64,000 bases of DNA from Cryobacterium breve (lineage in GTDB: Bacteria; Actinomycetota; Actinomycetes; Actinomycetales; Microbacteriaceae), in contig NZ_CP075584.1 in NCBI RefSeq assembly GCF_027594785.1, forward strand, positions 1,922,001-1,986,000. The letters run 5' to 3'. A model generated the notes under the pieces. It was not told the origin of the DNA. It did no database searches and worked only from the letters and a program-made list of their open reading frames with translations. Positions 1 to 64,000 of the stretch are shown here, one piece after another. The position numbers were made by a program, and so were the translations under genes. Within the stretch, counting starts at the first letter, position 1. The number at the start of each line of letters is the position of its first letter.

Positions 1-201
1 ATTTCCGGGTCTTCAACCCCGAGCCTGCAGGCGGCACGGTTCGATCCGCACGGCGAATACATCCGCGAGTACGTTCCCGAGATCGGCACGGATACCTACC
101 CCGCGCCGCTCGTCGACCTCGGCGAGACCCGGCGTGCGGCTCTTGCCGCCTATGAGTCCGTCAAGGCAGCGAAGGCGCCGGCGCCGGTTCCCCTGCCCTG
201 A
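1..201 (+). CDS. phr: Deoxyribodipyrimidine photolyase, C-terminal end (partial)
   Basis: Only the last ~65 codons lie in the window. After a one-base correction the reading is FRVFNPELQAARFDPHGEYI, then a segment with REYVPEIGTD and a short Ala/Pro tail to the TGA at 199-201. The pattern (F-R-x-F-N-P, then FDP-x-G-x-Y-x-R-x-YVPE) is the conserved FAD-domain end of the photolyase/cryptochrome family, which repairs UV-induced cyclobutane pyrimidine dimers with light. The frame is broken at 21-27, where GAGCCTG must read GAGCTG. A cryptochrome-like paralogue is possible because the catalytic part is outside the window. Confidence 0.75.
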   Translation: MSGSSTPSLQAARFDPHGEYIREYVPEIGTDTYPAPLVDLGETRRAALAAYESVKAAKAPAPVPLP

Positions 202-217
202 GCCTCGACGAGATCCA

Positions 218-274
218 TGAGGTGTCGCATATCGCTGTTCCCGGGCACAACGAACCTCGATGTGCGACACCTCA
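218..274. repeat. 57-bp imperfect palindrome, family B (copy 1 of 3)
   Basis: The outer arms are TGAGGTGTCGCATATC and its near-complement GATGTGCGACACCTCA, around a centre with a GTTC...GAAC pair. Two further copies with the same arms sit at 36616-36672 and 36694-36750. It follows the photolyase stop by 16 bp and could fold as a strong RNA hairpin, so it may also end transcription there. Confidence 0.8.
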
Positions 275-302
275 CGGGAGTTCAGGGACTCGCGACTTCC
301 GG

Positions 303-839
303 TCAGAGGGTGCGCTCGAGCACGAAGTCGTCCTCGTACCGGTCGCCGACCAGGAAGTGCTTGGTGCCAACCCGCGCGAAGCCGTGCTTCTCGTAGAAGC
401 GAATGGCCCGGGCGTTCTCCTGGTTCACCCCGAGCCAGGCACCGCGCGCTTCGCGGGCCCGCGCGGCGTCGAGCGTTGCCGTCATGAGAGACGCGGCCAC
501 TCCGCGCCCATGGCTCTCGGCGCGCAGGTAGCACTTGCTGAGCTCGACGGTCGGGCGGATGCTGATGGCCCCGAGCACGTCCGGATCGGCCGGTTCGCCG
601 AAGATCAGCATGGTGTAGCCGAGCGAGAGCCCGGTGTCCGGGTCTTCGGCGAGGAACAGCATCCGCTGGGGGTCGGCGAGGTAGGTGTCGAAGTTCGCCT
701 CGGCCAGGACGTCGCGGAGGAACGCGGCGATCGCCTCCGCTGTCGTGTGCGGAGGGCACGCGAGCGCGAAGGTCGCAGCAGCCAGTTCGGCGAGCACCCC
801 GGCATCCGCCGCCCCGGCCGTTCGTATCTCAATCACCAC
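303..839 (-). CDS. GNAT-family N-acetyltransferase
   Basis: 178 aa. It transfers an acyl group from acyl-CoA to an unidentified amine. Conserved GNAT elements are visible: a beta-strand ISIRPTVELSKCYLR (motif around residues 96-110), the pantetheine loop RAESHGRGVAASLM (R-x-x-x-x-G-x-A family form), and the C-terminal NQENARAIRFYEKHGFARVG signature near residues 140-160. No membrane segment or signal peptide is seen. It stands alone between two palindromic repeats. The substrate cannot be predicted. The ATG at 839 gives a complete domain, and no better start is seen upstream. Confidence 0.8.
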   Translation of the reverse strand: MVIEIRTAGAADAGVLAELAAATFALACPPHTTAEAIAAFLRDVLAEANFDTYLADPQRMLFLAEDPDTGLSLGYTMLIFGEPADPDVLGAISIRPTVELSKCYLRAESHGRGVAASLMTATLDAARAREARGAWLGVNQENARAIRFYEKHGFARVGTKHFLVGDRYEDDFVLERTL

Positions 840-884
840 CCCACCCTACCGACCCCGAACCCCGGATCCCTCCCTCACCGCCTC

Positions 885-949
885 CCGCGAGAGCGCACTT
901 TTGGCCCTTTAAACCCGAGGGTTAAAGGGCCAAAAGTGTACTCTCGCGG
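885..949. repeat. 65-bp palindrome, family A (copy 1 of 2)
   Basis: The arms CGCGAGAGCGCACTTTTGG and CCAAAAGTGTACTCTCGCG flank a centre CCCTTTAA...TTAAAGGG, giving a nearly perfect stem of about 28 bp. A second copy with the same arms is at 35000-35063. It lies just downstream of aceB (reverse strand), where it could act as a terminator. Confidence 0.85.
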
Positions 950-979
950 ACCACGGCTCCCGGAACCGAGACGGGGACG

Positions 980-2588
<1,609 letters not shown>

Positions 2589-2780
2589 GGCGAAGCTGCC
2601 GGTGTTCGTGGTCGGGGCGACCGTGTCGGTCGTCGCCAGGGGGAATTCATGGTGTGTCTCCTTCTGGAGGGTGAGGTCGCGGTGGGTCTGGGTGGTGAGC
2701 GGATGCGGCCGCCGGGTGGCCGCATCCGCTCGGGGGTGAGACGGGTCAGAACATTGAGCGGTTGAGAATCGCTGAGCGGG

Positions 2781-4112
2781 TTAGAACTGCTCGGCCTCGG
2801 TGGAGCCGACGAGGGCGAGGGTGGCGCTGTTCGGGTTGAGCGCGGTGGCGATCTTGTCGAAGTAGCCGGTGCCGACCTCCCGCTGGTGGCGGGTCGCGGT
2901 GTAGCCGTCGGCCTCTGAGGCGAATTCGGCCTCCTGGAGTTCGACGTATGCGCTCATCTGGCGTTCGGAGTAGTCCTTGGCGAGGGTGAACATCGAGTGG
3001 TTGAGGGCGTGGAAGCCTGCGAGGGTGATGAACTGGAAGGCGTACCCGGCCTTCGCGAGCTCACGCTGGAACGCCTCGATCTGGGCGTCGTTGAGGTGCG
3101 ACTTCCAGTTGAACGACGGCGAGCAGTTGTAGGCGAGCTTCTTGCCCGGGAACTGCGCGTGGATCTCGGCGGCGAAGCGCTGCGCGAGCTCCAGGTCGGG
3201 TTCGGAGCTTTCCACCCAGAGCAGGTCGGCGTACGGTGCGTACGCGAGGCCACGGGCGATGACGACGTCGATGCCGTTCTGGGTGTCGTAGAAGCCCTCG
3301 GCGGTGCGCCCGCCGGTGAGGAACTCCTGGTCGCGCTCGTCGATGTCGCTCGTGATGAGCGTCGCGGCGAGGGAGTCGGTGCGCGCGATGATGATCGTGG
3401 GCACGCCCGCGACATCCGCCGCGAGACGGGCGGCGTTCAGGGTGCGGATGTGCTGGCCGGTGGGGACGAGAACCTTGCCGCCCATGTGGCCGCACTTCTT
3501 CTCGCTCGCGAGCTGGTCTTCCCAGTGCACGCCGGCCGCTCCGGCCTCGATCATCGACTGCATGAGTTCGTAGGCGTTGAGCGGGCCGCCGAAACCGGCC
3601 TCGGCGTCGGCGACGATCGGTGCGAGCCAGTCGATGCCGGTGCCGGCTCCGCCGTTTGCGGCTGCTTCGCTCGACTCGATCTGGTCGGCGCGGAGCAGCG
3701 CGTTGTTGATGCGGCGCACGACCGAGGGGACGGAGTTCGCGGGGTAGAGCGACTGGTCGGGGTAGGTCTGGCCGGAGAGGTTGGCGTCGGCGGCGACCTG
3801 CCAGCCGGAGAGGTAGATCGCCTTGAGGCCGGCGCGCACCTGCTGCACGGCCTGGTTGCCGGTGAGGGCGCCGAGGGCGCGCACCCACTCGGGGTTCTCC
3901 GCCGTGCCGTTCTGGTGGATGAGGTTCCAGAGGTTCTCGGCGCCGCGGCGGGCGAGGGTGCGGTCCTCGCGGACCGAGCCGCGGAGACTGATGACATCCT
4001 CCGCGGTGTAGTCGCGGCGGATGCCGTTCCAGCGTGCGTCGGCCGCCCACTCGAGGGCGAGTTCGGCGGCGGTCTGGGTCTGGTCGCCGGGGCGGGCTGC
4101 GTTCTCGGTCAT
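2781..4112 (-). CDS. aceA: Isocitrate lyase
   Basis: 443 aa, cytoplasmic. Cleaves isocitrate to succinate and glyoxylate, the first glyoxylate-shunt step, allowing growth on acetate or fatty acids. The catalytic signature K-K-C-G-H-M-G-G-K is present with Cys at about residue 207; HWEDQ precedes it and [12 protein letters not shown] and [10 protein letters not shown] follow. The ATG at 4112 is chosen because AAGGAGA lies 7 bp upstream; a longer frame upstream is non-coding. The reading frame is intact over the whole length. It is divergent from ramB, whose product in corynebacteria represses aceA and aceB; the 141-bp gap carries candidate operators. Confidence 0.97.
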
Positions 4113-4195
4113 GCTGTCTCCTTGGGTTTGCGTCATTGCTTGCCTGTGACACCTACTCTGCGGTGGTTGGGCGGCCCGAACCCCTGCCGAGATCA

Positions 4196-4232
4196 CAGAA
4201 GAAATGAAGTTCTTCTGCTTGCGTGAAGTTCT
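4196..4232. promoter_or_regulatory. Candidate operator between aceA and ramB
   Basis: A perfect 8-bp inverted repeat CAGAAGAA-(6)-TTCTTCTG occupies 4196-4217, and a direct repeat TGAAGTTCT occurs at 4205 and 4224, 19 bp apart, so they would lie on nearly the same DNA face. It sits in the divergent aceA/ramB gap, 20-60 bp from the ramB start. Binding by RamB is inferred from position; the sites are not obviously the AAAACTTTGCAAA-type box described in Corynebacterium. Confidence 0.5.
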
Positions 4233-4253
4233 GCACCGTGTGAGCATGGTGCG

Positions 4254-5745
4254 ATGATCAACGCCGATCCCTCCCTGCGCACCGCCCTGTCCCAGCCTGA
4301 ACCCGACGAGCACGGGATCGACGCCCTGACTCTCGGCCGGCGCATCCGTGAACTGCGCGGCTCCCGCCGGATGACCCTCGACACCCTCGCCGCCGCGGTC
4401 GGGCGGGCGCCGTCGCAGGTGTCGATGATCGAGAACGGCAAACGGGAGCCGCGCCTGTCGATGCTGCGCTCGATCGCGACCGCGCTCGGCACGACCGTCG
4501 ACGAGCTGCTCAAGACCGAGGCGCCGTCGGAGCGGGCCGCCCTCGAGATCGCCGTGGAACGGGCCCAGCGGGGGCCGGTGTTCACGGCCCTCGGGCTGCC
4601 GCACATCCGAATCGGCCGGTCAACGAGCGATGAGGCGCTGCAGACGATCCTCACCCTGCACCACGAGATCGAGCGCCTGCACCGGGAACGGGCGGCGACA
4701 CCCGAGGAGGCACGGCGGGCGAATGCCGAGCCTGCGCGGCATCATGCGCGCGCGGGACAACTACTTCCCCGAGCTCGAGGCCCAGGCGCTCGGGCTGCTG
4801 CGCGCGGTCGGCCATACCGGCGGACCGGTGCCGCAGCGGGTCGTCGCCGACATGGCCGCGCACCTCGGCTATTCGCTGCATTACGTCGCGGACCTGCCGC
4901 ACTCGACGCGCTCGGTCACCGACAAGCGCAACGGCCGGATCTACCTCCCGATCGAGCAGACGGCCTCCCGGGACACCCGCTCGCCGATCCTGCAGGCCTT
5001 CGCGAGCGCGCTCTGCGGGCACGAGGAGCCGACAAGTTATGCGGAATTTCTGCGGCAGCGGGTCGAGACCAACTACCTGACGGCGGCGATCCTGCTGCCG
5101 GAGGACGATGCCGTGAAGCTTCTGGCCGAGGCGAAGGCGCAGCGCAGCATCTCGATGGAGGACCTGCGGGACGCCTTCGCGGTCTCCTACGAGACGGCCG
5201 CGCACCGGTTCACGAACCTCGCAACGGCCCGGCTCGGCATCCCGGTGCACTTCATGAAGGTGCACGAGTCCGGCACGATCATCAAGGCCTACGAGAACGA
5301 CTCTGTCCGGTTCCCGAGCGACGCCCTCGGCGCCGTCGAGGGTACGACGGTCTGCCGCAGCTGGACGGCCCGGACGGTCTTCGACGTCGCCGACCGGTTC
5401 AGCCCCTGGTACCAGTACACCGACACCCCGTCCGGCACCTTCTGGTGCACCTCCCGCATCGCGAAGGCGAAGGAGGGCGAGTACTCGGTGAGCGTGGGCG
5501 TGCCGTTCTCGGAGACGAAGTGGTTCCTCGGCCGCGAAACGAACAACCGGGCCGTCTCACGGTGCCCGGACGAGAGCTGCTGTCGCAGCGCCCCCGGCGA
5601 GCTCGCCGAGCGCTGGGCGGGCCAGGCCTGGCCGGCCGCGCGCACCCCGACGAGCCTGCTCGCCGCGCTGCCGACCGGCACGTTCCCCGGCGTCGACCAG
5701 ACCGAGGTCTACCAGTTCCTGGAATCCCACTCCCCCACCGCCTGA
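4254..5745 (+). CDS. ramB: RamB-type glyoxylate regulator (XRE + IrrE-like domain; one frameshift)
   Basis: Transcriptional regulator of acetate metabolism. Residues ~25-80 form a Cro/C1 helix-turn-helix ([20 protein letters not shown], then [20 protein letters not shown]). After the break the frame continues [20 protein letters not shown], then a peptidase-like region ([20 protein letters not shown]) and a Cys-containing C-terminal domain ([23 protein letters not shown]) typical of the DUF2083/short-chain-fatty-acid regulator family. Frames join when GAGCCTG at 4728-4734 is read GAGCTG (residues NAELRG), giving about 496 aa, the usual RamB length. Divergence from aceA supports the assignment. 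The ATG at 4254 lies close behind the candidate operator. Confidence 0.9.
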
Positions 5746-5778
5746 GCGGCCACCGGCCTTCCAGCGGATGTCCGTTGG

Positions 5779-5868
5779 CATAACTCCTGCACATTTCCGG
5801 CTCGGCCCGGAAGTTACCCGAAATTCCGGGGCAGGACCTCCGGCATCCCGGAATGTGCAGGAGCTATG
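5779..5868. repeat. 90-bp long-stem palindrome (family D)
   Basis: Arms CATAACTCCTGCACATTCCGG-like at 5779-5800 and CCGGAATGTGCAGGAGCTATG at 5848-5868, with a second internal pair (CCGGAAGTTACC / GAAATTCCGG). It fills the gap between the convergent ramB and transglutaminase genes, so a bidirectional terminator is possible. Single copy in this window. Confidence 0.7.
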
Positions 5869-6717
5869 TCAGAGGGCCTCGCGGGTGATCTCGACCTTGA
5901 CGAAGAGCTGGGAGCCCGCGGAACCGGCGTAGACGCCGCGGAGCGGCGGCACGTCGTTGTAATCGCGGCCACGGCCGACGGAGACGTGCCGGTCACCGAT
6001 CTCGATCAGGTTCGTCGGGTCGAATCCGCGCCACTCTCCGCAGAACCATTCGACCCAGGCGTGGGATTCACCGGTGACCGTCTCGCCGACCTCGGCGTTC
6101 GGCCTCGGGTGCAGGTAGCCGGAGACGTACCGGGCCGGGATCCCGACCGAGCGCAGGGCGCCGAGGGCGATGTGCGTGATGTCCTGGCAGACACCGCGCC
6201 GGTCGTTCCAGGCCTCCTCCGCCGTCGAGTGCACTCCGGTGACACCCTGGACGTACTGCATCTGGTCGCCGATCGCGGCACAGATCTCGTAGGCGGCCGA
6301 GCAGGAGCTCGTGTGGCGCGCGGCGATTTCGGCGGCGAGCGCCTCGACATCCATCGGCGGTTTCGTCAGGCGGGTCTGCCGGGAGTGCTCGAAGAGCGTG
6401 GAGGTGCGCAGGGCATCCGCGGCGAGGTCGACCCAGGTGTGTTCGTGGGTCTCGTGCTCACGCGGTCGCACCTCGACGAGGCTGTTGGCGGTGAGCATCA
6501 GTTCGGAGTGCGGGGTGAGCACTTCGAACGAGGAGACCCGGGTACCCCAGTAGTCGGCGTAGTAGTGGTTGCCCGCCGCCGGACTGATCTCGAGGTTCGA
6601 GAACAGCACGAACTGGTCAACGGAACTGACCGGCAGCATCCGCGCTTCGTTGTAGGAGGCGGCGACCTCGCCCTTGTAGCGGTACCCGGTCGTGTGCCGG
6701 ATCCGGAGGCGGTTCAC
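5869..6717 (-). CDS. Transglutaminase-like domain protein
   Basis: 282 aa with no signal peptide. An N-terminal beta-domain (RIRHTTGYRYKGEVAASYNE, the 'bacterial transglutaminase-like N-terminal' form) is followed by the transglutaminase fold with the catalytic triad readable as Cys in RRGVCQDITHIAL, His in GESHAWVEWF and Asp in GFDPTN. Such proteins act as cysteine peptidases or amidases rather than classical cross-linkers. It overlaps the alpha-E gene by 4 bp and is the last member of a three-gene operon with the ATP-grasp protein. This trio is a conserved set proposed to make and modify a peptide; its product is unknown. Confidence 0.88.
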   Translation of the reverse strand: MNRLRIRHTTGYRYKGEVAASYNEARMLPVSSVDQFVLFSNLEISPAAGNHYYADYWGTRVSSFEVLTPHSELMLTANSLVEVRPREHETHEHTWVDLAADALRTSTLFEHSRQTRLTKPPMDVEALAAEIAARHTSSCSAAYEICAAIGDQMQYVQGVTGVHSTAEEAWNDRRGVCQDITHIALGALRSVGIPARYVSGYLHPRPNAEVGETVTGESHAWVEWFCGEWRGFDPTNLIEIGDRHVSVGRGRDYNDVPPLRGVYAGSAGSQLFVKVEITREAL

Positions 6718-7643
6718 GAGGCTTCCCCTGTCCAGGTCGGAACGTTCCCCTTCGGGAAGTACCTGTTTCCGATTGCTTCGGAGGCGGTACTCGTCGCGTC
6801 CTGGACGCGCATCATCTGCAGCGGCAGGTCATTCAGAATGTCCATGATCGGTCGGTACTCCAGTTGGCTGCGGATTTGGCCGAGCACCCTCTGAGCCTGG
6901 CCGGTGACACCGGCCCGGTCCGTGCGCGGCTCGAGGTCGCGCAGGCACTGTTCGGCGCGCGAAACCGAGAACACGATCGACCTGGGGAACAACCGGTCCA
7001 TCAGCAGGTACTCGGCGGCGTTCCGGGCGGACGGCACCCCGCGGTAGGTGCGCAGGTAGGACTCGTACGCGCCGCACGAACGCAGGATCGTCGTCCACGA
7101 CGGCCCGCTCGCCTCGGTCAGCGACCGGGTGGCGAGGAGGCGTGCCGTCATATCGGCCTGCTCGAGGCTGCGCCCGAGAGTGAAGAAATGCCAGGCGTCG
7201 TCCCTGCTCGCGCCGGCCTCGACGATCCCGACGGCGAGGGCGGCACGTTCCCGCACCCACGCGAAGTAGTCGTGGGTCTTCTCGCTCGCGACCTTGCGCG
7301 GCATCCGCGCGCTCGTCGTGTTGAGGCACTCCCAGAGCTCGGTCGGCACGATCTCCCGCGCCCGACGGGCGTTCTCGCGTGCCGAGGTGATCGAGTACGC
7401 GATCGAAGCCGGGTGCGTGCGGTCCATGGCGAGGGTCGCGAGCACGTCCTTGCGGGTGAGCTCGCCCTCGGCAGGGACGGGGCTGCCCATCAGCTGCAGG
7501 AGCGACCGGCACGCGAGGTTCTCCTCGATCCACGGATCCTCGAGCAGAAGCTGGAGGTGCACGTCGAGGATGCGGGCGGTGCCGTCGCTGCGCTCGATGT
7601 ACCGTCCGATCCAGAACAGGCTTTCTGCAATGCGACTCAACAT
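6714..7643 (-). CDS. Alpha-E domain protein (DUF403)
   Basis: 309 aa, almost entirely alpha-helical. It opens with [20 protein letters not shown], the hallmark of the alpha-E (DUF403) family, and carries [19 protein letters not shown] and [19 protein letters not shown] further on. No enzyme activity is established for the family; it travels with circularly permuted ATP-grasp ligases and transglutaminase-like peptidases, as here. Its start overlaps the end of the ATP-grasp gene by 7 bp and its end overlaps the transglutaminase gene by 4 bp, so translation is probably coupled. Confidence 0.9.
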
Positions 7644-9359
7644 TCCCGGTCCTCCTGCGCCGATGACTTCGATGCCGCCGGCGCCGCTGCGGACACCGGT
7701 TGCTTCCCCTGCTGCTGTTGTTGCTGCTGTTGTTGCTCCTGCTGGTCGCTGTTGCCCAGCGGTTTGTCCTGGGGCGAGTGGTCGACGGGGTGCGTGCCCG
7801 CGGCCGTCGCCTGGGTGTTCGCGGCCTGGTCGGCCACAAGACCCTGGATGTTGCGGGCGGAGGACTCGTGGTAGAAGTCGGGTTCGAGCCCGATCACCCA
7901 GGTGTCCTTGGACCCGCCGCCCTGGCTCGAGTTGACGACGAGCTCGCCCTCGGGCAGGGCGACGCGGGTCAGCCCGCCCGGCAGCACCCAGACATCCGTG
8001 CCGTCGTTCACTGCGAAGGGGCGCAGGTCGGCGTGGCGCGGCCTCATTCCGTCCTCGACCAGGGTCGGGATGGTCGAGAGCTGCACGACGGGCTGCGCGA
8101 TCCAGCCGCGCGGGTCACGCAGCAGCTGCTTCCGCAGCGTCGCGAGCTCCGCCTTCGACGCGGCGGGCCCCACGACGAGGCCCTTGCCCCCTGAGCCGTC
8201 GACGGGCTTGACCACGAGCTCGTCGAGCCGGTCGAGCACCTCTTCGAGCGCGAGGGGATCCTCGAGCCGCCAGGTGTCGACGTTCGGGATGATCGCGTCT
8301 TCGCCGAGGTAGTAGCGGATGAGATCGGGCAGGTAGGTGTAGACGAGCTTGTCGTCCGCGACCCCGTTCCCGACCGCGTTCGCGATCGTGACGTTTCCGA
8401 GCCGGGCTGCCATCAGCATGCCGGGCGACCCGAGCTGGGAGTCCGCACGGAACTGGAGCGGGTCGAGGAACTCGTCGTCGACCCGGCGATAGATCACGTC
8501 GACCCGGGTGGGGCCGGCGGTCGTGCGCATCCAGACGCGCCCGCCCGAGCAGAACAGGTCGCGGCCCTCGACGAGGCTCGACGCCCATCAGCCGGGCGAG
8601 CAGGGTGTGTTCGAAGTAGGCGGAGTTGAAGACGCCCGGGGTGAGCACGACGACGTTGGGGTCGTCGACCCCGGCGGGGGCGGATGCCCGCAGCGCCTGG
8701 AGAAGCTTGTTCGGATAGTCGCCGACGGGGCGCACCCGCATCGAGACGAAGAGTTCCGGGAGGGTCTGAGCCATCACGCGCCGGTTGGAGATGACATAGC
8801 TCACGCCGCTCGGCACCCGGACATTGTCCTCGAGCACCCGCCAGGCACCCTTTTCGTCGCGGATCAGGTCGATGCCGGAAACCTGGATGCGCACGTTGTT
8901 GGCCGAGACGATGCCGGCGGCCTGCCGGTGGAAGTGGTTCGACGAACTGATCAGGCTCGCCGGGATGACGCCGTCGTGCACGGCGGCCTGGGGGCCATAG
9001 ATATCGGCGAGGAACGCCTCGAGAGCGAGAACGCGCTGCTTGATCCCGGCCTCGACGGTGACCCATTCCGGCTGCTCGATCACCCGCGGCACGGCGTCGA
9101 GCGGGAACGGCCGCTCTTCCCCGGCGAAGTCGAAGGTGACTCCCTGGGCGAGGTAGGAGCTCGCGAGCGCCGCGGTGCGGCCGCGCAACTCCTCCTGGGT
9201 CATTTTGGCCAGGGCGCCGTAAACGTCCTTGTACGCCGCGCGCGTTTCCGTCGGAGTGAGCGAGGACGGATCCGGGAACATCTCGTCCCAGGCGCTCCCT
9301 GACCCCGTCCGTTTCCGACTCTTCGTAGTGGCACCGTAGCCGGTGAACAGGTCAACCAT
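7637..9359 (-). CDS. Circularly permuted ATP-grasp protein with polyglutamine tail (one frameshift)
   Basis: Predicted ATP-dependent carboxylate-amine ligase (DUF404/DUF407 type), probably a peptide-bond former. N-terminal frame: [57 protein letters not shown]-terminal frame: [36 protein letters not shown] and [15 protein letters not shown], the permuted nucleotide-binding loops. Frames join when GAGGCTC at 8573-8579 is read GAGCTC (GVELVEGRDL), giving about 573 aa. The last ~60 residues are an unusual tail with a run of ten consecutive Gln (about 7700-7735) followed by an Ala/Ser stretch. First gene of the trio with alpha-E and the transglutaminase-like protein. Confidence 0.9.
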
Positions 9360-9417
9360 GGTCGGAGCGTAGTCGCCTCATGTTGCGGGATTGTTTCGCC
9401 ACACCGTCCGCGCGACA

Positions 9418-9500
9418 TGTATGCAAAGTGACAAAATCGTGGGCTGAGAATTCGACATTCTTGGCGATTTGGCGGAGGATATGGTCAAGATTGCATACAG
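9418..9500. promoter_or_regulatory. Spaced inverted repeat, candidate GntR operator
   Basis: TGTATGCAA at 9418-9426 and its exact complement TTGCATACA at 9491-9499 flank the likely promoter region in front of the gene starting at 9515 and behind the ATP-grasp start at 9359. Each half resembles the TNGTATNCAA type of sites used by FadR/FCD-class GntR proteins, one of which is encoded 0.9 kb away at 10372-11136. Assignment to that regulator is inference. Confidence 0.4.
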
Positions 9501-9514
9501 CACTTGGAGACGCA

Positions 9515-10453
9515 ATGATCAGCCCGGCCGTGACCCCCTTCCCCGATCCCGACCTGGCCGTCACGGCACCGGGAACTGCGAAACAGGCCACCGTCGCAGA
9601 TCATCCCGACGAGGACCCCGTGCCTTCCCACGCCTTCCGGGCGAGCTCCGTGCTCGACGTGCGCGGCCTCGGCGTCTCGTCGACCATCACGACCCTGACC
9701 CCGGTGGATGCGATCACCCTGTCGGTCTCGCACGGCGAGTCGCTCGGCCTCGTCGGGACCGTGGCGGCCGGCGCGATCTCGGTGGCGCTCGCCATCGCGG
9801 GGCAGCTCCCGGAGGGCGCCAGGATCGCGGAGGGCTCGATCCTCGTTGAGGGCGTCGAGCTGGTCGGCCTCGGGCGCCGTCCGGCGGCACGCCTGCTCAG
9901 TACAGCGATCGGCTACCTTCCCGCCAACCCGCTCAACAGCTTCGACCTCACCCGCTCGGTCAGGAACCAGCTCGCCGGCGCACTCCGGAAACGCATCGGC
10001 GTCACCCCGGACGTCGCGAGGCGGCACATCGTCGACCTGCTCGACCTGGTCGGTGTCGTCGATCCGGCCGCCCGGGCCCGGCAATACCCGCAGGACCTCG
10101 ACCCCATCGTGCTCCACCGGGTGGTCCTGGCCGCCGTCCTCTCCGGCGACCCCGCCCTCGTCATCGCCGTCTCCCCCGGTGCGGGACTCGAGGAGGATGC
10201 CCGGGCGGCGCACGCCACCCTGCTGCGTGATGTCTGGCACGCGAAGGAGTTCGCACTCCTCGTCGCGTCGACCGATTTCGAGATCGTCGCCGAGACCTGT
10301 GACCGGGTCGCGGTGCTCGAGGCCGGCCGGATCGCCCTGCAGGGGTCTGTGACCGAGATCCGGGACGCGCGTTACGGCGTGAAGTCGGCCAGATCGGCGA
10401 GGTCCGCCGCGTCGATGGCGTCCGAATCGAGCGAATGGGCGTCGACGGACTGA
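9515..10453 (+). CDS. ABC-ATPase-like pseudoenzyme (Opp/Dpp type) lacking all catalytic motifs
   Basis: 312 aa. The whole protein aligns by eye with oligopeptide-transporter ATPases, yet each functional motif is changed. The Walker A site reads GTVAAGAISVALAI (no GxxGxGKS, no Lys), the Q-loop region reads IGYLPANPLNSF, the signature position reads QYPQDLDPIVLHRVVLA instead of LSGGMRQR, Walker B reads LVIAVSPGAG instead of LLIADEPTT, and the switch His region reads LVASTDF. The frame is open with ordinary codon use, so recent decay is unlikely. ATG 9515 follows GGAG at 8 bp spacing. No permease or binding-protein gene is nearby. The last 82 bp overlap the GntR gene on the other strand. A regulatory or scaffold role is possible; function unknown. 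Confidence 0.75.
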   Translation: MISPAVTPFPDPDLAVTAPGTAKQATVADHPDEDPVPSHAFRASSVLDVRGLGVSSTITTLTPVDAITLSVSHGESLGLVGTVAAGAISVALAIAGQLPEGARIAEGSILVEGVELVGLGRRPAARLLSTAIGYLPANPLNSFDLTRSVRNQLAGALRKRIGVTPDVARRHIVDLLDLVGVVDPAARARQYPQDLDPIVLHRVVLAAVLSGDPALVIAVSPGAGLEEDARAAHATLLRDVWHAKEFALLVASTDFEIVAETCDRVAVLEAGRIALQGSVTEIRDARYGVKSARSARSAASMASESSEWASTD

Positions 10454-11136
10454 TCCGCGCCCGGCGCGCCGACGGAGTCCTCGCCCTGGTCCCAGCTCAG
10501 CACAGAATTGCGTGCGGCCAGAATGTGCGATCGCATGGCCGTTGCCGCCCAGAGCGCATCGTGCGAGAGCAGGGCGGTGAGGATGTCGCGGTGATGGTGA
10601 TTGCTCACCGCGCGGAAAGAGCCGCTGTCGCGTCGAAAGGCCTTCGCCATGAGCGGCACCCGGCCGACGGACACGGTCAGGCGGGTGAGCTGGGCGTTCT
10701 CGGCCGCGGTGACGATGATGCGGTGGAATTCGGCGTTGAGTTCGCCGAGTCGGGAAATACCGGCGTCGTCCTCCGCGAGCACGAACTCGTCCATCAGGGT
10801 GATCAGGTCGGCGAGACGCGCGAGGTCGCCGTCGAAGATCCGCACTGCGGCGAGGCCCGCTGCGCGGCTCTCGAGCATGGCCCGCAAGTAGTAGGTCTCG
10901 CGCATCTGCTCGGTTGTCCAGGCGATGACCGTCGCGCCCTTGTTCGGCACGAATTCGACGAGGCCGGTCTCGTCGAGTCTCCGCAACGCTTCGCGGATCG
11001 GGGTGCGGCTGACGCCGAGTTCCTCGGCAAGGGCTTGCTCCCGCAGGGTGGCATTGCCCGGGATCTCACCGGAGAGGATACGGCCGCGCAGGTATGCGAA
11101 TGCGGCCTGTCCGCCTGTTACCGACACTATTTCCAC
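10372..11136 (-). CDS. GntR-family regulator, FCD subclass
   Basis: 254 aa. Residues ~8-75 are a winged helix-turn-helix (AFAYLRGRILSGEIPGN, EELGVSRTPIREALRRLDET), followed by an all-helical FCD ligand domain with the metal-binding pattern of Asp and His residues (D near the end of LRAMLESR..., NAEFHRIIVTAAEN, SNHHHRDILTALL). The final ~35 residues are an Asp/Ala-rich tail beyond the domain and are encoded in the overlap with the neighbouring ABC-like gene. Probably senses an organic acid and controls the adjacent divergent or convergent genes; the ligand is unknown. Confidence 0.88.
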   Translation of the reverse strand: MEIVSVTGGQAAFAYLRGRILSGEIPGNATLREQALAEELGVSRTPIREALRRLDETGLVEFVPNKGATVIAWTTEQMRETYYLRAMLESRAAGLAAVRIFDGDLARLADLITLMDEFVLAEDDAGISRLGELNAEFHRIIVTAAENAQLTRLTVSVGRVPLMAKAFRRDSGSFRAVSNHHHRDILTALLSHDALWAATAMRSHILAARNSVLSWDQGEDSVGAPGADQSVDAHSLDSDAIDAADLADLADFTP

Positions 11137-11277
11137 CCGATGTCCTCGTCGCCACGTGCGCGTCTCTCAACTATGACACACGGCGTTCCGGCGAAGACGG
11201 CACGGAAGGCCCGGGTGGGCGCGCCTGCCGCGAAGTGGGGGTACGGCCGGACACGACCTGCGATTGCCCTCGCGGTG

Positions 11278-12472
11278 TCAGAACGCCGACAGCCCGGTGA
11301 GGGCGCGACCGATCACGAGCTGGTGGATCTCGTCCGTGCCCTCGTAGGTGCGGACGGACTCGAGGTTGGCGAGGTGCCGCATGACCGGAAACTCGTTCGT
11401 CACGCCGTCGCCACCGAGGATCGACCGGGCGAGGCCGGCGATCCGGATGGCCTCGCGCACGCTGTTGAGCTTGCCGACGCTGATCTGCGCCGGCGTGAGG
11501 GTGCCGCGTTCCTTCAGCCGCCCGAGGTGCAGGGCGAGGAGGACGCCCTTTTCGTACTCGACGAGCATGTCGGCGAGTTTGGCCTGGGTGAGCCTGCATC
11601 GCCCCGATCGGGCGGCCGAACACCTCGCGACTGCGTGACCGGGCGATCGCAGCGTCGAGGCAGCTCCTGGCGGCGCCCATGGCGCCCCAGACGATGCCGA
11701 ATCTGGCCTCGTTCAGGCAGCCGAACGGGCCGGAGAGCCCCGTGGCGCCGGGCAGCACGGCGTCGGCGGGCAGGCGCACCCCGTCGAGCGTGACGTCGCA
11801 CTGGATGGACGCGCGCATCGAGAGTTTGCCTGCGATCGGTGTGGCCGTGAACCCGGCGGTCTCGGTGGGAACGAGGAATCCGCGCACCCCGGCATCCGTC
11901 TGCGCCCACACCACCGCCACGTCAGCGACGCTCGCGAGGCCGATCCAGCGTTTGGTGCCCGTGAGCACCCAGTCGTCGCCGTCGCGACGGGCGAACGTGC
12001 GCATCGCGGCGGGGTCGCTGCCGCCGGTCGGTTCGGTGAGGGCGAAGCAGCCGATGAGCGCGCCCGCGGCCATGCCGGGCAGCCAGCGCTGCTTCTGGTC
12101 TTCCGATCCATACTTGTGGATAGCCGACATGGCGAGCGAGCCCTGCACCGAGACGAGGGTGCGCCAGCCGCTGTCGGCGGCCTCGAGTTCGAGGCAGACG
12201 AGGCCGTAGCTCACTGCATTCGCGCCTGCGCAGCCGTAGCCCTCGAGGTGCATGCCGAGGAAACCGGCCGCGCCGAGCTCGGCGACAAGGTCGGCGCGGA
12301 AAAACCGGTCCTCGAAGTCCTGCTCGATAGTGGGCAGGATGCGGTTGGTCGCGAACGCGCGGGCCTTGCGCGACCAGACGACCTCCTCTGCGGCGAGGAG
12401 CTCGTCGAGATCGAAGACCGAGTCGACGAGAGGACTGGCGACGAGCGGGGTGGGACGGCCTGATGCGGTCAC
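11278..12472 (-). CDS. Acyl-CoA dehydrogenase, glutaryl-CoA dehydrogenase-like (one frameshift)
   Basis: FAD-dependent oxidation of an acyl-CoA, ~397 aa after correction. Visible family signatures: FALTEPTGGSDPAAMRT (FAD/substrate loop), GTKRWIGLASVADVAVVW, and in the second frame VREAIRIAGLARSILGGDGV, VMRHLANLESVRTYEGTDEI with the catalytic-base Glu in YEGT. Frames join when CAGGCTC (reverse strand of 11590-11596) is read CAGCTC, giving IGAMQLTQAKLADM. The start is GTG 12472, overlapping the CaiB stop by 4 bp (GTGA), so the two genes are co-translated. The Arg-containing substrate pocket and CaiB partner fit glutaryl-CoA dehydrogenase or a related dicarboxylyl-CoA enzyme. Confidence 0.87.
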
Positions 12473-13776
12473 GAGAGGTCCTGTTCGGTTCGGCGGAGCG
12501 CGGTGGGGGGTGCGGGAGTGGGCCTGAATGCGGGTGCGGGGGCGGATGCCGGTGCGGGATCCGCCGCAGCGGCCGCGCCGGGGCCGTTGCGACCGCCCGG
12601 CTCGAGCCAGTCGGCCCCGGCATGTTCGCCGAGCCGGGGCGGGGGCAGCCGATAGTCGGCCGGACGCGTGCCGAGGTGGATCGGATTGGCGACCTGGCGA
12701 CTGATGCGCCGGGGGTCCTCGCCGGAGACGAGCTCGACGACGGGCGCGCCTCCGAGCCGCTCTGCGAAGGCGAAGGCCTCGCTGATCGAGTTGACGAGTC
12801 CGGCGGGCACCCCGGCGTCCGTGAGCGTGTCGACCCAGTGCGCCGCCGGATGGCCGCCGAGCAGTGCCTCGAGCGCGGGCCGGAGCTCGGAGCGGTGGCG
12901 CACCCGGTCGGCGTTGCCCAGATAGCGCGGGTCGGTCGCGAGGCCGGGCGCGCCGAGGAGGCGCACGAGGGTGCGGAACTGGGAGTCTGTGCCGACGGCG
13001 ATGACAAGGTCGCGGTCGGACGCCGTGAAGAGCTCGTACGGGGCGATGCTCGGGTGGGCGTTGCCGAGGCGGGCCGGAGAGTGCCCGGTGGCGAGGGTGC
13101 CGGCGGCCTGGTTCGTGAGTGCCGAGAGCAGGGTCGACAGGAGGTCGACCTCGACGCGCCCTCCGGTTGATTCGTCCGGGTCCTCGGTGGCGGCGCAGCG
13201 GGAGTCGCGTTCGCGGAGAGCGAGCAGGATGCCGCTGAGCGCGTTGAGGCCGGCGAGCACGTCCACGAGGGCGACGCCGACCTTGCTCGGCTCCCCCTCC
13301 GCCGGACCTGTCACGCTCATCAGGCCGCCGACGGCCTGCACGAGGAGGTCGTATCCGGGCAGCCGCGCGCCGGCTCCCGCGCCGAAACCCGTGATCGAGC
13401 AGTAGACGACGCCGGGGTTCGCGGCGCGCACGGCCTCGTAGCCGAGTCCGAACCGTTCCATCACGCCGGGCCGGAAATTCTCCACCACGACATCCGCCGT
13501 GGTCGCGAGGCGCCAGGCTGCCGCGCATCCCTCGTCGGTGCCGAGGTCGCAGACGACCGAGCGCTTGTTGCGGTTGACCGCACCGAAGTAGGTGGACGAG
13601 CCCTGGGCATCCGTGGGCGGCAGCCACTGCCGGGTGTCGTCCCCTGCCGGACTCTCGATCTTGATCACGTCGGCGCCGAAGTCGGCGAGCATCATCGTCG
13701 CATACGGACCGGCGAGCACCCGCGAGAAGTCGGCGACCCTCAGCCGGGGTGCACGGGCGGACGGTTCGTGCGGCAT
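12469..13776 (-). CDS. CaiB/BaiF family CoA-transferase
   Basis: 435 aa, class III CoA-transferase moving CoA between carboxylic acids. It has the family opening RLRVADFSRVLAGPYATMML, the ADVIKIESPAGDDTR segment, NRNKRSVVCDLGT, and VVENFRPGVMERFGLGYE; the catalytic Asp is expected in the segment around residue 170 (VALVDVLAGLNA). The ATG at 13776 follows GAGGTGAG and fits the family length; a frame extending to 13818 adds unrelated residues. The last ~50 residues are a Pro/Ala-rich tail. Its 4-bp overlap with the acyl-CoA dehydrogenase suggests it activates that enzyme's substrate. Confidence 0.9.
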   Translation of the reverse strand: MPHEPSARAPRLRVADFSRVLAGPYATMMLADFGADVIKIESPAGDDTRQWLPPTDAQGSSTYFGAVNRNKRSVVCDLGTDEGCAAAWRLATTADVVVENFRPGVMERFGLGYEAVRAANPGVVYCSITGFGAGAGARLPGYDLLVQAVGGLMSVTGPAEGEPSKVGVALVDVLAGLNALSGILLALRERDSRCAATEDPDESTGGRVEVDLLSTLLSALTNQAAGTLATGHSPARLGNAHPSIAPYELFTASDRDLVIAVGTDSQFRTLVRLLGAPGLATDPRYLGNADRVRHRSELRPALEALLGGHPAAHWVDTLTDAGVPAGLVNSISEAFAFAERLGGAPVVELVSGEDPRRISRQVANPIHLGTRPADYRLPPPRLGEHAGADWLEPGGRNGPGAAAAADPAPASAPAPAFRPTPAPPTALRRTEQDLS

Positions 13777-13843
13777 CAACTCACCTCGGTCCCCATCGAC
13801 GAGTCCGGCCGGCCACACTGACGGGACTCTGTTGTGATCCTAT

Positions 13844-13859
13844 ACCGAATGTTTTCGGT
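13844..13859. promoter_or_regulatory. Palindromic operator candidate between caiB and gntR
   Basis: Perfect inverted repeat ACCGAA-TGTT-TTCGGT in the 137-bp divergent gap between the CoA-transferase (reverse) and the GntR gene (forward). The size and symmetry suit a GntR dimer; autoregulation by the adjacent regulator is inferred. Confidence 0.5.
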
Positions 13860-13913
13860 TCCGGCACCCGTCCGACCGTTACCAGCATGCCACCGTCGGC
13901 TACATTGAAGTCT

Positions 13914-14690
13914 ATGGAGGCACAGCTGCGACCCGGCGCCCGGGAGGCGATCTTCGCCCAGCTCATCGAGGCCGGCCGCGCCGAGCAGGTTGCCCGCCGC
14001 CTCACCGATGCCATCATCCTCGGCGTCCTCACGTCGGGCGAACGGCTACCGAGCGAGCAGGAGCTCGCGCGCCGCTTCGGGGTCGCCCTGATCACGGTGC
14101 GCGAGGGCCTCGTGATCCTGCGTGAGTCGGGCCTCGTCGAGACCCGTCGGGGCCGCGGCGGCGGCAGTTTCGTGATCCAGGCGGATGCCCCGGACGAGAC
14201 GCTCCTGCACACCCGGCTCCGGGGTGTCACCCACGTCGAACTCTCAGACCTCGCGGTCTACTTCGCCACGATCATGGAGGGCTGCGCCGAGCGGGCCGCC
14301 CTCCGCGCGGCACCGGATGATGCTGATCGGCTCTCCGAGTGGCTCGCCCTGGCCGACTGGGACCGGGACGCGGGCGCCCGCGCCAATGCCGGCGGTTTCT
14401 ACCTCGAACTCGCGGTGCTCAGCCAGTCGGCGCGGCTCGTGCGTGAACAGGTCCGGCTGCAGGCGGAGTTCGGTCCGTTGCTCCTGCTCGGGCTCGCGGA
14501 TCCCTCGGTCCGCGCGAGGGTCGCGGCCTGCAACACGGACGTCGTCGCGGCGGTCCGGGCCGGCGACGGCCCGCTCGCCCGCACCCTCGTCGCCGGGCAG
14601 GTGCGCGAACTCGCCGAGTGGCTGCACGCGGCGAAGACCAGGATCGAACGAGGAGGAACGCTCCATGCGGCATCCGCTGTCAGTGCCTGA
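13914..14690 (+). CDS. GntR-family regulator (FadR-like)
   Basis: 258 aa. N-terminal winged helix-turn-helix (VARRLTDAIILGVLTSGERL, SEQELARRFGVALITVREGL) followed by a helical FCD-like ligand domain (LAVYFATIMEGCAERAALRA). ATG 13914 is chosen because a TACATT -10 box ends 8 bp upstream, the pattern of a leaderless transcript; an in-frame ATG at 13887 is the alternative. Its end overlaps the next gene by 26 bp. Position at the head of a Cache protein, aldehyde dehydrogenase and APC permease suggests it controls polyamine or GABA catabolism. Confidence 0.85.
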   Translation: MEAQLRPGAREAIFAQLIEAGRAEQVARRLTDAIILGVLTSGERLPSEQELARRFGVALITVREGLVILRESGLVETRRGRGGGSFVIQADAPDETLLHTRLRGVTHVELSDLAVYFATIMEGCAERAALRAAPDDADRLSEWLALADWDRDAGARANAGGFYLELAVLSQSARLVREQVRLQAEFGPLLLLGLADPSVRARVAACNTDVVAAVRAGDGPLARTLVAGQVRELAEWLHAAKTRIERGGTLHAASAVSA

Positions 14691-15444
14691 TCTGTCGGTT
14701 GCGGCGTCGGTTGCGCTCGCGCCCGTGGCCACCGCCGTCAGCGCGGCGGTCGCCGACGTGTTCACGGTGCTCGACGACTGGCGCGATCGCGTCGCCGCCG
14801 CGGTCCCCGTTGCGACAACGGCAGAACTCGACGCCCTCGTGGAATCCCTCGTCGTGCCGACCCTGGTCGGCGGCGTCGCGGCGCACGACACCCCGATGCT
14901 CCTGATCGGCGCCGGGTTCATCGCGGCGGCGGACGACCGGCAGGCCAGCCCCGCGCATTTCGCCTGGTGGCTCGGGCCGCTCGCCGGCAACCCCCTGCTC
15001 GGCACGACCCTCGCGCCCACCCGGCTCGACCTCGCCGCTCGCGTGCACACCGAATACCTGCGCGACTTCCGCGGCCTCGAGTGGTACCGGGTGCCGGAGG
15101 CCACCGGGCGAGCGCACGTCACGGGTCCGTACGTCGACCACCTCTGCACGTTCGATTTCATCGTCACCCTCACCCTTCCCGTGCTCGTCGACGGCCGCAT
15201 GGTCGGCGTGATCGGGGCCGACGTGTCCGTCACCCGCCTGGAGCAGTCCCTGCTTCCGGCGCTGCTCGGACTCGACGCCCCTGCCGCCCTCGTGAACGCG
15301 ATCGGCCGCGTCGTGATCTCGACGGAAGCCACGCTCGCCGCCGGTGACATCGTGCCGAACCCTGGGCATCCGCTCGCAGCCTATGACCGGGCTCCGTGCG
15401 CCGGATTTCCCTTCGACGTGATCGCCCGCCGCCCCCTCGAATAA
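14665..15444 (+). CDS. Cache-domain protein without membrane anchor
   Basis: 259 aa. The C-terminal half shows a PDC/Cache-type sensor fold: [20 protein letters not shown], then [20 protein letters not shown] and [13 protein letters not shown], the 'third-strand' pattern of dCache ligand pockets. Unlike most Cache domains, which are extracellular, no signal peptide or transmembrane helix is visible, so it is probably cytosolic. RBS AGGAGGA precedes ATG 14665, and the gene overlaps the GntR gene. It may bind a polyamine-related amine or amino acid and work with the regulator; no catalytic motif is seen. Confidence 0.7.
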
Positions 15445-15551
15445 AAGATTGCATTTGGGATGATTTAGGGTATCGTCGGCCTCTGGGGAATTCCACCCCG
15501 GGCGCCGTGGCCCTGGCCAGCGCCGACCAGCCGTTTGGGAAAGGCCTGCGC

Positions 15552-16985
15552 ATGTCCATCCGTGAACTCCGTAACTTCGTCAACGGGCAGTACGTCGCCT
15601 CCGCCGCGAGCGAGCAGCTCGACATCGTGAACCCCGCGACCGAGGAGGTCTACGCGCGCACCCCCGTGTCGACAGAAGCGGATGTCGCGTCCGCGTACTC
15701 CGCCGCGGCGACCGCGTTCGAGACGTGGGGCGAGACCACCCCCGGTGAACGCCAGCTCGCCCTGCTGAAGTTCGCCGACGCCCTGTCCGAGCGTGCGGAG
15801 GAGATCGCGGACGTCGAGAGCGAGAACACCGGCAAGCCGCGTGCCGGCCTCGTCGGCGACGAGGTCGACGTCATGATCGACCAGGTGCGCTTCTTCGCCG
15901 GCGCCGCCCGCGTGCTCGAGGGCAAGTCCGGCGGCGAATACCTGAAGGACCACACCTCGTTCATCCGGCGGGAGCCGATCGGCGTGATCGGCCAGGTCAC
16001 CCCGTGGAACTACCCGATGATGATGGCGATCTGGAAGATCGCCCCCGCCCTCGCGGCCGGAAACGCCGTCGTGCTGAAGCCCTCTGACTCGACCCCCGTC
16101 TCGACGCTCCTCCTCGCCGAGATCGCGGCGGAGTTCTTCCCGGCCGGCGTCTTCAACGTCGTCCTGGGCGACCGCACCACGGGCCGCGCCCTCGTCGCCG
16201 ACCGGATCCCGCAGATGGTGTCGATCACCGGGTCGGTACGGGCCGGCATGGAGGTCGCGGGCACCGCCGCGCTCGACGTCAAGCGCGTACACCTCGAACT
16301 CGGCGGCAAGGCCCCGGTGATCGTGTTCGACGACGCCGATATCGACGCCGCCGTCGCGGGCATCGCGACGGCCGCGTTCTACAACGGCGGCCAGGACTGC
16401 ACCGCCGCCACCCGAGTGCTCGTCCAGGCCGGAATCCACGACGAGTTCGTCGCAGCACTCGCGGCTTACGCCCGGGTGAACGCGAGGACCGGCGGCCCGC
16501 GCGAGGACGGCATCCTCTTCGGCGCACTCTCGAGCGCCGACCAGCTCGCCCGGGTGCAGGGCGTCATCGCGGGCCTGCCCGACCACGCCGACATCGCGCT
16601 CGGCGGGCACCGCCAGGGCGACCTCGGCTACTTCCATGAGGCGACGATCGTCTCTAACCTGCGGCAGGGCGACGACGCGGTGCAGAACGAGATCTTCGGA
16701 CCGGTCATCACGGCCCAGAAGTTCACCGACGAGGCCGAGGCGCTCGCCTGGGCGAACGACGTGCAGTACGGCCTGGCCTCCTCGGTCTGGACGAAGGACC
16801 ACGCGCGTGCGATGCGGATGGCCAAGCGCCTCGATTTCGGCTGCGTCTGGATCAACACGCACATCCCGCTCGTCGCCGAGATGCCGCACGGCGGCTTCAA
16901 GCACTCCGGCTACGGCAAGGACCTCTCGATGTACGGCCTCGAGGACTACACCCGCATCAAGCACGTGATGAGCTACATCGGCTGA
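15552..16985 (+). CDS. Aldehyde dehydrogenase, gamma-aminobutyraldehyde dehydrogenase-like
   Basis: 477 aa NAD(P)-dependent enzyme. All family motifs are present: [20 protein letters not shown], the catalytic-Glu motif [14 protein letters not shown], and the catalytic-Cys motif [14 protein letters not shown], ending in [20 protein letters not shown]. The 'WINTH...EMPHGG' end and the GGQDCTA cysteine loop are typical of gamma-aminobutyraldehyde/betaine aldehyde dehydrogenases of putrescine degradation (PatD/PuuC-like). ATG 15552 starts the canonical [14 protein letters not shown]. An upstream frame to 15396 lies within the end of the Cache gene and is not part of it. Operon context with the GntR, Cache and amino-acid permease genes supports polyamine use. 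Confidence 0.9.
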
Positions 16986-17097
16986 TCAACCCCGTTCGGG
17001 GCAAACATCCGGTTCTATAGCTTTCTCGTAACGGTGTCACTATGGTGGGCACACACAGCCTGCCGACGACGTCAGGATGCACCGCAGCCGAAAGGTC

Positions 17098-18681
17098 ATG
17101 ATGAGCGCAGATCAGCCCGGAAAGACGCCCGCCGCGAAGGGAATCGGTGACCAGGAGCACCTCAGGGTGCTCGGGTACGAGGACTCTTTCCACCGTTCGA
17201 TGTCGCTGTGGGCCAACTTCGCCCTCGGCTTCACCTACCTCTCGCCGCTCGTCGGCGTGTACTCCCTCTTCGCGCTCGCCCTCAGCACGGGCGGGCCGCC
17301 CTCGATCTTCTGGATCCTGATCGTGGGCGCGGGCCAGCTGCTCGTCGCCCTCGTCTTCGGAGAGGTCGTCTCGCAGTACCCGATCGCAGGCGGGATCTAC
17401 CCGTGGACCCGCAGGCTCTGGGGCAAGCGGTACGCCTGGATGGCCGCCTGGGTCTACGTCTGGGCGATGCTCGTGACGATCACCGCGGTCGCCGAGTTCG
17501 GCAGCGGCTTCCTCGGCAGCCTGATCGACGCGCCGGTCACGAAGGAGGTCACGCTGGGCCTCTCGGTGCTGTTCCTGCTGGTGGCCTTCGCGTTCAACTT
17601 CTCCGGAACAAAGATGCTCGGCCGGGTCGCCAGGATCGGCCTCGGCGCCGAGCTCATCGGCGTGATCGGCCTCGGGCTCTACCTGCTGATCTTCCAGCGC
17701 AAGCAGGAGTTCAGCGTCTTCTTCAACACCATGGGCGTCGAGGGCGACGGCAACTACGCCGTCGCATTCCTCGGTGCGGCCCTCGCCGGCCTGTTCCTGT
17801 TCTACGGCTTCGAGGCCTGCGGGGACGTGGCCGAGGAAGTCGCGAACCCGGCCAGGGGCATCCCACGGGCCATGATCCTGACCATCCTCGTCGGCGGGGT
17901 CTCCGCCCTGTTCTCGTTCGGCGGCTACGTGATGGCGGCGCCCGACCTGCAGGCGGTGGTGGACGGCAACGACATCGACCCGATCCCGGCTATCCTCGAG
18001 GCCTCGCTCGGAACCGTCGGCGCCAAGCTCTTCCTGGTCGTCGCGATCACGGCGTTCCTGTCCTGCGTGCTGAGCCTGCAGGCCGCGGCCAGCCGGCTGA
18101 TGTTCTCCTTTGCTCGCGACGGGATGATCCCCGGCCACGCCTGGCTGTCCCGGGTGAGCCCGCGCACCGCCGTCCCGGTGAACGCGCTCATCGTCGCCTG
18201 CTCGATCCCGCTGGCGCTCTGCCTGCTGATCTACGCGGGTGGCAGCCTCACCCAGATCACGGCGTTCGCGGTCATCGGCATCTACGTCGCGTTCCAGTCC
18301 GTCGTGCTCGCTGCGCTCCGCCAGCGAATCAAGGGCTGGCGCCCGGCCGGGCCGTTCAACCTCGGCAGGGCCGGCTTCGTGGTCAACGTCGTCGCCCTCG
18401 CCTACGGGGTGTTCGCAATGGTGTTGCTGGCACTGCCCGGCAAGACCGGCGTCTTCCTCGACGACTGGATCGTTCTGATCGGGCTCGCGGTCGTCATGGG
18501 CGCGGGCCTGCTCTACCTGTTCATCGCGAAGCCGCACACCAACTCGCACCAGCCCGAAGGCGACGCGATCGCGGTCGCGGCTCTGCTTCGGGCGCACCCG
18601 GGCAACGCCGCGTCGGCGGCCCCCGGTGCGCCGGGGGCAACGGATGCCGGGGGCCCGCGCCCGACATCCGTGTCTGACTGA
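17098..18681 (+). CDS. APC-superfamily amino acid/polyamine permease
   Basis: 527 aa inner-membrane transporter with about 12 hydrophobic segments. It has the family start LRVLGYEDSFHRSMSLWANF, the substrate-site glycine motif region FALGFTYLSPLVGVYSLFAL, the PWTRRLWGKRYAWM loop, and FLFYGFEACGDVAEEVANPA, which is conserved in the amino acid/choline/GABA transporter subgroup. Two adjacent ATGs (17098 and 17101) could serve as start behind GAAAGG. The C-terminal ~45 residues are a soluble Ala/Gly/Pro-rich tail. Follows the aldehyde dehydrogenase by 112 bp with its own -10-like CACTATGG. Likely imports the amine or GABA degraded by the operon. Confidence 0.88.
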   Translation: MMSADQPGKTPAAKGIGDQEHLRVLGYEDSFHRSMSLWANFALGFTYLSPLVGVYSLFALALSTGGPPSIFWILIVGAGQLLVALVFGEVVSQYPIAGGIYPWTRRLWGKRYAWMAAWVYVWAMLVTITAVAEFGSGFLGSLIDAPVTKEVTLGLSVLFLLVAFAFNFSGTKMLGRVARIGLGAELIGVIGLGLYLLIFQRKQEFSVFFNTMGVEGDGNYAVAFLGAALAGLFLFYGFEACGDVAEEVANPARGIPRAMILTILVGGVSALFSFGGYVMAAPDLQAVVDGNDIDPIPAILEASLGTVGAKLFLVVAITAFLSCVLSLQAAASRLMFSFARDGMIPGHAWLSRVSPRTAVPVNALIVACSIPLALCLLIYAGGSLTQITAFAVIGIYVAFQSVVLAALRQRIKGWRPAGPFNLGRAGFVVNVVALAYGVFAMVLLALPGKTGVFLDDWIVLIGLAVVMGAGLLYLFIAKPHTNSHQPEGDAIAVAALLRAHPGNAASAAPGAPGATDAGGPRPTSVSD

Positions 18682-18710
18682 CGAAAGCCCCGCCCGCCGT
18701 CGACGCGCCT

Positions 18711-18772
18711 CGCGCGCCACCTCCGCCGCTTCGCGCCAGGCACGCCTGGTGCGGAGCGGCGCACGTGGCGCG
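18711..18772. repeat. Palindromic GC-rich repeat, family F (copy 1)
   Basis: GCGCGCCACCTCCGCCGCTT-type arm with a complementary arm ending GTGGCGCGC around the centre CCAGGCACGCCTGG. Related sequences occur at 32279-32344 and 46785-46951. It lies between the converging permease and rplA genes, just before the rplA terminator. Confidence 0.6.
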
Positions 18773-18805
18773 CAGCACGTTCTCGCGTGGACGCCCCGGG
18801 TACGA

Positions 18806-18835
18806 CGAAGGGCCCGTCTTGCGACGGGCCCTTCG
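18806..18835 (-). terminator. Strong hairpin terminator of rplK-rplA
   Basis: Perfect 13-bp stem CGAAGGGCCCGTC-TTGC-GACGGGCCCTTCG, 21 bp beyond the rplA stop. No U-run follows in either direction, so it may stop RNA polymerase by stem strength or serve both converging transcripts. Confidence 0.75.
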
Positions 18836-18856
18836 GTGTGGTGCTGGCGCTTGTGC

Positions 18857-19546
18857 CTAGATGGCGTTGACGTCGAGCGGGATGCCGGGACCGAAGGTCG
18901 TCGAGACGGCGCCCTTCATGACGTAGCGGCCCTTGGAGGAGCTCGGCTTGAGGCGGACGATCTCCTCGAGCGCTGCCGTGATGTTCTCGTTCAGCTGCTC
19001 GGCGGTGAAGGATGCCTTGCCGACGACGAACTGCACGTTGGCGTGCTTGTCGACGCGGAACGCGATCTTGCCGCCCTTGATGTCGTTGACGGCGCGGGCG
19101 ACGTCGGTCGTGACCGTTCCGGTCTTCGGGTTCGGCATGAGGCCGCGCGGGCCGAGGACCTTACCGAGACGACCGACCTTGCCCATGAGCTCCGGGGTCG
19201 AAACCGCGGAGTCGAAGGAGGTGTACCCAGCGGCGACCTTCTCGATGAGCTCGTCGCCACCGACCTCGTCGGCGCCGGCAGCGATGGCTGCTTCGGCCGC
19301 GGGGCCCGTTGCGAAGACGATGACGCGCGACACGCGGCCGGTACCGTGAGGAAGAATAACGGTTCCGCGGACCATCTGGTCAGCCTTGCGCGGGTCGACG
19401 CCCAGCTTCAACGCGACCTCGATGGTCGAGTTGAAGTTCGCGGAGCCGGTCTCCCGGGCAATCGCGACGGCTTCGGTGGGGGTGTAGAACTTGTCGGCCT
19501 CGATCTTCTCGGCCGCGGCCCGGTAGGCCTTTGACTTCTGTGCCAT
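18857..19546 (-). CDS. rplA: Ribosomal protein L1
   Basis: 229 aa, the usual bacterial L1 length. Binds 23S rRNA at the L1 stalk and assists E-site tRNA release; in many bacteria it also represses its own operon by binding mRNA. Landmarks are [32 protein letters not shown], the L1 signature [20 protein letters not shown], and the end [16 protein letters not shown]-like [17 protein letters not shown] 19546 has AGGAGATT upstream. The frame is intact, unlike rplK just upstream. Confidence 0.98.
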
Positions 19547-19635
19547 GTGAATCTCCTGTATATAAAGATTTGAGAGTGTGGTGCGAGCCTGGCCGGCTCT
19601 TCCACGTACTGCTGGTGGCGGATGCCTGGTTGAGG

Positions 19636-20068
19636 TTAGGCCTCGACCGTAACGCCCATGGAGCGTGCGGTGCCGGCGATGATCTTCGCGGCGGCGTCGA
19701 TGTCGTTGGCGTTGAGGTCAACCATCTTCGCTTCGGCGATCTCGCGGACCTGCGCCTGGGTGAGCTTGGCCACCTTGACGGTGTGCGGGGTGCCGCTGCC
19801 CTTGGTGACTCCGGCGGCCTTCTTGATGAGCCTCCGCGGCGGGCGGGGTCTTCAGGATGAACGTGAAGGAACGGTCGTCGTACACGGTGATCTCAACCGG
19901 GATGACGTTGCCGCGCTGGGATTCGGTCTGGGCGTTGTATGCCTTGCAGAATTCCATGATGTTCACGCCGTGCTGGCCCAGTGCCGGCCCGATGGGCGGT
20001 GCGGGGTTAGCGGCGCCGGCCTTGATCTGAAGCTTGATCAGACCAGTAACCTTCTTCTTCGGTGCCAT
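19636..20068 (-). CDS. rplK: Ribosomal protein L11 (one frameshift in this sequence)
   Basis: Binds the GTPase-associated centre of 23S rRNA and is needed for stringent-response sensing and factor binding. The N-terminal frame reads [40 protein letters not shown]. The second frame gives [20 protein letters not shown] and ends [12 protein letters not shown] before a TAA at 19636. Frames join when GAGGCTC (reverse strand of 19828-19834) is read GAGCTC ([12 protein letters not shown]), restoring 143 aa, exact family length. A real inactivating mutation in this gene would be severely harmful, so this site is strong evidence that the recurrent breaks are artefacts. Confidence 0.96.
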
Positions 20069-20152
20069 GATTCTTCCTTCTTTTATGATGACGAGCGGCC
20101 GTGAGGCAACTCTCCCGGTGGCCCGGTCGGGCCCCGGTGGTGGGGAAACTTA

Positions 20153-21151
20153 CTAAAGCTTGGTGACCTGGTCGAAGCTGAGCTCGACCGGGGTCTCACG
20201 CTCGAACAGGGAGACGAGGACGATGAGCTTGCCGCTCTCCGCCTTGATCTCGCTGATCGTGCCGGGCAGGCCCGCGAACGAGCCTTCCTTGATCGTGATG
20301 GTCTCGCCGATTTCGTAGTCGATCTCGGCGGGCAGTGCGCGGGTCGCGATCTTGCCGTGCGTGCCTGCGCCCTTGGCGGACGGCACGTCCTGGATCTCGA
20401 CGAGGCTCTTCAGCATGCCGAAGGCCTCCTCGAAGCGCAGCGGCGTCGGGTTGTGCGCGTTGCCGACGAAGCCGGTGACGCCCGGCGTGTGCCGGACGAC
20501 GGACCAGCTGTCCTCGTTGAGGTCCATGCGCACGAGCACGTAGCCGGGGATGCGCACGCGGGTGACCATCTTGCGCTGGCCGTTCTTGATCTCGACGACG
20601 TCTTCCATCGGAACCTCGACCTGGTAGATGAAATCTTCCATGGCCATCGACTGCTTGCGGTTCTCGATGTTCGACTTCACGCGACGCTCGAAGCCGGCGT
20701 AGGAGTGGATGACGAACCACTTGCCGGGCTGGAAGCGGAGTTCCTTGCGGAATTCAGCGTATGGATCTTCGTCGACGGGCTCAGCGGATGCGTCGGCGGC
20801 GTCTGCCGCGTCGGCTTCTGCATCGGCGGTGTCAACGCCTCCGTCGACGTCTTCCTCGTCGTCGACGGCTTCGGCGGCAGCCTCTGCCTCGTCGCTCGAG
20901 TCGATGTCCAGGGCGTCGTCAACTTCTGAATCCGCTTCGGGGTCGACCGCGCCGGCGAGGGCGTCGAGTGCGGCGTCGAGGTTGTCCTCAACGCCGACGC
21001 TGGGGTCGAACACGTGGACGGCTACCTGTTCGGCGGCTTCCACGGACTCTTCTTCCGCTTCGAGGACGTTGCCTTCCTGTGCTTCGTCGTCGTCGGACGC
21101 CTGCTCGGCGGCGGTGGCCCAGTCGGCGTCGTCGTGATTCGTCTCAGTCAC
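20153..21151 (-). CDS. nusG: Transcription termination/antitermination factor NusG with long acidic N-terminus
   Basis: 332 aa, nearly twice the E. coli length. The first ~155 residues are a low-complexity Asp/Glu/Ala region (for example [20 protein letters not shown]), common in actinobacterial NusG. The NGN domain follows ([53 protein letters not shown]) and then a C-terminal KOW domain ([20 protein letters not shown]). It couples RNA polymerase with Rho or the ribosome. The start is GTG 21151. Lies between secE and rplK in the standard order. Confidence 0.97.
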
Positions 21152-21254
21152 TAAATCTCAATCCTTATGTAGTGCGCGGGCACGAAGACGTGTCCCGCGC
21201 AGCGTTGCCGTGAATCCTGGCCATGCGGTCTCGCCGCCGGTGGGCGGCAGCCGG

Positions 21255-21530
21255 TCAGCCGCCTGGTGTTCCGAAGACGTACGTCACGACGAGTGCGAAC
21301 ACCCAGTCGAGGGCGGAAACCAGGGCCATCATGATCGCTACGAAGATCAGGACGACAGCCGTGTAGCTCAGCAGTTCCTTGCGGGTCGGTGTGACCACCT
21401 TGCGGAGTTCCGCCATGACCTGCTTCAGGAACAGGGACATCCGTGCGAACGGACCGCGTTTGGCGTCGCGAGCGAGTCGTGCGTCTGCGACGATTTCCTC
21501 ACTGGGTTCGTCGACAACTTTTCGGGCCAC
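21255..21530 (-). CDS. secE: Preprotein translocase subunit SecE
   Basis: 91 aa. Single transmembrane helix near residues 57-80 ([20 protein letters not shown]) after the conserved cytoplasmic amphipathic segment [20 protein letters not shown]. Clamps SecY in the SecYEG channel. The start is GTG 21530. It is downstream of tRNA-Trp and upstream of nusG, the canonical actinobacterial order. Confidence 0.96.
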
Positions 21531-21572
21531 CTGTTACACCTTTCATGGGCCGACGGAAATGCCACCGACTTG

Positions 21573-21645
21573 CAGGGCGGACAGGACTCGAACCTGCAAC
21601 CTGCGGTTTTGGAGACCGCTGCTCTACCAATTGAGCCACCACCCT
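21573..21645 (-). tRNA. trpT: tRNA-Trp (anticodon CCA)
   Basis: 73-nt cloverleaf. Acceptor AGGGTGG pairs with CCGCCCT (one G-T pair); D-arm GCTC..GAGC; anticodon loop CTCCAAA carrying CCA on a GCGGT/ACCGC stem; T-arm with GTTCGAGTC. Discriminator G. The 3' CCA is not encoded. Located just upstream of secE as in most actinobacteria. Confidence 0.97.
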
Positions 21646-21828
21646 ATGCAGCCGGATCACCACGCTCACTCACGCCACCCCCCGAAAAATACTCGAGAAA
21701 AAGGCGCAAAAAAGCCTGGCAGATTTCAACTACCTCGATCAAGTCTAGGTCACACCGGCACCACTGTAAAGCTGGGGCCGTCGGTGCGGATGCTGGCCGC
21801 GCGGGTGCGGCCACCGTATGCTCGTTCT

Positions 21829-23032
21829 GTGGCTCACGAACTCAAGCGAATCTCTACCCGGATCGGCTCCATCGCGGAATCGGCGACACTCAAGGTCGAC
21901 AGCAAGGCCAAGGCTCTCCAGGCGGCCGGTCGACCCGTGATCAGCTTCGCGGCGGGCGAACCGGACTTCCCGACCCCCGCGCACATCGTCGAGGCGGCGC
22001 TTCTCGCCGTGCGCGACCCGAAGAACCACAAGTACACGCCGGCCGCCGGTCTGCCCGACCTCCGCGAGGCCGTCGCGGCGAAGACGCTGCGCGATTCCGG
22101 CCTCGCGGTCTCCCCCGCCCAGGTGGTCATCACCAACGGCGGCAAGCAGGCCGTCTACCAGGCGTTCGCGACGCTGCTCGACCCGGGGGACGAGGTCATC
22201 GTGCCGACCCCGTACTGGACCACCTATCCGGAGTCGATCCGGCTGGCCGGCGGCGTGCAGGTCGACGTCTTCGCCGGCAGCGACCAGGGCTACCTCGTCA
22301 CCGTCGAGCAGGCTCGAGGCCGCCCGCACCGAGCGCACCAAGGTGCTGCTCTTCGTCTCGCCCTCCAACCCGACCGGCGCGGTCTACTCTCCGGAGCAGA
22401 CGAAGGCGATCGGCGAGTGGGCGGAGGAGCACGGACTCTGGGTCATCACCGACGAGATTTACCAGAACCTGACCTACGACGGCGTGCGCGCCGTCTCGAT
22501 CGTCGAGGCCGTTCCCGCCCTCGCGGACCGCACAATCCTCGTGAACGGCGTCGCCAAGACCTACGCGATGACCGGCTGGCGCCTGGGCTGGATGGTCGGC
22601 CCGCTCGACGCGATCAAGGCCGCGGCGAACCTGCAGTCCCATCTCACCTCGAACGTGTCCAACGTGTCGCAGCGCGCCGCGATCGCCGCCCTCACCGGCC
22701 CGCAGGACGACGCGATCGCGATGCGGGAGGCCTTCGACCGGCGCCGCCGGCTCATCGTCGCCGAGTTGAACAAGATCCCCGGCATGGTGACGCCGACGCC
22801 CCAGGGCGCGTTCTACGTCTACCCGAACGTGACCGGCCTGCTCGGCCGCACCTGGGGCGGGGTCACGCCGACGACGTCCCTCGAGCTCGCCGACCTGATC
22901 CTCGACCAGGCCGAAGTCGCCGCTGTCCCCGGTGAGGCGTTCGGCCCGAGCGGGTACCTGCGCTTCTCCTACGCGCTCGGGGACGACCAGCTGCTGGAAG
23001 GCATCCGCCGCCTGCAGCGCCTCTTCGCCTAA
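21829..23032 (+). CDS. aspC: Class I/II aminotransferase, aspartate aminotransferase-like (one frameshift)
   Basis: PLP enzyme of ~400 aa. Landmarks are [52 protein letters not shown], then in the second frame [30 protein letters not shown] (PLP-ring Asp and Tyr), and [18 protein letters not shown] with the Schiff-base Lys. Frames join when CAGGCTC at 22309-22315 is read CAGCTC ([16 protein letters not shown]). GTG 21829 is preceded by a CGTATGCT -10-like element at 8 bp, suggesting a leaderless message. An aspartate aminotransferase of the AAT-Ib type next to secE/nusG is common in actinobacteria. Confidence 0.9.
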
Positions 23033-23033
23033 C

Positions 23034-23115
23034 GAATTCGACGGAGTTTTTGGGCTTCTGACACGTAAGACGCGTCTTAAAACCGGTTCAAAACGCAAAA
23101 ACTCCGTCGAATTGG
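23034..23115. repeat. 82-bp palindromic repeat, family C (copy 1 of 2)
   Basis: Arms CGAATTCGACGGAGTTTTTG and CAAAAACTCCGTCGAATTGG surround a 40-bp AT-richer centre (ACGCGT, AACCGGTT). The sequence is far more AT-rich than its surroundings. A second copy with the same ends, including the trailing GGTGAGG, lies inside a kinase gene at 27885-27965. Here it follows the aminotransferase stop by 2 bp. Confidence 0.85.
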
Positions 23116-23202
23116 TGAGGGTCGGCATCCATCGACCGGTGGATGCCCGGGTCGGCCGGGCGGACGCTTACGTTCCCGGGCCTCTGGTGGGATTCTTTCG
23201 GT

Positions 23203-24169
23203 ATGACCACCACACCAGCGCCGCTCAAGAGCTCAGACCCCGTCGTGCGCGTGCGCGACCTGCACAAGTCCTACGGCGCATTCGAGGCCGTCTCGGGCAT
23301 CAGCTTCGACATCCGGCCCGGAGAGACCTTCGCGCTCCTCGGCCCGAACGGCGCAGGCAAGAGCACGGTCATCGAGATCCTCGAGGGCTACCGTGACCGC
23401 ACCAGCGGCGAGGTGAGCGTGCTCGGCACCGACCCGCAGCACGGCGGCCTCGACTGGAAGGCCCGGCTCGGCATCGTGCTGCAGTCGACGGGCGAGAGCG
23501 GCAACGTGACGGTCGCCGAGCAGGCTCGCGCACTTCGCGAGCCTCTACCCGAACCCGCGGGACGTGACGGAGGTGATCGCGGCCGTCGGCCTCGAGGACA
23601 AGGCGAAGACCCGTATCAGCCGGCTGTCCGGCGGGCAGCGCCGGCGAGTGGATGTCGCACTCGGCATCATCGGCCGGCCGGAGCTCCTCTTCCTCGACGA
23701 ACCGACAACGGGGTTCGACCCCGAGGCGCGGCACCAGTTCTGGGACCTCGTGCGCAGCCTGAAGGCAGAGGGCACCACGATCCTGCTCACAACCCACTAC
23801 CTCGACGAGGCCGCCCAGCTCGGCGACCGTGCCGGCGTGATCACCGGGGGCCGGCTGATCGACATCGGCGCGATCGACGAGATCGGTGGCGCCGAGGCAC
23901 GGGTGCCGCTCGTGCGCTGGCGGGATGCCGCCGGGCAGTCGCACGAGATCCGCACCGACCGGCCGGGTCGCGTCGTGGCCGAGCTCGTCGCGGCGAGCGG
24001 CGGGCCAGGCGGCGCGGCGGGCGGCGCGGAACCGGCCGAACTCGAGGTGATCCGGCCAAGCCTCGAGGACGTCTACCTCGGGCTCGTGCGCGAGGACCGC
24101 GCGGAGAATTCCGACACAGCGAATTCCGGCACATCCACTTCTGACGACAGCACGGAGGTGCTCGCATGA
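23203..24169 (+). CDS. ABC exporter ATP-binding protein, drug-type (one frameshift)
   Basis: Energises the membrane partner encoded next. Walker A LLGPNGAGKSTVIEILEG, Q-loop LGIVLQSTGE, signature SRLSGGQRRRVDVALGI, Walker B LLFLDEPTTGFDPEAR and switch LLTTHYLDEA are all intact, in the form typical of DrrA/daunorubicin-type exporters. Frames join when CAGGCTC at 23521-23527 is read CAGCTC (VAEQLAHFASLYPNPRDV), giving ~321 aa. The last ~70 residues vary. It overlaps the permease start by 4 bp (ATGA). No regulator binding site is apparent; the downstream two-component genes probably respond to the exported compound. Confidence 0.9.
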
Positions 24170-25029
24170 CCACGCTCGACATGACCACCGCTACCGGCAG
24201 CATCCGCTCGACTCGTCACGGCGTGCTGCGACTCGGCCTCGCCCGGGTGTATTACGAAGCACGCATGTACTTCCGCACCCCGGACAGCGTGTTCTTCACG
24301 TTCCTGTTCCCGTTCATCATGCTCGCGATCTTCACCGCCGCTTTCGGCTCGGCCGGCAACATCGGCACCGCACCGGACGGCAGCGGTGGCATCAGCGTCG
24401 GCGCGTATTACCTTCCGGGCATGCTTGCGGCGGGGATGCTGCTCTCCGGTGTGCAGAACCTCGCGGTCGACATCGCCGGCGAGAAGAGCGACGGCACCCT
24501 CAAGCGGCTCGGCGGCACCCCGCTGTCCCCGCTGAGCTACTTCATCGGCAAGATCGGGATGGTGCTCGTCACGGGCGCCATCCAGGCGACCCTGCTCATT
24601 CTGGTGGCGCGATTCCTCCTCGGCATCGACCTGCCGACAGACCCGGCCGCGTGGCTCACGTTCGCGTGGGTGTTCCTGTTCGGCGTGATCGCCTGCGCGT
24701 TCCTCGGCATCGCGCTCTCCGCGTTGCCGCGCTCCGGCAAGAGCGCGACGGCCGTTGTGATCCCGATCGTGCTGATCCTGCAGTTCATCTCGGGGGTCTA
24801 CCTGCAGTTCTACAACCTCCCCGAGTGGATGCAGAACGTCGCGAGCCTGTTCCCGCTCAAGTGGATGGCCCAGGGCATGCGGTCGGTGTTCCTGCCGGAC
24901 AGCTTCGCGAGCCTCGAGCAGAACGGGGTCTGGGACCTCCCGCTCGTCGCACTCAACCTCGGCATCTGGCTCGTGGTCGGGCTCGTGCTCAGCCGGGTGA
25001 CGTTCCGCTGGATCCGCAAGGACAGCTGA
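24166..25029 (+). CDS. ABC-2 type permease
   Basis: 287 aa integral membrane protein with about six hydrophobic helices (SVFFTFLFPFIMLAIFTAAF, GMVLVTGAIQATLLILVARF, AVVIPIVLILQFISGVYLQF). The segment NLAVDIAGEKSDGTLKRLGG is the conserved cytoplasmic region of ABC-2 permeases, and FPLKWMAQGMRSVFLP precedes the last helix. It pairs with the ATPase it overlaps; exports an unknown hydrophobic or antibiotic-like compound. Confidence 0.9.
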   Translation: MTTLDMTTATGSIRSTRHGVLRLGLARVYYEARMYFRTPDSVFFTFLFPFIMLAIFTAAFGSAGNIGTAPDGSGGISVGAYYLPGMLAAGMLLSGVQNLAVDIAGEKSDGTLKRLGGTPLSPLSYFIGKIGMVLVTGAIQATLLILVARFLLGIDLPTDPAAWLTFAWVFLFGVIACAFLGIALSALPRSGKSATAVVIPIVLILQFISGVYLQFYNLPEWMQNVASLFPLKWMAQGMRSVFLPDSFASLEQNGVWDLPLVALNLGIWLVVGLVLSRVTFRWIRKDS

Positions 25030-25075
25030 CCATGGCCGTGTTCCCCGGCCGCGGCCGTCGTGGGAGGCTGGGCGC

Positions 25076-26332
25076 ATGAGGATTCCGGCCATGACGACCC
25101 TGCGCTGGTGGGACGTCGCCGTCGGTGGGTCACTGCTCCTGATGGGGGTGCTCGCGGCCTCCGACCAGTACCGGTACGGACACGAGCTCGGGCGGATCGG
25201 CGCTCTCGCGACGCTCGCCGCGATGGGCGTCGGCTATCTCGCGTTCGGACGCCGCGCGATCGCGTGCCCGAGCGAAGGGACCGGTTCGGCCGCGCTGGCC
25301 GCGACCGTCTTCCGCGGAGTCTTGATCGTCGGCGTCGGCGTCGCCGCGGCATTCAACCCGAGTCTCGCGACGCTCCAGGCAATCGCCTTCCCGCTGCTCT
25401 GGACGCTGACCGATTCCTTCCTCGTCTCCGTCGCCCTGAGCGCCCTCCTAGCAGCATCGGCGGCGGTCGGGCTCTGGCTGGGCATCGGCGGCACCCCGTC
25501 CGCCCTGGGGCAGGCGTCTGCCACCGAAGGGATCTCCTTCGTTTTCGCGATCGCGATGGGCGCCTGGATCACCCGCATCGCCCGCGACGGCAACACCCAA
25601 CGGCGGCTCTACGAGGAGCTCAGCGTCGCCCAGGACGAGCTTGCCGCCCTGCACCGGGATGCCGGGAGCGCGGCCGAGCGGGAACGGCTGGCCAGGGAGA
25701 TCCACGACACGATCGCCCAGAGCCTGACGAGCCTCGTCATGCTCGCCCAGCGCGCGGGGAACGAGCTCGGGCCGGACGCCGGGGCGCGGCCCACCGTCGA
25801 GCTCATCGAAGACACCGCCCGGCAGGCCCTGACCGAGGCGCGCACCCTCGTCGCGGCGATGTCGCCCGTGCGGGTCGGGGATTCGACCCTCGCCGAGACC
25901 CTGCGCCGCCTCGCCGGGCGCTTCGAACGCGAGACCGGAATCCAGGTACGGGTGATCCTCGCGGACACCGGCCTCGACGGGCTCGACCGGCTCGACCGGG
26001 AAAACGAGGTCGTGCTGCTCCGCTGCGCCCAGGAAGGCCTCGCGAACGTGCGCAAGCACTCCCGCGCGGGGGCGGCATCCGTTCGCCTCGAGCGGGTGGG
26101 CACGGATGCCGTGCTCACCGTGACCGACGACGGTCGCGGCCTCGGCGCCTATGCTCCCGCCCACGAGAACGGGTTCGGCCTCTCCGGGATGCGCGACCGA
26201 CTCGCCCTCGTCGGCGGCGGGCTCACGGTCGGGGCCGGCGAGCGCGGAGGCACCGTGCTGCGGGTGACCGTGCCCGCGGCGGGCGCCGAAAGCGCCCACC
26301 CCTCCGTCGAATCGGTTCGGGGCGAGCGATGA
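25076..26332 (+). CDS. Sensor histidine kinase, NarL/DesK type
   Basis: 418 aa. The N-terminal ~165 residues form about five transmembrane segments with short loops, suggesting intramembrane sensing. HisKA_3 dimerisation domain: RERLAREIHDTIAQSLTSLV with the phospho-accepting His in EIHDT. ATPase domain: NVRKHSRAGAASVRLE (N-box), VTDDGRGLGAY and GFGLSGMRDRLALVGG (G-boxes). RBS GGGAGG before ATG 25076; ATG 25091 is an alternative. The stop overlaps the response regulator by 4 bp. Together with the ABC exporter upstream it looks like an envelope or drug-stress detection module. Confidence 0.92.
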   Translation: MRIPAMTTLRWWDVAVGGSLLLMGVLAASDQYRYGHELGRIGALATLAAMGVGYLAFGRRAIACPSEGTGSAALAATVFRGVLIVGVGVAAAFNPSLATLQAIAFPLLWTLTDSFLVSVALSALLAASAAVGLWLGIGGTPSALGQASATEGISFVFAIAMGAWITRIARDGNTQRRLYEELSVAQDELAALHRDAGSAAERERLAREIHDTIAQSLTSLVMLAQRAGNELGPDAGARPTVELIEDTARQALTEARTLVAAMSPVRVGDSTLAETLRRLAGRFERETGIQVRVILADTGLDGLDRLDRENEVVLLRCAQEGLANVRKHSRAGAASVRLERVGTDAVLTVTDDGRGLGAYAPAHENGFGLSGMRDRLALVGGGLTVGAGERGGTVLRVTVPAAGAESAHPSVESVRGER

Positions 26333-26952
26333 TCCGGGTCATCGTGGCCGACGACCATCCGATCGTGCGCGGCGGCATCGCACTGCTGCTCGGTGCCGCC
26401 GGCGATATCGAGGTCGTCGGGCAGGCCGGCAACGGCGAGGAGGCCGTCGCGCTCGCCGCCGAGCTCGACCCCGACCTCGTGCTGATGGACCTGCGGATGC
26501 CGCTGCTCGACGGCGTCGCAGCGACCGCGCTCATCGTCGCGGCGAACGAGCGCACGCGCGTGCTGGTGCTCACGACCTACGAGAGCGACGACCAGATCCT
26601 CGCGGCGATCGCGGCCGGGGCGAGCGGGTATCTACTGAAGGCCGCGCCCCAGGCGGAGATCATCGAGGGTGTGCGTTCGGTCGCGCGCGGCCAGACGGCG
26701 CTCGCCCCGTCGATCGCGGCGATGCTTGTGCACCGGGTGCGCGTGGATGCCGCCCCGACGCCGCGCCTGTCGGCCCGCGAACTCGACGTGCTCCGGCTGG
26801 TGTCGGCCGGCGAGAGCAACCCGCAGATCGGCCGCGCCCTGTTCATCAGCGAGGCCACCGTCAAGACGCACCTGCTGCACGCCTTCGAGAAGCTCGCGGT
26901 GAGCGACCGGACCCGCGCCGTGACCCGGGCGATGGAGCTCGGGCTGCTGTAG
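26329..26952 (+). CDS. Response regulator, NarL/LuxR type
   Basis: 207 aa. The receiver domain has the acidic pair DDH at residues 8-10, the phospho-Asp in LVLMDLRMPLLDGV, conserved Thr in VLTTYESDD and Lys in GYLLKAAPQ. The C-terminal LuxR-type helix-turn-helix reads LSARELDVLRLVSAGESNPQ, ATVKTHLLHAFEKLAV. ATG 26329 overlaps the kinase stop. Partner of the preceding kinase; probable target is the ABC exporter operon. Confidence 0.94.
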   Translation: MIRVIVADDHPIVRGGIALLLGAAGDIEVVGQAGNGEEAVALAAELDPDLVLMDLRMPLLDGVAATALIVAANERTRVLVLTTYESDDQILAAIAAGASGYLLKAAPQAEIIEGVRSVARGQTALAPSIAAMLVHRVRVDAAPTPRLSARELDVLRLVSAGESNPQIGRALFISEATVKTHLLHAFEKLAVSDRTRAVTRAMELGLL

Positions 26953-26973
26953 CCCGGCATCCGCCCGCCGCCG

Positions 26974-27047
26974 CGCCGACACTCGCCGTTCGCGCCCTGT
27001 GTCGCCAGTGCGCCGGGGTCACTCGGCGGAAACGGCGACTCTCGGCG
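26974..27047. repeat. 74-bp palindromic repeat (family E)
   Basis: Outer arms CGCCGACACTCGCCGTT and AACGGCGACTCTCGGCG match at 15 of 17 positions. It occupies the gap between two convergently oriented response-regulator genes, so a bidirectional terminator role is possible. No second copy seen in the window. Confidence 0.6.
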
Positions 27048-27084
27048 ACCGTGCGGGCGGCGGGCGGATGCCGCGCTGGGGCAG

Positions 27085-27832
27085 CTAGAGCAGCTTGCGC
27101 TCGAGCGCCCAGGCGGTCAGTTCGTAGCGGGAGGAGAGCCTGCAGCTTGCGGAGCACCGCTGAGACGTGCGTCTCGACGGTCTTCGGCGAGATGAACAGG
27201 CTCCCGGCGACTTCCTTGTAGGTGTAGCCGCGGGCGATCAGCCGCATGACCTCCTGCTCCCGCGCGGAGAGGCGGTCGAGTTCTTCGGTCGTCTCGGCGG
27301 TCTCCCCGGCGACCGCACCGAACGCGTCGAGCACGAAGCCCGCGAGCCGGGGCGAGAATACCGCGTCGCCGTCGGCGACCCGGCGGGCGGCCTCGGAGAC
27401 CTCGGCACCCGATGAGCTCTTGGTGATGTAGCCGCGGGCGCCCGCCCGGATCACCCGAACCACGTCGTCGGCGGCGTCGGAGACGCTCAGCGCGAGGAAC
27501 AGGGTGTGCGGCGCCCGGTGTGCGGCGTCGTGGATGACCTCGCTGCCGCCGCCGCCGCGCCCGCCGGGCAGGTGCACGTCGAGCAGCACCACCCGCGGCT
27601 GCAGGGCGACCACGAGTTCGATCGCCTCGTCGACCGTCGCGGCCTCGCCGAGCACGTGGATGTCCGCGTCCAGTTCGGCGCGCAGGCCGGAGCGGAAGAT
27701 CGAGTGGTCGTCGACGATCACGACGGGGAGCCCGGCGGTCGAGGCGGGGAGTGTGGGCGCGCTTCCGGGAGCGGTCCCGGGGCCTGTGCCGGGGTCTGTA
27801 CCGGGGTCCGGGGTGCCATGCGGTTCGCTCAT
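27085..27832 (-). CDS. Response regulator, NarL/LuxR type (one frameshift)
   Basis: About 248 aa after correction. An unusual Pro/Gly/Thr repeat leader of ~35 residues (PGT repeated) precedes the receiver domain: VVIVDDHSIFRSGL, phospho-Asp in VVLLDVHLPGG, Lys in GYITKSSSGAE. LuxR-type helix-turn-helix: LSAREQEVMRLIARGYTYKE, ISPKTVETHVSAVLRKL. Frames join when GAGCCTG at 27136-27142 is read GAGCTG (reverse strand CAGCTC), restoring LQLSSRYELTAWALERKLL before the TAG. Overlaps the end of its kinase gene by 4 bp. The GTG/PGT leader may be unstructured; a later start near residue 37 is possible. Confidence 0.88.
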
Positions 27833-29324
27833 GAGCGGCTCCCGTCGGCATCCGCTTCGTCTGGCTGCACCGGCTCTGGCCGAACCAATTCGACGGAGAT
27901 TGTGGAATTTTCGACCCGAATCGGGCCCGTGACGTGCGTTTTCATCAAAAAGTCCGTCGAATTGGTGAGGTCTGCGGGGGCGGATGCCGTGGGCAGGGTC
28001 AGCAGGATCTCCGTGCCGGCGCCGACGGGGCCGGGTCGCACGAGCGCGGTGCCGCCGAGGCGGCGCATCCGCCCGATGACGGACTCGCGGACGCCGTGCC
28101 GGTCGTCCGGCACATCCTCGAGCCGGAAGCCCGGTCCGCGGTCGGTCACGCTGAGGCTCACCGCGTTCGCCCCCGTCTCGAGGTAGACGGACACCGGGCC
28201 GCCGGAGTGCCGCGCCGCGTTGAGCATGGCCTCGCGCCCCGCGGCGAGCAGCCCCTCCGGTGCTGGGCCGAGGCTCGCGCCGGCGCTCACGATGTCGAAC
28301 TGCACCGGGAAGTCGGCCTCGAGCTCCGCCGCGATCCGGCGGAGGGCGGTCGGGAGGTCGACGTCGGGGACGCCCTCGGCTCCGGCACCGGTGCCGCTGC
28401 CGCTGCCGCCCGCACCGGCATCCGCACCGGTGCCGAAGCCGGTCCCTGTCCCGGTGAAGAGCCACTCGCGCAGGCTCCCGTTCCTGGGCACGGGCGAGCC
28501 GGGCCGCGTCGCTCTGCGGCCCGGCCTTCTGCTGGATCAGTGCGAGCGTCTGCAGCACCGAATCGTGGAGATGGGCGGCGATCTCGGCGCGTTCGGCCTC
28601 GCGCGCTCGTCCCGCCCGCTCGTCGGCGAGGTCGCGGGAGAGTCGCACGAGCCAGGGCGCGATCACGACGACGACGCCGAGCAGCACCGAAGCGGAGGCG
28701 ATCACGACCGTCCAGCCATCGGGGCTGTCACTCGTGACGAAGAACAACAGGATGCCGACGGCGACGAGCACGAGGGGCGCCGAGCGCGCGCACGAGCAGA
28801 GCGGACGAGTGCTGCTCCGACCCATCGCGGATGTCCGCGAACTGCCGCCAGGCCAGCGCGGTCCCCGAGAGCACGACGATCGCGGGGATGACGACGGCGA
28901 GCGGGATGTCGGCGCCGAGCCGGCTGGCGACGAGGGTGAGCCCGGCGGCGAGAAGGGCGAGCCCGAGCAGAATCTCCGTGATCGGAGCCGACCGGGCCGA
29001 CAACGCGGCGGCGGCTGTCCGCTCGGCCGCGACATCCGCCGGACCGCCTGAACCCGTGCCGGAAGTACCGGAGTGCCCGGGCGCCGGCCGCGCGAGGCTC
29101 GCCTTGGGGAGTTCGGCCGCCCCGAACCGAGCCGGGTTGGCCGTCTCGGTCGGCGTCGTCACCCAGAGCCAGGCGTAGAGCAGCGCACCGGCCCCGCCGG
29201 CGAGGACGAGCAGCAGCGTCGCGGAGCGCACCACGGTCACGGACAACCCGGTGTGCTCAGCGAACCCCGCGCAAACGCCGGCGATGATCCGCTGGCGCGG
29301 CCGGGTCATCCGCTCGGTTCTCAT
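27829..29324 (-). CDS. PspC-domain sensor histidine kinase (two frameshifts)
   Basis: Residues ~5-60 are a PspC domain (RQRIIAGVCAGFAEHTGLSV), then a variable linker, about four membrane helices, a HisKA_3 domain (EIAAHLHDSVLQTLALIQQK, His in HLHDS) and an HATPase domain (MLNAARHSGGPVSVYLE, VTDRGPGFRLED). The frame breaks at a C-run (GGGG at 28775-28778, one base too many) and at CAGGCTC 28471-28477 (GAGCTG on the coding strand). A Gly/Thr/Ala repeat interrupts the ATPase domain. The C-terminal ~30 residues (LTNSTDFLMKTHVTG...) are encoded by the family-C palindrome at 27885-27965, an apparent insertion into the gene. ATG 29324 is the chosen start; it is divergent from a second PspC gene. Confidence 0.85.
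27885..27965. repeat. Palindromic repeat, family C (copy 2 of 2), inside a coding region
   Basis: Ends CCAATTCGACGGAG and CCGTCGAATTGG with the same trailing GGTGAGG as the copy at 23034-23115; the centre differs (TTTTCGACCCGAATCGGGCC). It is read through in frame near the 3' end of the PspC-kinase gene, adding about 27 codons. Confidence 0.8.
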
Positions 29325-29436
29325 GTCTTCATCCAAGCACCCCGAAGGCCGCCCCGATCCGGTGCGGCCAGATCTCAGGGTCCGTTCAGGGTTCTCCCCC
29401 ATAGCAACGCGCCGGCGCGAGTGGTTGAGTCGAGTT

Positions 29437-31154
29437 ATGACCGATCAACCGCGTAATCCGACATACCCGGCCGGCCCGGGTCCGTCGGGTCCAGACCAGC
29501 TCACCCGTTTCTTCGACTGGATCCGCCGCAGCGGCATGGTCCGCGGCGCGGACCGTTGGTTCGCCGGGGTCTGCGGCGCCATCGCCGGCCGCACCGGCCT
29601 CGACCCGAGGATCGTGCGCGGCATCGCGTTCGTGCTCGCCGTGCTCGGGGCGCCCGTGCTCTTCGTCTATGCGGTGGGCTGGGCGCTGCTCCCCAACGCG
29701 CTCGGCCGCATCCATGCCGAAGAGGCGCTCCGCGGCCGCTTCGAGCCCGCCATGATCGGGATCGGCGCCGTTCTCCTGCTCACCATCGTGCCGTTCACGC
29801 GCGGTTTCTGGTGGGACGGCCCACCCGCCGCCTGGGGCATGCCCGGCTGGCTGAGCACGTCGCTGAGCGCAGCGTGGGGCCTCGCGGTCGTTGCCGGCAT
29901 CGTCTGGCTCGTGCTCTATCTCGTGCGCCGCAGTCAGGGCGGCGGTTCCGGCGGCGGAAACAGCGGCGGCTACGGTTCCGGCGGTGGTTCCGGGTACAGT
30001 CCCGGTCCGGGATCCGGTTCGGGTTCCGGCGCGCGCCCGCGTCCCACCTCGGGGTACGGCTCGGCAGCGGATGCCGGTGCGACCCCGCCCGCGCCCGGCG
30101 CACCCCCTGCACCTCCCGCTCCGCCCGCGCCCGGGGGCACGACCTCCGCGGGCACGGCCGGCCCGGCAGGGGCGGCCGGCTTCGCACCGCAATCGTCGTG
30201 GACGGCGTCGCCATCCGCAACCGAGAACCCGTACCGGGCCGACTACCGGAACCGGAACGGGATCCCGCCGGCGGCGCCGGGGACGTACCCGGCGGCATCC
30301 GCTTACCCGGGCGGCCCGGGCACTCCCGCGGCCGCCGCGTACGCAGCGAACGCCGCGAGCGCGACGGCCGCGAACCAGGCCTGGCAGGAGCAGAACCGGG
30401 CGCGCTCCGAACAGAACCGTGCCTGGCGCGAGCAGAACCTCGCCTGGCAGGAGCGCCAGCGCCAGCGTCGGGCCGAACGCTCCGCCTGGCGCCGCGGCCG
30501 CCGCCCGAGTGCCGCCCTGTCGGCGATCACCCTCGGGTTCGCGCTGCTCGCCGGGGCGATCGTCGCATTCCTCTACGCGCACGGGGTCTGGTCGAACTCC
30601 GCGTTCGTGCTCGGCCTCGCCGTCGCCCTCGGCGTCGCGGCGATCGGGATGATCGTGTCCGGAATCCGCGGGCGCGAGAGCGGGGCGCTCGGCGGGCTCG
30701 CGTTCCTCGCGGCGCTCACCCTCGTCGCACTCGGCTGGATGCCGCAGGGCACCCAGTTCGCCTTCGCCGGCACGCACGACTGGGCCGTGCCGTCCTCCTC
30801 TGCCGGGGCTCCCCCGGCTACGCGATGTTCGCAGGCACGCCGACCGTCGACCTCACCGCCCTCGACGACGCTCCGGCACGGGACGCCCGCACGATCGACG
30901 TGTGGCTCGGATTCGGCGTGACGACACTCGTGCTGCCGAGCGACCGTCCCGTCGAGGTCGAGGTCAACCTCCTCGCCGGCGTCGTGTCGACGGGCGGGGA
31001 ATCACGCGACCCCCAGCGCGCCGGCGTCTTCATCCGCGACGTGCGCATCGTCAACGGCACGGATGCCCGGGCCGTCACCCACGTTCGGGTCTGGTCGTTC
31101 GCCGGCCAGGTCGACCTCACCCAGTCCGGCGCCCGCGTCGGCACTGCACGCTAG
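29437..31154 (+). CDS. PspC-domain membrane protein with low-complexity linker (one frameshift)
   Basis: About 572 aa. PspC domain at ~30-95 (GADRWFAGVCGAIAGRTGLD, VLFVYAVGWALLPNALGRIH), further transmembrane helices, then a long Gly/Ser/Pro/Ala linker, a charged WQEQNRARSEQNRAW-type coiled segment at roughly residue 315-345, two or three more membrane helices and a beta-rich C-terminal domain (RPVEVEVNLLAGVVSTGGES) like LiaF/DUF2154-type envelope-stress proteins. The frame breaks at 30805-30811: GGGGCTC reads correctly as GGGAGCTC (SSAGSSPGYAMFAG), a one-base deletion. Start ATG 29437. It is divergent from the PspC kinase, suggesting a joint cell-envelope stress system. Confidence 0.8.
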
Positions 31155-31163
31155 GAGTCCGCC

Positions 31164-32042
31164 ATGACCGATCCCGTCACCCCGCCCACAGGCTCTGGCC
31201 GTCCCGCCGATTCCGACGTGTCGACCGCGACCGCGACCGCCTCCGGCTCCGGCTCCGGCTCCCCCGATATCGCCGAATCGACCGAATCCGCCGCAGCCGC
31301 GACCGTCGAATCGTCCGAGACCGCCGCATCGATCGAGCCCGCCCGGTCGCCCGAGTCCGCAGCGTCACCCGAAACCGCCGAATCGTCAAAGTCCACCGCG
31401 GCCGCCGAGACTGCCGTGCTCCCCGTCAACGCGACCATTCCATTCCCGATCTCGGAGGCCGATACGGAAGTACTCCCGTTCGAGTCCGGCTCCGCCGCAT
31501 CCGGACCGACGACCTCAGCCGATTCGACCGAGACCGCCGTCCTGCCGGCCGACGTCACGGCCGCATCGACCGCAGAGACCGATGTGCTCCCGTTCGGGAC
31601 GATGGACCGTTCAGGCCTCGCCGAGACCGCCGTGCTCCCGGCCGAGCCGGTCATTCCGGAGTTCACTGCTTTCGCCGCGCCGCGGGAACCCGCTGTACCC
31701 CTGGCCCCGAGCGCCGCTGCGGATGCGAGCGCGGGTGCGACCCCTCCGTCCGGATCGCCGACGCCGCCGCCCGCACCTCCGGCACCGACCGCACCCGCTT
31801 ACGCGGCTCCGGGCGCGAGTGCCCCGGAGACGTGGCCGGCGGCGCCGGCGCGGCGGCGGCATCCGCTCTTCGGCACGATCTTCTGGGGAACGGTGATGCT
31901 CGCCTTCTCGGGCTTCATCATCTACCGCACGCTCGTGCCCGGCGAGACCGACCCCGCGCTCTGGCTGCTCGGCGGCGTGATCCTGATGGGACTCGTGCTC
32001 ATCGTCGCGGGGATCGCCGCGGCCGCTCGCCGCGCGACCTGA
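31164..32042 (+). CDS. Low-complexity membrane-anchored protein with repeated ET-x-VLP motif
   Basis: 292 aa, not assigned to a named family. The first ~225 residues are Ser/Ala/Thr/Glu-rich and contain five copies of a short motif: ETAVLPV, TEVLPF, ETAVLPA, ETDVLPF, ETAVLPA. A Pro-rich stretch follows, then two transmembrane helices (LFGTIFWGTVMLAFSGFIIY and LWLLGGVILMGLVLIVAGIA) at the C-terminus. It begins 9 bp after the PspC gene with GGAGT as RBS, so it is co-transcribed. With the N-terminus probably cytoplasmic, the repeats could be a multivalent docking peptide for the PspC/kinase partners (inference). Confidence 0.75.
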   Translation: MTDPVTPPTGSGRPADSDVSTATATASGSGSGSPDIAESTESAAAATVESSETAASIEPARSPESAASPETAESSKSTAAAETAVLPVNATIPFPISEADTEVLPFESGSAASGPTTSADSTETAVLPADVTAASTAETDVLPFGTMDRSGLAETAVLPAEPVIPEFTAFAAPREPAVPLAPSAAADASAGATPPSGSPTPPPAPPAPTAPAYAAPGASAPETWPAAPARRRHPLFGTIFWGTVMLAFSGFIIYRTLVPGETDPALWLLGGVILMGLVLIVAGIAAAARRAT

Positions 32043-32089
32043 CCGGCCCCGGCATCGGTCCGACGGCGTCGCGCTATCGCTGCGAGGCG

Positions 32090-32157
32090 CGAGCGCGGGA
32101 GTTGCGCCGCAACGCGGGTGGTCCACCACCCGCGCACCGGCGCAATACCAGCGCTCG
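32090..32157. repeat. Palindromic repeat, family G (copy 1 of 2)
   Basis: CGAGCGCGGGAGTTGCGCC arm with complementary GGCGCAATACCAGCGCTCG and an inner ACGCGGGTGG / CCACCCGCG pair. A related element with the same ends is at 50808-50875. The 328-bp gap 32043-32370 holds this element, a partial third arm at 32181-32200 and a family-F copy, and no gene. Confidence 0.65.
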
Positions 32158-32278
32158 GCACGATCGACGCGCGGCCCCTCCTCGAGCGCGGGTGTTGCGC
32201 CCGGCAGGACCCAAGGAACAGGCCGGGGCAGCGAGCCCCGGGCAACTCGCCCGTCGGTTGAGCGTCCCTCCCCGTCCC

Positions 32279-32344
32279 GCGCGCCAGTTCCGCCGCTACG
32301 CTGCCGGAATGCCTGGCGCGGCGCGACGCGGCGCAATTGGCGCG
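32279..32344. repeat. Palindromic GC-rich repeat, family F (copy 2)
   Basis: GCGCGCCAGTTCCGCCGCTA arm, imperfectly complementary to GCGCAATTGGCGCG, with a GCCAGGC-like centre (ATGCCTGGCGC). Lies 27 bp beyond the murB stop. Confidence 0.5.
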
Positions 32345-32370
32345 TGAAAGCGGATGCCGCGAAACCGGAG

Positions 32371-33580
32371 CTACAGGCCGAGGCCGACGAGCACGGGCTC
32401 CGGCTGCAGGATGACGCCGAACTCCGCCTGCACGCGCTGCTGCACGAAGCGGGCGAGCTGGGCGATCTCCTCGCCGCTCGCGCCGCCGGTGTTCGTCAGG
32501 GCGAGGGTGTGCTTGCTCGACACCGCCGCACGGGACCCGGGCAACCGGAACCCGCGGGAGATGCCGGCATGCTCGATGAGCCAGGCCGCGCTGAGCTTGA
32601 CGAGCGGAACCACCGGGACCGCGCCGGGCACGGGGCCGATTCCGTAGTAGTCGTCGAGCGGGATCACCCGGTCGGGCAGCTCGGGGTCATTCAGCGGCCA
32701 GCGCGGCGCGGACTCCGGCAGGGTCCGCGAGAAGCTCAGGGAGACGATCGGGTTCGTGAAGAACGAGCCGGCGCTCGTCGCATCCGGGTCGCCCGGTTTG
32801 AGCAGCATCCCCTTCGCGGCACGTAACCGCAGCACGGTCGTGCGCACGTCCGCGAGCGGCACCCGGTCGCCGAGGTGCACGCCGAGGGCATCCGCGAGCT
32901 GGGGGAAGGCGAGGGGCCGGCTGAGCGACCCTCCGAGAACGGATGCCTCGGCCGCGGTGTCCCACAGGCTCCAGTTCGACCGCCACGACGACGCCACGGA
33001 GCCCGTGTTTGAGCAGGGAGGTGCGGTACCCGAGTTCGAGTTCGGCGGCGGGGATGCGGCGCCGTTCGCCGCTCTCGTAGTCGAGGAAGTCGATCGCGAC
33101 AAGGCTGTTGGCGAGTTCCTGGCCGTATGCGCCGATATTCTGCACCGGCGCGGCCCCGGTCGAGCCGGGAATTCCGGAGAGTGCCTCGATCCCCGACCAG
33201 CCCTGCGCGACGGTGTGGGCGACGAGGTCGTCCCAGGGTTCGCCGGCCTGCACGCGCAGGACCACGCGGTCGGCGGAGCGCTCGACCGTGATGCCGCGGG
33301 TCAGTACCCGCACGACGGTACCGTCGAATTCGGTGTCCGCCGCGACGGTGTTCGAGCCGCCGCCGAGCAGCAGCCAGTCCTCGCCCGACGCCCAGACATC
33401 CAGGGCGGTGTCGACGAGGTCGTCCTCTGTCTCCGCAGCAAGCAACAACCGGGGTCGCCCGCCGGTTCGGATCGTGGTGAGTTCGGCGAACGTCGTCGGC
33501 GCGGCATCCGCCGGCTCGGCGCCGGCCCCCGCGCTCGCGTCAGAGACCGGCATAGCAGCAGCAGAACCAGCGTCAGTCAT
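32371..33580 (-). CDS. murB: UDP-N-acetylmuramate dehydrogenase (one frameshift)
   Basis: Reduces UDP-GlcNAc-enolpyruvate to UDP-MurNAc for peptidoglycan, with FAD and NADPH. FAD-binding motifs LLLGGGSNTVAADTEFDG and SGIEALSGIPGSTGAAPVQN, NIGAYGQEL with RRRIPAAELELGYRTSLLKH (catalytic region), and, in the second frame, KGMLLKPGDPDATSAGSFFT with the catalytic Ser, ending SSKHTLALTNTGGASGEEIA. Frames join when GAGCCTG (reverse strand of CAGGCTC at 32965-32971) is read GAGCTG, giving ~403 aa. Start ATG 33580; GTG 33586 is equally possible. Downstream of the two MaoC genes, a conserved actinobacterial neighbourhood. Confidence 0.93.
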
Positions 33581-33586
33581 GGGCAC

Positions 33587-34027
33587 CTAGGCGAGCGAGA
33601 CGCGTGCCTGCGCCTTGCCGAGGACGGTCTGGCCGTTCGCGGTGACCGTGAGGTCGATGCGCACGATGCCGGCATCCGCTTCGATGCGGCCGACCTTCGC
33701 AATCACGGACACGACGGCGCCGAGCACGCGGTCGACGAGCACCGGGCGGGTGAAACGCACCTGGTAGTCGACGACGCGGGCGGGGTCGCCGGCCCAGTCG
33801 ACGACCGGCTGCACGGCGAGGCCCATCGTCAGCATGCCGTGGGCGAGCACGCCGGGCAGGCCGACGGAGACGGCGACGTCGTCGCGGTAGTGAATGGCGT
33901 TGAAGTCACCGGATGCCCCGGCATACCGCACGAGGGAATCGCGCGTCAGCGGGAAGAGGCCGGTGGCGACGATCTGGCCGAGGGTGAGCTCATCGAGTGC
34001 GGGCGTGGCCGCGGGTTCCTGGGTCAT
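33587..34027 (-). CDS. MaoC-type (R)-hydroxyacyl-ACP dehydratase, HadB-like
   Basis: 146 aa hot-dog fold protein. The catalytic Asp/His motif is GASGDFNAIHYRDDVAVSVG (Asp and His separated by five residues), followed by VLAHGMLTMGLAVQPVVDWA. This is the catalytic half of a two-subunit dehydratase like mycobacterial HadA/HadB in the FAS-II elongation cycle. Overlaps the upstream HadA-like gene by 4 bp, so the two are made together. Confidence 0.85.
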   Translation of the reverse strand: MTQEPAATPALDELTLGQIVATGLFPLTRDSLVRYAGASGDFNAIHYRDDVAVSVGLPGVLAHGMLTMGLAVQPVVDWAGDPARVVDYQVRFTRPVLVDRVLGAVVSVIAKVGRIEADAGIVRIDLTVTANGQTVLGKAQARVSLA

Positions 34028-34471
34028 TCGTCTCCCCTGACGACGAGGATGGATGTCGCGGTGACGACGTGGGCGCCGGTCGCGTCGACGACGCGGGATT
34101 CCGCGGTGACCATCGAGTGGCCGCCGAGGCTCTTCACGCTTGCGACGGAGAGGGTCGCTGTCAGTTCGTCGCCGGCGACGATCGGACGGCTGAACGTGAA
34201 GCGCTGCTCACCGTGGACCACGCGGCTGAAGTCGATCCCGCCGTCGGGCTCGGCGAGGAGCCTGGGCGAGGGTGGCTTCCTGGACGACGACCGCGAAGGT
34301 CGGCGGGGCGACGACGTCGGCGTATCCGGCCGCACGGGCGGCCGCTGGGTCGTGGTTGATCGGGTTGCGCGCGAAGACGGCACGGGAGAACTCCCGCACC
34401 TTCTCCCGACCGACGAGATAAGGGGCGACGGGCGGGAAGACCCGGCCCTGCAGTTCGGGGTTGACAGACAC
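34024..34471 (-). CDS. MaoC-type dehydratase partner subunit, HadA-like (one frameshift)
   Basis: About 148 aa. Hot-dog fold N-terminal family: MSVNPELQGRVFPPVAPYLV, FARNPINHDPAAARAAGY, VVAPPTFAVVVQEATLAQ, then in the second frame GIDFSRVVHGEQRFTFSRPI. It lacks the complete Asp-x5-His site, as expected for the substrate-binding partner of the HadB-like gene. Frames join when CAGGCTC (reverse strand of 34258-34264) is read CAGCTC (TLAQLLAEPDGG). GTG 34471 follows a TAAACT -10-like box at 3-8 bp, suggesting a leaderless transcript. Confidence 0.85.
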
Positions 34472-34500
34472 AGGAGGAGTTTACCGGGCAGACTGGATCA

Positions 34501-34950
34501 GTGGAATTTGAACGCGTACGCCTGACCGACCCCGATGTGGTCGCCCTCCTTGTCGACCTGAGCCGCGAGTATGTGCTGCGCTACGGCGGCGGCGACGATG
34601 TTCTCGACGACGATGCCGCGGACTTCGAGGCTCCCCGGGGCGGCTTCATCGTGCTGCGTGACGGGGGCGTGACCGTCGCGGGCGGCGGCATCCGTCGGTT
34701 CGATGCCGGCACCGCCGAGGTGAAACGGCTGTGGACCAGCCCGGACCACCGCCGGAAGGGCTATGCCGCCGCGGTGCTCGGCGCGCTCGAAGACCTCGCC
34801 CGCGAGCTCGGCTACTCCCGACTGCGCCTCGAAACGGGCTACAAGCAGCCGGAGGCCCTCGCCATGTACCGCAGCCTCGGCTACACCGAGATCGGCAACT
34901 ACGGCGTCTACGAGCACGCGACCGGCTTCGAGCGGACCCTCGCCCCCTAA
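34501..34950 (+). CDS. GNAT-family N-acetyltransferase
   Basis: 149 aa. Acetyl-CoA-binding loop KRLWTSPDHRRKGYAAAVLG (R-R-K-G-Y-A form) and the C-terminal SRLRLETGYKQPEALAMYRS, LGYTEIGNYG signature. It uses a GTG start at 34501, 30 bp from the divergently transcribed MaoC gene, so their promoters overlap. Substrate unknown. Confidence 0.82.
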   Translation: MEFERVRLTDPDVVALLVDLSREYVLRYGGGDDVLDDDAADFEAPRGGFIVLRDGGVTVAGGGIRRFDAGTAEVKRLWTSPDHRRKGYAAAVLGALEDLARELGYSRLRLETGYKQPEALAMYRSLGYTEIGNYGVYEHATGFERTLAP

Positions 34951-34999
34951 CCGGGCCGCCGCGCCGCCGCCCGCGTCCGACCCCGCCCCGGGGTTGTCC

Positions 35000-35063
35000 C
35001 CGCGAGAGCGCACTTTTGGCCCTTTAAACCACCCGCTTAAGGGCCAAAAGTGCGCTCTCGCGG
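35000..35063. repeat. Palindrome, family A (copy 2 of 2)
   Basis: Same arms as the copy at 885-949: CCGCGAGAGCGCACTTTTGG and CCAAAAGTGCGCTCTCGCGG, centre CCCTTTAA...CTTAAGGG. Lies between the GNAT gene and the HEAT-repeat gene. Confidence 0.85.
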
Positions 35064-35134
35064 AAGGAGGAGAAGGAGCCGACGCGCGCGGGCAGTGGCC
35101 CTGCGACTCCCCGGGCAGTACCGTGGGGAGTGCT

Positions 35135-35761
35135 ATGCATAACAAATTAGAGCCACACCCCGACCTTCCCATCGACCTTCCGACGGCCGAGCGCATCCAC
35201 GCGGCCGTCGAGCACTACGGCGAGACCGCGGTGGTCGACAGTTCCGTGGCCCTGTTGCGCGCCAAGAACGCCGGCAAGGACTTCCTCCTCTACGCCGGAG
35301 GTCGTCACGCGCTCGGCATCCTCGAGGGTGCACCCGCGCTGTACTGGCCCGAGCTGTGGGGCGCACGTGCGCTGCTCTACGTCTGGGGCGAGTCCGCCGC
35401 GCCGTACATCGTCGTCGGCCTGAACAACCAGGCCTGGCGGGTGCGCGAGATGTGCGCCCGCGTCGTCCAGCTGCGCGAACTTCAGGTCGCCCCGAAGCTC
35501 GTGCGTCTCACGACGGACGAGGTGCCGCGCGTGCGCGCCGCCGCCCTGCACGCGCTCGCCGCCCAGGGCACGGAGGAGAACCTCCCCACGATCGTGCAGC
35601 GCCTGCGCGACCCCGACAAGGAGGTGCGCCGCGCCGCCCAGCAGGCCCGCGATGTGCTTCAGGAACGCTGGCAGCTCTCCCGCGACCCGAACCAGGGCGA
35701 GGAACAGACCCACGGCACGAAGCACAGCCACGGAACGAAGCACGCCCACCCCGAGCGCTGA
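35135..35761 (+). CDS. HEAT-repeat protein with His-rich tail
   Basis: 208 aa. Helical repeat pattern of HEAT/PBS-lyase type: WRVREMCARVVQLRELQVAP, VPRVRAAALHALAAQGTEEN, KEVRRAAQQARDVLQERWQL. Such proteins are scaffolds for protein-protein contacts. The last ~20 residues, with HGTKHSHGTKHAH, could bind metal ions. ATG 35135 lies behind a TACCGT -10-like box, suggesting a leaderless message. No partner is obvious nearby. Confidence 0.75.
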   Translation: MHNKLEPHPDLPIDLPTAERIHAAVEHYGETAVVDSSVALLRAKNAGKDFLLYAGGRHALGILEGAPALYWPELWGARALLYVWGESAAPYIVVGLNNQAWRVREMCARVVQLRELQVAPKLVRLTTDEVPRVRAAALHALAAQGTEENLPTIVQRLRDPDKEVRRAAQQARDVLQERWQLSRDPNQGEEQTHGTKHSHGTKHAHPER

Positions 35762-35791
35762 GCCCCGCCGCGGGCGGGTAACATCGCGCTG

Positions 35792-36598
35792 GTGACGGAT
35801 GCGGGGACGCCCGCAGCAACAGGGGGTCGGATGTATCAGCGCTTCATCGCCATCGGCGACAGCTTCACTGAGGGAGTCGGCGACGAACTCCCCGATGGGC
35901 GGCTGCGCGGCTGGGCCGACCTCGTCGCGCTCGGGCTCGCCGCGGCATCCGCTGCCCCGGTCTCGTACGCGAACCTCGCCGTCCGTGGCCGTCTGCTCGG
36001 CCCGATCGTCGCCGAACAGCTCGAACCCGCGCTCGTCCAGGCGCCCGACCTGCTCTCCATCTGCGGCGGCGGCAACGACATGATGCGCCCGCGCGTGGAG
36101 ATCTCCCGCGTGGTCGGTCTGATGGGCGAGGTCGTCGACGCCGGCCTCGCGCGCGGCGCGCACGTTCTCGTGCTGAGCGGCGGCAACCCTTCGAAGCAGC
36201 TCCCCCTCGGCGCGCTCATGCAGCGCCGCGGTGACCAGCTCGCCGAGGCCGCCCGTGCGGCATTCACCCGGCCCGGCGTCACGCTCGTCGACAACTGGGC
36301 GGATGCCCGTCTCACCGATACCCGGTACTGGTCGGCGGACAAGCTGCACCTGAACGCGAGCGGGCACACCCTGATCGCGTCCAACGTGCTCACGGCTCTC
36401 GGCGTGCCGGTTCCCGCGGAGTGGTCGGGCGCGGATGCGTCGGGAGCTCCGACGGCCCCTCCGGCCCAGCGGATGCGCACCGCGGCCTACTACCGCGGCT
36501 ACGTGCTGCCGTGGATCGGGCGGCGCCTGACCGGGAAGTCCTCAGGCGACGGCCGCGAGCCCAAGATTCCGCTCCTCACGGCCGTCGACCCCGCCTGA
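35792..36598 (+). CDS. SGNH/GDSL-family hydrolase
   Basis: 268 aa. Block I FIAIGDSFTEGVGDELPDG with the nucleophile Ser, block III SICGGGNDMMRPR, and block V ADKLHLNASGHTLIASNV with Asp and His complete the esterase triad. No signal peptide, so it acts in the cytoplasm. A TAACAT -10-like box 8 bp before GTG 35792 supports that start; ATG 35831 would still leave the domain whole. Substrate unknown. Confidence 0.88.
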   Translation: MTDAGTPAATGGRMYQRFIAIGDSFTEGVGDELPDGRLRGWADLVALGLAAASAAPVSYANLAVRGRLLGPIVAEQLEPALVQAPDLLSICGGGNDMMRPRVEISRVVGLMGEVVDAGLARGAHVLVLSGGNPSKQLPLGALMQRRGDQLAEAARAAFTRPGVTLVDNWADARLTDTRYWSADKLHLNASGHTLIASNVLTALGVPVPAEWSGADASGAPTAPPAQRMRTAAYYRGYVLPWIGRRLTGKSSGDGREPKIPLLTAVDPA

Positions 36599-36615
36599 AC
36601 GACCCCCGCACGCCC

Positions 36616-36672
36616 TGAGGTGTCGCATATCAACGTTCCTGAGCCCCGGGAACGTCGATCTGCGACACCTCA
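36616..36672. repeat. 57-bp palindrome, family B (copy 2 of 3)
   Basis: Arms TGAGGTGTCGCATATC and GATCTGCGACACCTCA with an inner AACGTTCC / GGGAACGT pair. In tandem with copy 3 twenty-one bases downstream. Lies between convergent SGNH and PfkB genes. Confidence 0.85.
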
Positions 36673-36693
36673 CGAGGCCCACCACCCACGCGC

Positions 36694-36750
36694 TGAAGTG
36701 TCGCATATCCACGTTCCTGTGCGCCGGGAACGTCGATCTGCGACACCTCA
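36694..36750. repeat. 57-bp palindrome, family B (copy 3 of 3)
   Basis: Differs from copy 2 by a few bases (TGAAGTGTCGCATATCC start); same ends and inner ACGTTCC / GGGAACGT pair. It lies 21 bp before the PfkB stop on the reverse strand. Confidence 0.85.
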
Positions 36751-36770
36751 CGGCCGCTCGGCGGCGCGGC

Positions 36771-37713
36771 TCAGAGGGCTGGCGGCACGCGGAGCAGGGC
36801 TCCCTCCGAGCGGCAGGTCGCGGCCGCGATGCGCATGGCGCTCGCGAGCAGCTGCTGCCAGCCAGCGGCATCCGTCGGGACGCCGTCGCTGAGGAAGGTC
36901 TGCACGCTCGAGGCCAGGGTCGCGTCGCCGCCGCCCATGGTGTCGACGACCGTGCCGGGCAAGGACGCGATCGGCTCACTCACGAGCAGGCCGTCGTCGG
37001 TTTTGATCGAGGCGCCCGCGCGGCCAGCGGTCGCGAGCACGTGGTGCGTTCCGCTCGCGACGAGGCGCTCGCGCAACTCCTCGAGGCTGCTGCCGTAGAG
37101 GAGCCTCCGCGTCCTCGTCGCCGACCTTGGTCAGCAGGCTGCGTGCCGCGGCGCGCTCGAAGTTCTCCACGAAGCGGGCCTTGTCGTGGAGCATCCCGGC
37201 CCGCGGGTTCGGGTCGATCACGAGGCGATGCTCGCCGTCACCGACCGCGGCGAGGAACTCATCCGTCTGCGCGGTGTCGTCGAACGGGAAGCAGCTCACG
37301 ACGACGAGCGGCGCGGCGTCGAGGGCGGCCCGTTCCCGGGGACCGAACTCGATGCGCCGCTTCTGCGCGGCCTCGTTGAAGGCGTACCGCGGCTCACCGT
37401 CGGTGCGGTCCGAGGTCGCCCGGGAGCTCCCGAACGGTCCGGGCGTCGCTATCAGTTCCACGTCGTAGGTGGCGATGAAGTCGCGGAGCACGGCGCCGTC
37501 TGCGTCGTCTCCGACCATCGCGATCAGGGTCGTCGGAATGCCGAGGACGGCGAGGCCGACGGCGACGTTGAGCGCCGCCCCACCGGGGAATTCCTGCACA
37601 GAGTCGGGCTCGCGCATCTCGTCGATGAGCGCGTCGCCCACGACGACGACGCGCGGGCGGGTCACCTCGTCACCTGCACGCTCGGTTCCTGGCGCAGACT
37701 GGTCTTCTGTCAT
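36771..37713 (-). CDS. PfkB-family carbohydrate kinase (one frameshift)
   Basis: About 313 aa ribokinase-like sugar kinase. N-terminal VVVVGDALIDEMREPDSVQE and the substrate motif FPGGAALNVAVGLAVLGIP (GG-x-x-x-N). In the second frame, VLATAGRAGASIKTDDG and the anion-hole/catalytic motif VVDTMGGGDATLASS, with the base Asp in GGGD. Frames join when GAGGCTC (reverse strand of 37101-37107) is read GAGCTC (DEDAELLYGSSLEELRE). It overlaps the LacI gene by 4 bp and is divergent from a sugar ABC transporter, so it probably phosphorylates the imported sugar. Confidence 0.9.
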
Positions 37714-38780
37714 TTCGGTCTCATCTCCCCTGATCCGCGAGTGATCAGCTCGGTTGGTACAACATAGGTTCTCCCGGCGGAGCGGTCTCCGTCGAGTCGG
37801 GCAAAGATCCGTGCGGCGGCGAGCCGCCCGATCTCATACGGGTTCTGCGCGACGACCGTGACGCCCGGTTCGAGCAGGTCGGCCAAAGGCACGTCATCGA
37901 AGCCGACGAGCGCAACGGTGTGGTGCGCGCCCCGCTCACGCAGGCCGCGCACCGCACCGATCGTAATCAGGTTCTGGCTGCTGAACACGGCGGTCGGCGG
38001 ATGCTCCGACTCGAGCAACGCGATCAGCGCACGGTTCGCGGCGTCTTCGTCGTGCAGGCCGGTGATGACCGGGATGTCCGCGGTCGCGACCCCGGCCCGC
38101 CCGAGTTCCTCGAGGAATCCTCTGCGGCGTTCCTGGGCCGTCTGGATGTCCGTCCGGTCGCCGAGGAAGGCGATTCGCCGGTGCCCATACGAGAGCAGAT
38201 GCCGCGTCGCGGCCGCCGCTCCCGCCGCATTGTCGCTCACGACGACATCCGCCTGGACACCCGCGGGCTCTCGGTCGACGAACACCAGCGGCGTCCCGCG
38301 GCGAAGTTCTGGCAACAGGTAGCCCTGGCTCTTCGACACGGTCGTGAGGATGAGGCCGTCGACACGACGGCGCAGGAATGCGGACACCGCCACTTCTTCA
38401 CGGTCGGGGTCGTCGTCGAGGCTCGACGCGAAGACCGCAACACCGCGGGCGCTCGCGAGGTCCTCGATGGCGCGGTGCATCGCACCGGAGAACGGGTTGC
38501 CGACGCTGCCGACGAGCAGACCGAGGGTGCTGCTGCGGCCGTCTGCCCTGCGCAGGTTGCCCGCGTGCAGGTCCGGGTGGAAATCCAGGCTCTCGGCCGC
38601 GGCACGCACCCGGGCTACGGTGGCCGGCGACACGTTCGGTTCACCGTTGATCACCCGGGAGACGGTCTTCACACCCACCCCGGCGAGCGCCGCAACGTTC
38701 TTCATCGTGGGGCGGGCACGCGGATCGACGGCGTCGACCGGGCTCGCCGCCCAGTCCTCCGGTCCTGACATCGATGTCAC
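37710..38780 (-). CDS. LacI-family transcriptional repressor
   Basis: 356 aa. LacI helix-turn-helix TMKNVAALAGVGVKTVSRVI, NGEPNVSPATVARVRAAAES, hinge, then a periplasmic-binding-type sensor domain (LGLLVGSVGNPFSGAMHRAI, VFVDREPAGVQADVVVSDN, ending ITRGSGE). The start is GTG 38780, preceded by GGCGGAG, or ATG 38771. A palindromic operator overlaps this start, indicating autorepression. Co-transcribed with the PfkB kinase. Confidence 0.94.
   Translation of the reverse strand: MTSMSGPEDWAASPVDAVDPRARPTMKNVAALAGVGVKTVSRVINGEPNVSPATVARVRAAAESLDFHPDLHAGNLRRADGRSSTLGLLVGSVGNPFSGAMHRAIEDLASARGVAVFASSLDDDPDREEVAVSAFLRRRVDGLILTTVSKSQGYLLPELRRGTPLVFVDREPAGVQADVVVSDNAAGAAAATRHLLSYGHRRIAFLGDRTDIQTAQERRRGFLEELGRAGVATADIPVITGLHDEDAANRALIALLESEHPPTAVFSSQNLITIGAVRGLRERGAHHTVALVGFDDVPLADLLEPGVTVVAQNPYEIGRLAAARIFARLDGDRSAGRTYVVPTELITRGSGEMRPK
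38766..38779. promoter_or_regulatory. LacI-type operator over the lacI start
   Basis: Perfect 14-bp palindrome TGACATCGATGTCA with the central CG typical of LacI-family sites. It overlaps the start codon of the repressor gene. A near-identical site lies 63 bp away at 38843-38856, so looping between the two is possible. Confidence 0.85.
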
Positions 38781-38842
38781 AGTTTGGTCTCCGCCTCACG
38801 ATTGCACTTGACCTTATTACATTCTGCACTGAGGATGATCAC

Positions 38843-38856
38843 TGACATCGTTGTCA
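38843..38856. promoter_or_regulatory. LacI-type operator before the sugar-binding protein gene
   Basis: TGACATCGTTGTCA, 13 of 14 positions identical with the lacI-proximal site. It lies 36 bp upstream of the binding-protein ATG at 38893, in the expected promoter region. Confidence 0.85.
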
Positions 38857-38892
38857 GGGAGCACCCTCCCCCTACCAAGAGGAGATTCAAAG

Positions 38893-39991
38893 ATGAATCG
38901 CACGACCACACCTTCCACCGTCAAGCGGATGATTGCAGCCGCTTCGGTCGCCACGCTCGCCACGATCGGCTTCGCCGGTTGTTCCTCGAACGCCTCGAGC
39001 AGGCTCCACCACGGGGGCCGCGTCCGGCCCGATCGGCGTCTCGCTCATCGTCAAGACCACCACCAACCCGTTCTTCGTCGCCATGGAAGACGGCGCCAAG
39101 AAGGCCGCAGACGCGGCCGGCGTCACCCTGACCCTCGCGGCGGGCAAGGCCGACGGCGACGAGGCGAGCCAGATCACCGCCGTCGAGAACGCCATCTCCA
39201 AGGGCGACAAGGGCATCCTGATCACCCCGACCGGCCCGAGCGTGGAGGACGCGCTCGTCAAGGCCCGCGCCGCCGGCCTCTTCGTGATCGCCCTGGACAC
39301 GCCGCCGACGAACAAGGATTCCGTCGACATCACCTTCGCGACCGACAACTACCTCGCCGGCCAGGACATCGGCAAGTGGACCGCCGCGAAGCTCGCCGGG
39401 CAGAAGGCCACCATCGCCATGCTCGACCTCTTCGGCGACAAGATCGTCTCCGTCGACGTCAACCGCGACCAGGGATTCCTCGACGGGATGGGCATCAACA
39501 CGGCCGACAAGGCCAAGAACGGCGACGAAGCCAAAACCGGCACCTACAGCGGCGGCGACTACGAAATCGTCGGCAATGAGCCCACGAACGGCGCGGAGGA
39601 CGGCGGACGCACCGCGGCCGAGACGCTCCTGAGCAAGAACCCGAACATCAACGTCGTCTACACGATCAACGAGCCCGCAGCATACGGCGCGTACCAGGCC
39701 TTCAAGGCCGCCGGCAAGACCGACATGATCGTGGTCTCGATCGATGGCGGCTGCGCGGGCGTCAAGCAGGTCAAGGACGGCATCATCGGCGCGACCGCCC
39801 AGCAGTACCCGGTGAAGATGGCCGAACTCGGCGTGCAGGCGATCGTCGACCTCATCAACAAGGGAGCAAAGCCGACCACCAGCCCCGGCCTCGACTTCTA
39901 CAACACGGGTGTCGCGCTCGTGACGGACGCCCCGCAGACCGGGGTCGACTCGATCGACACGACGAAGGCATCCGGCATCTGCTGGGGCTAG
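38893..39991 (+). CDS. Sugar ABC transporter substrate-binding lipoprotein (one frameshift)
   Basis: About 365 aa. Signal peptide with lipobox ATIGFAGCSSN (Cys ~30), so it is anchored outside the membrane. Mature domain of ribose-binding type: GVSLIVKTTTNPFFVAMEDG, KGILITPTGPSVEDALVKAR, ALDTPPTNKDSVDITFATDN, VYTINEPAAYGAYQAFKAAG. Frames join when CAGGCTC at 39000-39006 is read CAGCTC (NASSSSTTGAASGPIGV). AGGAG precedes ATG 38893. The ligand is probably a monosaccharide or polyol. Confidence 0.93.
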
Positions 39992-40009
39992 CCAGAACCA
40001 CTACCGCTC

Positions 40010-40046
40010 CCGTGGGGTGCCGAGAATCGATTCCGGCATCCCACGG
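40010..40046 (+). terminator. Intercistronic hairpin after the binding-protein gene
   Basis: CCGTGGGGTGCCG and CGGCATCCCACGG form a 13-bp stem with one mismatch around an 11-nt loop, 18 bp past the stop. In sugar ABC operons such a stem usually stabilises the binding-protein mRNA or reduces read-through into the permease gene. Confidence 0.7.
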
Positions 40047-40083
40047 GGTCTTACCGTAGGCGTTTAGGAAACCGGAGCCCATC

Positions 40084-41130
40084 GTGACCCAACCCACCCA
40101 AACCGCGCACCCGGCAACGGGCGCGCACGACCTCGCCGAGGAATTCCTCGACCGCACCACTCCCCTCAGCCGGCTGCGCGGCGTCATGCACCGTTACCCG
40201 GCGATCAGCCCGGCCGTCGTGCTCGTCATCGCGATCATCGTGTTCGGTATGCTCAACGAGCGGTTCCTCAACCCGGCGAACCTCTCCCTGATCACCCAGC
40301 AGGTCGCCGTCGTCGGCACCCTCGCGATCGCCCAGACGCTGATCATCCTCACCGCGGGCATCGACCTCTCCGTCGGCGCCGTGATGGTGCTCAGGCTCGA
40401 TGGTGATCGCCCAGTTCACGGTCCAGAACGGCCTCTCGCCCATCCTGGGCCTGCTCGCCGGACTTCTCGTCGCTCTCGCGGCCGGGGCCCTCAACGGGTT
40501 CCTCGTGACGCGGCTGCGCCTCCCCCGTTCATCGTCACCCTCGGCACCCTCAACGTCTTCGTCGCCCTCACGCTGCTCTACTCGAACGGCGCGACGGTTC
40601 GTGGCGGCGACATGCCCGACCTGCTGACCTGGACAGGGACGACGTTCTCCGTCGGCGGGGTGAACTTCACGATGGGCGTGCTGCTCATGCTTGTGCTCTA
40701 CATCGTGATCGCCTTCATCCTCTCCCAGACCGCATGGGGCAGGCACGTCTACGCCGTCGGCGACGACAAGGAGGCTGCCCGCCTGGCCGGCATCAGCGTC
40801 AGCCGGGTGCTGATGAGCGTCTACCTCGCCGCCGGTGCCATCCTCGCGATCGGCGCGTGGATCCAGATCGGACGCAGCAACGCCGCCTCGCCCAACGCGG
40901 GCACCGACCTCAACCTCGACTCGATCACCGCCGTCGTCATCGGCGGCACGAGCCTCTTCGGCGGCCGCGGCACCATCTGGGGAACCCTGCTCGGCGCCCT
41001 CATCGTCGGCGTCTTCCGCAACGGGCTCTCCCTCGCCGGCCTCGACGTGCTCTGGCAGACCTTCGCTGTCGGCGTGCTCATCGTTCTCGCCGTCTCCGTC
41101 GACCAGTGGATTCGAAAGGTACGCAAATGA
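40084..41130 (+). CDS. Sugar ABC transporter permease, RbsC/FrcC type (two frameshifts)
   Basis: About 349 aa, roughly ten membrane helices. Landmarks are RFLNPANLSLITQQVAVVGT, IILTAGIDLSVGAVMVL, FIVTLGTLNVFVALTLL, GDDKEAARLAGISVSRV (cytoplasmic EAA-like loop), and VVIGGTSLFGGRGTIWGTLL. Two breaks cancel: CAGGCTC at 40392-40398 should read CAGCTC (VLSSMVIAQF), and the C-run at 40522-40526 is one base short (RLRLPPFIVTLG). The start is GTG 40084. The stop overlaps the ATPase start (ATGA). Confidence 0.9.
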   Translation: MTQPTQTAHPATGAHDLAEEFLDRTTPLSRLRGVMHRYPAISPAVVLVIAIIVFGMLNERFLNPANLSLITQQVAVVGTLAIAQTLIILTAGIDLSVGAVMVLRLDGDRPVHGPERPLAHPGPARRTSRRSRGRGPQRVPRDAAAPPPFIVTLGTLNVFVALTLLYSNGATVRGGDMPDLLTWTGTTFSVGGVNFTMGVLLMLVLYIVIAFILSQTAWGRHVYAVGDDKEAARLAGISVSRVLMSVYLAAGAILAIGAWIQIGRSNAASPNAGTDLNLDSITAVVIGGTSLFGGRGTIWGTLLGALIVGVFRNGLSLAGLDVLWQTFAVGVLIVLAVSVDQWIRKVRK

Positions 41131-41934
41131 CCCTCATCGACGACAGCGCGGCTGCGGCCGGCGCACCGGCACCACTGCGCACGCCCATCCTCACGGCGAC
41201 GAAGCTCGTCAAGACCTACGGCCGCGTCGTCGGCCTCGACGGGGTCAGCCTTGAGGCTCTACCCCGGAGAGGTCCTCGCGATCATCGGCGACAACGGCGC
41301 GGGCAAGTCCACCCTGATCAAGTGCCTGACCGGCGCCGAGGTTGCCGACGAGGGCGAGATCACCCTCGACGGCAAGCCCGTGCAGTTCAAGCGGCCGCAG
41401 GACGCACACGCCGCCGGCATCGAGACGGTCTACCAGACCCTCGCCGTTTCCCCGGCCCTCGACGTGGCGTCGAACCTGTTCCTCGGCCGCGAGCTGCGGC
41501 GCGCGGGCCTGCTCGGCTCGGTGTTCCGCATGGTCGACAAGAAGGGCATGCGCAAGCGCGCGCGGCAGGAGCTGGCCGACCTCGGCATCAGCACCCTGCA
41601 GGACGTGACCGTCGCGGTCGAGAACCTCTCCGGCGGCCAACGCCAGGCCGTCGCCGTCGCGCGCGCGGCGGCGTTCGGTTCCAAGGTCGTCGTCCTCGAC
41701 GAGCCGACGGCGGCGCTCGGCGTCCGGGAATCGAACCAGGTCCTCCAGCTCGTGAAGAACCTGCGCGAGCGCGGCATCCCGGTCATCCTGATCAGCCACA
41801 ATATGCCGCACGTGTTCGAGGTCGCCGACCGCATCCACATCCAGCGTCTCGGCAAATGCGCCGCGACGATCACGCCACAATCACATTCCATGACGGACGC
41901 CGTCGCAATCATGACAGGGGCCCGCAAGGCATGA
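41127..41934 (+). CDS. Sugar ABC transporter ATP-binding protein, single-domain (one frameshift)
   Basis: About 268 aa, only one ATPase domain (FrcA-like), unlike the doubled RbsA. Walker A IIGDNGAGKSTLIKCLTG, signature ENLSGGQRQAVAVARA, Walker B VVVLDEPTAALGVRES, switch ILISHNMPHVFEVADR. Frames join when GAGGCTC at 41253-41259 is read GAGCTC (GVSLELYPGEVLAIIG). Overlaps the permease and the following monooxygenase gene by 4 bp each. Confidence 0.92.
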
Positions 41935-42257
41935 GCACCACTCCCTCCCAGGTTCCCGGAGAGCCGGTCGCCCTCTACGCCGAGTTCACGGCCCTCCCCG
42001 GCCGTGAGGACGAGGTCGCAGCCCTGCTCTCCGAGCTCACGGTCGACGTGCGCCGGGAGCCGGGCAACCTGGCCTTCGACCCGCACCGCCGGGCCTCGAA
42101 CCCGCGGGAGTTCTTCGTCTACGAGGTCTATCGCGATGCAGAGGCATTCCAGGCGCACATCACGGCACCTTACGGGGCCGTGTTCAACGGCGCGCTCGGC
42201 GACCTGATCGAGGGCGACGGCTCCGTGCTGACCTGGCTCACGCCGCTCCCGGCCTGA
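41931..42257 (+). CDS. Antibiotic biosynthesis monooxygenase (ABM) domain protein
   Basis: 108 aa ferredoxin-like fold: YAEFTALPGREDEVAALLSE, then REPGNLAFDPHRRASNPREF and FFVYEVYRDAEAFQAHITAP. This small family includes quinol monooxygenases and LsrG-type isomerases that act on sugar-like signals. Its place at the end of a sugar-uptake operon fits an LsrG-like or detoxifying role, but no specific reaction can be assigned. Confidence 0.8.
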   Translation: MSTTPSQVPGEPVALYAEFTALPGREDEVAALLSELTVDVRREPGNLAFDPHRRASNPREFFVYEVYRDAEAFQAHITAPYGAVFNGALGDLIEGDGSVLTWLTPLPA

Positions 42258-42328
42258 TTTCCGCGACAGCCGAACGTTGGGCATCCTAGAAGCGGATGCC
42301 CGACGACTCGGCGTCCCGAAAGGTAGCC

Positions 42329-43006
42329 ATGCGCCTCATCCTGATCCGACACGGCCAGACGGTGTCCAATGTCGGTGGTCTCCTCGACACCGCGCACCCC
42401 GGCGCCGACCTCACGCCACTCGGTCGTGAGCAGGCCGGGAACCTCGTGGCCGCCCTCGCGACGGTCACGATCGACGCTCTCTACGTCTCCACCCTCGTGC
42501 GCACCCAGCAGACGGCGGAACCACTCGCGGTAGCACGGGGCCTCGAGGCCCGCGTCCGCGGCGACATCCGCGAGGTCAGCGCGGGCCACCTCGAGGGGCG
42601 TCACGACCGGGCCGCCGTCGACGCGTACTGCACGACGTTCCTGGCCTGGGCGAACGGCGACCTCGACACCGTGATGCCCGGAGGAGAGTCCGGCAGGGAC
42701 ACCTTCGCCCGGTTCGACCGGGTCGTGACGGAGGCCGACGATCTCGGGCTCGAGACCGTCGCCTTCGTCAGCCACGGAGCGATCCTGCGCGCCTGGACGG
42801 GGTACTCCTGCAGCAACCTGCACGCCGGCTACGTGACGGACAATCAGCTCAGCAATACCGGAACAATCGTCGTGACCGGATCACCTCTCGAGGGATGGAC
42901 TGCAGAAAGCTGGATCGGCAGCATGCTCCCCGTGGGGCAGGGAAGCGCGGCGAACGCGTCCGGACCAGCCGGGCAACCCGGACTGCTTGCGGAACGGGGG
43001 TTCTGA
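42329..43006 (+). CDS. Histidine phosphatase family protein
   Basis: 225 aa. The phosphoglycerate-mutase-like catalytic motif LILIRHGQTVSNVGG with the nucleophile His is at residues ~3-14, the proton-donor Glu lies in EVSAGHLEG, and the second His is in VAFVSHGAILRAW. ATG 42329 places the RHG motif at the usual distance and has AAAGG upstream; an earlier frame to 42296 is less likely. Probably the last gene of the sugar operon (72 bp gap); substrate unknown. Confidence 0.88.
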   Translation: MRLILIRHGQTVSNVGGLLDTAHPGADLTPLGREQAGNLVAALATVTIDALYVSTLVRTQQTAEPLAVARGLEARVRGDIREVSAGHLEGRHDRAAVDAYCTTFLAWANGDLDTVMPGGESGRDTFARFDRVVTEADDLGLETVAFVSHGAILRAWTGYSCSNLHAGYVTDNQLSNTGTIVVTGSPLEGWTAESWIGSMLPVGQGSAANASGPAGQPGLLAERGF

Positions 43007-43057
43007 CCCCCTCATTCGGGCCCGGTCATCCCCTATACTCGGGTCACAGGGAGCCTG

Positions 43058-44450
43058 ATGACCGCGAAACCCACTGGCCCGCTCGGCCATCGATACCAGC
43101 TCAAGGAGCTGATCGGAAGCGGCGGCATGGCCTCCGTCTACCGTGCGACCGACGACCGGCTGGGCCGGGATGTCGCGATCAAGGTCTTCCGGACCGTCGC
43201 CATCGAACAGGGCGACATCGAGCGCCAGCAGGCCGAGATCAACGTGCTTGCGAGCCTGAGCCACCACAGCCTCGTGACGCTCTTCGACGTCGGCGTACAC
43301 ACAGCGTCGCCGGAACGGCGCCAGATCTTCCTCGTGATGGGAGCTCATCGACGGCGCCGACCTTCGGGACCGGCTGCTCGAGGGCCCGTTGTCCGTGCGG
43401 AACATCGCCCAGATCGGCTATGACCTCGCCGAAGGGCTTGATTACATCCACGGGCGCGGCATCGTGCACCGCGACATCAAGCCGGCGAACATCCTCCTCG
43501 CGCAGTACAGCAGCCGGTTCCGGGCCCGCGCCAAACTGACTGATTTCGGCATTGCGCTGTCACCGGCGAGTGCGCGCCTCACGGAGGGCGGAGCGACGTC
43601 GGGGACGGCGGCGTACCTCAGCCCGGAGCAGGCCCAGGGCGATGAGGTCGGACCTCCCAGCGACATCTACTCGCTCGGGCTGGTCTTGTTGGAGTGTTTC
43701 ACGAGGGAACTGGCCTTCCCCGGTCAGCCGGTGCCCGCCGCGGTCGCACGCCTGCTGCGCGACCCCGGGATTCCAGCGTCGATGTCGCCGGCCTGGCGCG
43801 ACCTGCTGTCGACGATGCTCGCGCGGAATCCCGCCGACCGCCCCGAGATCGGCGAGGTCGTGCTCGCGCTCCGCCAGGCCGTCATCACGGAAACGGGCAG
43901 GCACCGCGGCGACGGCCAGGTTCCCCTCTCGACCGACGAGGCCGAGCGGATGGCGGCCGTCGCGCGCCTGGACATCCTCGACACCCCGCCCGACGACACC
44001 TTCGACCGGATCACCGCGCTCGCCGCCAGGATCTTCTCCGTGCCGATCGCGATCGTGAGCATCGTCGACCACGACCGCATCTGGTTCAAGTCCCATCCCG
44101 GCCTCGACCTCGAGCAGATCTCCCGAGACCCGGGCCTGTGCTCCTCTGCGATCATGCAGGAAGGCCCCTGGGTGATCGAAGATGCGCGCACGGATACCCG
44201 TGCGCTCACGAATCCCCTGGTCTCCGGCGGTTTCGGCCTGCAGTTCTACGCGGGAGTCCCGCTGCGCACCCGGGACGGGTTCAACCTGGGCACCCTGTGC
44301 GTGCTCGATTTCGAACCGAGAACCGTGACGGATGCCGAGATCGAGACCCTGCGCGACCTCGCCGCCCTGGTCATGAACGAACTGGAGCTGCGGCTCGAGT
44401 ACGGCAGGGACCTCACCCGGCCGGCTGCGGCATCCGCTTCAGCGGGCTGA
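43058..44450 (+). CDS. Soluble Ser/Thr protein kinase fused to a GAF domain (one frameshift)
   Basis: About 464 aa. Kinase domain at ~1-275: glycine loop LIGSGGMASVYRATDD, ATP-Lys in DVAIKVF, catalytic loop IVHRDIKPANILLAQ, DFG in LTDFGIALSP, APE-like YLSPEQAQG. Then a GAF domain (RMAAVARLDILDTPPDDTFD, VPIAIVSIVDHDRIWFKSHP, GLQFYAGVPLRTRDGFNLGT). No transmembrane or PASTA segment, so it is cytosolic and the GAF may sense a small molecule. The frame breaks at 43339-43341, where GGGAGCTC should read GGAGCTC (LVMELIDGADLRDR). A TATACT -10 box lies at 43033-43038. Confidence 0.88.
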
Positions 44451-44529
44451 CGACCTCGGCCCGCCGGGACCCGACCCGCACGGGCAGCCTGATCTCCGCG
44501 AACGCTGAGGGCGACCGCGGGAACCGTGA

Positions 44530-45510
44530 TCAGGACGGCGCTGAGGACGAGGCCCGCCGGGTCATCGTGAGGATCCCGAGTCCGGCCACGAGCAGAACGA
44601 CGCCGACGACGGTGGCCGGCGTGAAGTCCTCGTGCAGCACGAACACGCCGAGTGCGGTCGCGGTCACCGGTTCGACGAGCGTGAGCGTCGACACCTGGGA
44701 TGCCGACAGGCCCCGCAATCCGCGCGCGAACAGGGTGTATGCGAGGGCCGTCGTCACGACCGCGAGCCACGCGGCCGTCGCCAGCCCGGCCGGTTGGGCG
44801 AGCCAGGCCGGGTTGCTCGCGAGAAGCACGGGCAGCATCAGCGCCGCGGCCGCACCGAACGTTGCGCCCATCGCTGTCGCGGGCGACCAGCCGCGATCGA
44901 GAAGCAGCTTGGTGCTCAGCGTGTACACCGCGTAGGACGCGGCCGCACCGAGTGAGCCAGCGATCCCGAGCGCGGTCACGGGGCTGCCTCCCCCGCTGAA
45001 CAGCCCGGAGAGTGCGGCCACCCCGGTCGCCGCAACGAACGTCGCACACGCCCAGCGGAAGCCAGGGGGCCGGCGGAACCAGCCCCACTCGAGCAGCCCC
45101 GTGAGCACGGGAGCCGATCCGAGGGCGACGAGTGTGCCGACCGCGACCCCGTTCTGCGCGGTCCCGGTGAAGAAAGCCGGCTGGTACGCGGCAACGCCTG
45201 CCGCGCCGAGGAGCACGAGCGCCACGCTCGACCCGCGCGGCCGGCTCCTGACCCGGCCCGGCTCGCGACGGCTGCCAGTATCCCCTGCGCCGTCGCGGAC
45301 TGCCGCGGCCGACCGCCTCCGGCGTTCCGTGAGCGCGACCGCGAATGCGAGGATCGCCAGGAGCGCGCCACCGAACACGATGCGCGCCGCGCCGAGGGAG
45401 GTCGCACTCGCCTGGGCTCCGCCGAGGGCGCCGAGGGCCTGGGCGGTGCCCGTCGTGCCGAAGCAGACGGCCGCGAGCACGATCAGCCACCTGGAAGCCC
45501 GCACGGTCAT
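44530..45510 (-). CDS. DMT-superfamily (EamA) transporter
   Basis: 326 aa with ten predicted membrane helices in two EamA repeats: GAARIVFGGALLAILAFAVA and FFTGTAQNGVAVGTLVALGS in the first, AASYAVYTLSTKLLLDRGWS and STLTLVEPVTATALGVFVLH in the second. Exports an unknown metabolite or amino acid. A soluble Arg/Gly-rich loop near residues 60-90 is longer than usual. Convergent with the kinase gene (79 bp gap). Confidence 0.87.
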   Translation of the reverse strand: MTVRASRWLIVLAAVCFGTTGTAQALGALGGAQASATSLGAARIVFGGALLAILAFAVALTERRRRSAAAVRDGAGDTGSRREPGRVRSRPRGSSVALVLLGAAGVAAYQPAFFTGTAQNGVAVGTLVALGSAPVLTGLLEWGWFRRPPGFRWACATFVAATGVAALSGLFSGGGSPVTALGIAGSLGAAASYAVYTLSTKLLLDRGWSPATAMGATFGAAAALMLPVLLASNPAWLAQPAGLATAAWLAVVTTALAYTLFARGLRGLSASQVSTLTLVEPVTATALGVFVLHEDFTPATVVGVVLLVAGLGILTMTRRASSSAPS

Positions 45511-45575
45511 AGGTCATTGTTCCATGCCGAAACCGCCGCCCGCGGGGTGCGCCCGGAGCGGGCGAGAACAGTTAT

Positions 45576-45642
45576 GTCGGAGAAAATCGCGACTCGCGGC
45601 ATCCGCCGCCCGGGATGACGGCGTGTCGCGAAAACCTCCGAC
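45576..45642. repeat. Imperfect palindrome (family H)
   Basis: GTCGGAGAAAATCGCGAC and GTCGCGAAAACCTCCGAC match as inverted arms at 14 of 18 positions, around a GGCATCCGCCGCCCGGGATG centre. Lies between the DMT gene and the end of the arsenate-reductase gene. Confidence 0.5.
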
Positions 45643-45698
45643 TTTGCGACGGTCGGCCCGACGCGCGGACACCCGAGCGCCCGGATGGAGGCTCTTCC

Positions 45699-46715
45699 TC
45701 AGGTGGTGGCTGGCGGCATCCGGTCGAGGTCGGCGAGAAGGGCCCGGACCCGCGCCTCGATGTCGTCGCGAATCGCCCGGACGCCCTCCATCGGGAGCCC
45801 GACCGGGTCGGCGAGGTCCCAGTCGAGGTACGTGCGGCCGGGATACACCGGGCACGCATCTCCGCAGCCCATCGTGATCACGTAGTCCGCCGCCCGGACG
45901 ACCTCGTCCGTCAACGGCTTGGGGTATTCGCCGGCGAGGGGAACGCCGATCTCGTCGAGCGCGGCGACGACCATCGGATTGACCCGGCCGGCCGGGGCCG
46001 ACCCTGCCGTCAGGACCCGCACGCGCTCCCCGGCGAGCGACCGCAGAATGGCCGAGGCGAGCTGGGATCGTCCCGCGTTCTGAACGCAGACGAACAGCAC
46101 CTCCGGAACGTCGGGAGCACCCGGAATGCCCGGCGCGTCTGTCCCGAGGCGATCGTCCGTTGCGGTCCCACCGTCTGCCGCGGCCAGCGACCGCAGCCGG
46201 TCGCCGGCGAAGCGCGCCGTGAATGAGGGAAGGTAGCGGGTGATCTTCGCCTGCCGGGCGAGGAGTTCGTAGCTCTCCTGCACGTACCGTTCGACGGTTT
46301 CGTGCGAGAACGTGCCGCGGAACCGGGTCGCGAGGTCGTCGGCAATGCGAGCCAGCACGGGCACCGCCACGACGGCAGCGATCGTGTCGTCGTCGTTCCT
46401 GGTCGTCTCGAGGACGTCCCCCACCCGCTCGGGCACGACCGAGTACCAGACCTGGCGCCCGACCTGGTCCCTGGCGAGCAAGCCCTCCTCGGTCATGATG
46501 CGCATGTGGTGACTGACGGTCGGCTGGCTCAGCCCGAGCGCCGTGGCGAGTTCGCCGACGAGTGCCCGGCCGTCCGGCCGACCGACGATCATGCCGAGAA
46601 GCTGCACCCGGGTGGGATCGGCCATCGCGCGCAGGCTCCGGGCGATGTCCTCGGCTGCCGCGCGGTCGAGCGGCCGCAACGCGTCCTCAGTAGCTTCGGC
46701 GGGGTCGGTTCGCAT
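45699..46715 (-). CDS. ArsR repressor-arsenate reductase fusion
   Basis: 338 aa. Residues ~15-105 are an ArsR/SmtB winged helix (LRAMADPTRVQLLGMIVGRP, LSQPTVSHHMRIMTEEGLLA). Residues ~110-180 are a three-helix bundle as in actinobacterial ArsC (VARIADDLAT-like, FSHETVERYVQESYELLARQ). Residues ~203-335 are a low-molecular-weight phosphatase-type reductase: VLFVCVQNAGRSQLASAILR (Cys210, Arg216, Ser217) and YVITMGCGDACPVYPG with Cys284 and Cys288. This form is typical of mycothiol-dependent arsenate reductases. The repressor half has no cysteine. ATG 46715 lies inside a 28-bp perfect palindrome, implying a leaderless autoregulated transcript. The apparent longer frame into the upstream GntR gene comes from the base insertion at 47024-47030. 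Confidence 0.88.
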   Translation of the reverse strand: MRTDPAEATEDALRPLDRAAAEDIARSLRAMADPTRVQLLGMIVGRPDGRALVGELATALGLSQPTVSHHMRIMTEEGLLARDQVGRQVWYSVVPERVGDVLETTRNDDDTIAAVVAVPVLARIADDLATRFRGTFSHETVERYVQESYELLARQAKITRYLPSFTARFAGDRLRSLAAADGGTATDDRLGTDAPGIPGAPDVPEVLFVCVQNAGRSQLASAILRSLAGERVRVLTAGSAPAGRVNPMVVAALDEIGVPLAGEYPKPLTDEVVRAADYVITMGCGDACPVYPGRTYLDWDLADPVGLPMEGVRAIRDDIEARVRALLADLDRMPPATT

Positions 46716-46735
46716 AGACGTGAGTCTATGCGAAC
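46708..46735. promoter_or_regulatory. ArsR operator over the arsRC start codon
   Basis: Perfect inverted repeat GTTCGCATAGAC-GTGA-GTCTATGCGAAC, 12-bp arms with a 4-bp centre, the size and form of ArsR/SmtB sites. It covers the start codon of the fusion gene. Confidence 0.85.
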
Positions 46736-46786
46736 GGGCAGCGGATGCCCGGGCGGCCCGGTGCGCTGTCTCACCGCCGCCCCGCG

Positions 46787-46951
46787 CGCCACTTCCGCCG
46801 CTTCGCGCCCGCTGCGCCACCGCGTCACGAGCCAACGCGCCACTTCCGCAGCTTCGCGCCCGCTGCGCCACCGCGTCACGAGCCAACGCGCCACTTCCGC
46901 CGCTTCGCGCCAGGCGTGCCTGGCGCGAAGCGGCGGAACGGGCGCGCGACT
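46787..46951. repeat. 51-bp tandem repeat with terminal palindrome (family F)
   Basis: A 51-bp unit starting CGCCACTTCCGCCGCTTCGC begins at 46787, 46838 and 46889; units 1 and 2 differ by one base. The third unit stops after ~25 bp and runs into a perfect palindrome centred on GCCAGGCGTGCCTGGC whose right arm is the complement of the unit start. Fills the gap between arsRC and the GntR gene. Confidence 0.8.
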
Positions 46952-46999
46952 TGGGAGGCGCGGCCCGGTGCGCCCCCGGCCGGGTACCTGGGTCGAGCC

Positions 47000-47711
47000 C
47001 TAGTGGGACGGGTCGAGGGTGAACAGGCTCCGGGTTGGTCTGCCGCACCGCGGCGATGTCGTTGAAGACCCGACGCAGGTGCTCCCGCATGGCGCTCGCG
47101 GCAGCATCCCCATCGCCAGCGGCGAGCGAGTCGGTGATGACCTGATGCTGGTCGATCAGCACGCTCATCCCGGTGAAGGAGAGCGACAGGTGCCGCGCCC
47201 TGTCGAGGTGCGCCTTGGCCTGGGCGACGGTCCGCCAGGCGGAGCCGTGGCCGCTGATGCCCATCAGGGTCGCGTGGAATTCCTCGTCGAGGGTGAAGAA
47301 TCCGGACTGGGTCTTGCGGCTGTCCGCGATTCGCTGCGCGTCGATGATCGCGTTGAGTTCGGCGATGTCGTCGGGCGTCACCCGGGCGACGGACTCGTTC
47401 AGCGCCGCGAGCTCGAGCGACTCACGCACGAACTGGGCCGTTTCGATCTCCGAGAGCAGGATCGGCGCGACGAGCGTGCCGACCTGGGGGACCACGAAGA
47501 CGAGTTGCTCCTCGGCGAGGAGGATGAGGCTCTCGCGGATCGGGGTGCGCGACAACCCGAGCTGGCCGGCGAGCTCGTTCTCGGAGAGCCGGGTGCCGGG
47601 GGCCAGGTCGAGAGTGATGATCTTCTGGCGGATGATCTCGAGGGCGTGCGTGCGGGCGTTGCGCCGTGTGGTCGCGGGCCTGGCCCGAATCGCTCCCGAA
47701 TCCATCGTCAT
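47000..47711 (-). CDS. GntR-family regulator, FCD subclass (one frameshift near the end)
   Basis: About 236 aa. Winged helix-turn-helix LEIIRQKIITLDLAPGTRLS, NELAGQLGLSRTPIRESLIL; FCD domain ETAQFVRESLELAALNESVA, LDEEFHATLMGISGHGSAWR, DQHQVITDSLAAGDGDAAAS. When GAGCCTG (reverse strand of CAGGCTC at 47024-47030) is read GAGCTG, the protein ends PELFTLDPSH at a TAG (47002-47000). A CATACTAG box just upstream is shared with the uronate operon promoter, suggesting it is the UxuR/ExuR-like regulator of the divergently described genes at 47797-50684. Confidence 0.87.
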
Positions 47712-47715
47712 CTTT

Positions 47716-47724
47716 CTAGTATGG
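47716..47724. promoter_or_regulatory. CCATACTAG box before the GntR gene
   Basis: Reverse-strand CCATACTAG 5-13 bp upstream of the GntR start; the same nonamer recurs at 50751-50759 in front of the uronate genes. Candidate shared GntR half-site. Confidence 0.45.
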
Positions 47725-47796
47725 GGCGCTGGTGTTCTTGCATGGTACGGCGCAGTCGGGCAGGCGCGGCAGTCCGGGCCCGCCCGACCAGACGAC

Positions 47797-48873
47797 TCAG
47801 GCCTTGGAGCCCTTGTCGATGGCTTCCCACAGCCCGTTCAGGTACGCGATTCCGAGCGCACGGTCGTACAGGCCGTATCCCGGGCGTCCGGTCTCTCCCC
47901 AGATCATCCGGCCGTGGTCCGGACGGATGTACCCGTCGAAGCCGACGTCGTGGAAGGCCTTCATGATCTCGTAGATGTCGAGCGAACCCATCTCCGAGAG
48001 GTGCGCGGCCTCCTCGAAGTTGTCGTTGCCGAGGTGCTTGATGTTGCGCACGTGGGCGAACGGCACGCGGTCGCGTCCCGCGAAATAGCGGATGAGCGCG
48101 GGAACGTCGTTTTCCGGATTCTCGCCGAGGCTGCCGGTGCAGAGGGTCAGCGCGTTGTGCGGGCTGTCCACCATCTCGACGATGGCCTTGAGGTCGTCGA
48201 AGTTCTTCACGATCCGGGGCAGGCCGAAGATCGGGCGGGGCGGGTCGTCCGGGTGGATGGCCATCTTGATGTCGTACTTCTCGCAGGTCGGGATGATCGC
48301 CTCGAGGAAGTACCGCAGGTTGTCGGAGAGCTTCTGCTCGTCGACATCCGCGTACTGGGCGAACAGGGCCTTGAGGCCCTTCATGCGCTCGGGCTCCCAG
48401 CCCGGCATGACGTAGCCGTTCGAGTCGCCCTCGACCGATGCGGCCATGCCCTCGGGGTCCATGGTGTCCACGATCGACTGGTCGTAGGCCATCGTCGTCG
48501 AACCGTCGGGAAGCGTCCTGGCCAGCTCGGTGCGCACCCAGTCGAAGACCGGCATGAAGTTGTAGCAGATGACCTTGATGCCGAACTCGGAGAGGTTCCT
48601 GATGGTCTCCTTGTAGTTCTCGATGTACTGGTCGCGGCTCGGGAGCCCGATCTTGATGTCGTCGTGGATGTTGACGCTCTCGATGACCTCGAGGCTCATC
48701 CCGGCTTCTTCGATCTGTGCTTTCAGCTGAGCGATCTTGGCCTTGGGCCACACCTCGCCGACCGGGACGTCATAGAGGGCGCCGACGACACCCTGGACGC
48801 CCGGAATCTGCCGTACCTGCCCGAGCGTGATCTTGTCGTCGTCAGGTCCGAACCACCGAAATGTCATTTGCAT
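47797..48873 (-). CDS. uxuA: Mannonate dehydratase
   Basis: 358 aa. Dehydrates D-mannonate to 2-keto-3-deoxygluconate in glucuronate breakdown, with a divalent metal. Family segments: [20 protein letters not shown]-type opening, [20 protein letters not shown], the metal-site region [56 protein letters not shown] and [17 protein letters not shown] 48873 follows AGAGGAGA; ATG 48867 is also possible. The gene overlaps the tail of the upstream reductase gene by 10 bp. Ends near its probable regulator. Confidence 0.95.
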
Positions 48874-50556
48874 GATGCTGTCTCCTCTGTGTTGCTTGTG
48901 GTGCCGTTGCTTGTGGTGCTTGTGGTGCTTGTGCTTGTGCTTGTGGTGCTCGCGTACTTGTGCAGCGTGCTCCGGACCGCTCCCGGGCCCGCGACGAGTT
49001 CTTCGACGTACCCCTCGATCCGCGCACCGAGTCCGGTGTCGTACAGGTTCAGTCCGAAGATCTCCCGGTTGGAGAGGATCGGATGCAGCCGCCTGCCGAC
49101 GCTCGCCGGGTCGCCGAGACTGATGTCGCTCACGTACCGGCGCAGGTGCTCGTTCATCGGGTCCGGGCTCAGGCTCGAACGGCTCTCCCTCGTCGTCGAG
49201 TGCCAGCAGATAGCGGCACCAGCCGGCGATCGCGAGCGGAATGAAGGTCAGATCGTCGACGGTGTCGGTGTTGCGGTAGAGCTTGATCGTCTCGCCGAAG
49301 CGGATGCCGACCTTCTGCGAGGTGTCGGAGGCGATCCTCTGCGGGGTGTCCGGAATGCGTTTGTTCGGCAGCCGTTCCCCCACGACCTGGTCGAGGAAGC
49401 TCTTCGGGTCGATAATGCCGGGGTTCGTCACGACCGGGAGCCCCTCGCGGTAGCCGATCCCCGCGATCAGGGCCGAAATGTCGGCGTCTGCGGTCTCGTC
49501 GGCGATCGACGTGAAGCCCAGCAGGCATCCGTAGATCGCCATGGCCGTGTGCAGCGGATTGAGGCACGTGCACACCTTCATGCGTTCGACCTTGTTGACG
49601 GTGTCGCGGTCGGTGAAGTACACCCCGGCCTTCTCGAGCGGCGGACGGCCGTTCGGGAAGGTGTCCTCGACGACGAGGTAGTTGACTTCCTCAGTGTTGA
49701 CGAAGGGCGCCGTCGTCGTGTGCTTCAGCGTGACGAGAATCTCGGTGTCGCCGAATCCCGCCGCCCGCAGCTCGCTCGCGACGGAGGCCGAGGGGCTCGG
49801 GGTGATCCGGTCGATCATGCTCCAGGGGAACGCGACCTTCGCCGGGTCGGAGAGGTAGCTGAGGAACCCGTCATCGACGAAGCCCCGGTCCTTCCAGGCA
49901 CGGGCGACCACGAGGATCGCGTCGCGGAGCTTTTCGCCGTTGTGCGAGAAGTTGTCGGTGCTGACCATCGCGATCGGGGTCGCGCCGGCCCTGTAGCGCT
50001 CGAGGAGGAGCGACGCGAGGTGCGCCATGGTGTGCCGCGCGTGGTCCGGGCCCGCCTCGATGTCCCCCAGCACGAGCCCGGAGAGCTCGCCGTCCGGACC
50101 CTTCAGGTTGTAGCCCTTCTCGGTGATCGTGACCGTGGCGAGCTGCAGGCTCGGGTTGGCGAAGATCGCCCTGACCCGTGCCGTGCCTGCCGGGTTCGAC
50201 TCCGCGAGGTACTGGCTCTCAGTGATGCTCGCGATCAGTTCCTTCTCGATATCACCGTTCGCATTCATCACGACGGTCAGGGAGAGGTTGTCGCGACCCT
50301 GGTAGATCGTCTCGATCAGTTCGTCGTCGTAGGTGTCGACGACGACGATGCCGGTGTCGCTCTCGCCGGCGTTGAGCAGTCGCTGCTGCAGCGAGGCGTG
50401 CAGGCAGCGGAACAGGTTGCCGCCGCCGAAGTGGATCCAGGCCGGGTTCGCCGTGGTGGCTCGCGTGACCGCGGCGCGGTCGAAGTGCGGCACGGTGATG
50501 CCGGCCGCTTCGAATGCGGCGAGGTTCTGAATGGTTTCGGTCGTGAGCATCAGCAT
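48864..50556 (-). CDS. uxuB: Mannitol dehydrogenase family, fructuronate reductase-like (one frameshift)
   Basis: About 563 aa, NAD-dependent; expected to reduce fructuronate to mannonate for the dehydratase downstream. Landmarks are [20 protein letters not shown] (dinucleotide-binding), [57 protein letters not shown] (catalytic Lys/Asn/His region). Frames join when GAGCCTG (reverse strand of CAGGCTC at 49170-49176) is read GAGCTG ([17 protein letters not shown]). The last ~30 residues are an extra Ser/Thr-rich tail encoded by short CACAAG-type repeats. The start overlaps a 42-codon ORF's stop (TGATG). Confidence 0.9.
48893..48955. repeat. Microsatellite-like repeat encoding a Ser/Thr tail
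   Basis: Imperfect iterations of GTGCTTGTG and CTTGTGGTG. They are read in the reverse-strand reductase frame as alternating Ser and Thr. The GTT/CTT variation suggests replication slippage. Confidence 0.65.
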
Positions 50557-50684
50557 CAGTTCTTGGCTCCCGCCGTTGTCAGTTCGACCTGGATCTGCTC
50601 GAGCGTCTTGCCCTTATTCTCCGGGACGAGCTTGTACGTGCCGGCGTGCGCTTTGGGTTGTGCTGGTGCGTGTGCGACGGTCAT
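50556..50684 (-). pseudogene. Remnant of an MFS sugar porter (C-terminal tail only)
   Basis: A 42-codon ORF, ATG 50684, AGGAAGG upstream, stop overlapping the uxuB start. It reads MTVAHAPAQPKAHAGTYKLV then [20 protein letters not shown]. The core Y-x-L-V-P-E-x-K-G-K-T-L-E-x-I is the invariant C-terminal cytoplasmic motif that follows helix 12 of sugar:proton symporters. No membrane helix remains, so nearly the entire transporter is absent, apparently through an internal deletion that kept the start region and the tail in frame. A translated leader peptide role for uxuB is possible. Confidence 0.6.
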
Positions 50685-50740
50685 TGTCGCCACCTTCCTG
50701 GGGATGGAGCTCTTCCTGAGACGGATGGTCCCTGGTTGCG

Positions 50741-50765
50741 TTGACTACTACCATACTAGTAATCA
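50741..50765. promoter_or_regulatory. Candidate operator/promoter of the uronate operon
   Basis: TACTACCATACTAGTAATC contains CCATACTAG (50751-50759), identical to the box at 47716, within a partly symmetrical TACTA...TAGTA element. It lies 65 bp upstream of the small ORF that starts the uxuB-uxuA transcript. Control by the GntR gene at 47000 is inferred. Confidence 0.5.
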
Positions 50766-50807
50766 ACGCGGACGATACTCACGTTCAGCCCCAGACTCGC
50801 TCTCGCA

Positions 50808-50875
50808 CGAGCGCGGGTGCTGCGCCGCAGCGCGGGTGGCGGACCACCGGCGGAAGGGCGCAACACCCGCGCTCG
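50808..50875. repeat. Palindromic repeat, family G (copy 2 of 2)
   Basis: CGAGCGCGGGTGCTGCGCC and GGGCGCAACACCCGCGCTCG arms with an inner CGCGGGTGG / CCACCGGCG pair; same ends as the element at 32090-32157. Located 18 bp beyond the stop of the oxidoreductase gene. Confidence 0.65.
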
Positions 50876-50893
50876 GTGCGCGAAGGCCGCCGC

Positions 50894-52846
50894 CTACAGG
50901 CCGGAGGCGACCTCGAAGGCGTCCCAGATCCCGTACATGATGTTCGACACCTTGCGGGCATCGCCGAGGAGGTGGATCTCCTTGCCGGAATCGCGGATGC
51001 TCCGGTACAGCGTGTCGTTCGAGGCGTAGCCGACCGAGAGGATCACCGAGTCGCTCGCGATCTCCCGCTCGCTGCCGCCGACGGCCACGACGACACCCTG
51101 CGGTGTCGCACGCAGCACCGTGGCCGACGTCACCGTCGCGATGCCCTTGAACGGGATGAGTTCGTGCAGCATCATGTGGTTCGCCTCGCACAGCGGGCCG
51201 GACACGTCGAGGATGTCCTCGGCCTGCTCGACGATCGTGACGTTCACTCCGCGGTCGGCGAGGTGCAGGGCGAGCTCGCACCCGACGAGGCCGCCTCCGA
51301 CGATCACCGTTGTCGCGCCCGGATCCGAGACGCCCTCGAGCACGTCGGCGGCCGACAATACCGGCACGCCGCCCGGAAGCGCGAAGAGCCGTGGCACCGA
51401 ACCGGTCGCGACGATGATCTCGTCCGCGGCGGATGCCTCGATCATCTTCTCGTCGACCCGCGCATTCAGGTGAACTTCGACTCCGAGGTCGGCGAGCGTG
51501 GCCTCATACCAGCGGATCAGCGCGAGGTCGTCCTCCTTGAAATCGGGGACGCCTCCCGGAATCAGGTTTCCACCGAGGGCCGCGGAGGCCTCATAGATGA
51601 CGGGAACGTGCCCGCGCAGCGCGAGCACCCTGGCCGCCTCGCACCCGGCGACTCCGCCGCCGACGATCATCACGGTCTTCGACCGCAGGGCCGGGTGCAG
51701 GCGCCACTCGGCCTCGCGTCCGCACTGCGGGTTGACCGCGCAGTTGATGGCGGCGAACGCTTCAATCCGACCCATGCAGCCCTCCTGGCAGGAGAGGCAC
51801 GGGCGGATCAGGTTCTGGTGCCCGCTATGCAGTTTGTTGACGTAGTCGGCGTCGGCGAGCAGTGGGCGGCCGAGCGAGACGAGGTCGGTCGCGCCGTCCT
51901 CGACCGCGGCGAGTGCGATGTCCGGGTCGTCCATCCGGCCGGCGCAGATGACCTTGATGCCGACCGCGTCGCTGACCGCCTTGGCGAAGGGCACGTACAG
52001 GCCCTTCTTCTGGTACATCGGCGGGTGGTTCCAAAACCAGGAATCGTACGTGCCCACATCGATGTCGAGGGCGTCGTAGCCGTACTCCTCGAAGAGGCGC
52101 GCGGCCTCCAGTCCTTCGGGGAGGTCGCGACCCTTCTCGACGAAGTCCTCGCCGGGAAGGCCGCCCTCTCGCCAGTCTTTCACGAACGACTTGGGGCTGA
52201 ATCGCAGCGTGACCGGGTAGTCGGCGCCGCAGCGTTCCTTGATCTCGTCGACGATCTCCCGGGCGAAGCGCAACCGGTTGTCGAGGCTTCCGCCGTACGC
52301 ATCCGTGCGCTGGTTATAGAACGACGTCGCGAACTGGTCGAGCAGGTATCCCTCGTGCACAGCGTGGATCTGCACGCCGTCGAACCCGGCGCGCTGGGCC
52401 AGTGCCGCGGAATCGCCCATGCTGCGCACGGTCGCGTGGATCTCCTCGACCGTCATCTCGCGGCAGATGGCCTCAGACCAGCGGTGCTTGATCGGCGACG
52501 GCGCGACCGGCTGCGCGCCGCCTTGCAGGAAGGAACTCATGATGACGCGCCCGAAGCCGGCGCCGAGCTGGAGCATGATCCTGGCGTCGTAGGCGTGCAC
52601 CCGCTCGACAAGTTCACGACTGGTGCGAAGGAACGCTCCGGGGTTCCGCATCGGCATCGGCACGCTGCCGTTCGGGAACTTCTCCGCCGGGTTGGTGACG
52701 GGCGTGATTCCCGTGATGATGAGCCCGACGCCGCCGCGGGCTCGCGCGACGTAGTACTCGATGCCGCGCGAATTCCAGCCGCCCTCCGCATCGGAGAAAC
52801 CCAGGGGCCCCATCGGCGCCATCGAGAAGCGGTTCTTGAGCTCCAT
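50894..52846 (-). CDS. NADH:flavin oxidoreductase, 2,4-dienoyl-CoA reductase-like
   Basis: At least 650 aa. N-terminal FMN-binding TIM barrel of old-yellow-enzyme type (MELKNRFSMAPMGPLGFSDA, GVQIHAVHEGYLLDQFATSF, YGGSLDNRLRFAREIVDEIK), a 4Fe-4S cysteine cluster (CLSCQEGCMGRIEAF...NC), then an FAD/NAD(P)-binding part (VMIVGGGVAGCEAARVLALR, VIVGGGLVGCELALHLADRG). The family begins about 10 residues earlier, and that segment (LFEPTNIGS) is readable in frame upstream to ~52880. No ATG or GTG is found near the strong RBS AAGGAGG (52981-52987), so the true start is probably masked by an error. Its role (enoate, steroid or unsaturated acid reduction) is unknown. Confidence 0.88.
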   Translation of the reverse strand: MELKNRFSMAPMGPLGFSDAEGGWNSRGIEYYVARARGGVGLIITGITPVTNPAEKFPNGSVPMPMRNPGAFLRTSRELVERVHAYDARIMLQLGAGFGRVIMSSFLQGGAQPVAPSPIKHRWSEAICREMTVEEIHATVRSMGDSAALAQRAGFDGVQIHAVHEGYLLDQFATSFYNQRTDAYGGSLDNRLRFAREIVDEIKERCGADYPVTLRFSPKSFVKDWREGGLPGEDFVEKGRDLPEGLEAARLFEEYGYDALDIDVGTYDSWFWNHPPMYQKKGLYVPFAKAVSDAVGIKVICAGRMDDPDIALAAVEDGATDLVSLGRPLLADADYVNKLHSGHQNLIRPCLSCQEGCMGRIEAFAAINCAVNPQCGREAEWRLHPALRSKTVMIVGGGVAGCEAARVLALRGHVPVIYEASAALGGNLIPGGVPDFKEDDLALIRWYEATLADLGVEVHLNARVDEKMIEASAADEIIVATGSVPRLFALPGGVPVLSAADVLEGVSDPGATTVIVGGGLVGCELALHLADRGVNVTIVEQAEDILDVSGPLCEANHMMLHELIPFKGIATVTSATVLRATPQGVVVAVGGSEREIASDSVILSVGYASNDTLYRSIRDSGKEIHLLGDARKVSNIMYGIWDAFEVASGL

Positions 52847-53002
52847 CGACCCGATATTCGTCGGCTCGAAGAGCCGGCGATATCGAACGGATGCGCGGGG
52901 CAGCGCCGGAGACGTGGGTGCAGCGGATGCTGGTGGTGCAGTCTTAATCGTTGGGACAGTCAGGATTGACGTAGCGGTATCCTCCTTGGTTGAGTGGACC
53001 CG

Positions 53003-53018
53003 CCAACATCGTTGTCAA
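53003..53018. promoter_or_regulatory. LacI-type operator copy upstream of the oxidoreductase
   Basis: CAACATCGTTGTCA matches the operator at 38843-38856 in 12 of 14 bases and lies 16 bp upstream of the RBS of the oxidoreductase gene. This could place that gene under the LacI repressor encoded at 37710-38780, or under a paralogue. Confidence 0.5.
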
Positions 53019-53139
53019 GGGTGCGACTTCTTCGGAGAAGCCGCGACGGTCCTTCCCTTCCCACGGTACGCTCAGCACGGCCGGGTAGCCCGAGGAAACG
53101 GCCGGTCAGACCGGTTCGCCTCGATCGAGCGAACCAACC

Positions 53140-53178
53140 AACGGATGCCCTCGTCGGCCAGTCTGGACGGCATCCGTT
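53140..53178 (-). terminator. Hairpin terminator after the cupredoxin gene
   Basis: AACGGATGCC and GGCATCCGTT form a perfect 10-bp stem directly after the stop at 53179-53181. Confidence 0.7.
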
Positions 53179-53841
53179 CTAAATGACGGTCAGCTCCCGG
53201 TACATCCCTGCGACGTAATGTCCCGGCAGGTTGCAGACGACCTCGTAGCGTCCGGGCGCGAGGGTGAGCGTCACCCAGCCGGCGGTGCCCGAAGCGATCC
53301 CGGATCCTGCACCTGCAGCGCATGTCGCCGATGCTTCGCCGAGACTGTCGGTCTCGTCGATCTTGTTCTCGGTGGACATCGGGCTGTTGCCTGCGGCCTT
53401 CGACTCCGCCAGCGGAAGAACGACGAGCTCATGGGTGATGCTGCCGTCGTTGGTCGCCACAAAGGAGACTTTTCCGGAGTGGACGCTGGATCGGTCGATG
53501 ATCAGACTCATCTCCCCGCTGGGCATCATTCCATTGCCGTTCCCGGACATCATGCCCTGGCCGTTTCCCTGCATGTGGCCGCCACTTTCCGATGGTCGCC
53601 GTGCGTCGTTGCCCATCATCGTGGTGTTGCCGCCCATCATGGAGCCGCCGGCATTCCGTAGTGACACGTTCACAATCGCTCCTTCCGGTCGGGGAGGCGT
53701 GCAGGACGATCCGGCTCGGGTTGTGCCGTCCGCGGCATTCCCGTTCATGGCGCTGACGGCGCCGACGGATAGCCCGGCAAGACCGACGATTGTCGCGATC
53801 GCGCCAATGATCGCGGTGGCGATGAGTGTGTTCCTGCGCAC
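53179..53841 (-). CDS. Secreted cupredoxin-like copper protein with Met-rich insert
   Basis: 220 aa. N-terminal membrane segment or signal peptide (LIATAIIGAIATIVGLAGLS). Residues ~66-111 are rich in Met and Gly (GGSMMGGNTTMMGND, GQGMMSGNGNGMMPSGEM), a typical copper(I)-binding composition. The C-terminal cupredoxin fold has the type-1 copper ligands His137 in SITHELVVLP and Cys203, His208 and Met213 in VVCNLPGHYVAGM. Expected to bind or carry copper outside the cell. Divergent from a two-component pair whose sensor loop is also Met-rich, supporting copper homeostasis. Confidence 0.87.
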   Translation of the reverse strand: MRRNTLIATAIIGAIATIVGLAGLSVGAVSAMNGNAADGTTRAGSSCTPPRPEGAIVNVSLRNAGGSMMGGNTTMMGNDARRPSESGGHMQGNGQGMMSGNGNGMMPSGEMSLIIDRSSVHSGKVSFVATNDGSITHELVVLPLAESKAAGNSPMSTENKIDETDSLGEASATCAAGAGSGIASGTAGWVTLTLAPGRYEVVCNLPGHYVAGMYRELTVI

Positions 53842-53981
53842 GATGTTTCTCCTCTGACGAGTGGGTCGATGGTGACCACTCTGGGTGCCCGGTGTGCAGG
53901 CCGGCTGCCGGGTGTGTGGAGACGGTGTGGAGGTTTAGCGGGGGGTCGGCGCCTCCGGAAACACCAGCGTTAGGGTGAGGT

Positions 53982-54671
53982 ATGCCCACAGTGCTGGTCG
54001 TCGAGGACGAGCGTGACATCCGCGATATCCTCCGTCGCTACCTCGAACGAGCCGGGTTCTCGGTACTCACGGCAGCGTCCGGCGCTGAGGCGTTGCGCCT
54101 CCTGTCCGCGTGTGAGCTGGTGCTCCTCGACCTGGGCCTTCCCGATATCGATGGCACCGACATCCTCCGGGAAATCCACGCTCTCGGAACCCTCCCGGTG
54201 ATTGTCCTCACGGCCCGCAGCACGACGGAGGACCGAATTCAGGGGCTGGAACTCGGCGCCGACGACTATGTGACAAAGCCGTTCAGTCCCCACGAGGTGG
54301 TGCTGCGCGTTCAGGCTGTGCTCCACCGGTACGGCGGTTCGGCGGCCACGACCGGCCCGGCAAACTACGGCGGCCACCGGTTGCAGATCGACGACAGCGC
54401 CCACCAGGCCTGGCTCGATGGCGCCGCGCTCGACCTCACGCCCACCGAATGGGGCATCCTGGCGGCCTTGGCGGCCGCTCCCGGTCGGGTCTACTCCCGC
54501 TACGAGCTCGTGAACCGGGTGCGCGGCTACGAATACGTCGGGTACGAGCGCACCATCGATTCCCATGTCAAGAATCTGCGCCGCAAGCTCGGGCCCTCCG
54601 GCGCCGACATCGTCGATACAGTGCTCGGCGTCGGGTATCGCCTCGCGCTCCGCCAGGACGACCCCTCATGA
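53982..54671 (+). CDS. OmpR-type response regulator
   Basis: 229 aa. Receiver: VLVVEDERDIRDILRRYLER, phospho-Asp in LVLLDLGLPDIDG, Thr in VLTARSTTED, Lys in YVTKPFSPHE. Winged-helix output: LTPTEWGILAALAAAPGRVY, RTIDSHVKNLRRKLGPSG, VLGVGYRLA. Overlaps the kinase gene by 4 bp and is divergent from the cupredoxin gene, its likely target. Confidence 0.94.
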   Translation: MPTVLVVEDERDIRDILRRYLERAGFSVLTAASGAEALRLLSACELVLLDLGLPDIDGTDILREIHALGTLPVIVLTARSTTEDRIQGLELGADDYVTKPFSPHEVVLRVQAVLHRYGGSAATTGPANYGGHRLQIDDSAHQAWLDGAALDLTPTEWGILAALAAAPGRVYSRYELVNRVRGYEYVGYERTIDSHVKNLRRKLGPSGADIVDTVLGVGYRLALRQDDPS

Positions 54672-56087
54672 AGGTTCTGGGTCTCGGCTCCCTGGGGCGA
54701 CGGCTCCTGCTCGCGTTTGCGCTCGTGGCCGTGTCGTCGGTGCTCGTACTCAGCGTCGCTGCCCTGATCGGCGTCGATCGGGGGGTGCAGGTCACCCAGC
54801 AGGCCGGCCGCGAACAGGTCGCTGACTCCGCAGCCGCGGCCGCGGCCGACGCATATCGATCGGCCGGCGGGTGGGAGACCGCAGAACTGGGGCGCACCCT
54901 CGCCATCGGTGACGCCGCATCCGCAGGTCTCACGGTCCTCGACATGGCGGGAGCGCCGATCACGTCGAGCGGCGGAATGATGGGCGGCACGACCGACGGC
55001 CAGGGCATGGGAATGGGTTCGGGGATGGGTCAGGCCGTGGCCTCGGCGCCGGTCATGGTCGACGGCACCCAGGTCGGCACGGTCCGGCTGACGTTCGGTT
55101 CAATGGCGGGAACTACCGTGTTCGACGTCACCTGGGCGTGGATCGCCGTCGCCGCCGCCGTCGCGCTCGTGATCGCGCTGGGCGCGAGTTGGTTCGTCAC
55201 ACGGCTGCTCGTGCGCCCGATCCGGGCCATGACGGATGCTGCCACCTTGTTCACAACCGGCGACCGGAGTGCCCGGGCCACGAGCCCAGCGCCTGGGGAG
55301 CTCGGCGAGCTGGCATCCGCGTTCAACGGCATGGCCGACGCGGTCGTCCGTTCCGATCGTGATCTGCGCACCCTCACCGCGGATGTGGCCCACGAGTTGC
55401 GCACCCCGCTCGCGGCCCTCCAGGCCGGCCTCGAGGAGCCTGCGCGACGGCCTCGCGGAGCCGACGCCCGCAAGCCTCGCCGGGCTGCACGACCAGTCGC
55501 TACGGCTGGGACGAATCGTCGCGGACCTGGCCGAGCTGTCGGCTGTTGAGACTAGCGGCCTGTCCATGCGTCTGGCCACGGTCGACCTCACCCAGGTCAC
55601 CCGCGACGCACTGGCCGAGTGGGAGCCGCGACTGCGGGTCGCCGGGCTCACTGTTGTCGCACGCCTGGCCGACCCGGTCTGGGTGCGCGCAGACGCCGGA
55701 CGTCTGCATCAGGCCGTCGGGAACCTCCTCGCCAACAGCGCCCGCTACTGCAGGCCGGGCGATTCCGTGACGCTGATCGTGTCGGCCGACGACGGCCAGG
55801 CGGTGCTCTGTGTGGCCGACACCGGCCCCGGCATCACCGCCGATGAACTCCCGCACGTCTTCGACCGGCTCTGGCGGGGCCGGGATGCGGCGGGGATCTC
55901 CGGATCGGGAATCGGCCTCGCCCTGGTGCGGGAAATCGCGGCCAGCCACGGCGGCACAGCGGATGCAGCGTCCCTCCCCGGGCAAGGAATGACGATCGCC
56001 ATTCGGTTGCCCGTGGCGAGACGGCCTGATCCAGGTCGGGCCCCCGGCGCCAGCTCAGGCTCGGGAGGCTTCGGACTCCGTGGGTAG
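54668..56087 (+). CDS. Sensor histidine kinase with Met-rich extracellular loop (one frameshift)
   Basis: About 472 aa. Helix 1 at ~11-35, extracellular domain ~36-153, helix 2 at ~155-178, HAMP, then a HisKA domain (TADVAHELRTPLAALQAGLE, His242) and HATPase (NLLANSARYCRPGDSVTLIV, VADTGPGITADELPHVFDRL, GSGIGLALVREIAASHGG). The extracellular loop has a Met/Gly cluster (GGMMGGTTDGQGMGMGSGMG, residues ~102-121), suggesting copper or silver sensing. Frames join when GAGCCTG at 55436-55442 is read GAGCTG (AGLEELRDGLAEPT). The partner of the preceding regulator. Confidence 0.92.
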
Positions 56088-56153
56088 TCGCAGGCGCTTG
56101 AGCATGAGGGCTTTGACGGCGACGATCGCACTGGACCCGAACGTCGAGACTTG
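56055..56153 (-). pseudogene. Possible heavy-metal P-type ATPase C-terminal remnant
   Basis: Reverse-strand frame of 32 codons reading STFGSSAIVAVKALMLKRLR then LPTESEASRA and a stop, overlapping the kinase 3' end. The pattern S-T-x-x-x-x-x-I-V-A-x-x-A-x-x-L-K-R is like the last helix of copper-transporting P1B ATPases. A stop (TGA) precedes it in frame and no other part of the enzyme is present. The copper-related neighbours make a deleted copper pump plausible, but the match is short. Confidence 0.4.
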
Positions 56154-56231
56154 TCAGGCAGTCGCGAGCCGGCTCTGGCTACAGTGTCAGAGTGAGCGTG
56201 AACATCACGCACAGCATCGGCAAGGGGCGCG

Positions 56232-56678
56232 GTGGCGATGACCCACGACAAACGGCGTTCCTCGCGGACGCGGCTGCTCTTCGCCTTCCTCTCCCTCACA
56301 GTCGTCCTCGTTGGGATGCTCTTCATGCACGCCGGGATGCTCGAGGGCCAGGACACCGACGAGCACTCCCACTCGATGGACTCGGCCCTGCCGAGCAATC
56401 ACGCTGGGGGCGGCGCCGGTGCGGAGGTCACAGCGATGCTGGATTCACGTCCGGGAAATGCGTCTCCCACCTGCGTCGGAATGTGCGCCGACGGATGCCT
56501 GATGGCGGGGGTCCCGTGTGCGACCGGCCCGATCGCGCTGAACACCGGCGCTGCGACACAGCACCATGTGCTGACTCCCCTCCACTCCGGTGTGCCGCGG
56601 CCCGGCTCCGCACTGGCCAGGAGTGTGCCGGTCGCCCGACCACCGTCGCTGACCGCACTGTCGATCAGTCGAGTCTGA
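56232..56678 (+). CDS. Small His/Met/Cys-containing membrane protein (DUF6153-like)
   Basis: 148 aa. One N-terminal membrane helix (LLFAFLSLTVVLVGMLFMHA), then MLEGQDTDEHSHSMDSA with His, Asp and Met, and a Cys cluster PTCVGMCADGCLMAGVPC. It resembles the DUF6153 proteins found beside actinobacterial copper genes; that is recognition by eye. GTG 56232 or ATG 56238 may start it. Could bind copper at the outer membrane face; no function is established. Confidence 0.65.
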   Translation: MAMTHDKRRSSRTRLLFAFLSLTVVLVGMLFMHAGMLEGQDTDEHSHSMDSALPSNHAGGGAGAEVTAMLDSRPGNASPTCVGMCADGCLMAGVPCATGPIALNTGAATQHHVLTPLHSGVPRPGSALARSVPVARPPSLTALSISRV

Positions 56679-56788
56679 TCACCGAGCCACCCCTCCCGCA
56701 GTAGCACGGCGTTCTCGTCGACCCTCGTCGACCGCGCCGACCTGTATTCGACTTCCTTTTTGGCCTTCCAATCGATGGGATTCTCCTC

Positions 56789-57379
56789 ATGCGCACAACC
56801 CACATCACATTCATCGCCGCCGGCATCCTCGCTGCAGCCCTCACCCTGTCCGGGTGCTCGAACGGCACCAGCGTGGCCGGTGGCACCCCGTCGACCCCAG
56901 CATCCGCCGGCGAGTCGACCGGTACTTTCAATGACGCCGACGTGTCGTTCGCCATGCCGATGGTCGAGCATCACACGCAGGCGATCACCATGGCCCAGAC
57001 CGTGCTCGACAAGACCGGGGTCGATCCCCGGGTCACGGCCCTCGCCGAAAGGATCAAGGCCGCGCAGGGGCCGGAAATCACAATGATGAGCTCCTGGGTG
57101 ACGGCCTGGAGTGCGACGGACACCAGCATGCCCGGAATGGACATGAGCACCGGGTCGATGACCGACGGCGACATGGCCGCCCTGGTTGCCGCGACCGGCC
57201 CGGCCGCTGACCGGCTGTTCCTCGAGCAGATGATCCAGCACCATCAGGGCGCCATCGACATGGCGAACGCCGAGCTCACGGACGGACAGAACCCCGACGC
57301 GCGGGCGCTGGCCACGAAGATCATCGCCGACCAAACCGCACAGATCACGGAGATGCACGACCTCCTTGCCGGCCTGTAA
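56789..57379 (+). CDS. DUF305-family lipoprotein, probable copper-binding
   Basis: 196 aa. Lipobox AALTLSGCSNG (Cys22). Two copies of the DUF305 helix-pair pattern: FAMPMVEHHTQAITMAQTVL and LFLEQMIQHHQGAIDMANAE, each with M-x-x-H-H and downstream Met, typical metal ligands, plus MPGMDMSTGSM in the linker. The family is found in copper/silver resistance clusters and is thought to act as a metal-binding ferritin-like bundle. Together with the next gene it forms a common actinobacterial pair. Confidence 0.88.
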   Translation: MRTTHITFIAAGILAAALTLSGCSNGTSVAGGTPSTPASAGESTGTFNDADVSFAMPMVEHHTQAITMAQTVLDKTGVDPRVTALAERIKAAQGPEITMMSSWVTAWSATDTSMPGMDMSTGSMTDGDMAALVAATGPAADRLFLEQMIQHHQGAIDMANAELTDGQNPDARALATKIIADQTAQITEMHDLLAGL

Positions 57380-57427
57380 CCCGCATTCCTCCCGCCGAAG
57401 TATCACCAGACCGAAAAGGATCCTGAA

Positions 57428-58069
57428 ATGACACCCAAGACGCCCTCCCGACAGGAAAAAGTCGCGGCCCTGAAGCACGAACAATCGGTCGCACAACGAA
57501 AACGGAAGATCGGAATCGCGGCAGCTTGGTCCGCCGTCCTTGTGCTCGTCGTCGTTGTCGTCCTCGTCATCACGACAAGCGGCACCCCGAAGAACGCGAG
57601 TGCGTCGACAGCGACCCCCTCGGCCATTGCCGGCGTGCAAACCTTCCCGAAACAGACTGCCCAGCACGTCACCGGAACCGTGGCGTACGCCCCGCTGCCT
57701 CCCGTGGGCGGCGACCACTCGGTCACCCTGCTGAACTGCGGCGTCTATTCCGAGAACGTCCCCAATGAGAACGCTGTGCACTCGCTCGAGCATGGTGCCG
57801 TTTGGATCACCTACGACGCGTCTACCATCACGGGCGACCAGCTTGCCACCCTGCGGAAGGCGATCCCGTCGACGTACGCGATCCTCTCTCCATTCGTGGG
57901 GCTTCCCACGTCGGTCGTCGCCTCGGCCTGGGGTGCCCAGCTTGACCTGACCGACCCTGCCGACCCCCGACTCGCAGCCTTCATCGCCGCTTACCGGGGC
58001 GCCGCCACCGCGCCAGAACCAGGTTCGCCCTGCACGGGCGGCCTGGATGGACCGGGCAAGGTGTCCTAG
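57428..58069 (+). CDS. DUF3105 family membrane-anchored protein
   Basis: 213 aa. Lys/Arg-rich cytoplasmic start, one transmembrane helix (AAAWSAVLVLVVVVVLVITT), then an extracytoplasmic domain with the DUF3105 core: PPVGGDHSVTLLNCGVYSEN, NAVHSLEHGAVWITYDAS with conserved His/Glu/His, and LSPFVGLPTSVVASAWG. The His-rich core suggests a metal site. Follows the DUF305 gene by 48 bp and is probably co-transcribed. Biochemical role unknown. Confidence 0.88.
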   Translation: MTPKTPSRQEKVAALKHEQSVAQRKRKIGIAAAWSAVLVLVVVVVLVITTSGTPKNASASTATPSAIAGVQTFPKQTAQHVTGTVAYAPLPPVGGDHSVTLLNCGVYSENVPNENAVHSLEHGAVWITYDASTITGDQLATLRKAIPSTYAILSPFVGLPTSVVASAWGAQLDLTDPADPRLAAFIAAYRGAATAPEPGSPCTGGLDGPGKVS

Positions 58070-58153
58070 GCCGCCGAGGTCATCGCGTCCCGGTTCCCCG
58101 TGCGCGCGAAGGGAAGCGGACAACGATCAACGAGCAACGGTCGCGCAGCGACC

Positions 58154-59227
58154 TCAGTGTTCGTGCCGGTGGTGCATGTCGGGGTAGTGCTCATGCGTGT
58201 GGGTGAGGGCTTCGTGCGTGTGCTCGTGCTTGTGCCAGGTCCCCGGCGACACCGGCTCGGCATGTGCGTGCTGGTGATGCTCGTCGTGGGTGTGCCAGTG
58301 ATCGTGCGTGATCGGTTCGTGCGTGTGTTCATGCTCATGGCGTTCGGTGAGGTGAAGCCAGATCCCGACAGCCATCAGGAGGCCGGCGACGACGAGCGGC
58401 CACGTCACGGCGTCACCGAGAATGATGGCGAGCACAGCGCCGAAGAACGGGGCGATCGAGAAGTAGGCCCCGGCGCGCGCCGTGCCGACGTGGCGCATCG
58501 CGACGATAAACAGAACCAGGCTGATGCCGTACGCGAAGAAGCCGACGACGAGCGCCGCGGCGATGTTGCCGGCTGCCGGGAGGTGCGCTCCGAGGAGGAA
58601 CGCCAGTGCCAGGTTGACCGGGCCGGCGACGGAACCCTTGACGGCGGCGAGCCACGTCGCATCCGTCAGCGCGATCTTGCGGGTGAGATTGTTGTCGAGG
58701 CCCCAGCAGAGGCACGCGCCCAGAATGGCCAGCGACGGCCAGGCGCTGCCGAAGTTCGCCCCGCCCGGAGCGCTCAGGATTACGGCCCCGGCAACGATCG
58801 CCAGCATTCCGAGGGCGATGCGCCGGTCGAAATTCTCCTTGAAGACGAACCACGCCAGCACGGCAGTGAAGACGCCTTCGGCGTTGAGCAGCAGGGATGC
58901 GCCGGAGGCCGGCATGTTCGAGAGGCCGAGCATCAGGAGCACCGGGCCGAAGATCCCGCCGAACAGGATCGCGCCGGAGAGCGGCACCCACTCGGCGCGG
59001 CTGAGCCGGACCCGGGGCGACCGGCGAATCAGCCGGATGAGGCCGAGGCCGATCCCGGATCCGCAGTACAGCAGGCCGGCCAGCATCCACGGGCTGACCT
59101 CGCCGAGGAGAAGCTTGGCCAGCGGCGTTCCTGCGCCGAACAGCACCGCCGACACCAACGCAGCCTGGACCCCGCGGTTGGCGAGGGCACCCGCCCTTGA
59201 GCTGTTCTGCGGTGATGAAGTATTCAT
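58154..59227 (-). CDS. DMT-superfamily (EamA) transporter with long His-rich C-terminus
   Basis: 357 aa. About ten membrane helices in two EamA repeats (NRGVQAALVSAVLFGAGTPL, LLLNAEGVFTAVLAWFVFKE, FFAYGISLVLFIVAMRHVGT, GAYFSIAPFFGAVLAIILGD). The last ~65 residues are cytoplasmic and contain more than 20 histidines (HEHEHTHEPITHDHWHTHD and similar), resembling metal-chaperone loops of zinc and nickel transporters. The location among metal genes suggests export of, or regulation by, a divalent metal. ATG 59227 starts a normal N-terminus; no frame damage. Confidence 0.85.
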   Translation of the reverse strand: MNTSSPQNSSRAGALANRGVQAALVSAVLFGAGTPLAKLLLGEVSPWMLAGLLYCGSGIGLGLIRLIRRSPRVRLSRAEWVPLSGAILFGGIFGPVLLMLGLSNMPASGASLLLNAEGVFTAVLAWFVFKENFDRRIALGMLAIVAGAVILSAPGGANFGSAWPSLAILGACLCWGLDNNLTRKIALTDATWLAAVKGSVAGPVNLALAFLLGAHLPAAGNIAAALVVGFFAYGISLVLFIVAMRHVGTARAGAYFSIAPFFGAVLAIILGDAVTWPLVVAGLLMAVGIWLHLTERHEHEHTHEPITHDHWHTHDEHHQHAHAEPVSPGTWHKHEHTHEALTHTHEHYPDMHHRHEH

Positions 59228-59397
59228 CCGCACAGTCTCTCAGACGCCTGGGTGACCGCACCCGGGACGTTGACGAGGAGACCGGTTTCCGAGACGGCCA
59301 CTCCTCAACAAAGTGGTTCTGACCGGGTTATCCACAGGTGGTTTGTGGGGTGGTGGATGCCGCGGGAATGTCGGTGGTGGTCCGTAGAGTGACCGGC

Positions 59398-60196
59398 ATG
59401 ACAGCTGAAAATACCTCAGAACCCCACCGGGAAAGCCCTCTGGAGAGCCCGGTGGACAGCCCGGTCGACAGCACCGCGGAACCCCCGCCCGGGACCCCTC
59501 CCGACCCGAATGTGAACCCACCGCACCTCGGTCTCGTGGAGCCGTCCCTCGCAGACTTCTATGACGCGATCCGGGACGCGGACCGCGAAATCAATCAGGC
59601 CGCCGCTCGCCGGGCCGCGGCGATCTATACCGCCCAGCGGGTGCTGGCCGATGTCGGCCGGGCCCGCGCGGAGGCGGCCGAGCGCGCGGGTGGGAGGCGC
59701 CCGCCGTGGTCGCCAGACCGCGCGGCGGCTCGCGGCCGGGGCGCCGAGCTTCACCCGGCTCCTCACCCACCCCGAGACCGGGGTCGTCCTCTCGATGGGA
59801 CGTGACACCTACAAGGTCCCGGCCGCGCTCAAGAAATGGCTGGAGGTGCGGGATGAGACCTGTACCTTCCCCGGCTGCCGCCGCTCCGCGAAACGCTCGG
59901 ACCTGGATCACAGTGTCGAGTGGCAGCACGGCGGCGAGACCGACGCGATGAACCTCGCCCACCTGTGCCCGTACCACCACGCGGTCAAGAGCTACACGAG
60001 GTGGACACCGAGACACCTCGGTGATGGTCGGATCGAGTGGACGTCCCCGGCCGGGTACAGCTACATCGTCGAACCCTCCGCCGATATGCGACCACCCCGG
60101 AAACCCGCACCCGCACCCAAACCGCCGACCCCGGTCGTGGACGTCTGGAACCTCGACCCCACACCTGACAACCCCGGCAACCCGACACCCTTCTGA
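59398..60196 (+). pseudogene. DUF222/HNH endonuclease, internally deleted and frameshifted
   Basis: The N-terminal ~100 residues read in one frame (LADFYDAIRDADREINQAAA, RRAAAIYTAQRVLADVGRAR). From about 59690 a different frame carries the C-terminal HNH nuclease: MGRDTYKVPAALKKWLEVRD, TCTFPGCRRSAKRSDLDHSV, NLAHLCPYHHAVKS. Full members of this abundant actinobacterial family are roughly twice as long; most of the DUF222 region is missing at the junction. No SAGCTC-type lesion lies at the break, so this one looks like genuine decay. Confidence 0.8.
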
Positions 60197-60227
60197 CCGG
60201 GTCGACTGGACGAGGTCATGGCCGAGG

Positions 60228-60842
60228 TCATGGCCGAGGCCGAGCTTCCGGCCGGAAAATGTGGATCGCTTCGCGAACCGCGTAGTAGACGATCACATAA
60301 CCGGCGAGCGGATCGGCCCACCACCAGCCGAGAACCAGGTCGAGTACGAGTCCGCCGAGCACGGCTACGGCGAGCACGCCGTCGATGAACGTTACCCGCC
60401 CTTCCGTGATCAGCACAGGATTTCCCAGGTCGCGACCCGTGCGGGCCTTCCCGAATGCCAGCGCGAACATGACCACGGCCGTCACGCCGGTCCAGGCGAT
60501 TCCAGCGACGCTTGGCGATGCGTGCTGCCGGGACACCAGGGCTACGGTCGAGTGCACGGAGAGATATGCGGCGAGCGCGACGAACGCGATACCGATCCAC
60601 CGGAGCGCCCGGTGCTGCCGGTCCTCGCCGGTGCCGGACAGCTCCCACAGCACGACCGTGCTGGCACCGATCTCGATGAGGCTGTCCAAGCCGAACCCGA
60701 CGAGTGCAACCGACGACGCCATCGCCGCGAGAACAGCCAGGACAACGACCCCGACCACATTCCAGCCCAGGGTGATGTACTCGAGCAGCCGCCCCCGCCG
60801 GAGGAGAACCGCCTGGGTATCGACGGCACCGGTTGAACGCAT
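60228..60842 (-). CDS. Cation diffusion facilitator-like membrane protein
   Basis: 204 aa with about six membrane helices and no cytoplasmic CDF C-terminal domain. Conserved polar residues of the family are visible: VGFGLDSLIEIGASTVVLWE in helix 2 (Asp in the metal-site position) and WWWADPLAGYVIVYYAVREA in helix 5. This shortened form is common in actinobacterial metal loci. Likely a metal efflux or membrane protein of the copper/zinc island; the exact metal is unknown. Confidence 0.75.
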   Translation of the reverse strand: MRSTGAVDTQAVLLRRGRLLEYITLGWNVVGVVVLAVLAAMASSVALVGFGLDSLIEIGASTVVLWELSGTGEDRQHRALRWIGIAFVALAAYLSVHSTVALVSRQHASPSVAGIAWTGVTAVVMFALAFGKARTGRDLGNPVLITEGRVTFIDGVLAVAVLGGLVLDLVLGWWWADPLAGYVIVYYAVREAIHIFRPEARPRP

Positions 60843-61338
60843 GCCGTTATTGTCTCAGCACCCTGCCGTTCCTGGCACGTGGGTATCGGTCCTCGCGATG
60901 GCGGGAGTCACCCTTCCGCCCGGCCACCAGGGTGTGCGACACCACGCCCTGGCCGTGGCCGCGGCCGCGGCCGGAGAACCATCCCGTTTCGCTTCCGGCT
61001 GCTCTCGCCCGACCGTGCGCCCCACGCCCAGCGTAGAGTGGATGTGTGAGCCGACACAGGCTCCGGGCGTCGGTGCGGCACAACGTATTCGGCTTCCGAA
61101 TCGCCCGAATCGCCATCGAAGCCGGCCGGAGTGATGCCTGGTTTCGCTGGGTGGACTGGACCGCCACCTCGTCTTGATCGAGGAGATCAGCGCATCGGGC
61201 AGCAGCCGGAAGTCCTCGGTCGCCGCAGCATCCAGCTCGGCGCCGTGGATCGCAACCACGCTTGCCCCATCCCCACGCCAACCGCTCGCGCCCGTGTCGC
61301 GCGGCTCCCCGAATTCGTCACCAGGTAAGGACCCACCC
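60843..61338. other. 496-bp stretch without an assignable gene
   Basis: No family is recognised on either strand. One short possibility is a forward ORF of 43 codons, GTG 61046 to TGA 61177, behind a TAGAGT -10-like box, reading ASVRHNVFGFRIARIAIEAG then [15 protein letters not shown]. It carries an ACAGGCTCC at 61056-61064 of the error-prone type, so its frame is not safe. The remaining DNA includes a run of CGGCCGCGGCC and the deoC leader with TAAGGA near 61326. Confidence 0.3.
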
Positions 61339-62034
61339 ATGACAACACCCCTCGTCGAAACCATCAGCATCGCCAGCTACATCGACCACACCCTACTCAA
61401 GCCCGAAGCCACCACCGCCGACGTCACCGCCCTCGTCGCCGAGGCCATCGCGCTCGGCACCTACTCGGTCTGCGTCTCCCCCTCGATGCTGCCGCTCACC
61501 ATTCCCGCCGACGCCGACCTCAAGGTCGCGGTCGTCTGCGGTTTCCCCAGCGGAAAGCACCACAGCGTCATCAAGGCCGCCGAGGCAGCCCTCTCCATCG
61601 CGCAAGGCGCCGACGAGGTCGATATGGTCATCGACATCGGCGCTGCCAAGTCCGGCCGCTTCGCGGACGTGCAGGCCGATATCTCGGCTGTGCGGTCCAG
61701 CGTCCCCGCACCGAAGGTGCTCAAGGTCATCATCGAATCCGCGGCCCTGACCGATGCCGAGATCGTCGCCGTCTGCGAGGCCGCGGTTGCCGCCGGCGCT
61801 GACTTCGTCAAAACCTCCACCGGATTCCACCCCGCTGGCGGCGCCACGGTGCATGCCGTGCGCCTGATGAAGCGGACGGTGGGCGACCGGGCCCAGGTGA
61901 AGGCATCGGGCGGAGTCCGCAGCTTCGACGATGCCCTCGCCATGATCGAAGCGGGCGCGAGCCGGCTCGGCGTCTCCGGTAGCGCAGCGCTGCTCGCCGG
62001 CGCCGTCCCGACCGGAGCGGCCGGTAGCTACTGA
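61339..62034 (+). CDS. deoC: Deoxyribose-phosphate aldolase
   Basis: 231 aa class I aldolase converting 2-deoxyribose 5-phosphate to glyceraldehyde 3-phosphate and acetaldehyde. Signature [55 protein letters not shown] (proton-relay Asp), and [15 protein letters not shown] (Schiff-base region Lys), followed by [20 protein letters not shown] with the second catalytic Lys. ATG 61339 sits behind AAGGA. Stands alone. Confidence 0.96.
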
Positions 62035-62208
62035 CCCCTTCACGGGCGAAAAGCCTCTGATCTCATTGCCCACGATGAACTGGTCGATGTGCGCCGTTGT
62101 CGACGGACGGAACACTGCGCAACAAAAGTTCCCTGTTCCGGAATCGCTGACTACGCTTTTCGAAAGTCCGCCAGCCGAGGCCGCTTACCCCATCGTGAAG
62201 GACCAGCC

Positions 62209-62787
62209 ATGACCGTTCTCGAAGAAGTCCTGTCAGCAAACAACGCTTACGCCGAAGCATTCGGCGACAAGTCAGAGCTCGCCCTGCCGCCGGCCCGGGG
62301 CTTCGCCATCCTCACCTGCATGGACGCGCGCCTCGATCCGGCCAAGTACGCGGGCCTGAGCGAAGGGGACGCGCACGTGATCCGCAACGCCGGCGGCCGC
62401 GCCTCCGACGACGCCATCCGCTCGCTCGTCATCTCCTACAAGCTTCTGGGCACCAAGGAATGGTTCGTCATCCACCACACCAACTGCGGGATGGAGTTCT
62501 TCACCGACGAGGTCATCCGCGGACTGCTCGGCAACAGCCTCGAGACGGCCGCCCTCGGCGAGGCCGGCTTCTACGACGTCGGCACCGGCCCCGGCTCGAC
62601 CGAGGCGAAGTACGTCGACTGGCTGACCATCTCCGACCAGGCAGCGAGCGTGCTGGAGGACGTAGCACGCATCAAGGCGCATCCGCTTGTTCCCGCGGGG
62701 ATCCCGGTCTACGGCTACATCTACGACGTGACGACAGGCCGGCTCGTCGAGGTGCCCGCTGCGACGGCAGCCGGTTCGGTGCGCTGA
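62209..62787 (+). CDS. Beta-class carbonic anhydrase
   Basis: 192 aa. Interconverts CO2 and bicarbonate with a Cys2His zinc site: [17 protein letters not shown] (Cys with the Asp-Arg dyad) and [20 protein letters not shown] (His and Cys). [15 protein letters not shown] matches the family core. ATG 62209; a longer frame to 62089 is upstream DNA. The leader has an inverted GGAAC...GTTCC pair around 62110-62130. Confidence 0.9.
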
Positions 62788-62854
62788 GACCGCCGACCCC
62801 GCGCTGAGGCGCGGTGCAGGGGCAGACCTGCGGGTGCGAGCCAGCCTTGTGCAT

Positions 62855-63406
62855 CTACGGCGCGGGGGCGAGCATCCAGATGACTTCGCAGGATTCTGCC
62901 GAGGACGGGTTGCGCCAGCGATGCGGATCCCGTCCGCGGAAGGTCATCGCGTCGCCTGTATCGAGCAGGAAGACGTCTTCGCCGATGACCAGGCTCGAGA
63001 GCCTCCGGCCAGAACGAGGACGAACTCCGCTTCGCTCTCGAGCTCGTAGAGGTCCGGGCCCGCCGACCCACCTGGCTGGATGCGGGAGTGGATCACCTGC
63101 ATGTGGGTTTGCACACCCCGGCGTCAGCAGGAACTCCTCGGCACCCTGCCCCCCGAAGTTGATCGGCGCCCCTTCGCCGGCACGCACTACCTGGGTGGCC
63201 GGCGCTTCGAAGAGTTCTCCCACTCGGAGCCCGACGACATCGCAGATCGCGACGAGGGAGGAGACGGAGGGCGACACCTGGTCGCGTTCCATGCGGCTCA
63301 GGAACCCCGAAGTGACTCCCGCCGCGGTGGAGACCGCCTCCAGGGTCAGGTTCTTGGCCTGCCGGGCAGCGCGGAGCCGCGCTCCAATCGGAATCTGACG
63401 TGCCAT
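62855..63406 (-). CDS. XRE-cupin transcriptional regulator (three one-base insertions)
   Basis: About 181 aa after correction. N-terminal helix-turn-helix GARLRAARQAKNLTLEAVST, GFLSRMERDQVSPSVSSLVA, then a C-terminal cupin (VQTHMQVIHSRIQPGGSAGP, LYELESEAEFVLVLAG, GDAMTFRGRDPHRWRNPSSA). As printed the frame looks open, but its middle is scrambled: an extra G in the run near 63115-63118, GAGGCTC at 62999-63005 (reverse strand) and GAGCCTG for GAGCTG at 62990-62996 add three bases in all and restore the frame. The corrected middle reads LVLAGALELVIGEDVFLL. Lies 10 bp downstream of the cyclase gene; probably regulates it. Confidence 0.85.
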   Translation of the reverse strand: MARQIPIGARLRAARQAKNLTLEAVSTAAGVTSGFLSRMERDQVSPSVSSLVAICDVVGLRVGELFEAPATQVVRAGEGAPINFGGQGAEEFLLTPGCANPHAGDPLPHPARWVGGPGPLRARERSGVRPRSGRRLSSLVIGEDVFLLDTGDAMTFRGRDPHRWRNPSSAESCEVIWMLAPAP

Positions 63407-63416
63407 TTCAACGTCC

Positions 63417-64000
63417 CTACGGTTCGAGCCGAATCGCCACAGCTCGCACCGGGGCACCATCTGCCGCTTCAAAAGCTATCGGAAGAAGCGAGATCACCGG
63501 CGCAGGGAAGTCGATCGCCGCGATATTCGTCAGATTCTCCCCGATCACGCCGTCGACATCCGCGATGAGGTGATGCACGGGGAATCCCTCACCGGGATGG
63601 GTTCCATCGGGGGTTTCATCAATGTTGATCGCATCGATCGCGAACGTTCGCGCGCCGAGCGCGATCAGGCGGCGGCAGGCATCCGCATCGAGAAACGGGT
63701 TCTCGAAATACCGGTCGGTGCCGTAGTACTCGCTCCAGCCGGTGTGCAGGACGATGATCGAGCCCGGCTGCACCTGGTCGGCGACCGGCTCGATGAACTC
63801 CCAGCCGATGCGGCCGCGGGGCCCTGCTGCCCGGGCGTCGACGATGACGCCGGGTCCGAAGAAGCGGTCGAGCGAAATCTCGTCGATCTTCAGGCCGGTC
63901 TCGCTGAAGTGGAAGGGGGCGTCCACGTGGGTGCCGGTCTGGGAGCCCATGGACACGTTGAGCAGATTGAAGCCGTCCCGCTCGATGGTGCTGTGCACGG
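63417..64000 (-). CDS. Cyclase-family (kynurenine formamidase-like) hydrolase, 5' end outside the window
   Basis: At least 193 aa. Metal-binding signature SMGSQTGTHVDAPFHFSETG (H-x-D-x-P-x-H-F) and the downstream FAIDAINIDETPDGTHPGEG, FPVHHLIADVDGVIGENLTN characteristic of the cyclase/arylformamidase family, which hydrolyses amide or lactone bonds using zinc or manganese. The N-terminus continues beyond position 64000. Ten bases separate it from the XRE-cupin regulator, so they form an operon. Confidence 0.9.
   Translation of the reverse strand, partial: VHSTIERDGFNLLNVSMGSQTGTHVDAPFHFSETGLKIDEISLDRFFGPGVIVDARAAGPRGRIGWEFIEPVADQVQPGSIIVLHTGWSEYYGTDRYFENPFLDADACRRLIALGARTFAIDAINIDETPDGTHPGEGFPVHHLIADVDGVIGENLTNIAAIDFPAPVISLLPIAFEAADGAPVRAVAIRLEP

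What the first reader, a model, noticed from the sequence alone, without database searches (positions are those of the whole stretch)
21..63005. Twenty-one frame breaks share one lesion: an extra base inside SAGCTC
Seen directly: in 19 genes the frame is restored by changing CAGGCTC or GAGGCTC (or complement) to CAGCTC or GAGCTC. Sites begin at 21, 1355, 4728, 8573, 11590, 19828, 22309, 23521, 27136, 28471, 32965, 34258, 37101, 39000, 40392, 41253, 47024, 49170, 55436, 62990 and 62999. They occur in sense or antisense orientation to the gene and hit rplK and murB. Two further breaks (30805, 43339) also abut GAGCTC. Intact SAGCTC sites remain (for example 36017). Inference: a consensus error at a motif that disturbs the sequencing signal, possibly a methylated SAGCTC recognised by a host methyltransferase.
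Basis: partly seen in the sequence, partly recalled or inferred. Interest (0 to 1): 0.8.

Follow-up and report, generated by a model that had tools for sequence, protein, structure and literature searches.

The report
Methylation-linked assembly errors at SAGCTS
These genes are very probably not broken in the bacterium: the assembly carries one extra letter at a short DNA word that the cell probably methylates, which is a known kind of long-read sequencing error, so the finding is an artefact that happens to reveal likely methylation sites.

Summary
The 21 extra bases are in the assembly but very probably not in the organism. The genome is a single-contig Cryobacterium, 83% complete; 12 same-genus genomes are 96-100%. 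Against a complete sister (91% identity), 15 of 21 sites show one extra base; the other six lie where the sister does not align and rest on codon frame and domains (weak for 39000, 62990, 62999). Over 697 kb, 131 of 230 clean one-base insertions and 0 of 74 one-base deletions are at SAGGCTC. The affected word is SAGCTS: CAGCTC 103 of 464 sites, GAGCTC 13 of about 330, AAGCTC 0 of 288. The rate depends on neighbouring bases (CAGCTCC 43/66, CCAGCTCG 0/105) and on assembly strand. Runs of six are shortened in 21 of 50 cases, as in nanopore data. A second error word, GAAG(N5)GAT, looks like a Type I restriction site (13/223 against 8/6563), and the genome has three HsdM/HsdS loci. SAGCTS is a published m4C motif in Beggiatoa. 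Best reading: long-read, probably nanopore, consensus errors at host-modified SAGCTS. Modification was not measured and the enzyme is not identified. The artefact class is known; the two motifs are the useful by-product.

The parts
21..27 (-). extra-base site (CAGGCTC)
   Evidence: codon test unclear
1355..1361 (+). extra-base site in malate synthase gene (minus strand)
4728..4734 (-). extra-base site in an HTH regulator gene (plus strand)
8573..8579 (+). extra-base site (GAGGCTC)
11590..11596 (-). extra-base site near acyl-CoA dehydrogenase-like ORF
19828..19834 (-). extra-base site in rplK: L11 N and C domains fall in two ORFs (19718-20068, 19636-19773, minus)
22309..22315 (+). extra-base site in an aminotransferase gene
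23521..23527 (+). extra-base site in an ABC-transporter ATPase gene
27136..27142 (-). extra-base site in response-regulator region
28471..28477 (+). extra-base site in histidine-kinase region (minus strand)
32965..32971 (+). extra-base site in murB: FAD_binding_4 and MurB_C fall in two ORFs (32687-33586, 32371-33102, minus)
34258..34264 (-). extra-base site
37101..37107 (-). extra-base site in a PfkB-family kinase gene
39000..39006 (+). extra-base site near the start of a periplasmic sugar-binding protein gene; weak support
40392..40398 (+). extra-base site in a permease gene; frame returns near 40500
41253..41259 (+). extra-base site in an ABC ATPase gene
47024..47030 (+). extra-base site that joins a GntR/FCD gene to the downstream ArsR-phosphatase reading frame (apparent ORF 45699-47711, minus)
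49170..49176 (+). extra-base site that makes an apparent mannitol-dehydrogenase/UxuA fusion (ORF 47797-50556, minus)
55436..55442 (-). extra-base site between HisKA and HATPase_c of a sensor kinase
62990..62996 (+). first of two sites 9 bases apart in an HTH/cupin regulator (minus); weak support
   Evidence: codon test 'no shift'
62999..63005 (-). second of the pair; weak support
   Evidence: codon test 'no shift'
43339..43346 (+). one-base insertion abutting GAGCTC (same class, other position)
30804..30817 (+). shortened C run, not a SAGCTS site: separate error type

Best explanation
The extra bases are systematic consensus errors in a long-read (most likely nanopore) assembly of native Cryobacterium DNA. 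The host modifies SAGCTS (inferred). The modified bases distort the raw signal, and in certain neighbouring-base contexts the basecaller or polisher writes one extra G in the middle of CAGCTC, less often of GAGCTC, and more often where CAGCTC lies on the assembly's plus strand. GAAG(N5)GAT, which has the form of a Type I restriction-modification site, causes insertions by the same route. Shown: the sister lacks the base, the word specificity, the dependence on context and strand, the shortened homopolymers, and the second motif. Inferred: that the cause is methylation, the platform, and the enzymes.
For: Sister lacks the base at 15 of 15 alignable sites. 131 of 230 clean one-base insertions over 697 kb are at SAGGCTC, 0 of 74 one-base deletions. 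By sister hexamer CAGCTC 103/464, GAGCTC 13/about 330, CAGCTG 1/about 145, AAGCTC 0/288, AAGCTG 0/122, TAGCTC 0/63, CAGCTA 0/61. CAGCTCC 43/66 but CCAGCTCG 0/105. Hit rate 65/211 on the assembly + strand, 38/253 on the - strand, p=5e-5. Whole-genome CAGCTCC 285 against 824 in the sister. GAAG with N5GAT 13/223, without 8/6563, p=6e-15; three HsdM and HsdS in the genome. Homopolymers of six: 21 of 50 shortened, 1 lengthened. murB, essential by established knowledge, is split. Methylation-linked nanopore errors are published (passages), and SAGCTS is a published m4C motif (tables).
Against: No read or signal data. Only 22% of CAGCTC and about 4% of GAGCTC are hit, so a context effect must be assumed. 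The strand bias is absent in one of three regions (0.2-0.6 Mb, p=0.83), and replication strand was not tested. Runs of four and five show no net shortening (5 against 4 each, single-base changes). No methyltransferase is shown to recognise SAGCTS. One paper passage (PMC12392509) says that in its data methylated motifs GATC and GANTC did not lead to errors.
Confidence: 0.85

Rival explanations
1. A modification-independent miscall: the basecaller or polisher misreads the unmodified word CAGCTC in some contexts.
For: The rate follows the bases directly next to the word, as a pore k-mer effect would. No methylation data exist here.
Against: The same assembly has a second error word whose effect depends on GAT about nine bases beyond the inserted base (13/223 against 8/6563), which is the form of a Type I site; a basecaller with long context could in principle still do this. 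SAGCTS coincides with a published m4C motif.
Confidence: 0.12
2. Real mutations: a nuclease cuts the middle of SAGCTS and error-prone joining adds one base, or another mutational process targets this word.
For: The base is added at the centre of the word, where blunt cutters of GAGCTC, CAGCTG and AGCT cut (recalled).
Against: 131 clean insertions in 697 kb, about 750-1000 genome-wide by my estimate, with murB and rplK split, would not be viable. The hit rate depends on assembly strand. The sister lacks the base at the alignable sites.
Confidence: 0.01
3. Programmed ribosomal frameshifting at AGG-containing signals restores these genes.
For: One word recurs in many genes.
Against: The word lies in sense and antisense orientation to the genes. 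The sister lacks the base. The other SAGGCTC in the window mostly show no break: 27 of 32 'no shift'.
Confidence: 0.005

Closest known systems
Nanopore consensus errors at methylated motifs (Dcm CCWGG in Klebsiella, PMC6591954, passages; multicentre typing study PMC11389150, passages)
   Same: Errors concentrate in one short motif, differ between strands, and sit beside homopolymer-length errors; attributed to native-DNA methylation absent from the training data.
   Different: Here the word is SAGCTS, the lesion is a one-base insertion, and it is read from an assembly without reads; no PCR control exists.
SAGCTS m4C Type II methyltransferases M.Ble402III / M.Ble401III of Beggiatoa leptomitoformis (PMC4675945, PMC5920184, tables)
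   Same: The word is the same as the one that fits the errors here.
   Different: Different phylum; the modification type here is unknown; homology of a Cryobacterium enzyme to M.Ble402III was not tested.
Type I restriction-modification systems
   Same: GAAG(N5)GAT is bipartite with a fixed five-base gap; the genome has three HsdM with adjacent HsdS.
   Different: No HsdS was matched to this motif, and HsdR was not searched.
GRGCYC 5mC motif in Propionibacterium freudenreichii (PMC11649196, passages)
   Same: Covers GAGCTC.
   Different: Does not cover CAGCTC, the main word hit here.

Membership tests
Methylation-linked long-read consensus error | Errors confined to one short motif, absent in a clean relative | tested here: met
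Methylation-linked long-read consensus error | Strand-specific behaviour | tested here: met
   65/211 against 38/253; 1.66 Mb p=0.002 and 0.003, but one of three regions shows none
Methylation-linked long-read consensus error | Disappears after PCR amplification or with short reads | not testable with these tools
   no reads available
Methylation-linked long-read consensus error | A host methyltransferase recognises the motif | tested here: inconclusive
   candidates present; none tied to SAGCTS
Nanopore origin of the assembly | Long homopolymers shortened | tested here: met
   runs of six 21 of 50 shortened, of seven 4 of 5; runs of four and five not
SAGCTS Type II methyltransferase (M.Ble402III kind) | Target word SAGCTS | tested here: met
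   error word fits: 131/1356 at SAGCTS against 7/743 at other NAGCTN, six of the seven reading as SAGCTS plus one base here; inferred from errors only, and CAGCTG is hardly hit
SAGCTS Type II methyltransferase (M.Ble402III kind) | m4C chemistry and homology to the Beggiatoa enzyme | not tested
Type I restriction-modification target | Bipartite motif with fixed gap | tested here: met
   gap of 5: 13 events; gaps 2-4 and 6-9: 0-2 each
Type I restriction-modification target | HsdM and HsdS genes present | tested here: met
Type I restriction-modification target | A given HsdS recognises GAAG(N5)GAT | not testable with these tools
   no specificity database at hand
Programmed frameshift signal | Fixed orientation to the gene and presence in relatives | tested here: not met

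The most novel reading that the evidence does not exclude
Probability: 0.25. Interest if true: 0.45.

Novelty: new member of a known kind. Interest (0 to 1): 0.3.

Why it matters
Hundreds of false frame breaks and at least two false gene fusions in a reference genome would mislead annotation, completeness scores and pseudogene counts. Comparing the errors with a clean sister also recovers likely methylation motifs from an assembly alone, which could be tried on other public genomes.

Tried and rejected
Programmed frameshifting and real mutation were rejected (see rivals). A plain GAGCTC (SacI-type) specificity was rejected because CAGCTC is hit about five times as often as GAGCTC. A longer word around CAGCTC was sought to 24 bases on either side: the strongest signals are at -1 and +1, weaker ones at -2, +2 and +3, and a weak one at -23 of p=0.0005 among 192 tests. 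Further gapped motifs were sought among 105 residual one-base indels; the list is headed by G/C-run words and no new motif was recognised. Eco57I (PF07669) gave only the places of two HsdM loci; PF02086 gave none. Other methyltransferase families were not searched. The conserved PF01555 enzyme (318 aa; 5 of 5 genomes searched) stays a candidate; its best solved relative by sequence is M.RsrI. One search covered the wrong strand of that locus by my mistake and its hits mean nothing. A plasmid search with the C5 methyltransferase (limit of 5000 records reached) gave products without a stated specificity in the 15 rows listed; best a Rathayibacter festucae plasmid, 57% over 92%. Searches for CAGCTC with 'methylation motif' and for four spellings of GAAG(N5)GAT found no paper. 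The search for Cryobacterium with nanopore and complete genome listed 5 papers, none recognised as this genome from title and abstract start. Searches were listings only and added nothing used.
Full report
Setting. The window is bases 1922001-1986000 of a 3,959,299-base single-contig genome, G000, completeness 83.38%; the 12 other genomes of its genus in that search are 96-100% complete. Named relatives of a window protein place it in Cryobacterium (C. glucosi 97%, C. algoricola 96% protein identity), an actinobacterial genus. Sister G005 (100% complete) is syntenic in reverse order, with a mean identity of 91.1% over the aligned part.

Observation. All 21 positions carry the word. At 15 of 21 the alignment to the sister shows one extra base here. 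No one-base insertion is listed at the other 32 SAGGCTC, of which 28 lie in aligned stretches (52.6 kb of alignment). The other six claimed sites lie where the sister does not align. Codon-frame tracks and Pfam support 55436 clearly, 41253 and 40392 fairly, and 39000, 62990 and 62999 weakly. A codon test of all 53 sites gave a shift at 15 of 21 claimed and 2 of 32 unclaimed sites, the latter two next to another insertion. It did not call 62990 and 62999 shifts.

Genes. The extra base splits rplK (L11 N and C domains in two ORFs) and murB (FAD_binding_4 and MurB_C). It also makes false fusions. In ORF 47797-50556 the mannitol-dehydrogenase C domain stops at residue 464, where site 49170 lies (about residue 462, my arithmetic), and the ORF runs on into UxuA. 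ORF 45699-47711 joins GntR/FCD to the ArsR-phosphatase frame at site 47024 (about residue 229).

Scale. Whole-genome SAGGCTC is 2780 here and 1910 in the sister; the reversed control is 1800 and 1905. CAGCTCC is 285 here, 824 in the sister and 579-1037 in the other 11 same-genus genomes. Over 697 kb aligned, 409 clean isolated indels were found (of 676 isolated). Of 230 one-base insertions 131 are at SAGGCTC; of 74 one-base deletions none is. This suggests about 750-1000 such insertions in the genome (my estimate). In the first 396 kb, an unbiased count ranked CAGCTC the most depleted and CAGGCT (complement AGCCTG) the most enriched hexamer against the sister.

Specificity. By sister hexamer, as hit/(hit+intact): CAGCTC 103/464, always +G and never +C; GAGCTC 13/about 330; CAGCTG 1/about 145; AAGCTC 0/288; AAGCTG 0/122; TAGCTC 0/63; CAGCTA 0/61. 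Palindromes are counted once. Substituted, skipped and otherwise changed sites are left out; for CAGCTC these are 171, 45 and 4. With substituted sites kept, SAGCTS is 131/1356 and other NAGCTN 7/743 (p=4e-18). Of those seven, six read in this genome as SAGCTS plus one base. Neighbouring bases decide: CAGCTCC 43/66, GCAGCTCC 18/22, CCAGCTCG 0/105, ACAGCTCG 0/21.

Strand. CAGCTC on the assembly's + strand is hit at 65/211, on the - strand at 38/253 (p=5e-5), the same way in both halves (p=0.02 and 0.001). Pooled over 1.66 Mb of this genome the bias holds for CAGCTCC (p=0.002) and GCAGCTCG (p=0.003), and not in the sister (0.39, 0.43). For CAGCTCC by region it is absent at 0.2-0.6 Mb (p=0.83), present at 3.2-3.6 Mb (p=0.013) and at 1.52-2.39 Mb (p=0.035). 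Whole-genome CAGCTCC is 117 on + and 168 on - (p=0.003). I did not locate the replication origin, so an effect of replication strand is not formally excluded.

Second word. Residual insertions cluster just 5' of GAAG when GAT follows after five bases: 13/223, against 8/6563 without GAT (odds ratio 51, p=6e-15). Gaps of 2-4 and 6-9 gave 0-2 events each. Whole-genome KGGAAGN5GAT is 129 here, 87 in the sister and 54-94 in the other same-genus genomes; the largest among more distant genomes is 118. This is the form of a Type I site, and G000 has three HsdM loci with HsdS. Dependence on bases about nine positions away speaks for a modified base rather than a plain k-mer miscall, though modern basecallers see long contexts.

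Platform. Runs of six in the sister are shortened here in 21 of 50 cases and lengthened in 1; runs of seven are shortened in 4 of 5. Runs of four and five show no net shortening. This is usual for nanopore data (established knowledge). Wick 2019 (PMC6591954, passages) gives about 70% of consensus errors in Dcm motifs for the then current basecallers. PMC11389150 (passages) reports strand-specific errors attributed to methylation and largely resolved by PCR amplification. [quoted passage not shown]

Verdict. A known class of artefact with two informative motifs. Interest is modest; the practical message is that these genes should not be read as broken.

Noticed in passing
window 50808-50880 (intergenic): A GC-rich hairpin repeat (RNA fold z = -5.2) with many similar copies on both strands in this genome and in 10 of the 12 other same-genus genomes searched (none in G009 and G010). 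It looks like a dispersed palindromic element.
   Followed up: partly
[not shown]
   Followed up: partly
window 40392-40510 and 63000-63120: The best codon frame returns to its first phase shortly after the SAGGCTC sites, so a further indel of another kind probably lies in each stretch.
   Followed up: no
window 45699-47711, minus strand: Downstream of the artefact, one frame holds an ArsR-type HTH, a phosphatase-like N-terminal domain and a low-molecular-weight phosphatase (arsenate-reductase-like) domain; this part may be a natural fusion.
   Followed up: no
window 21573-21645 (tRNA) and 21678: The only Rfam match in the window is a tRNA; a C run just beside it is one base longer than in the sister, against the general shortening of long runs.
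   Followed up: no
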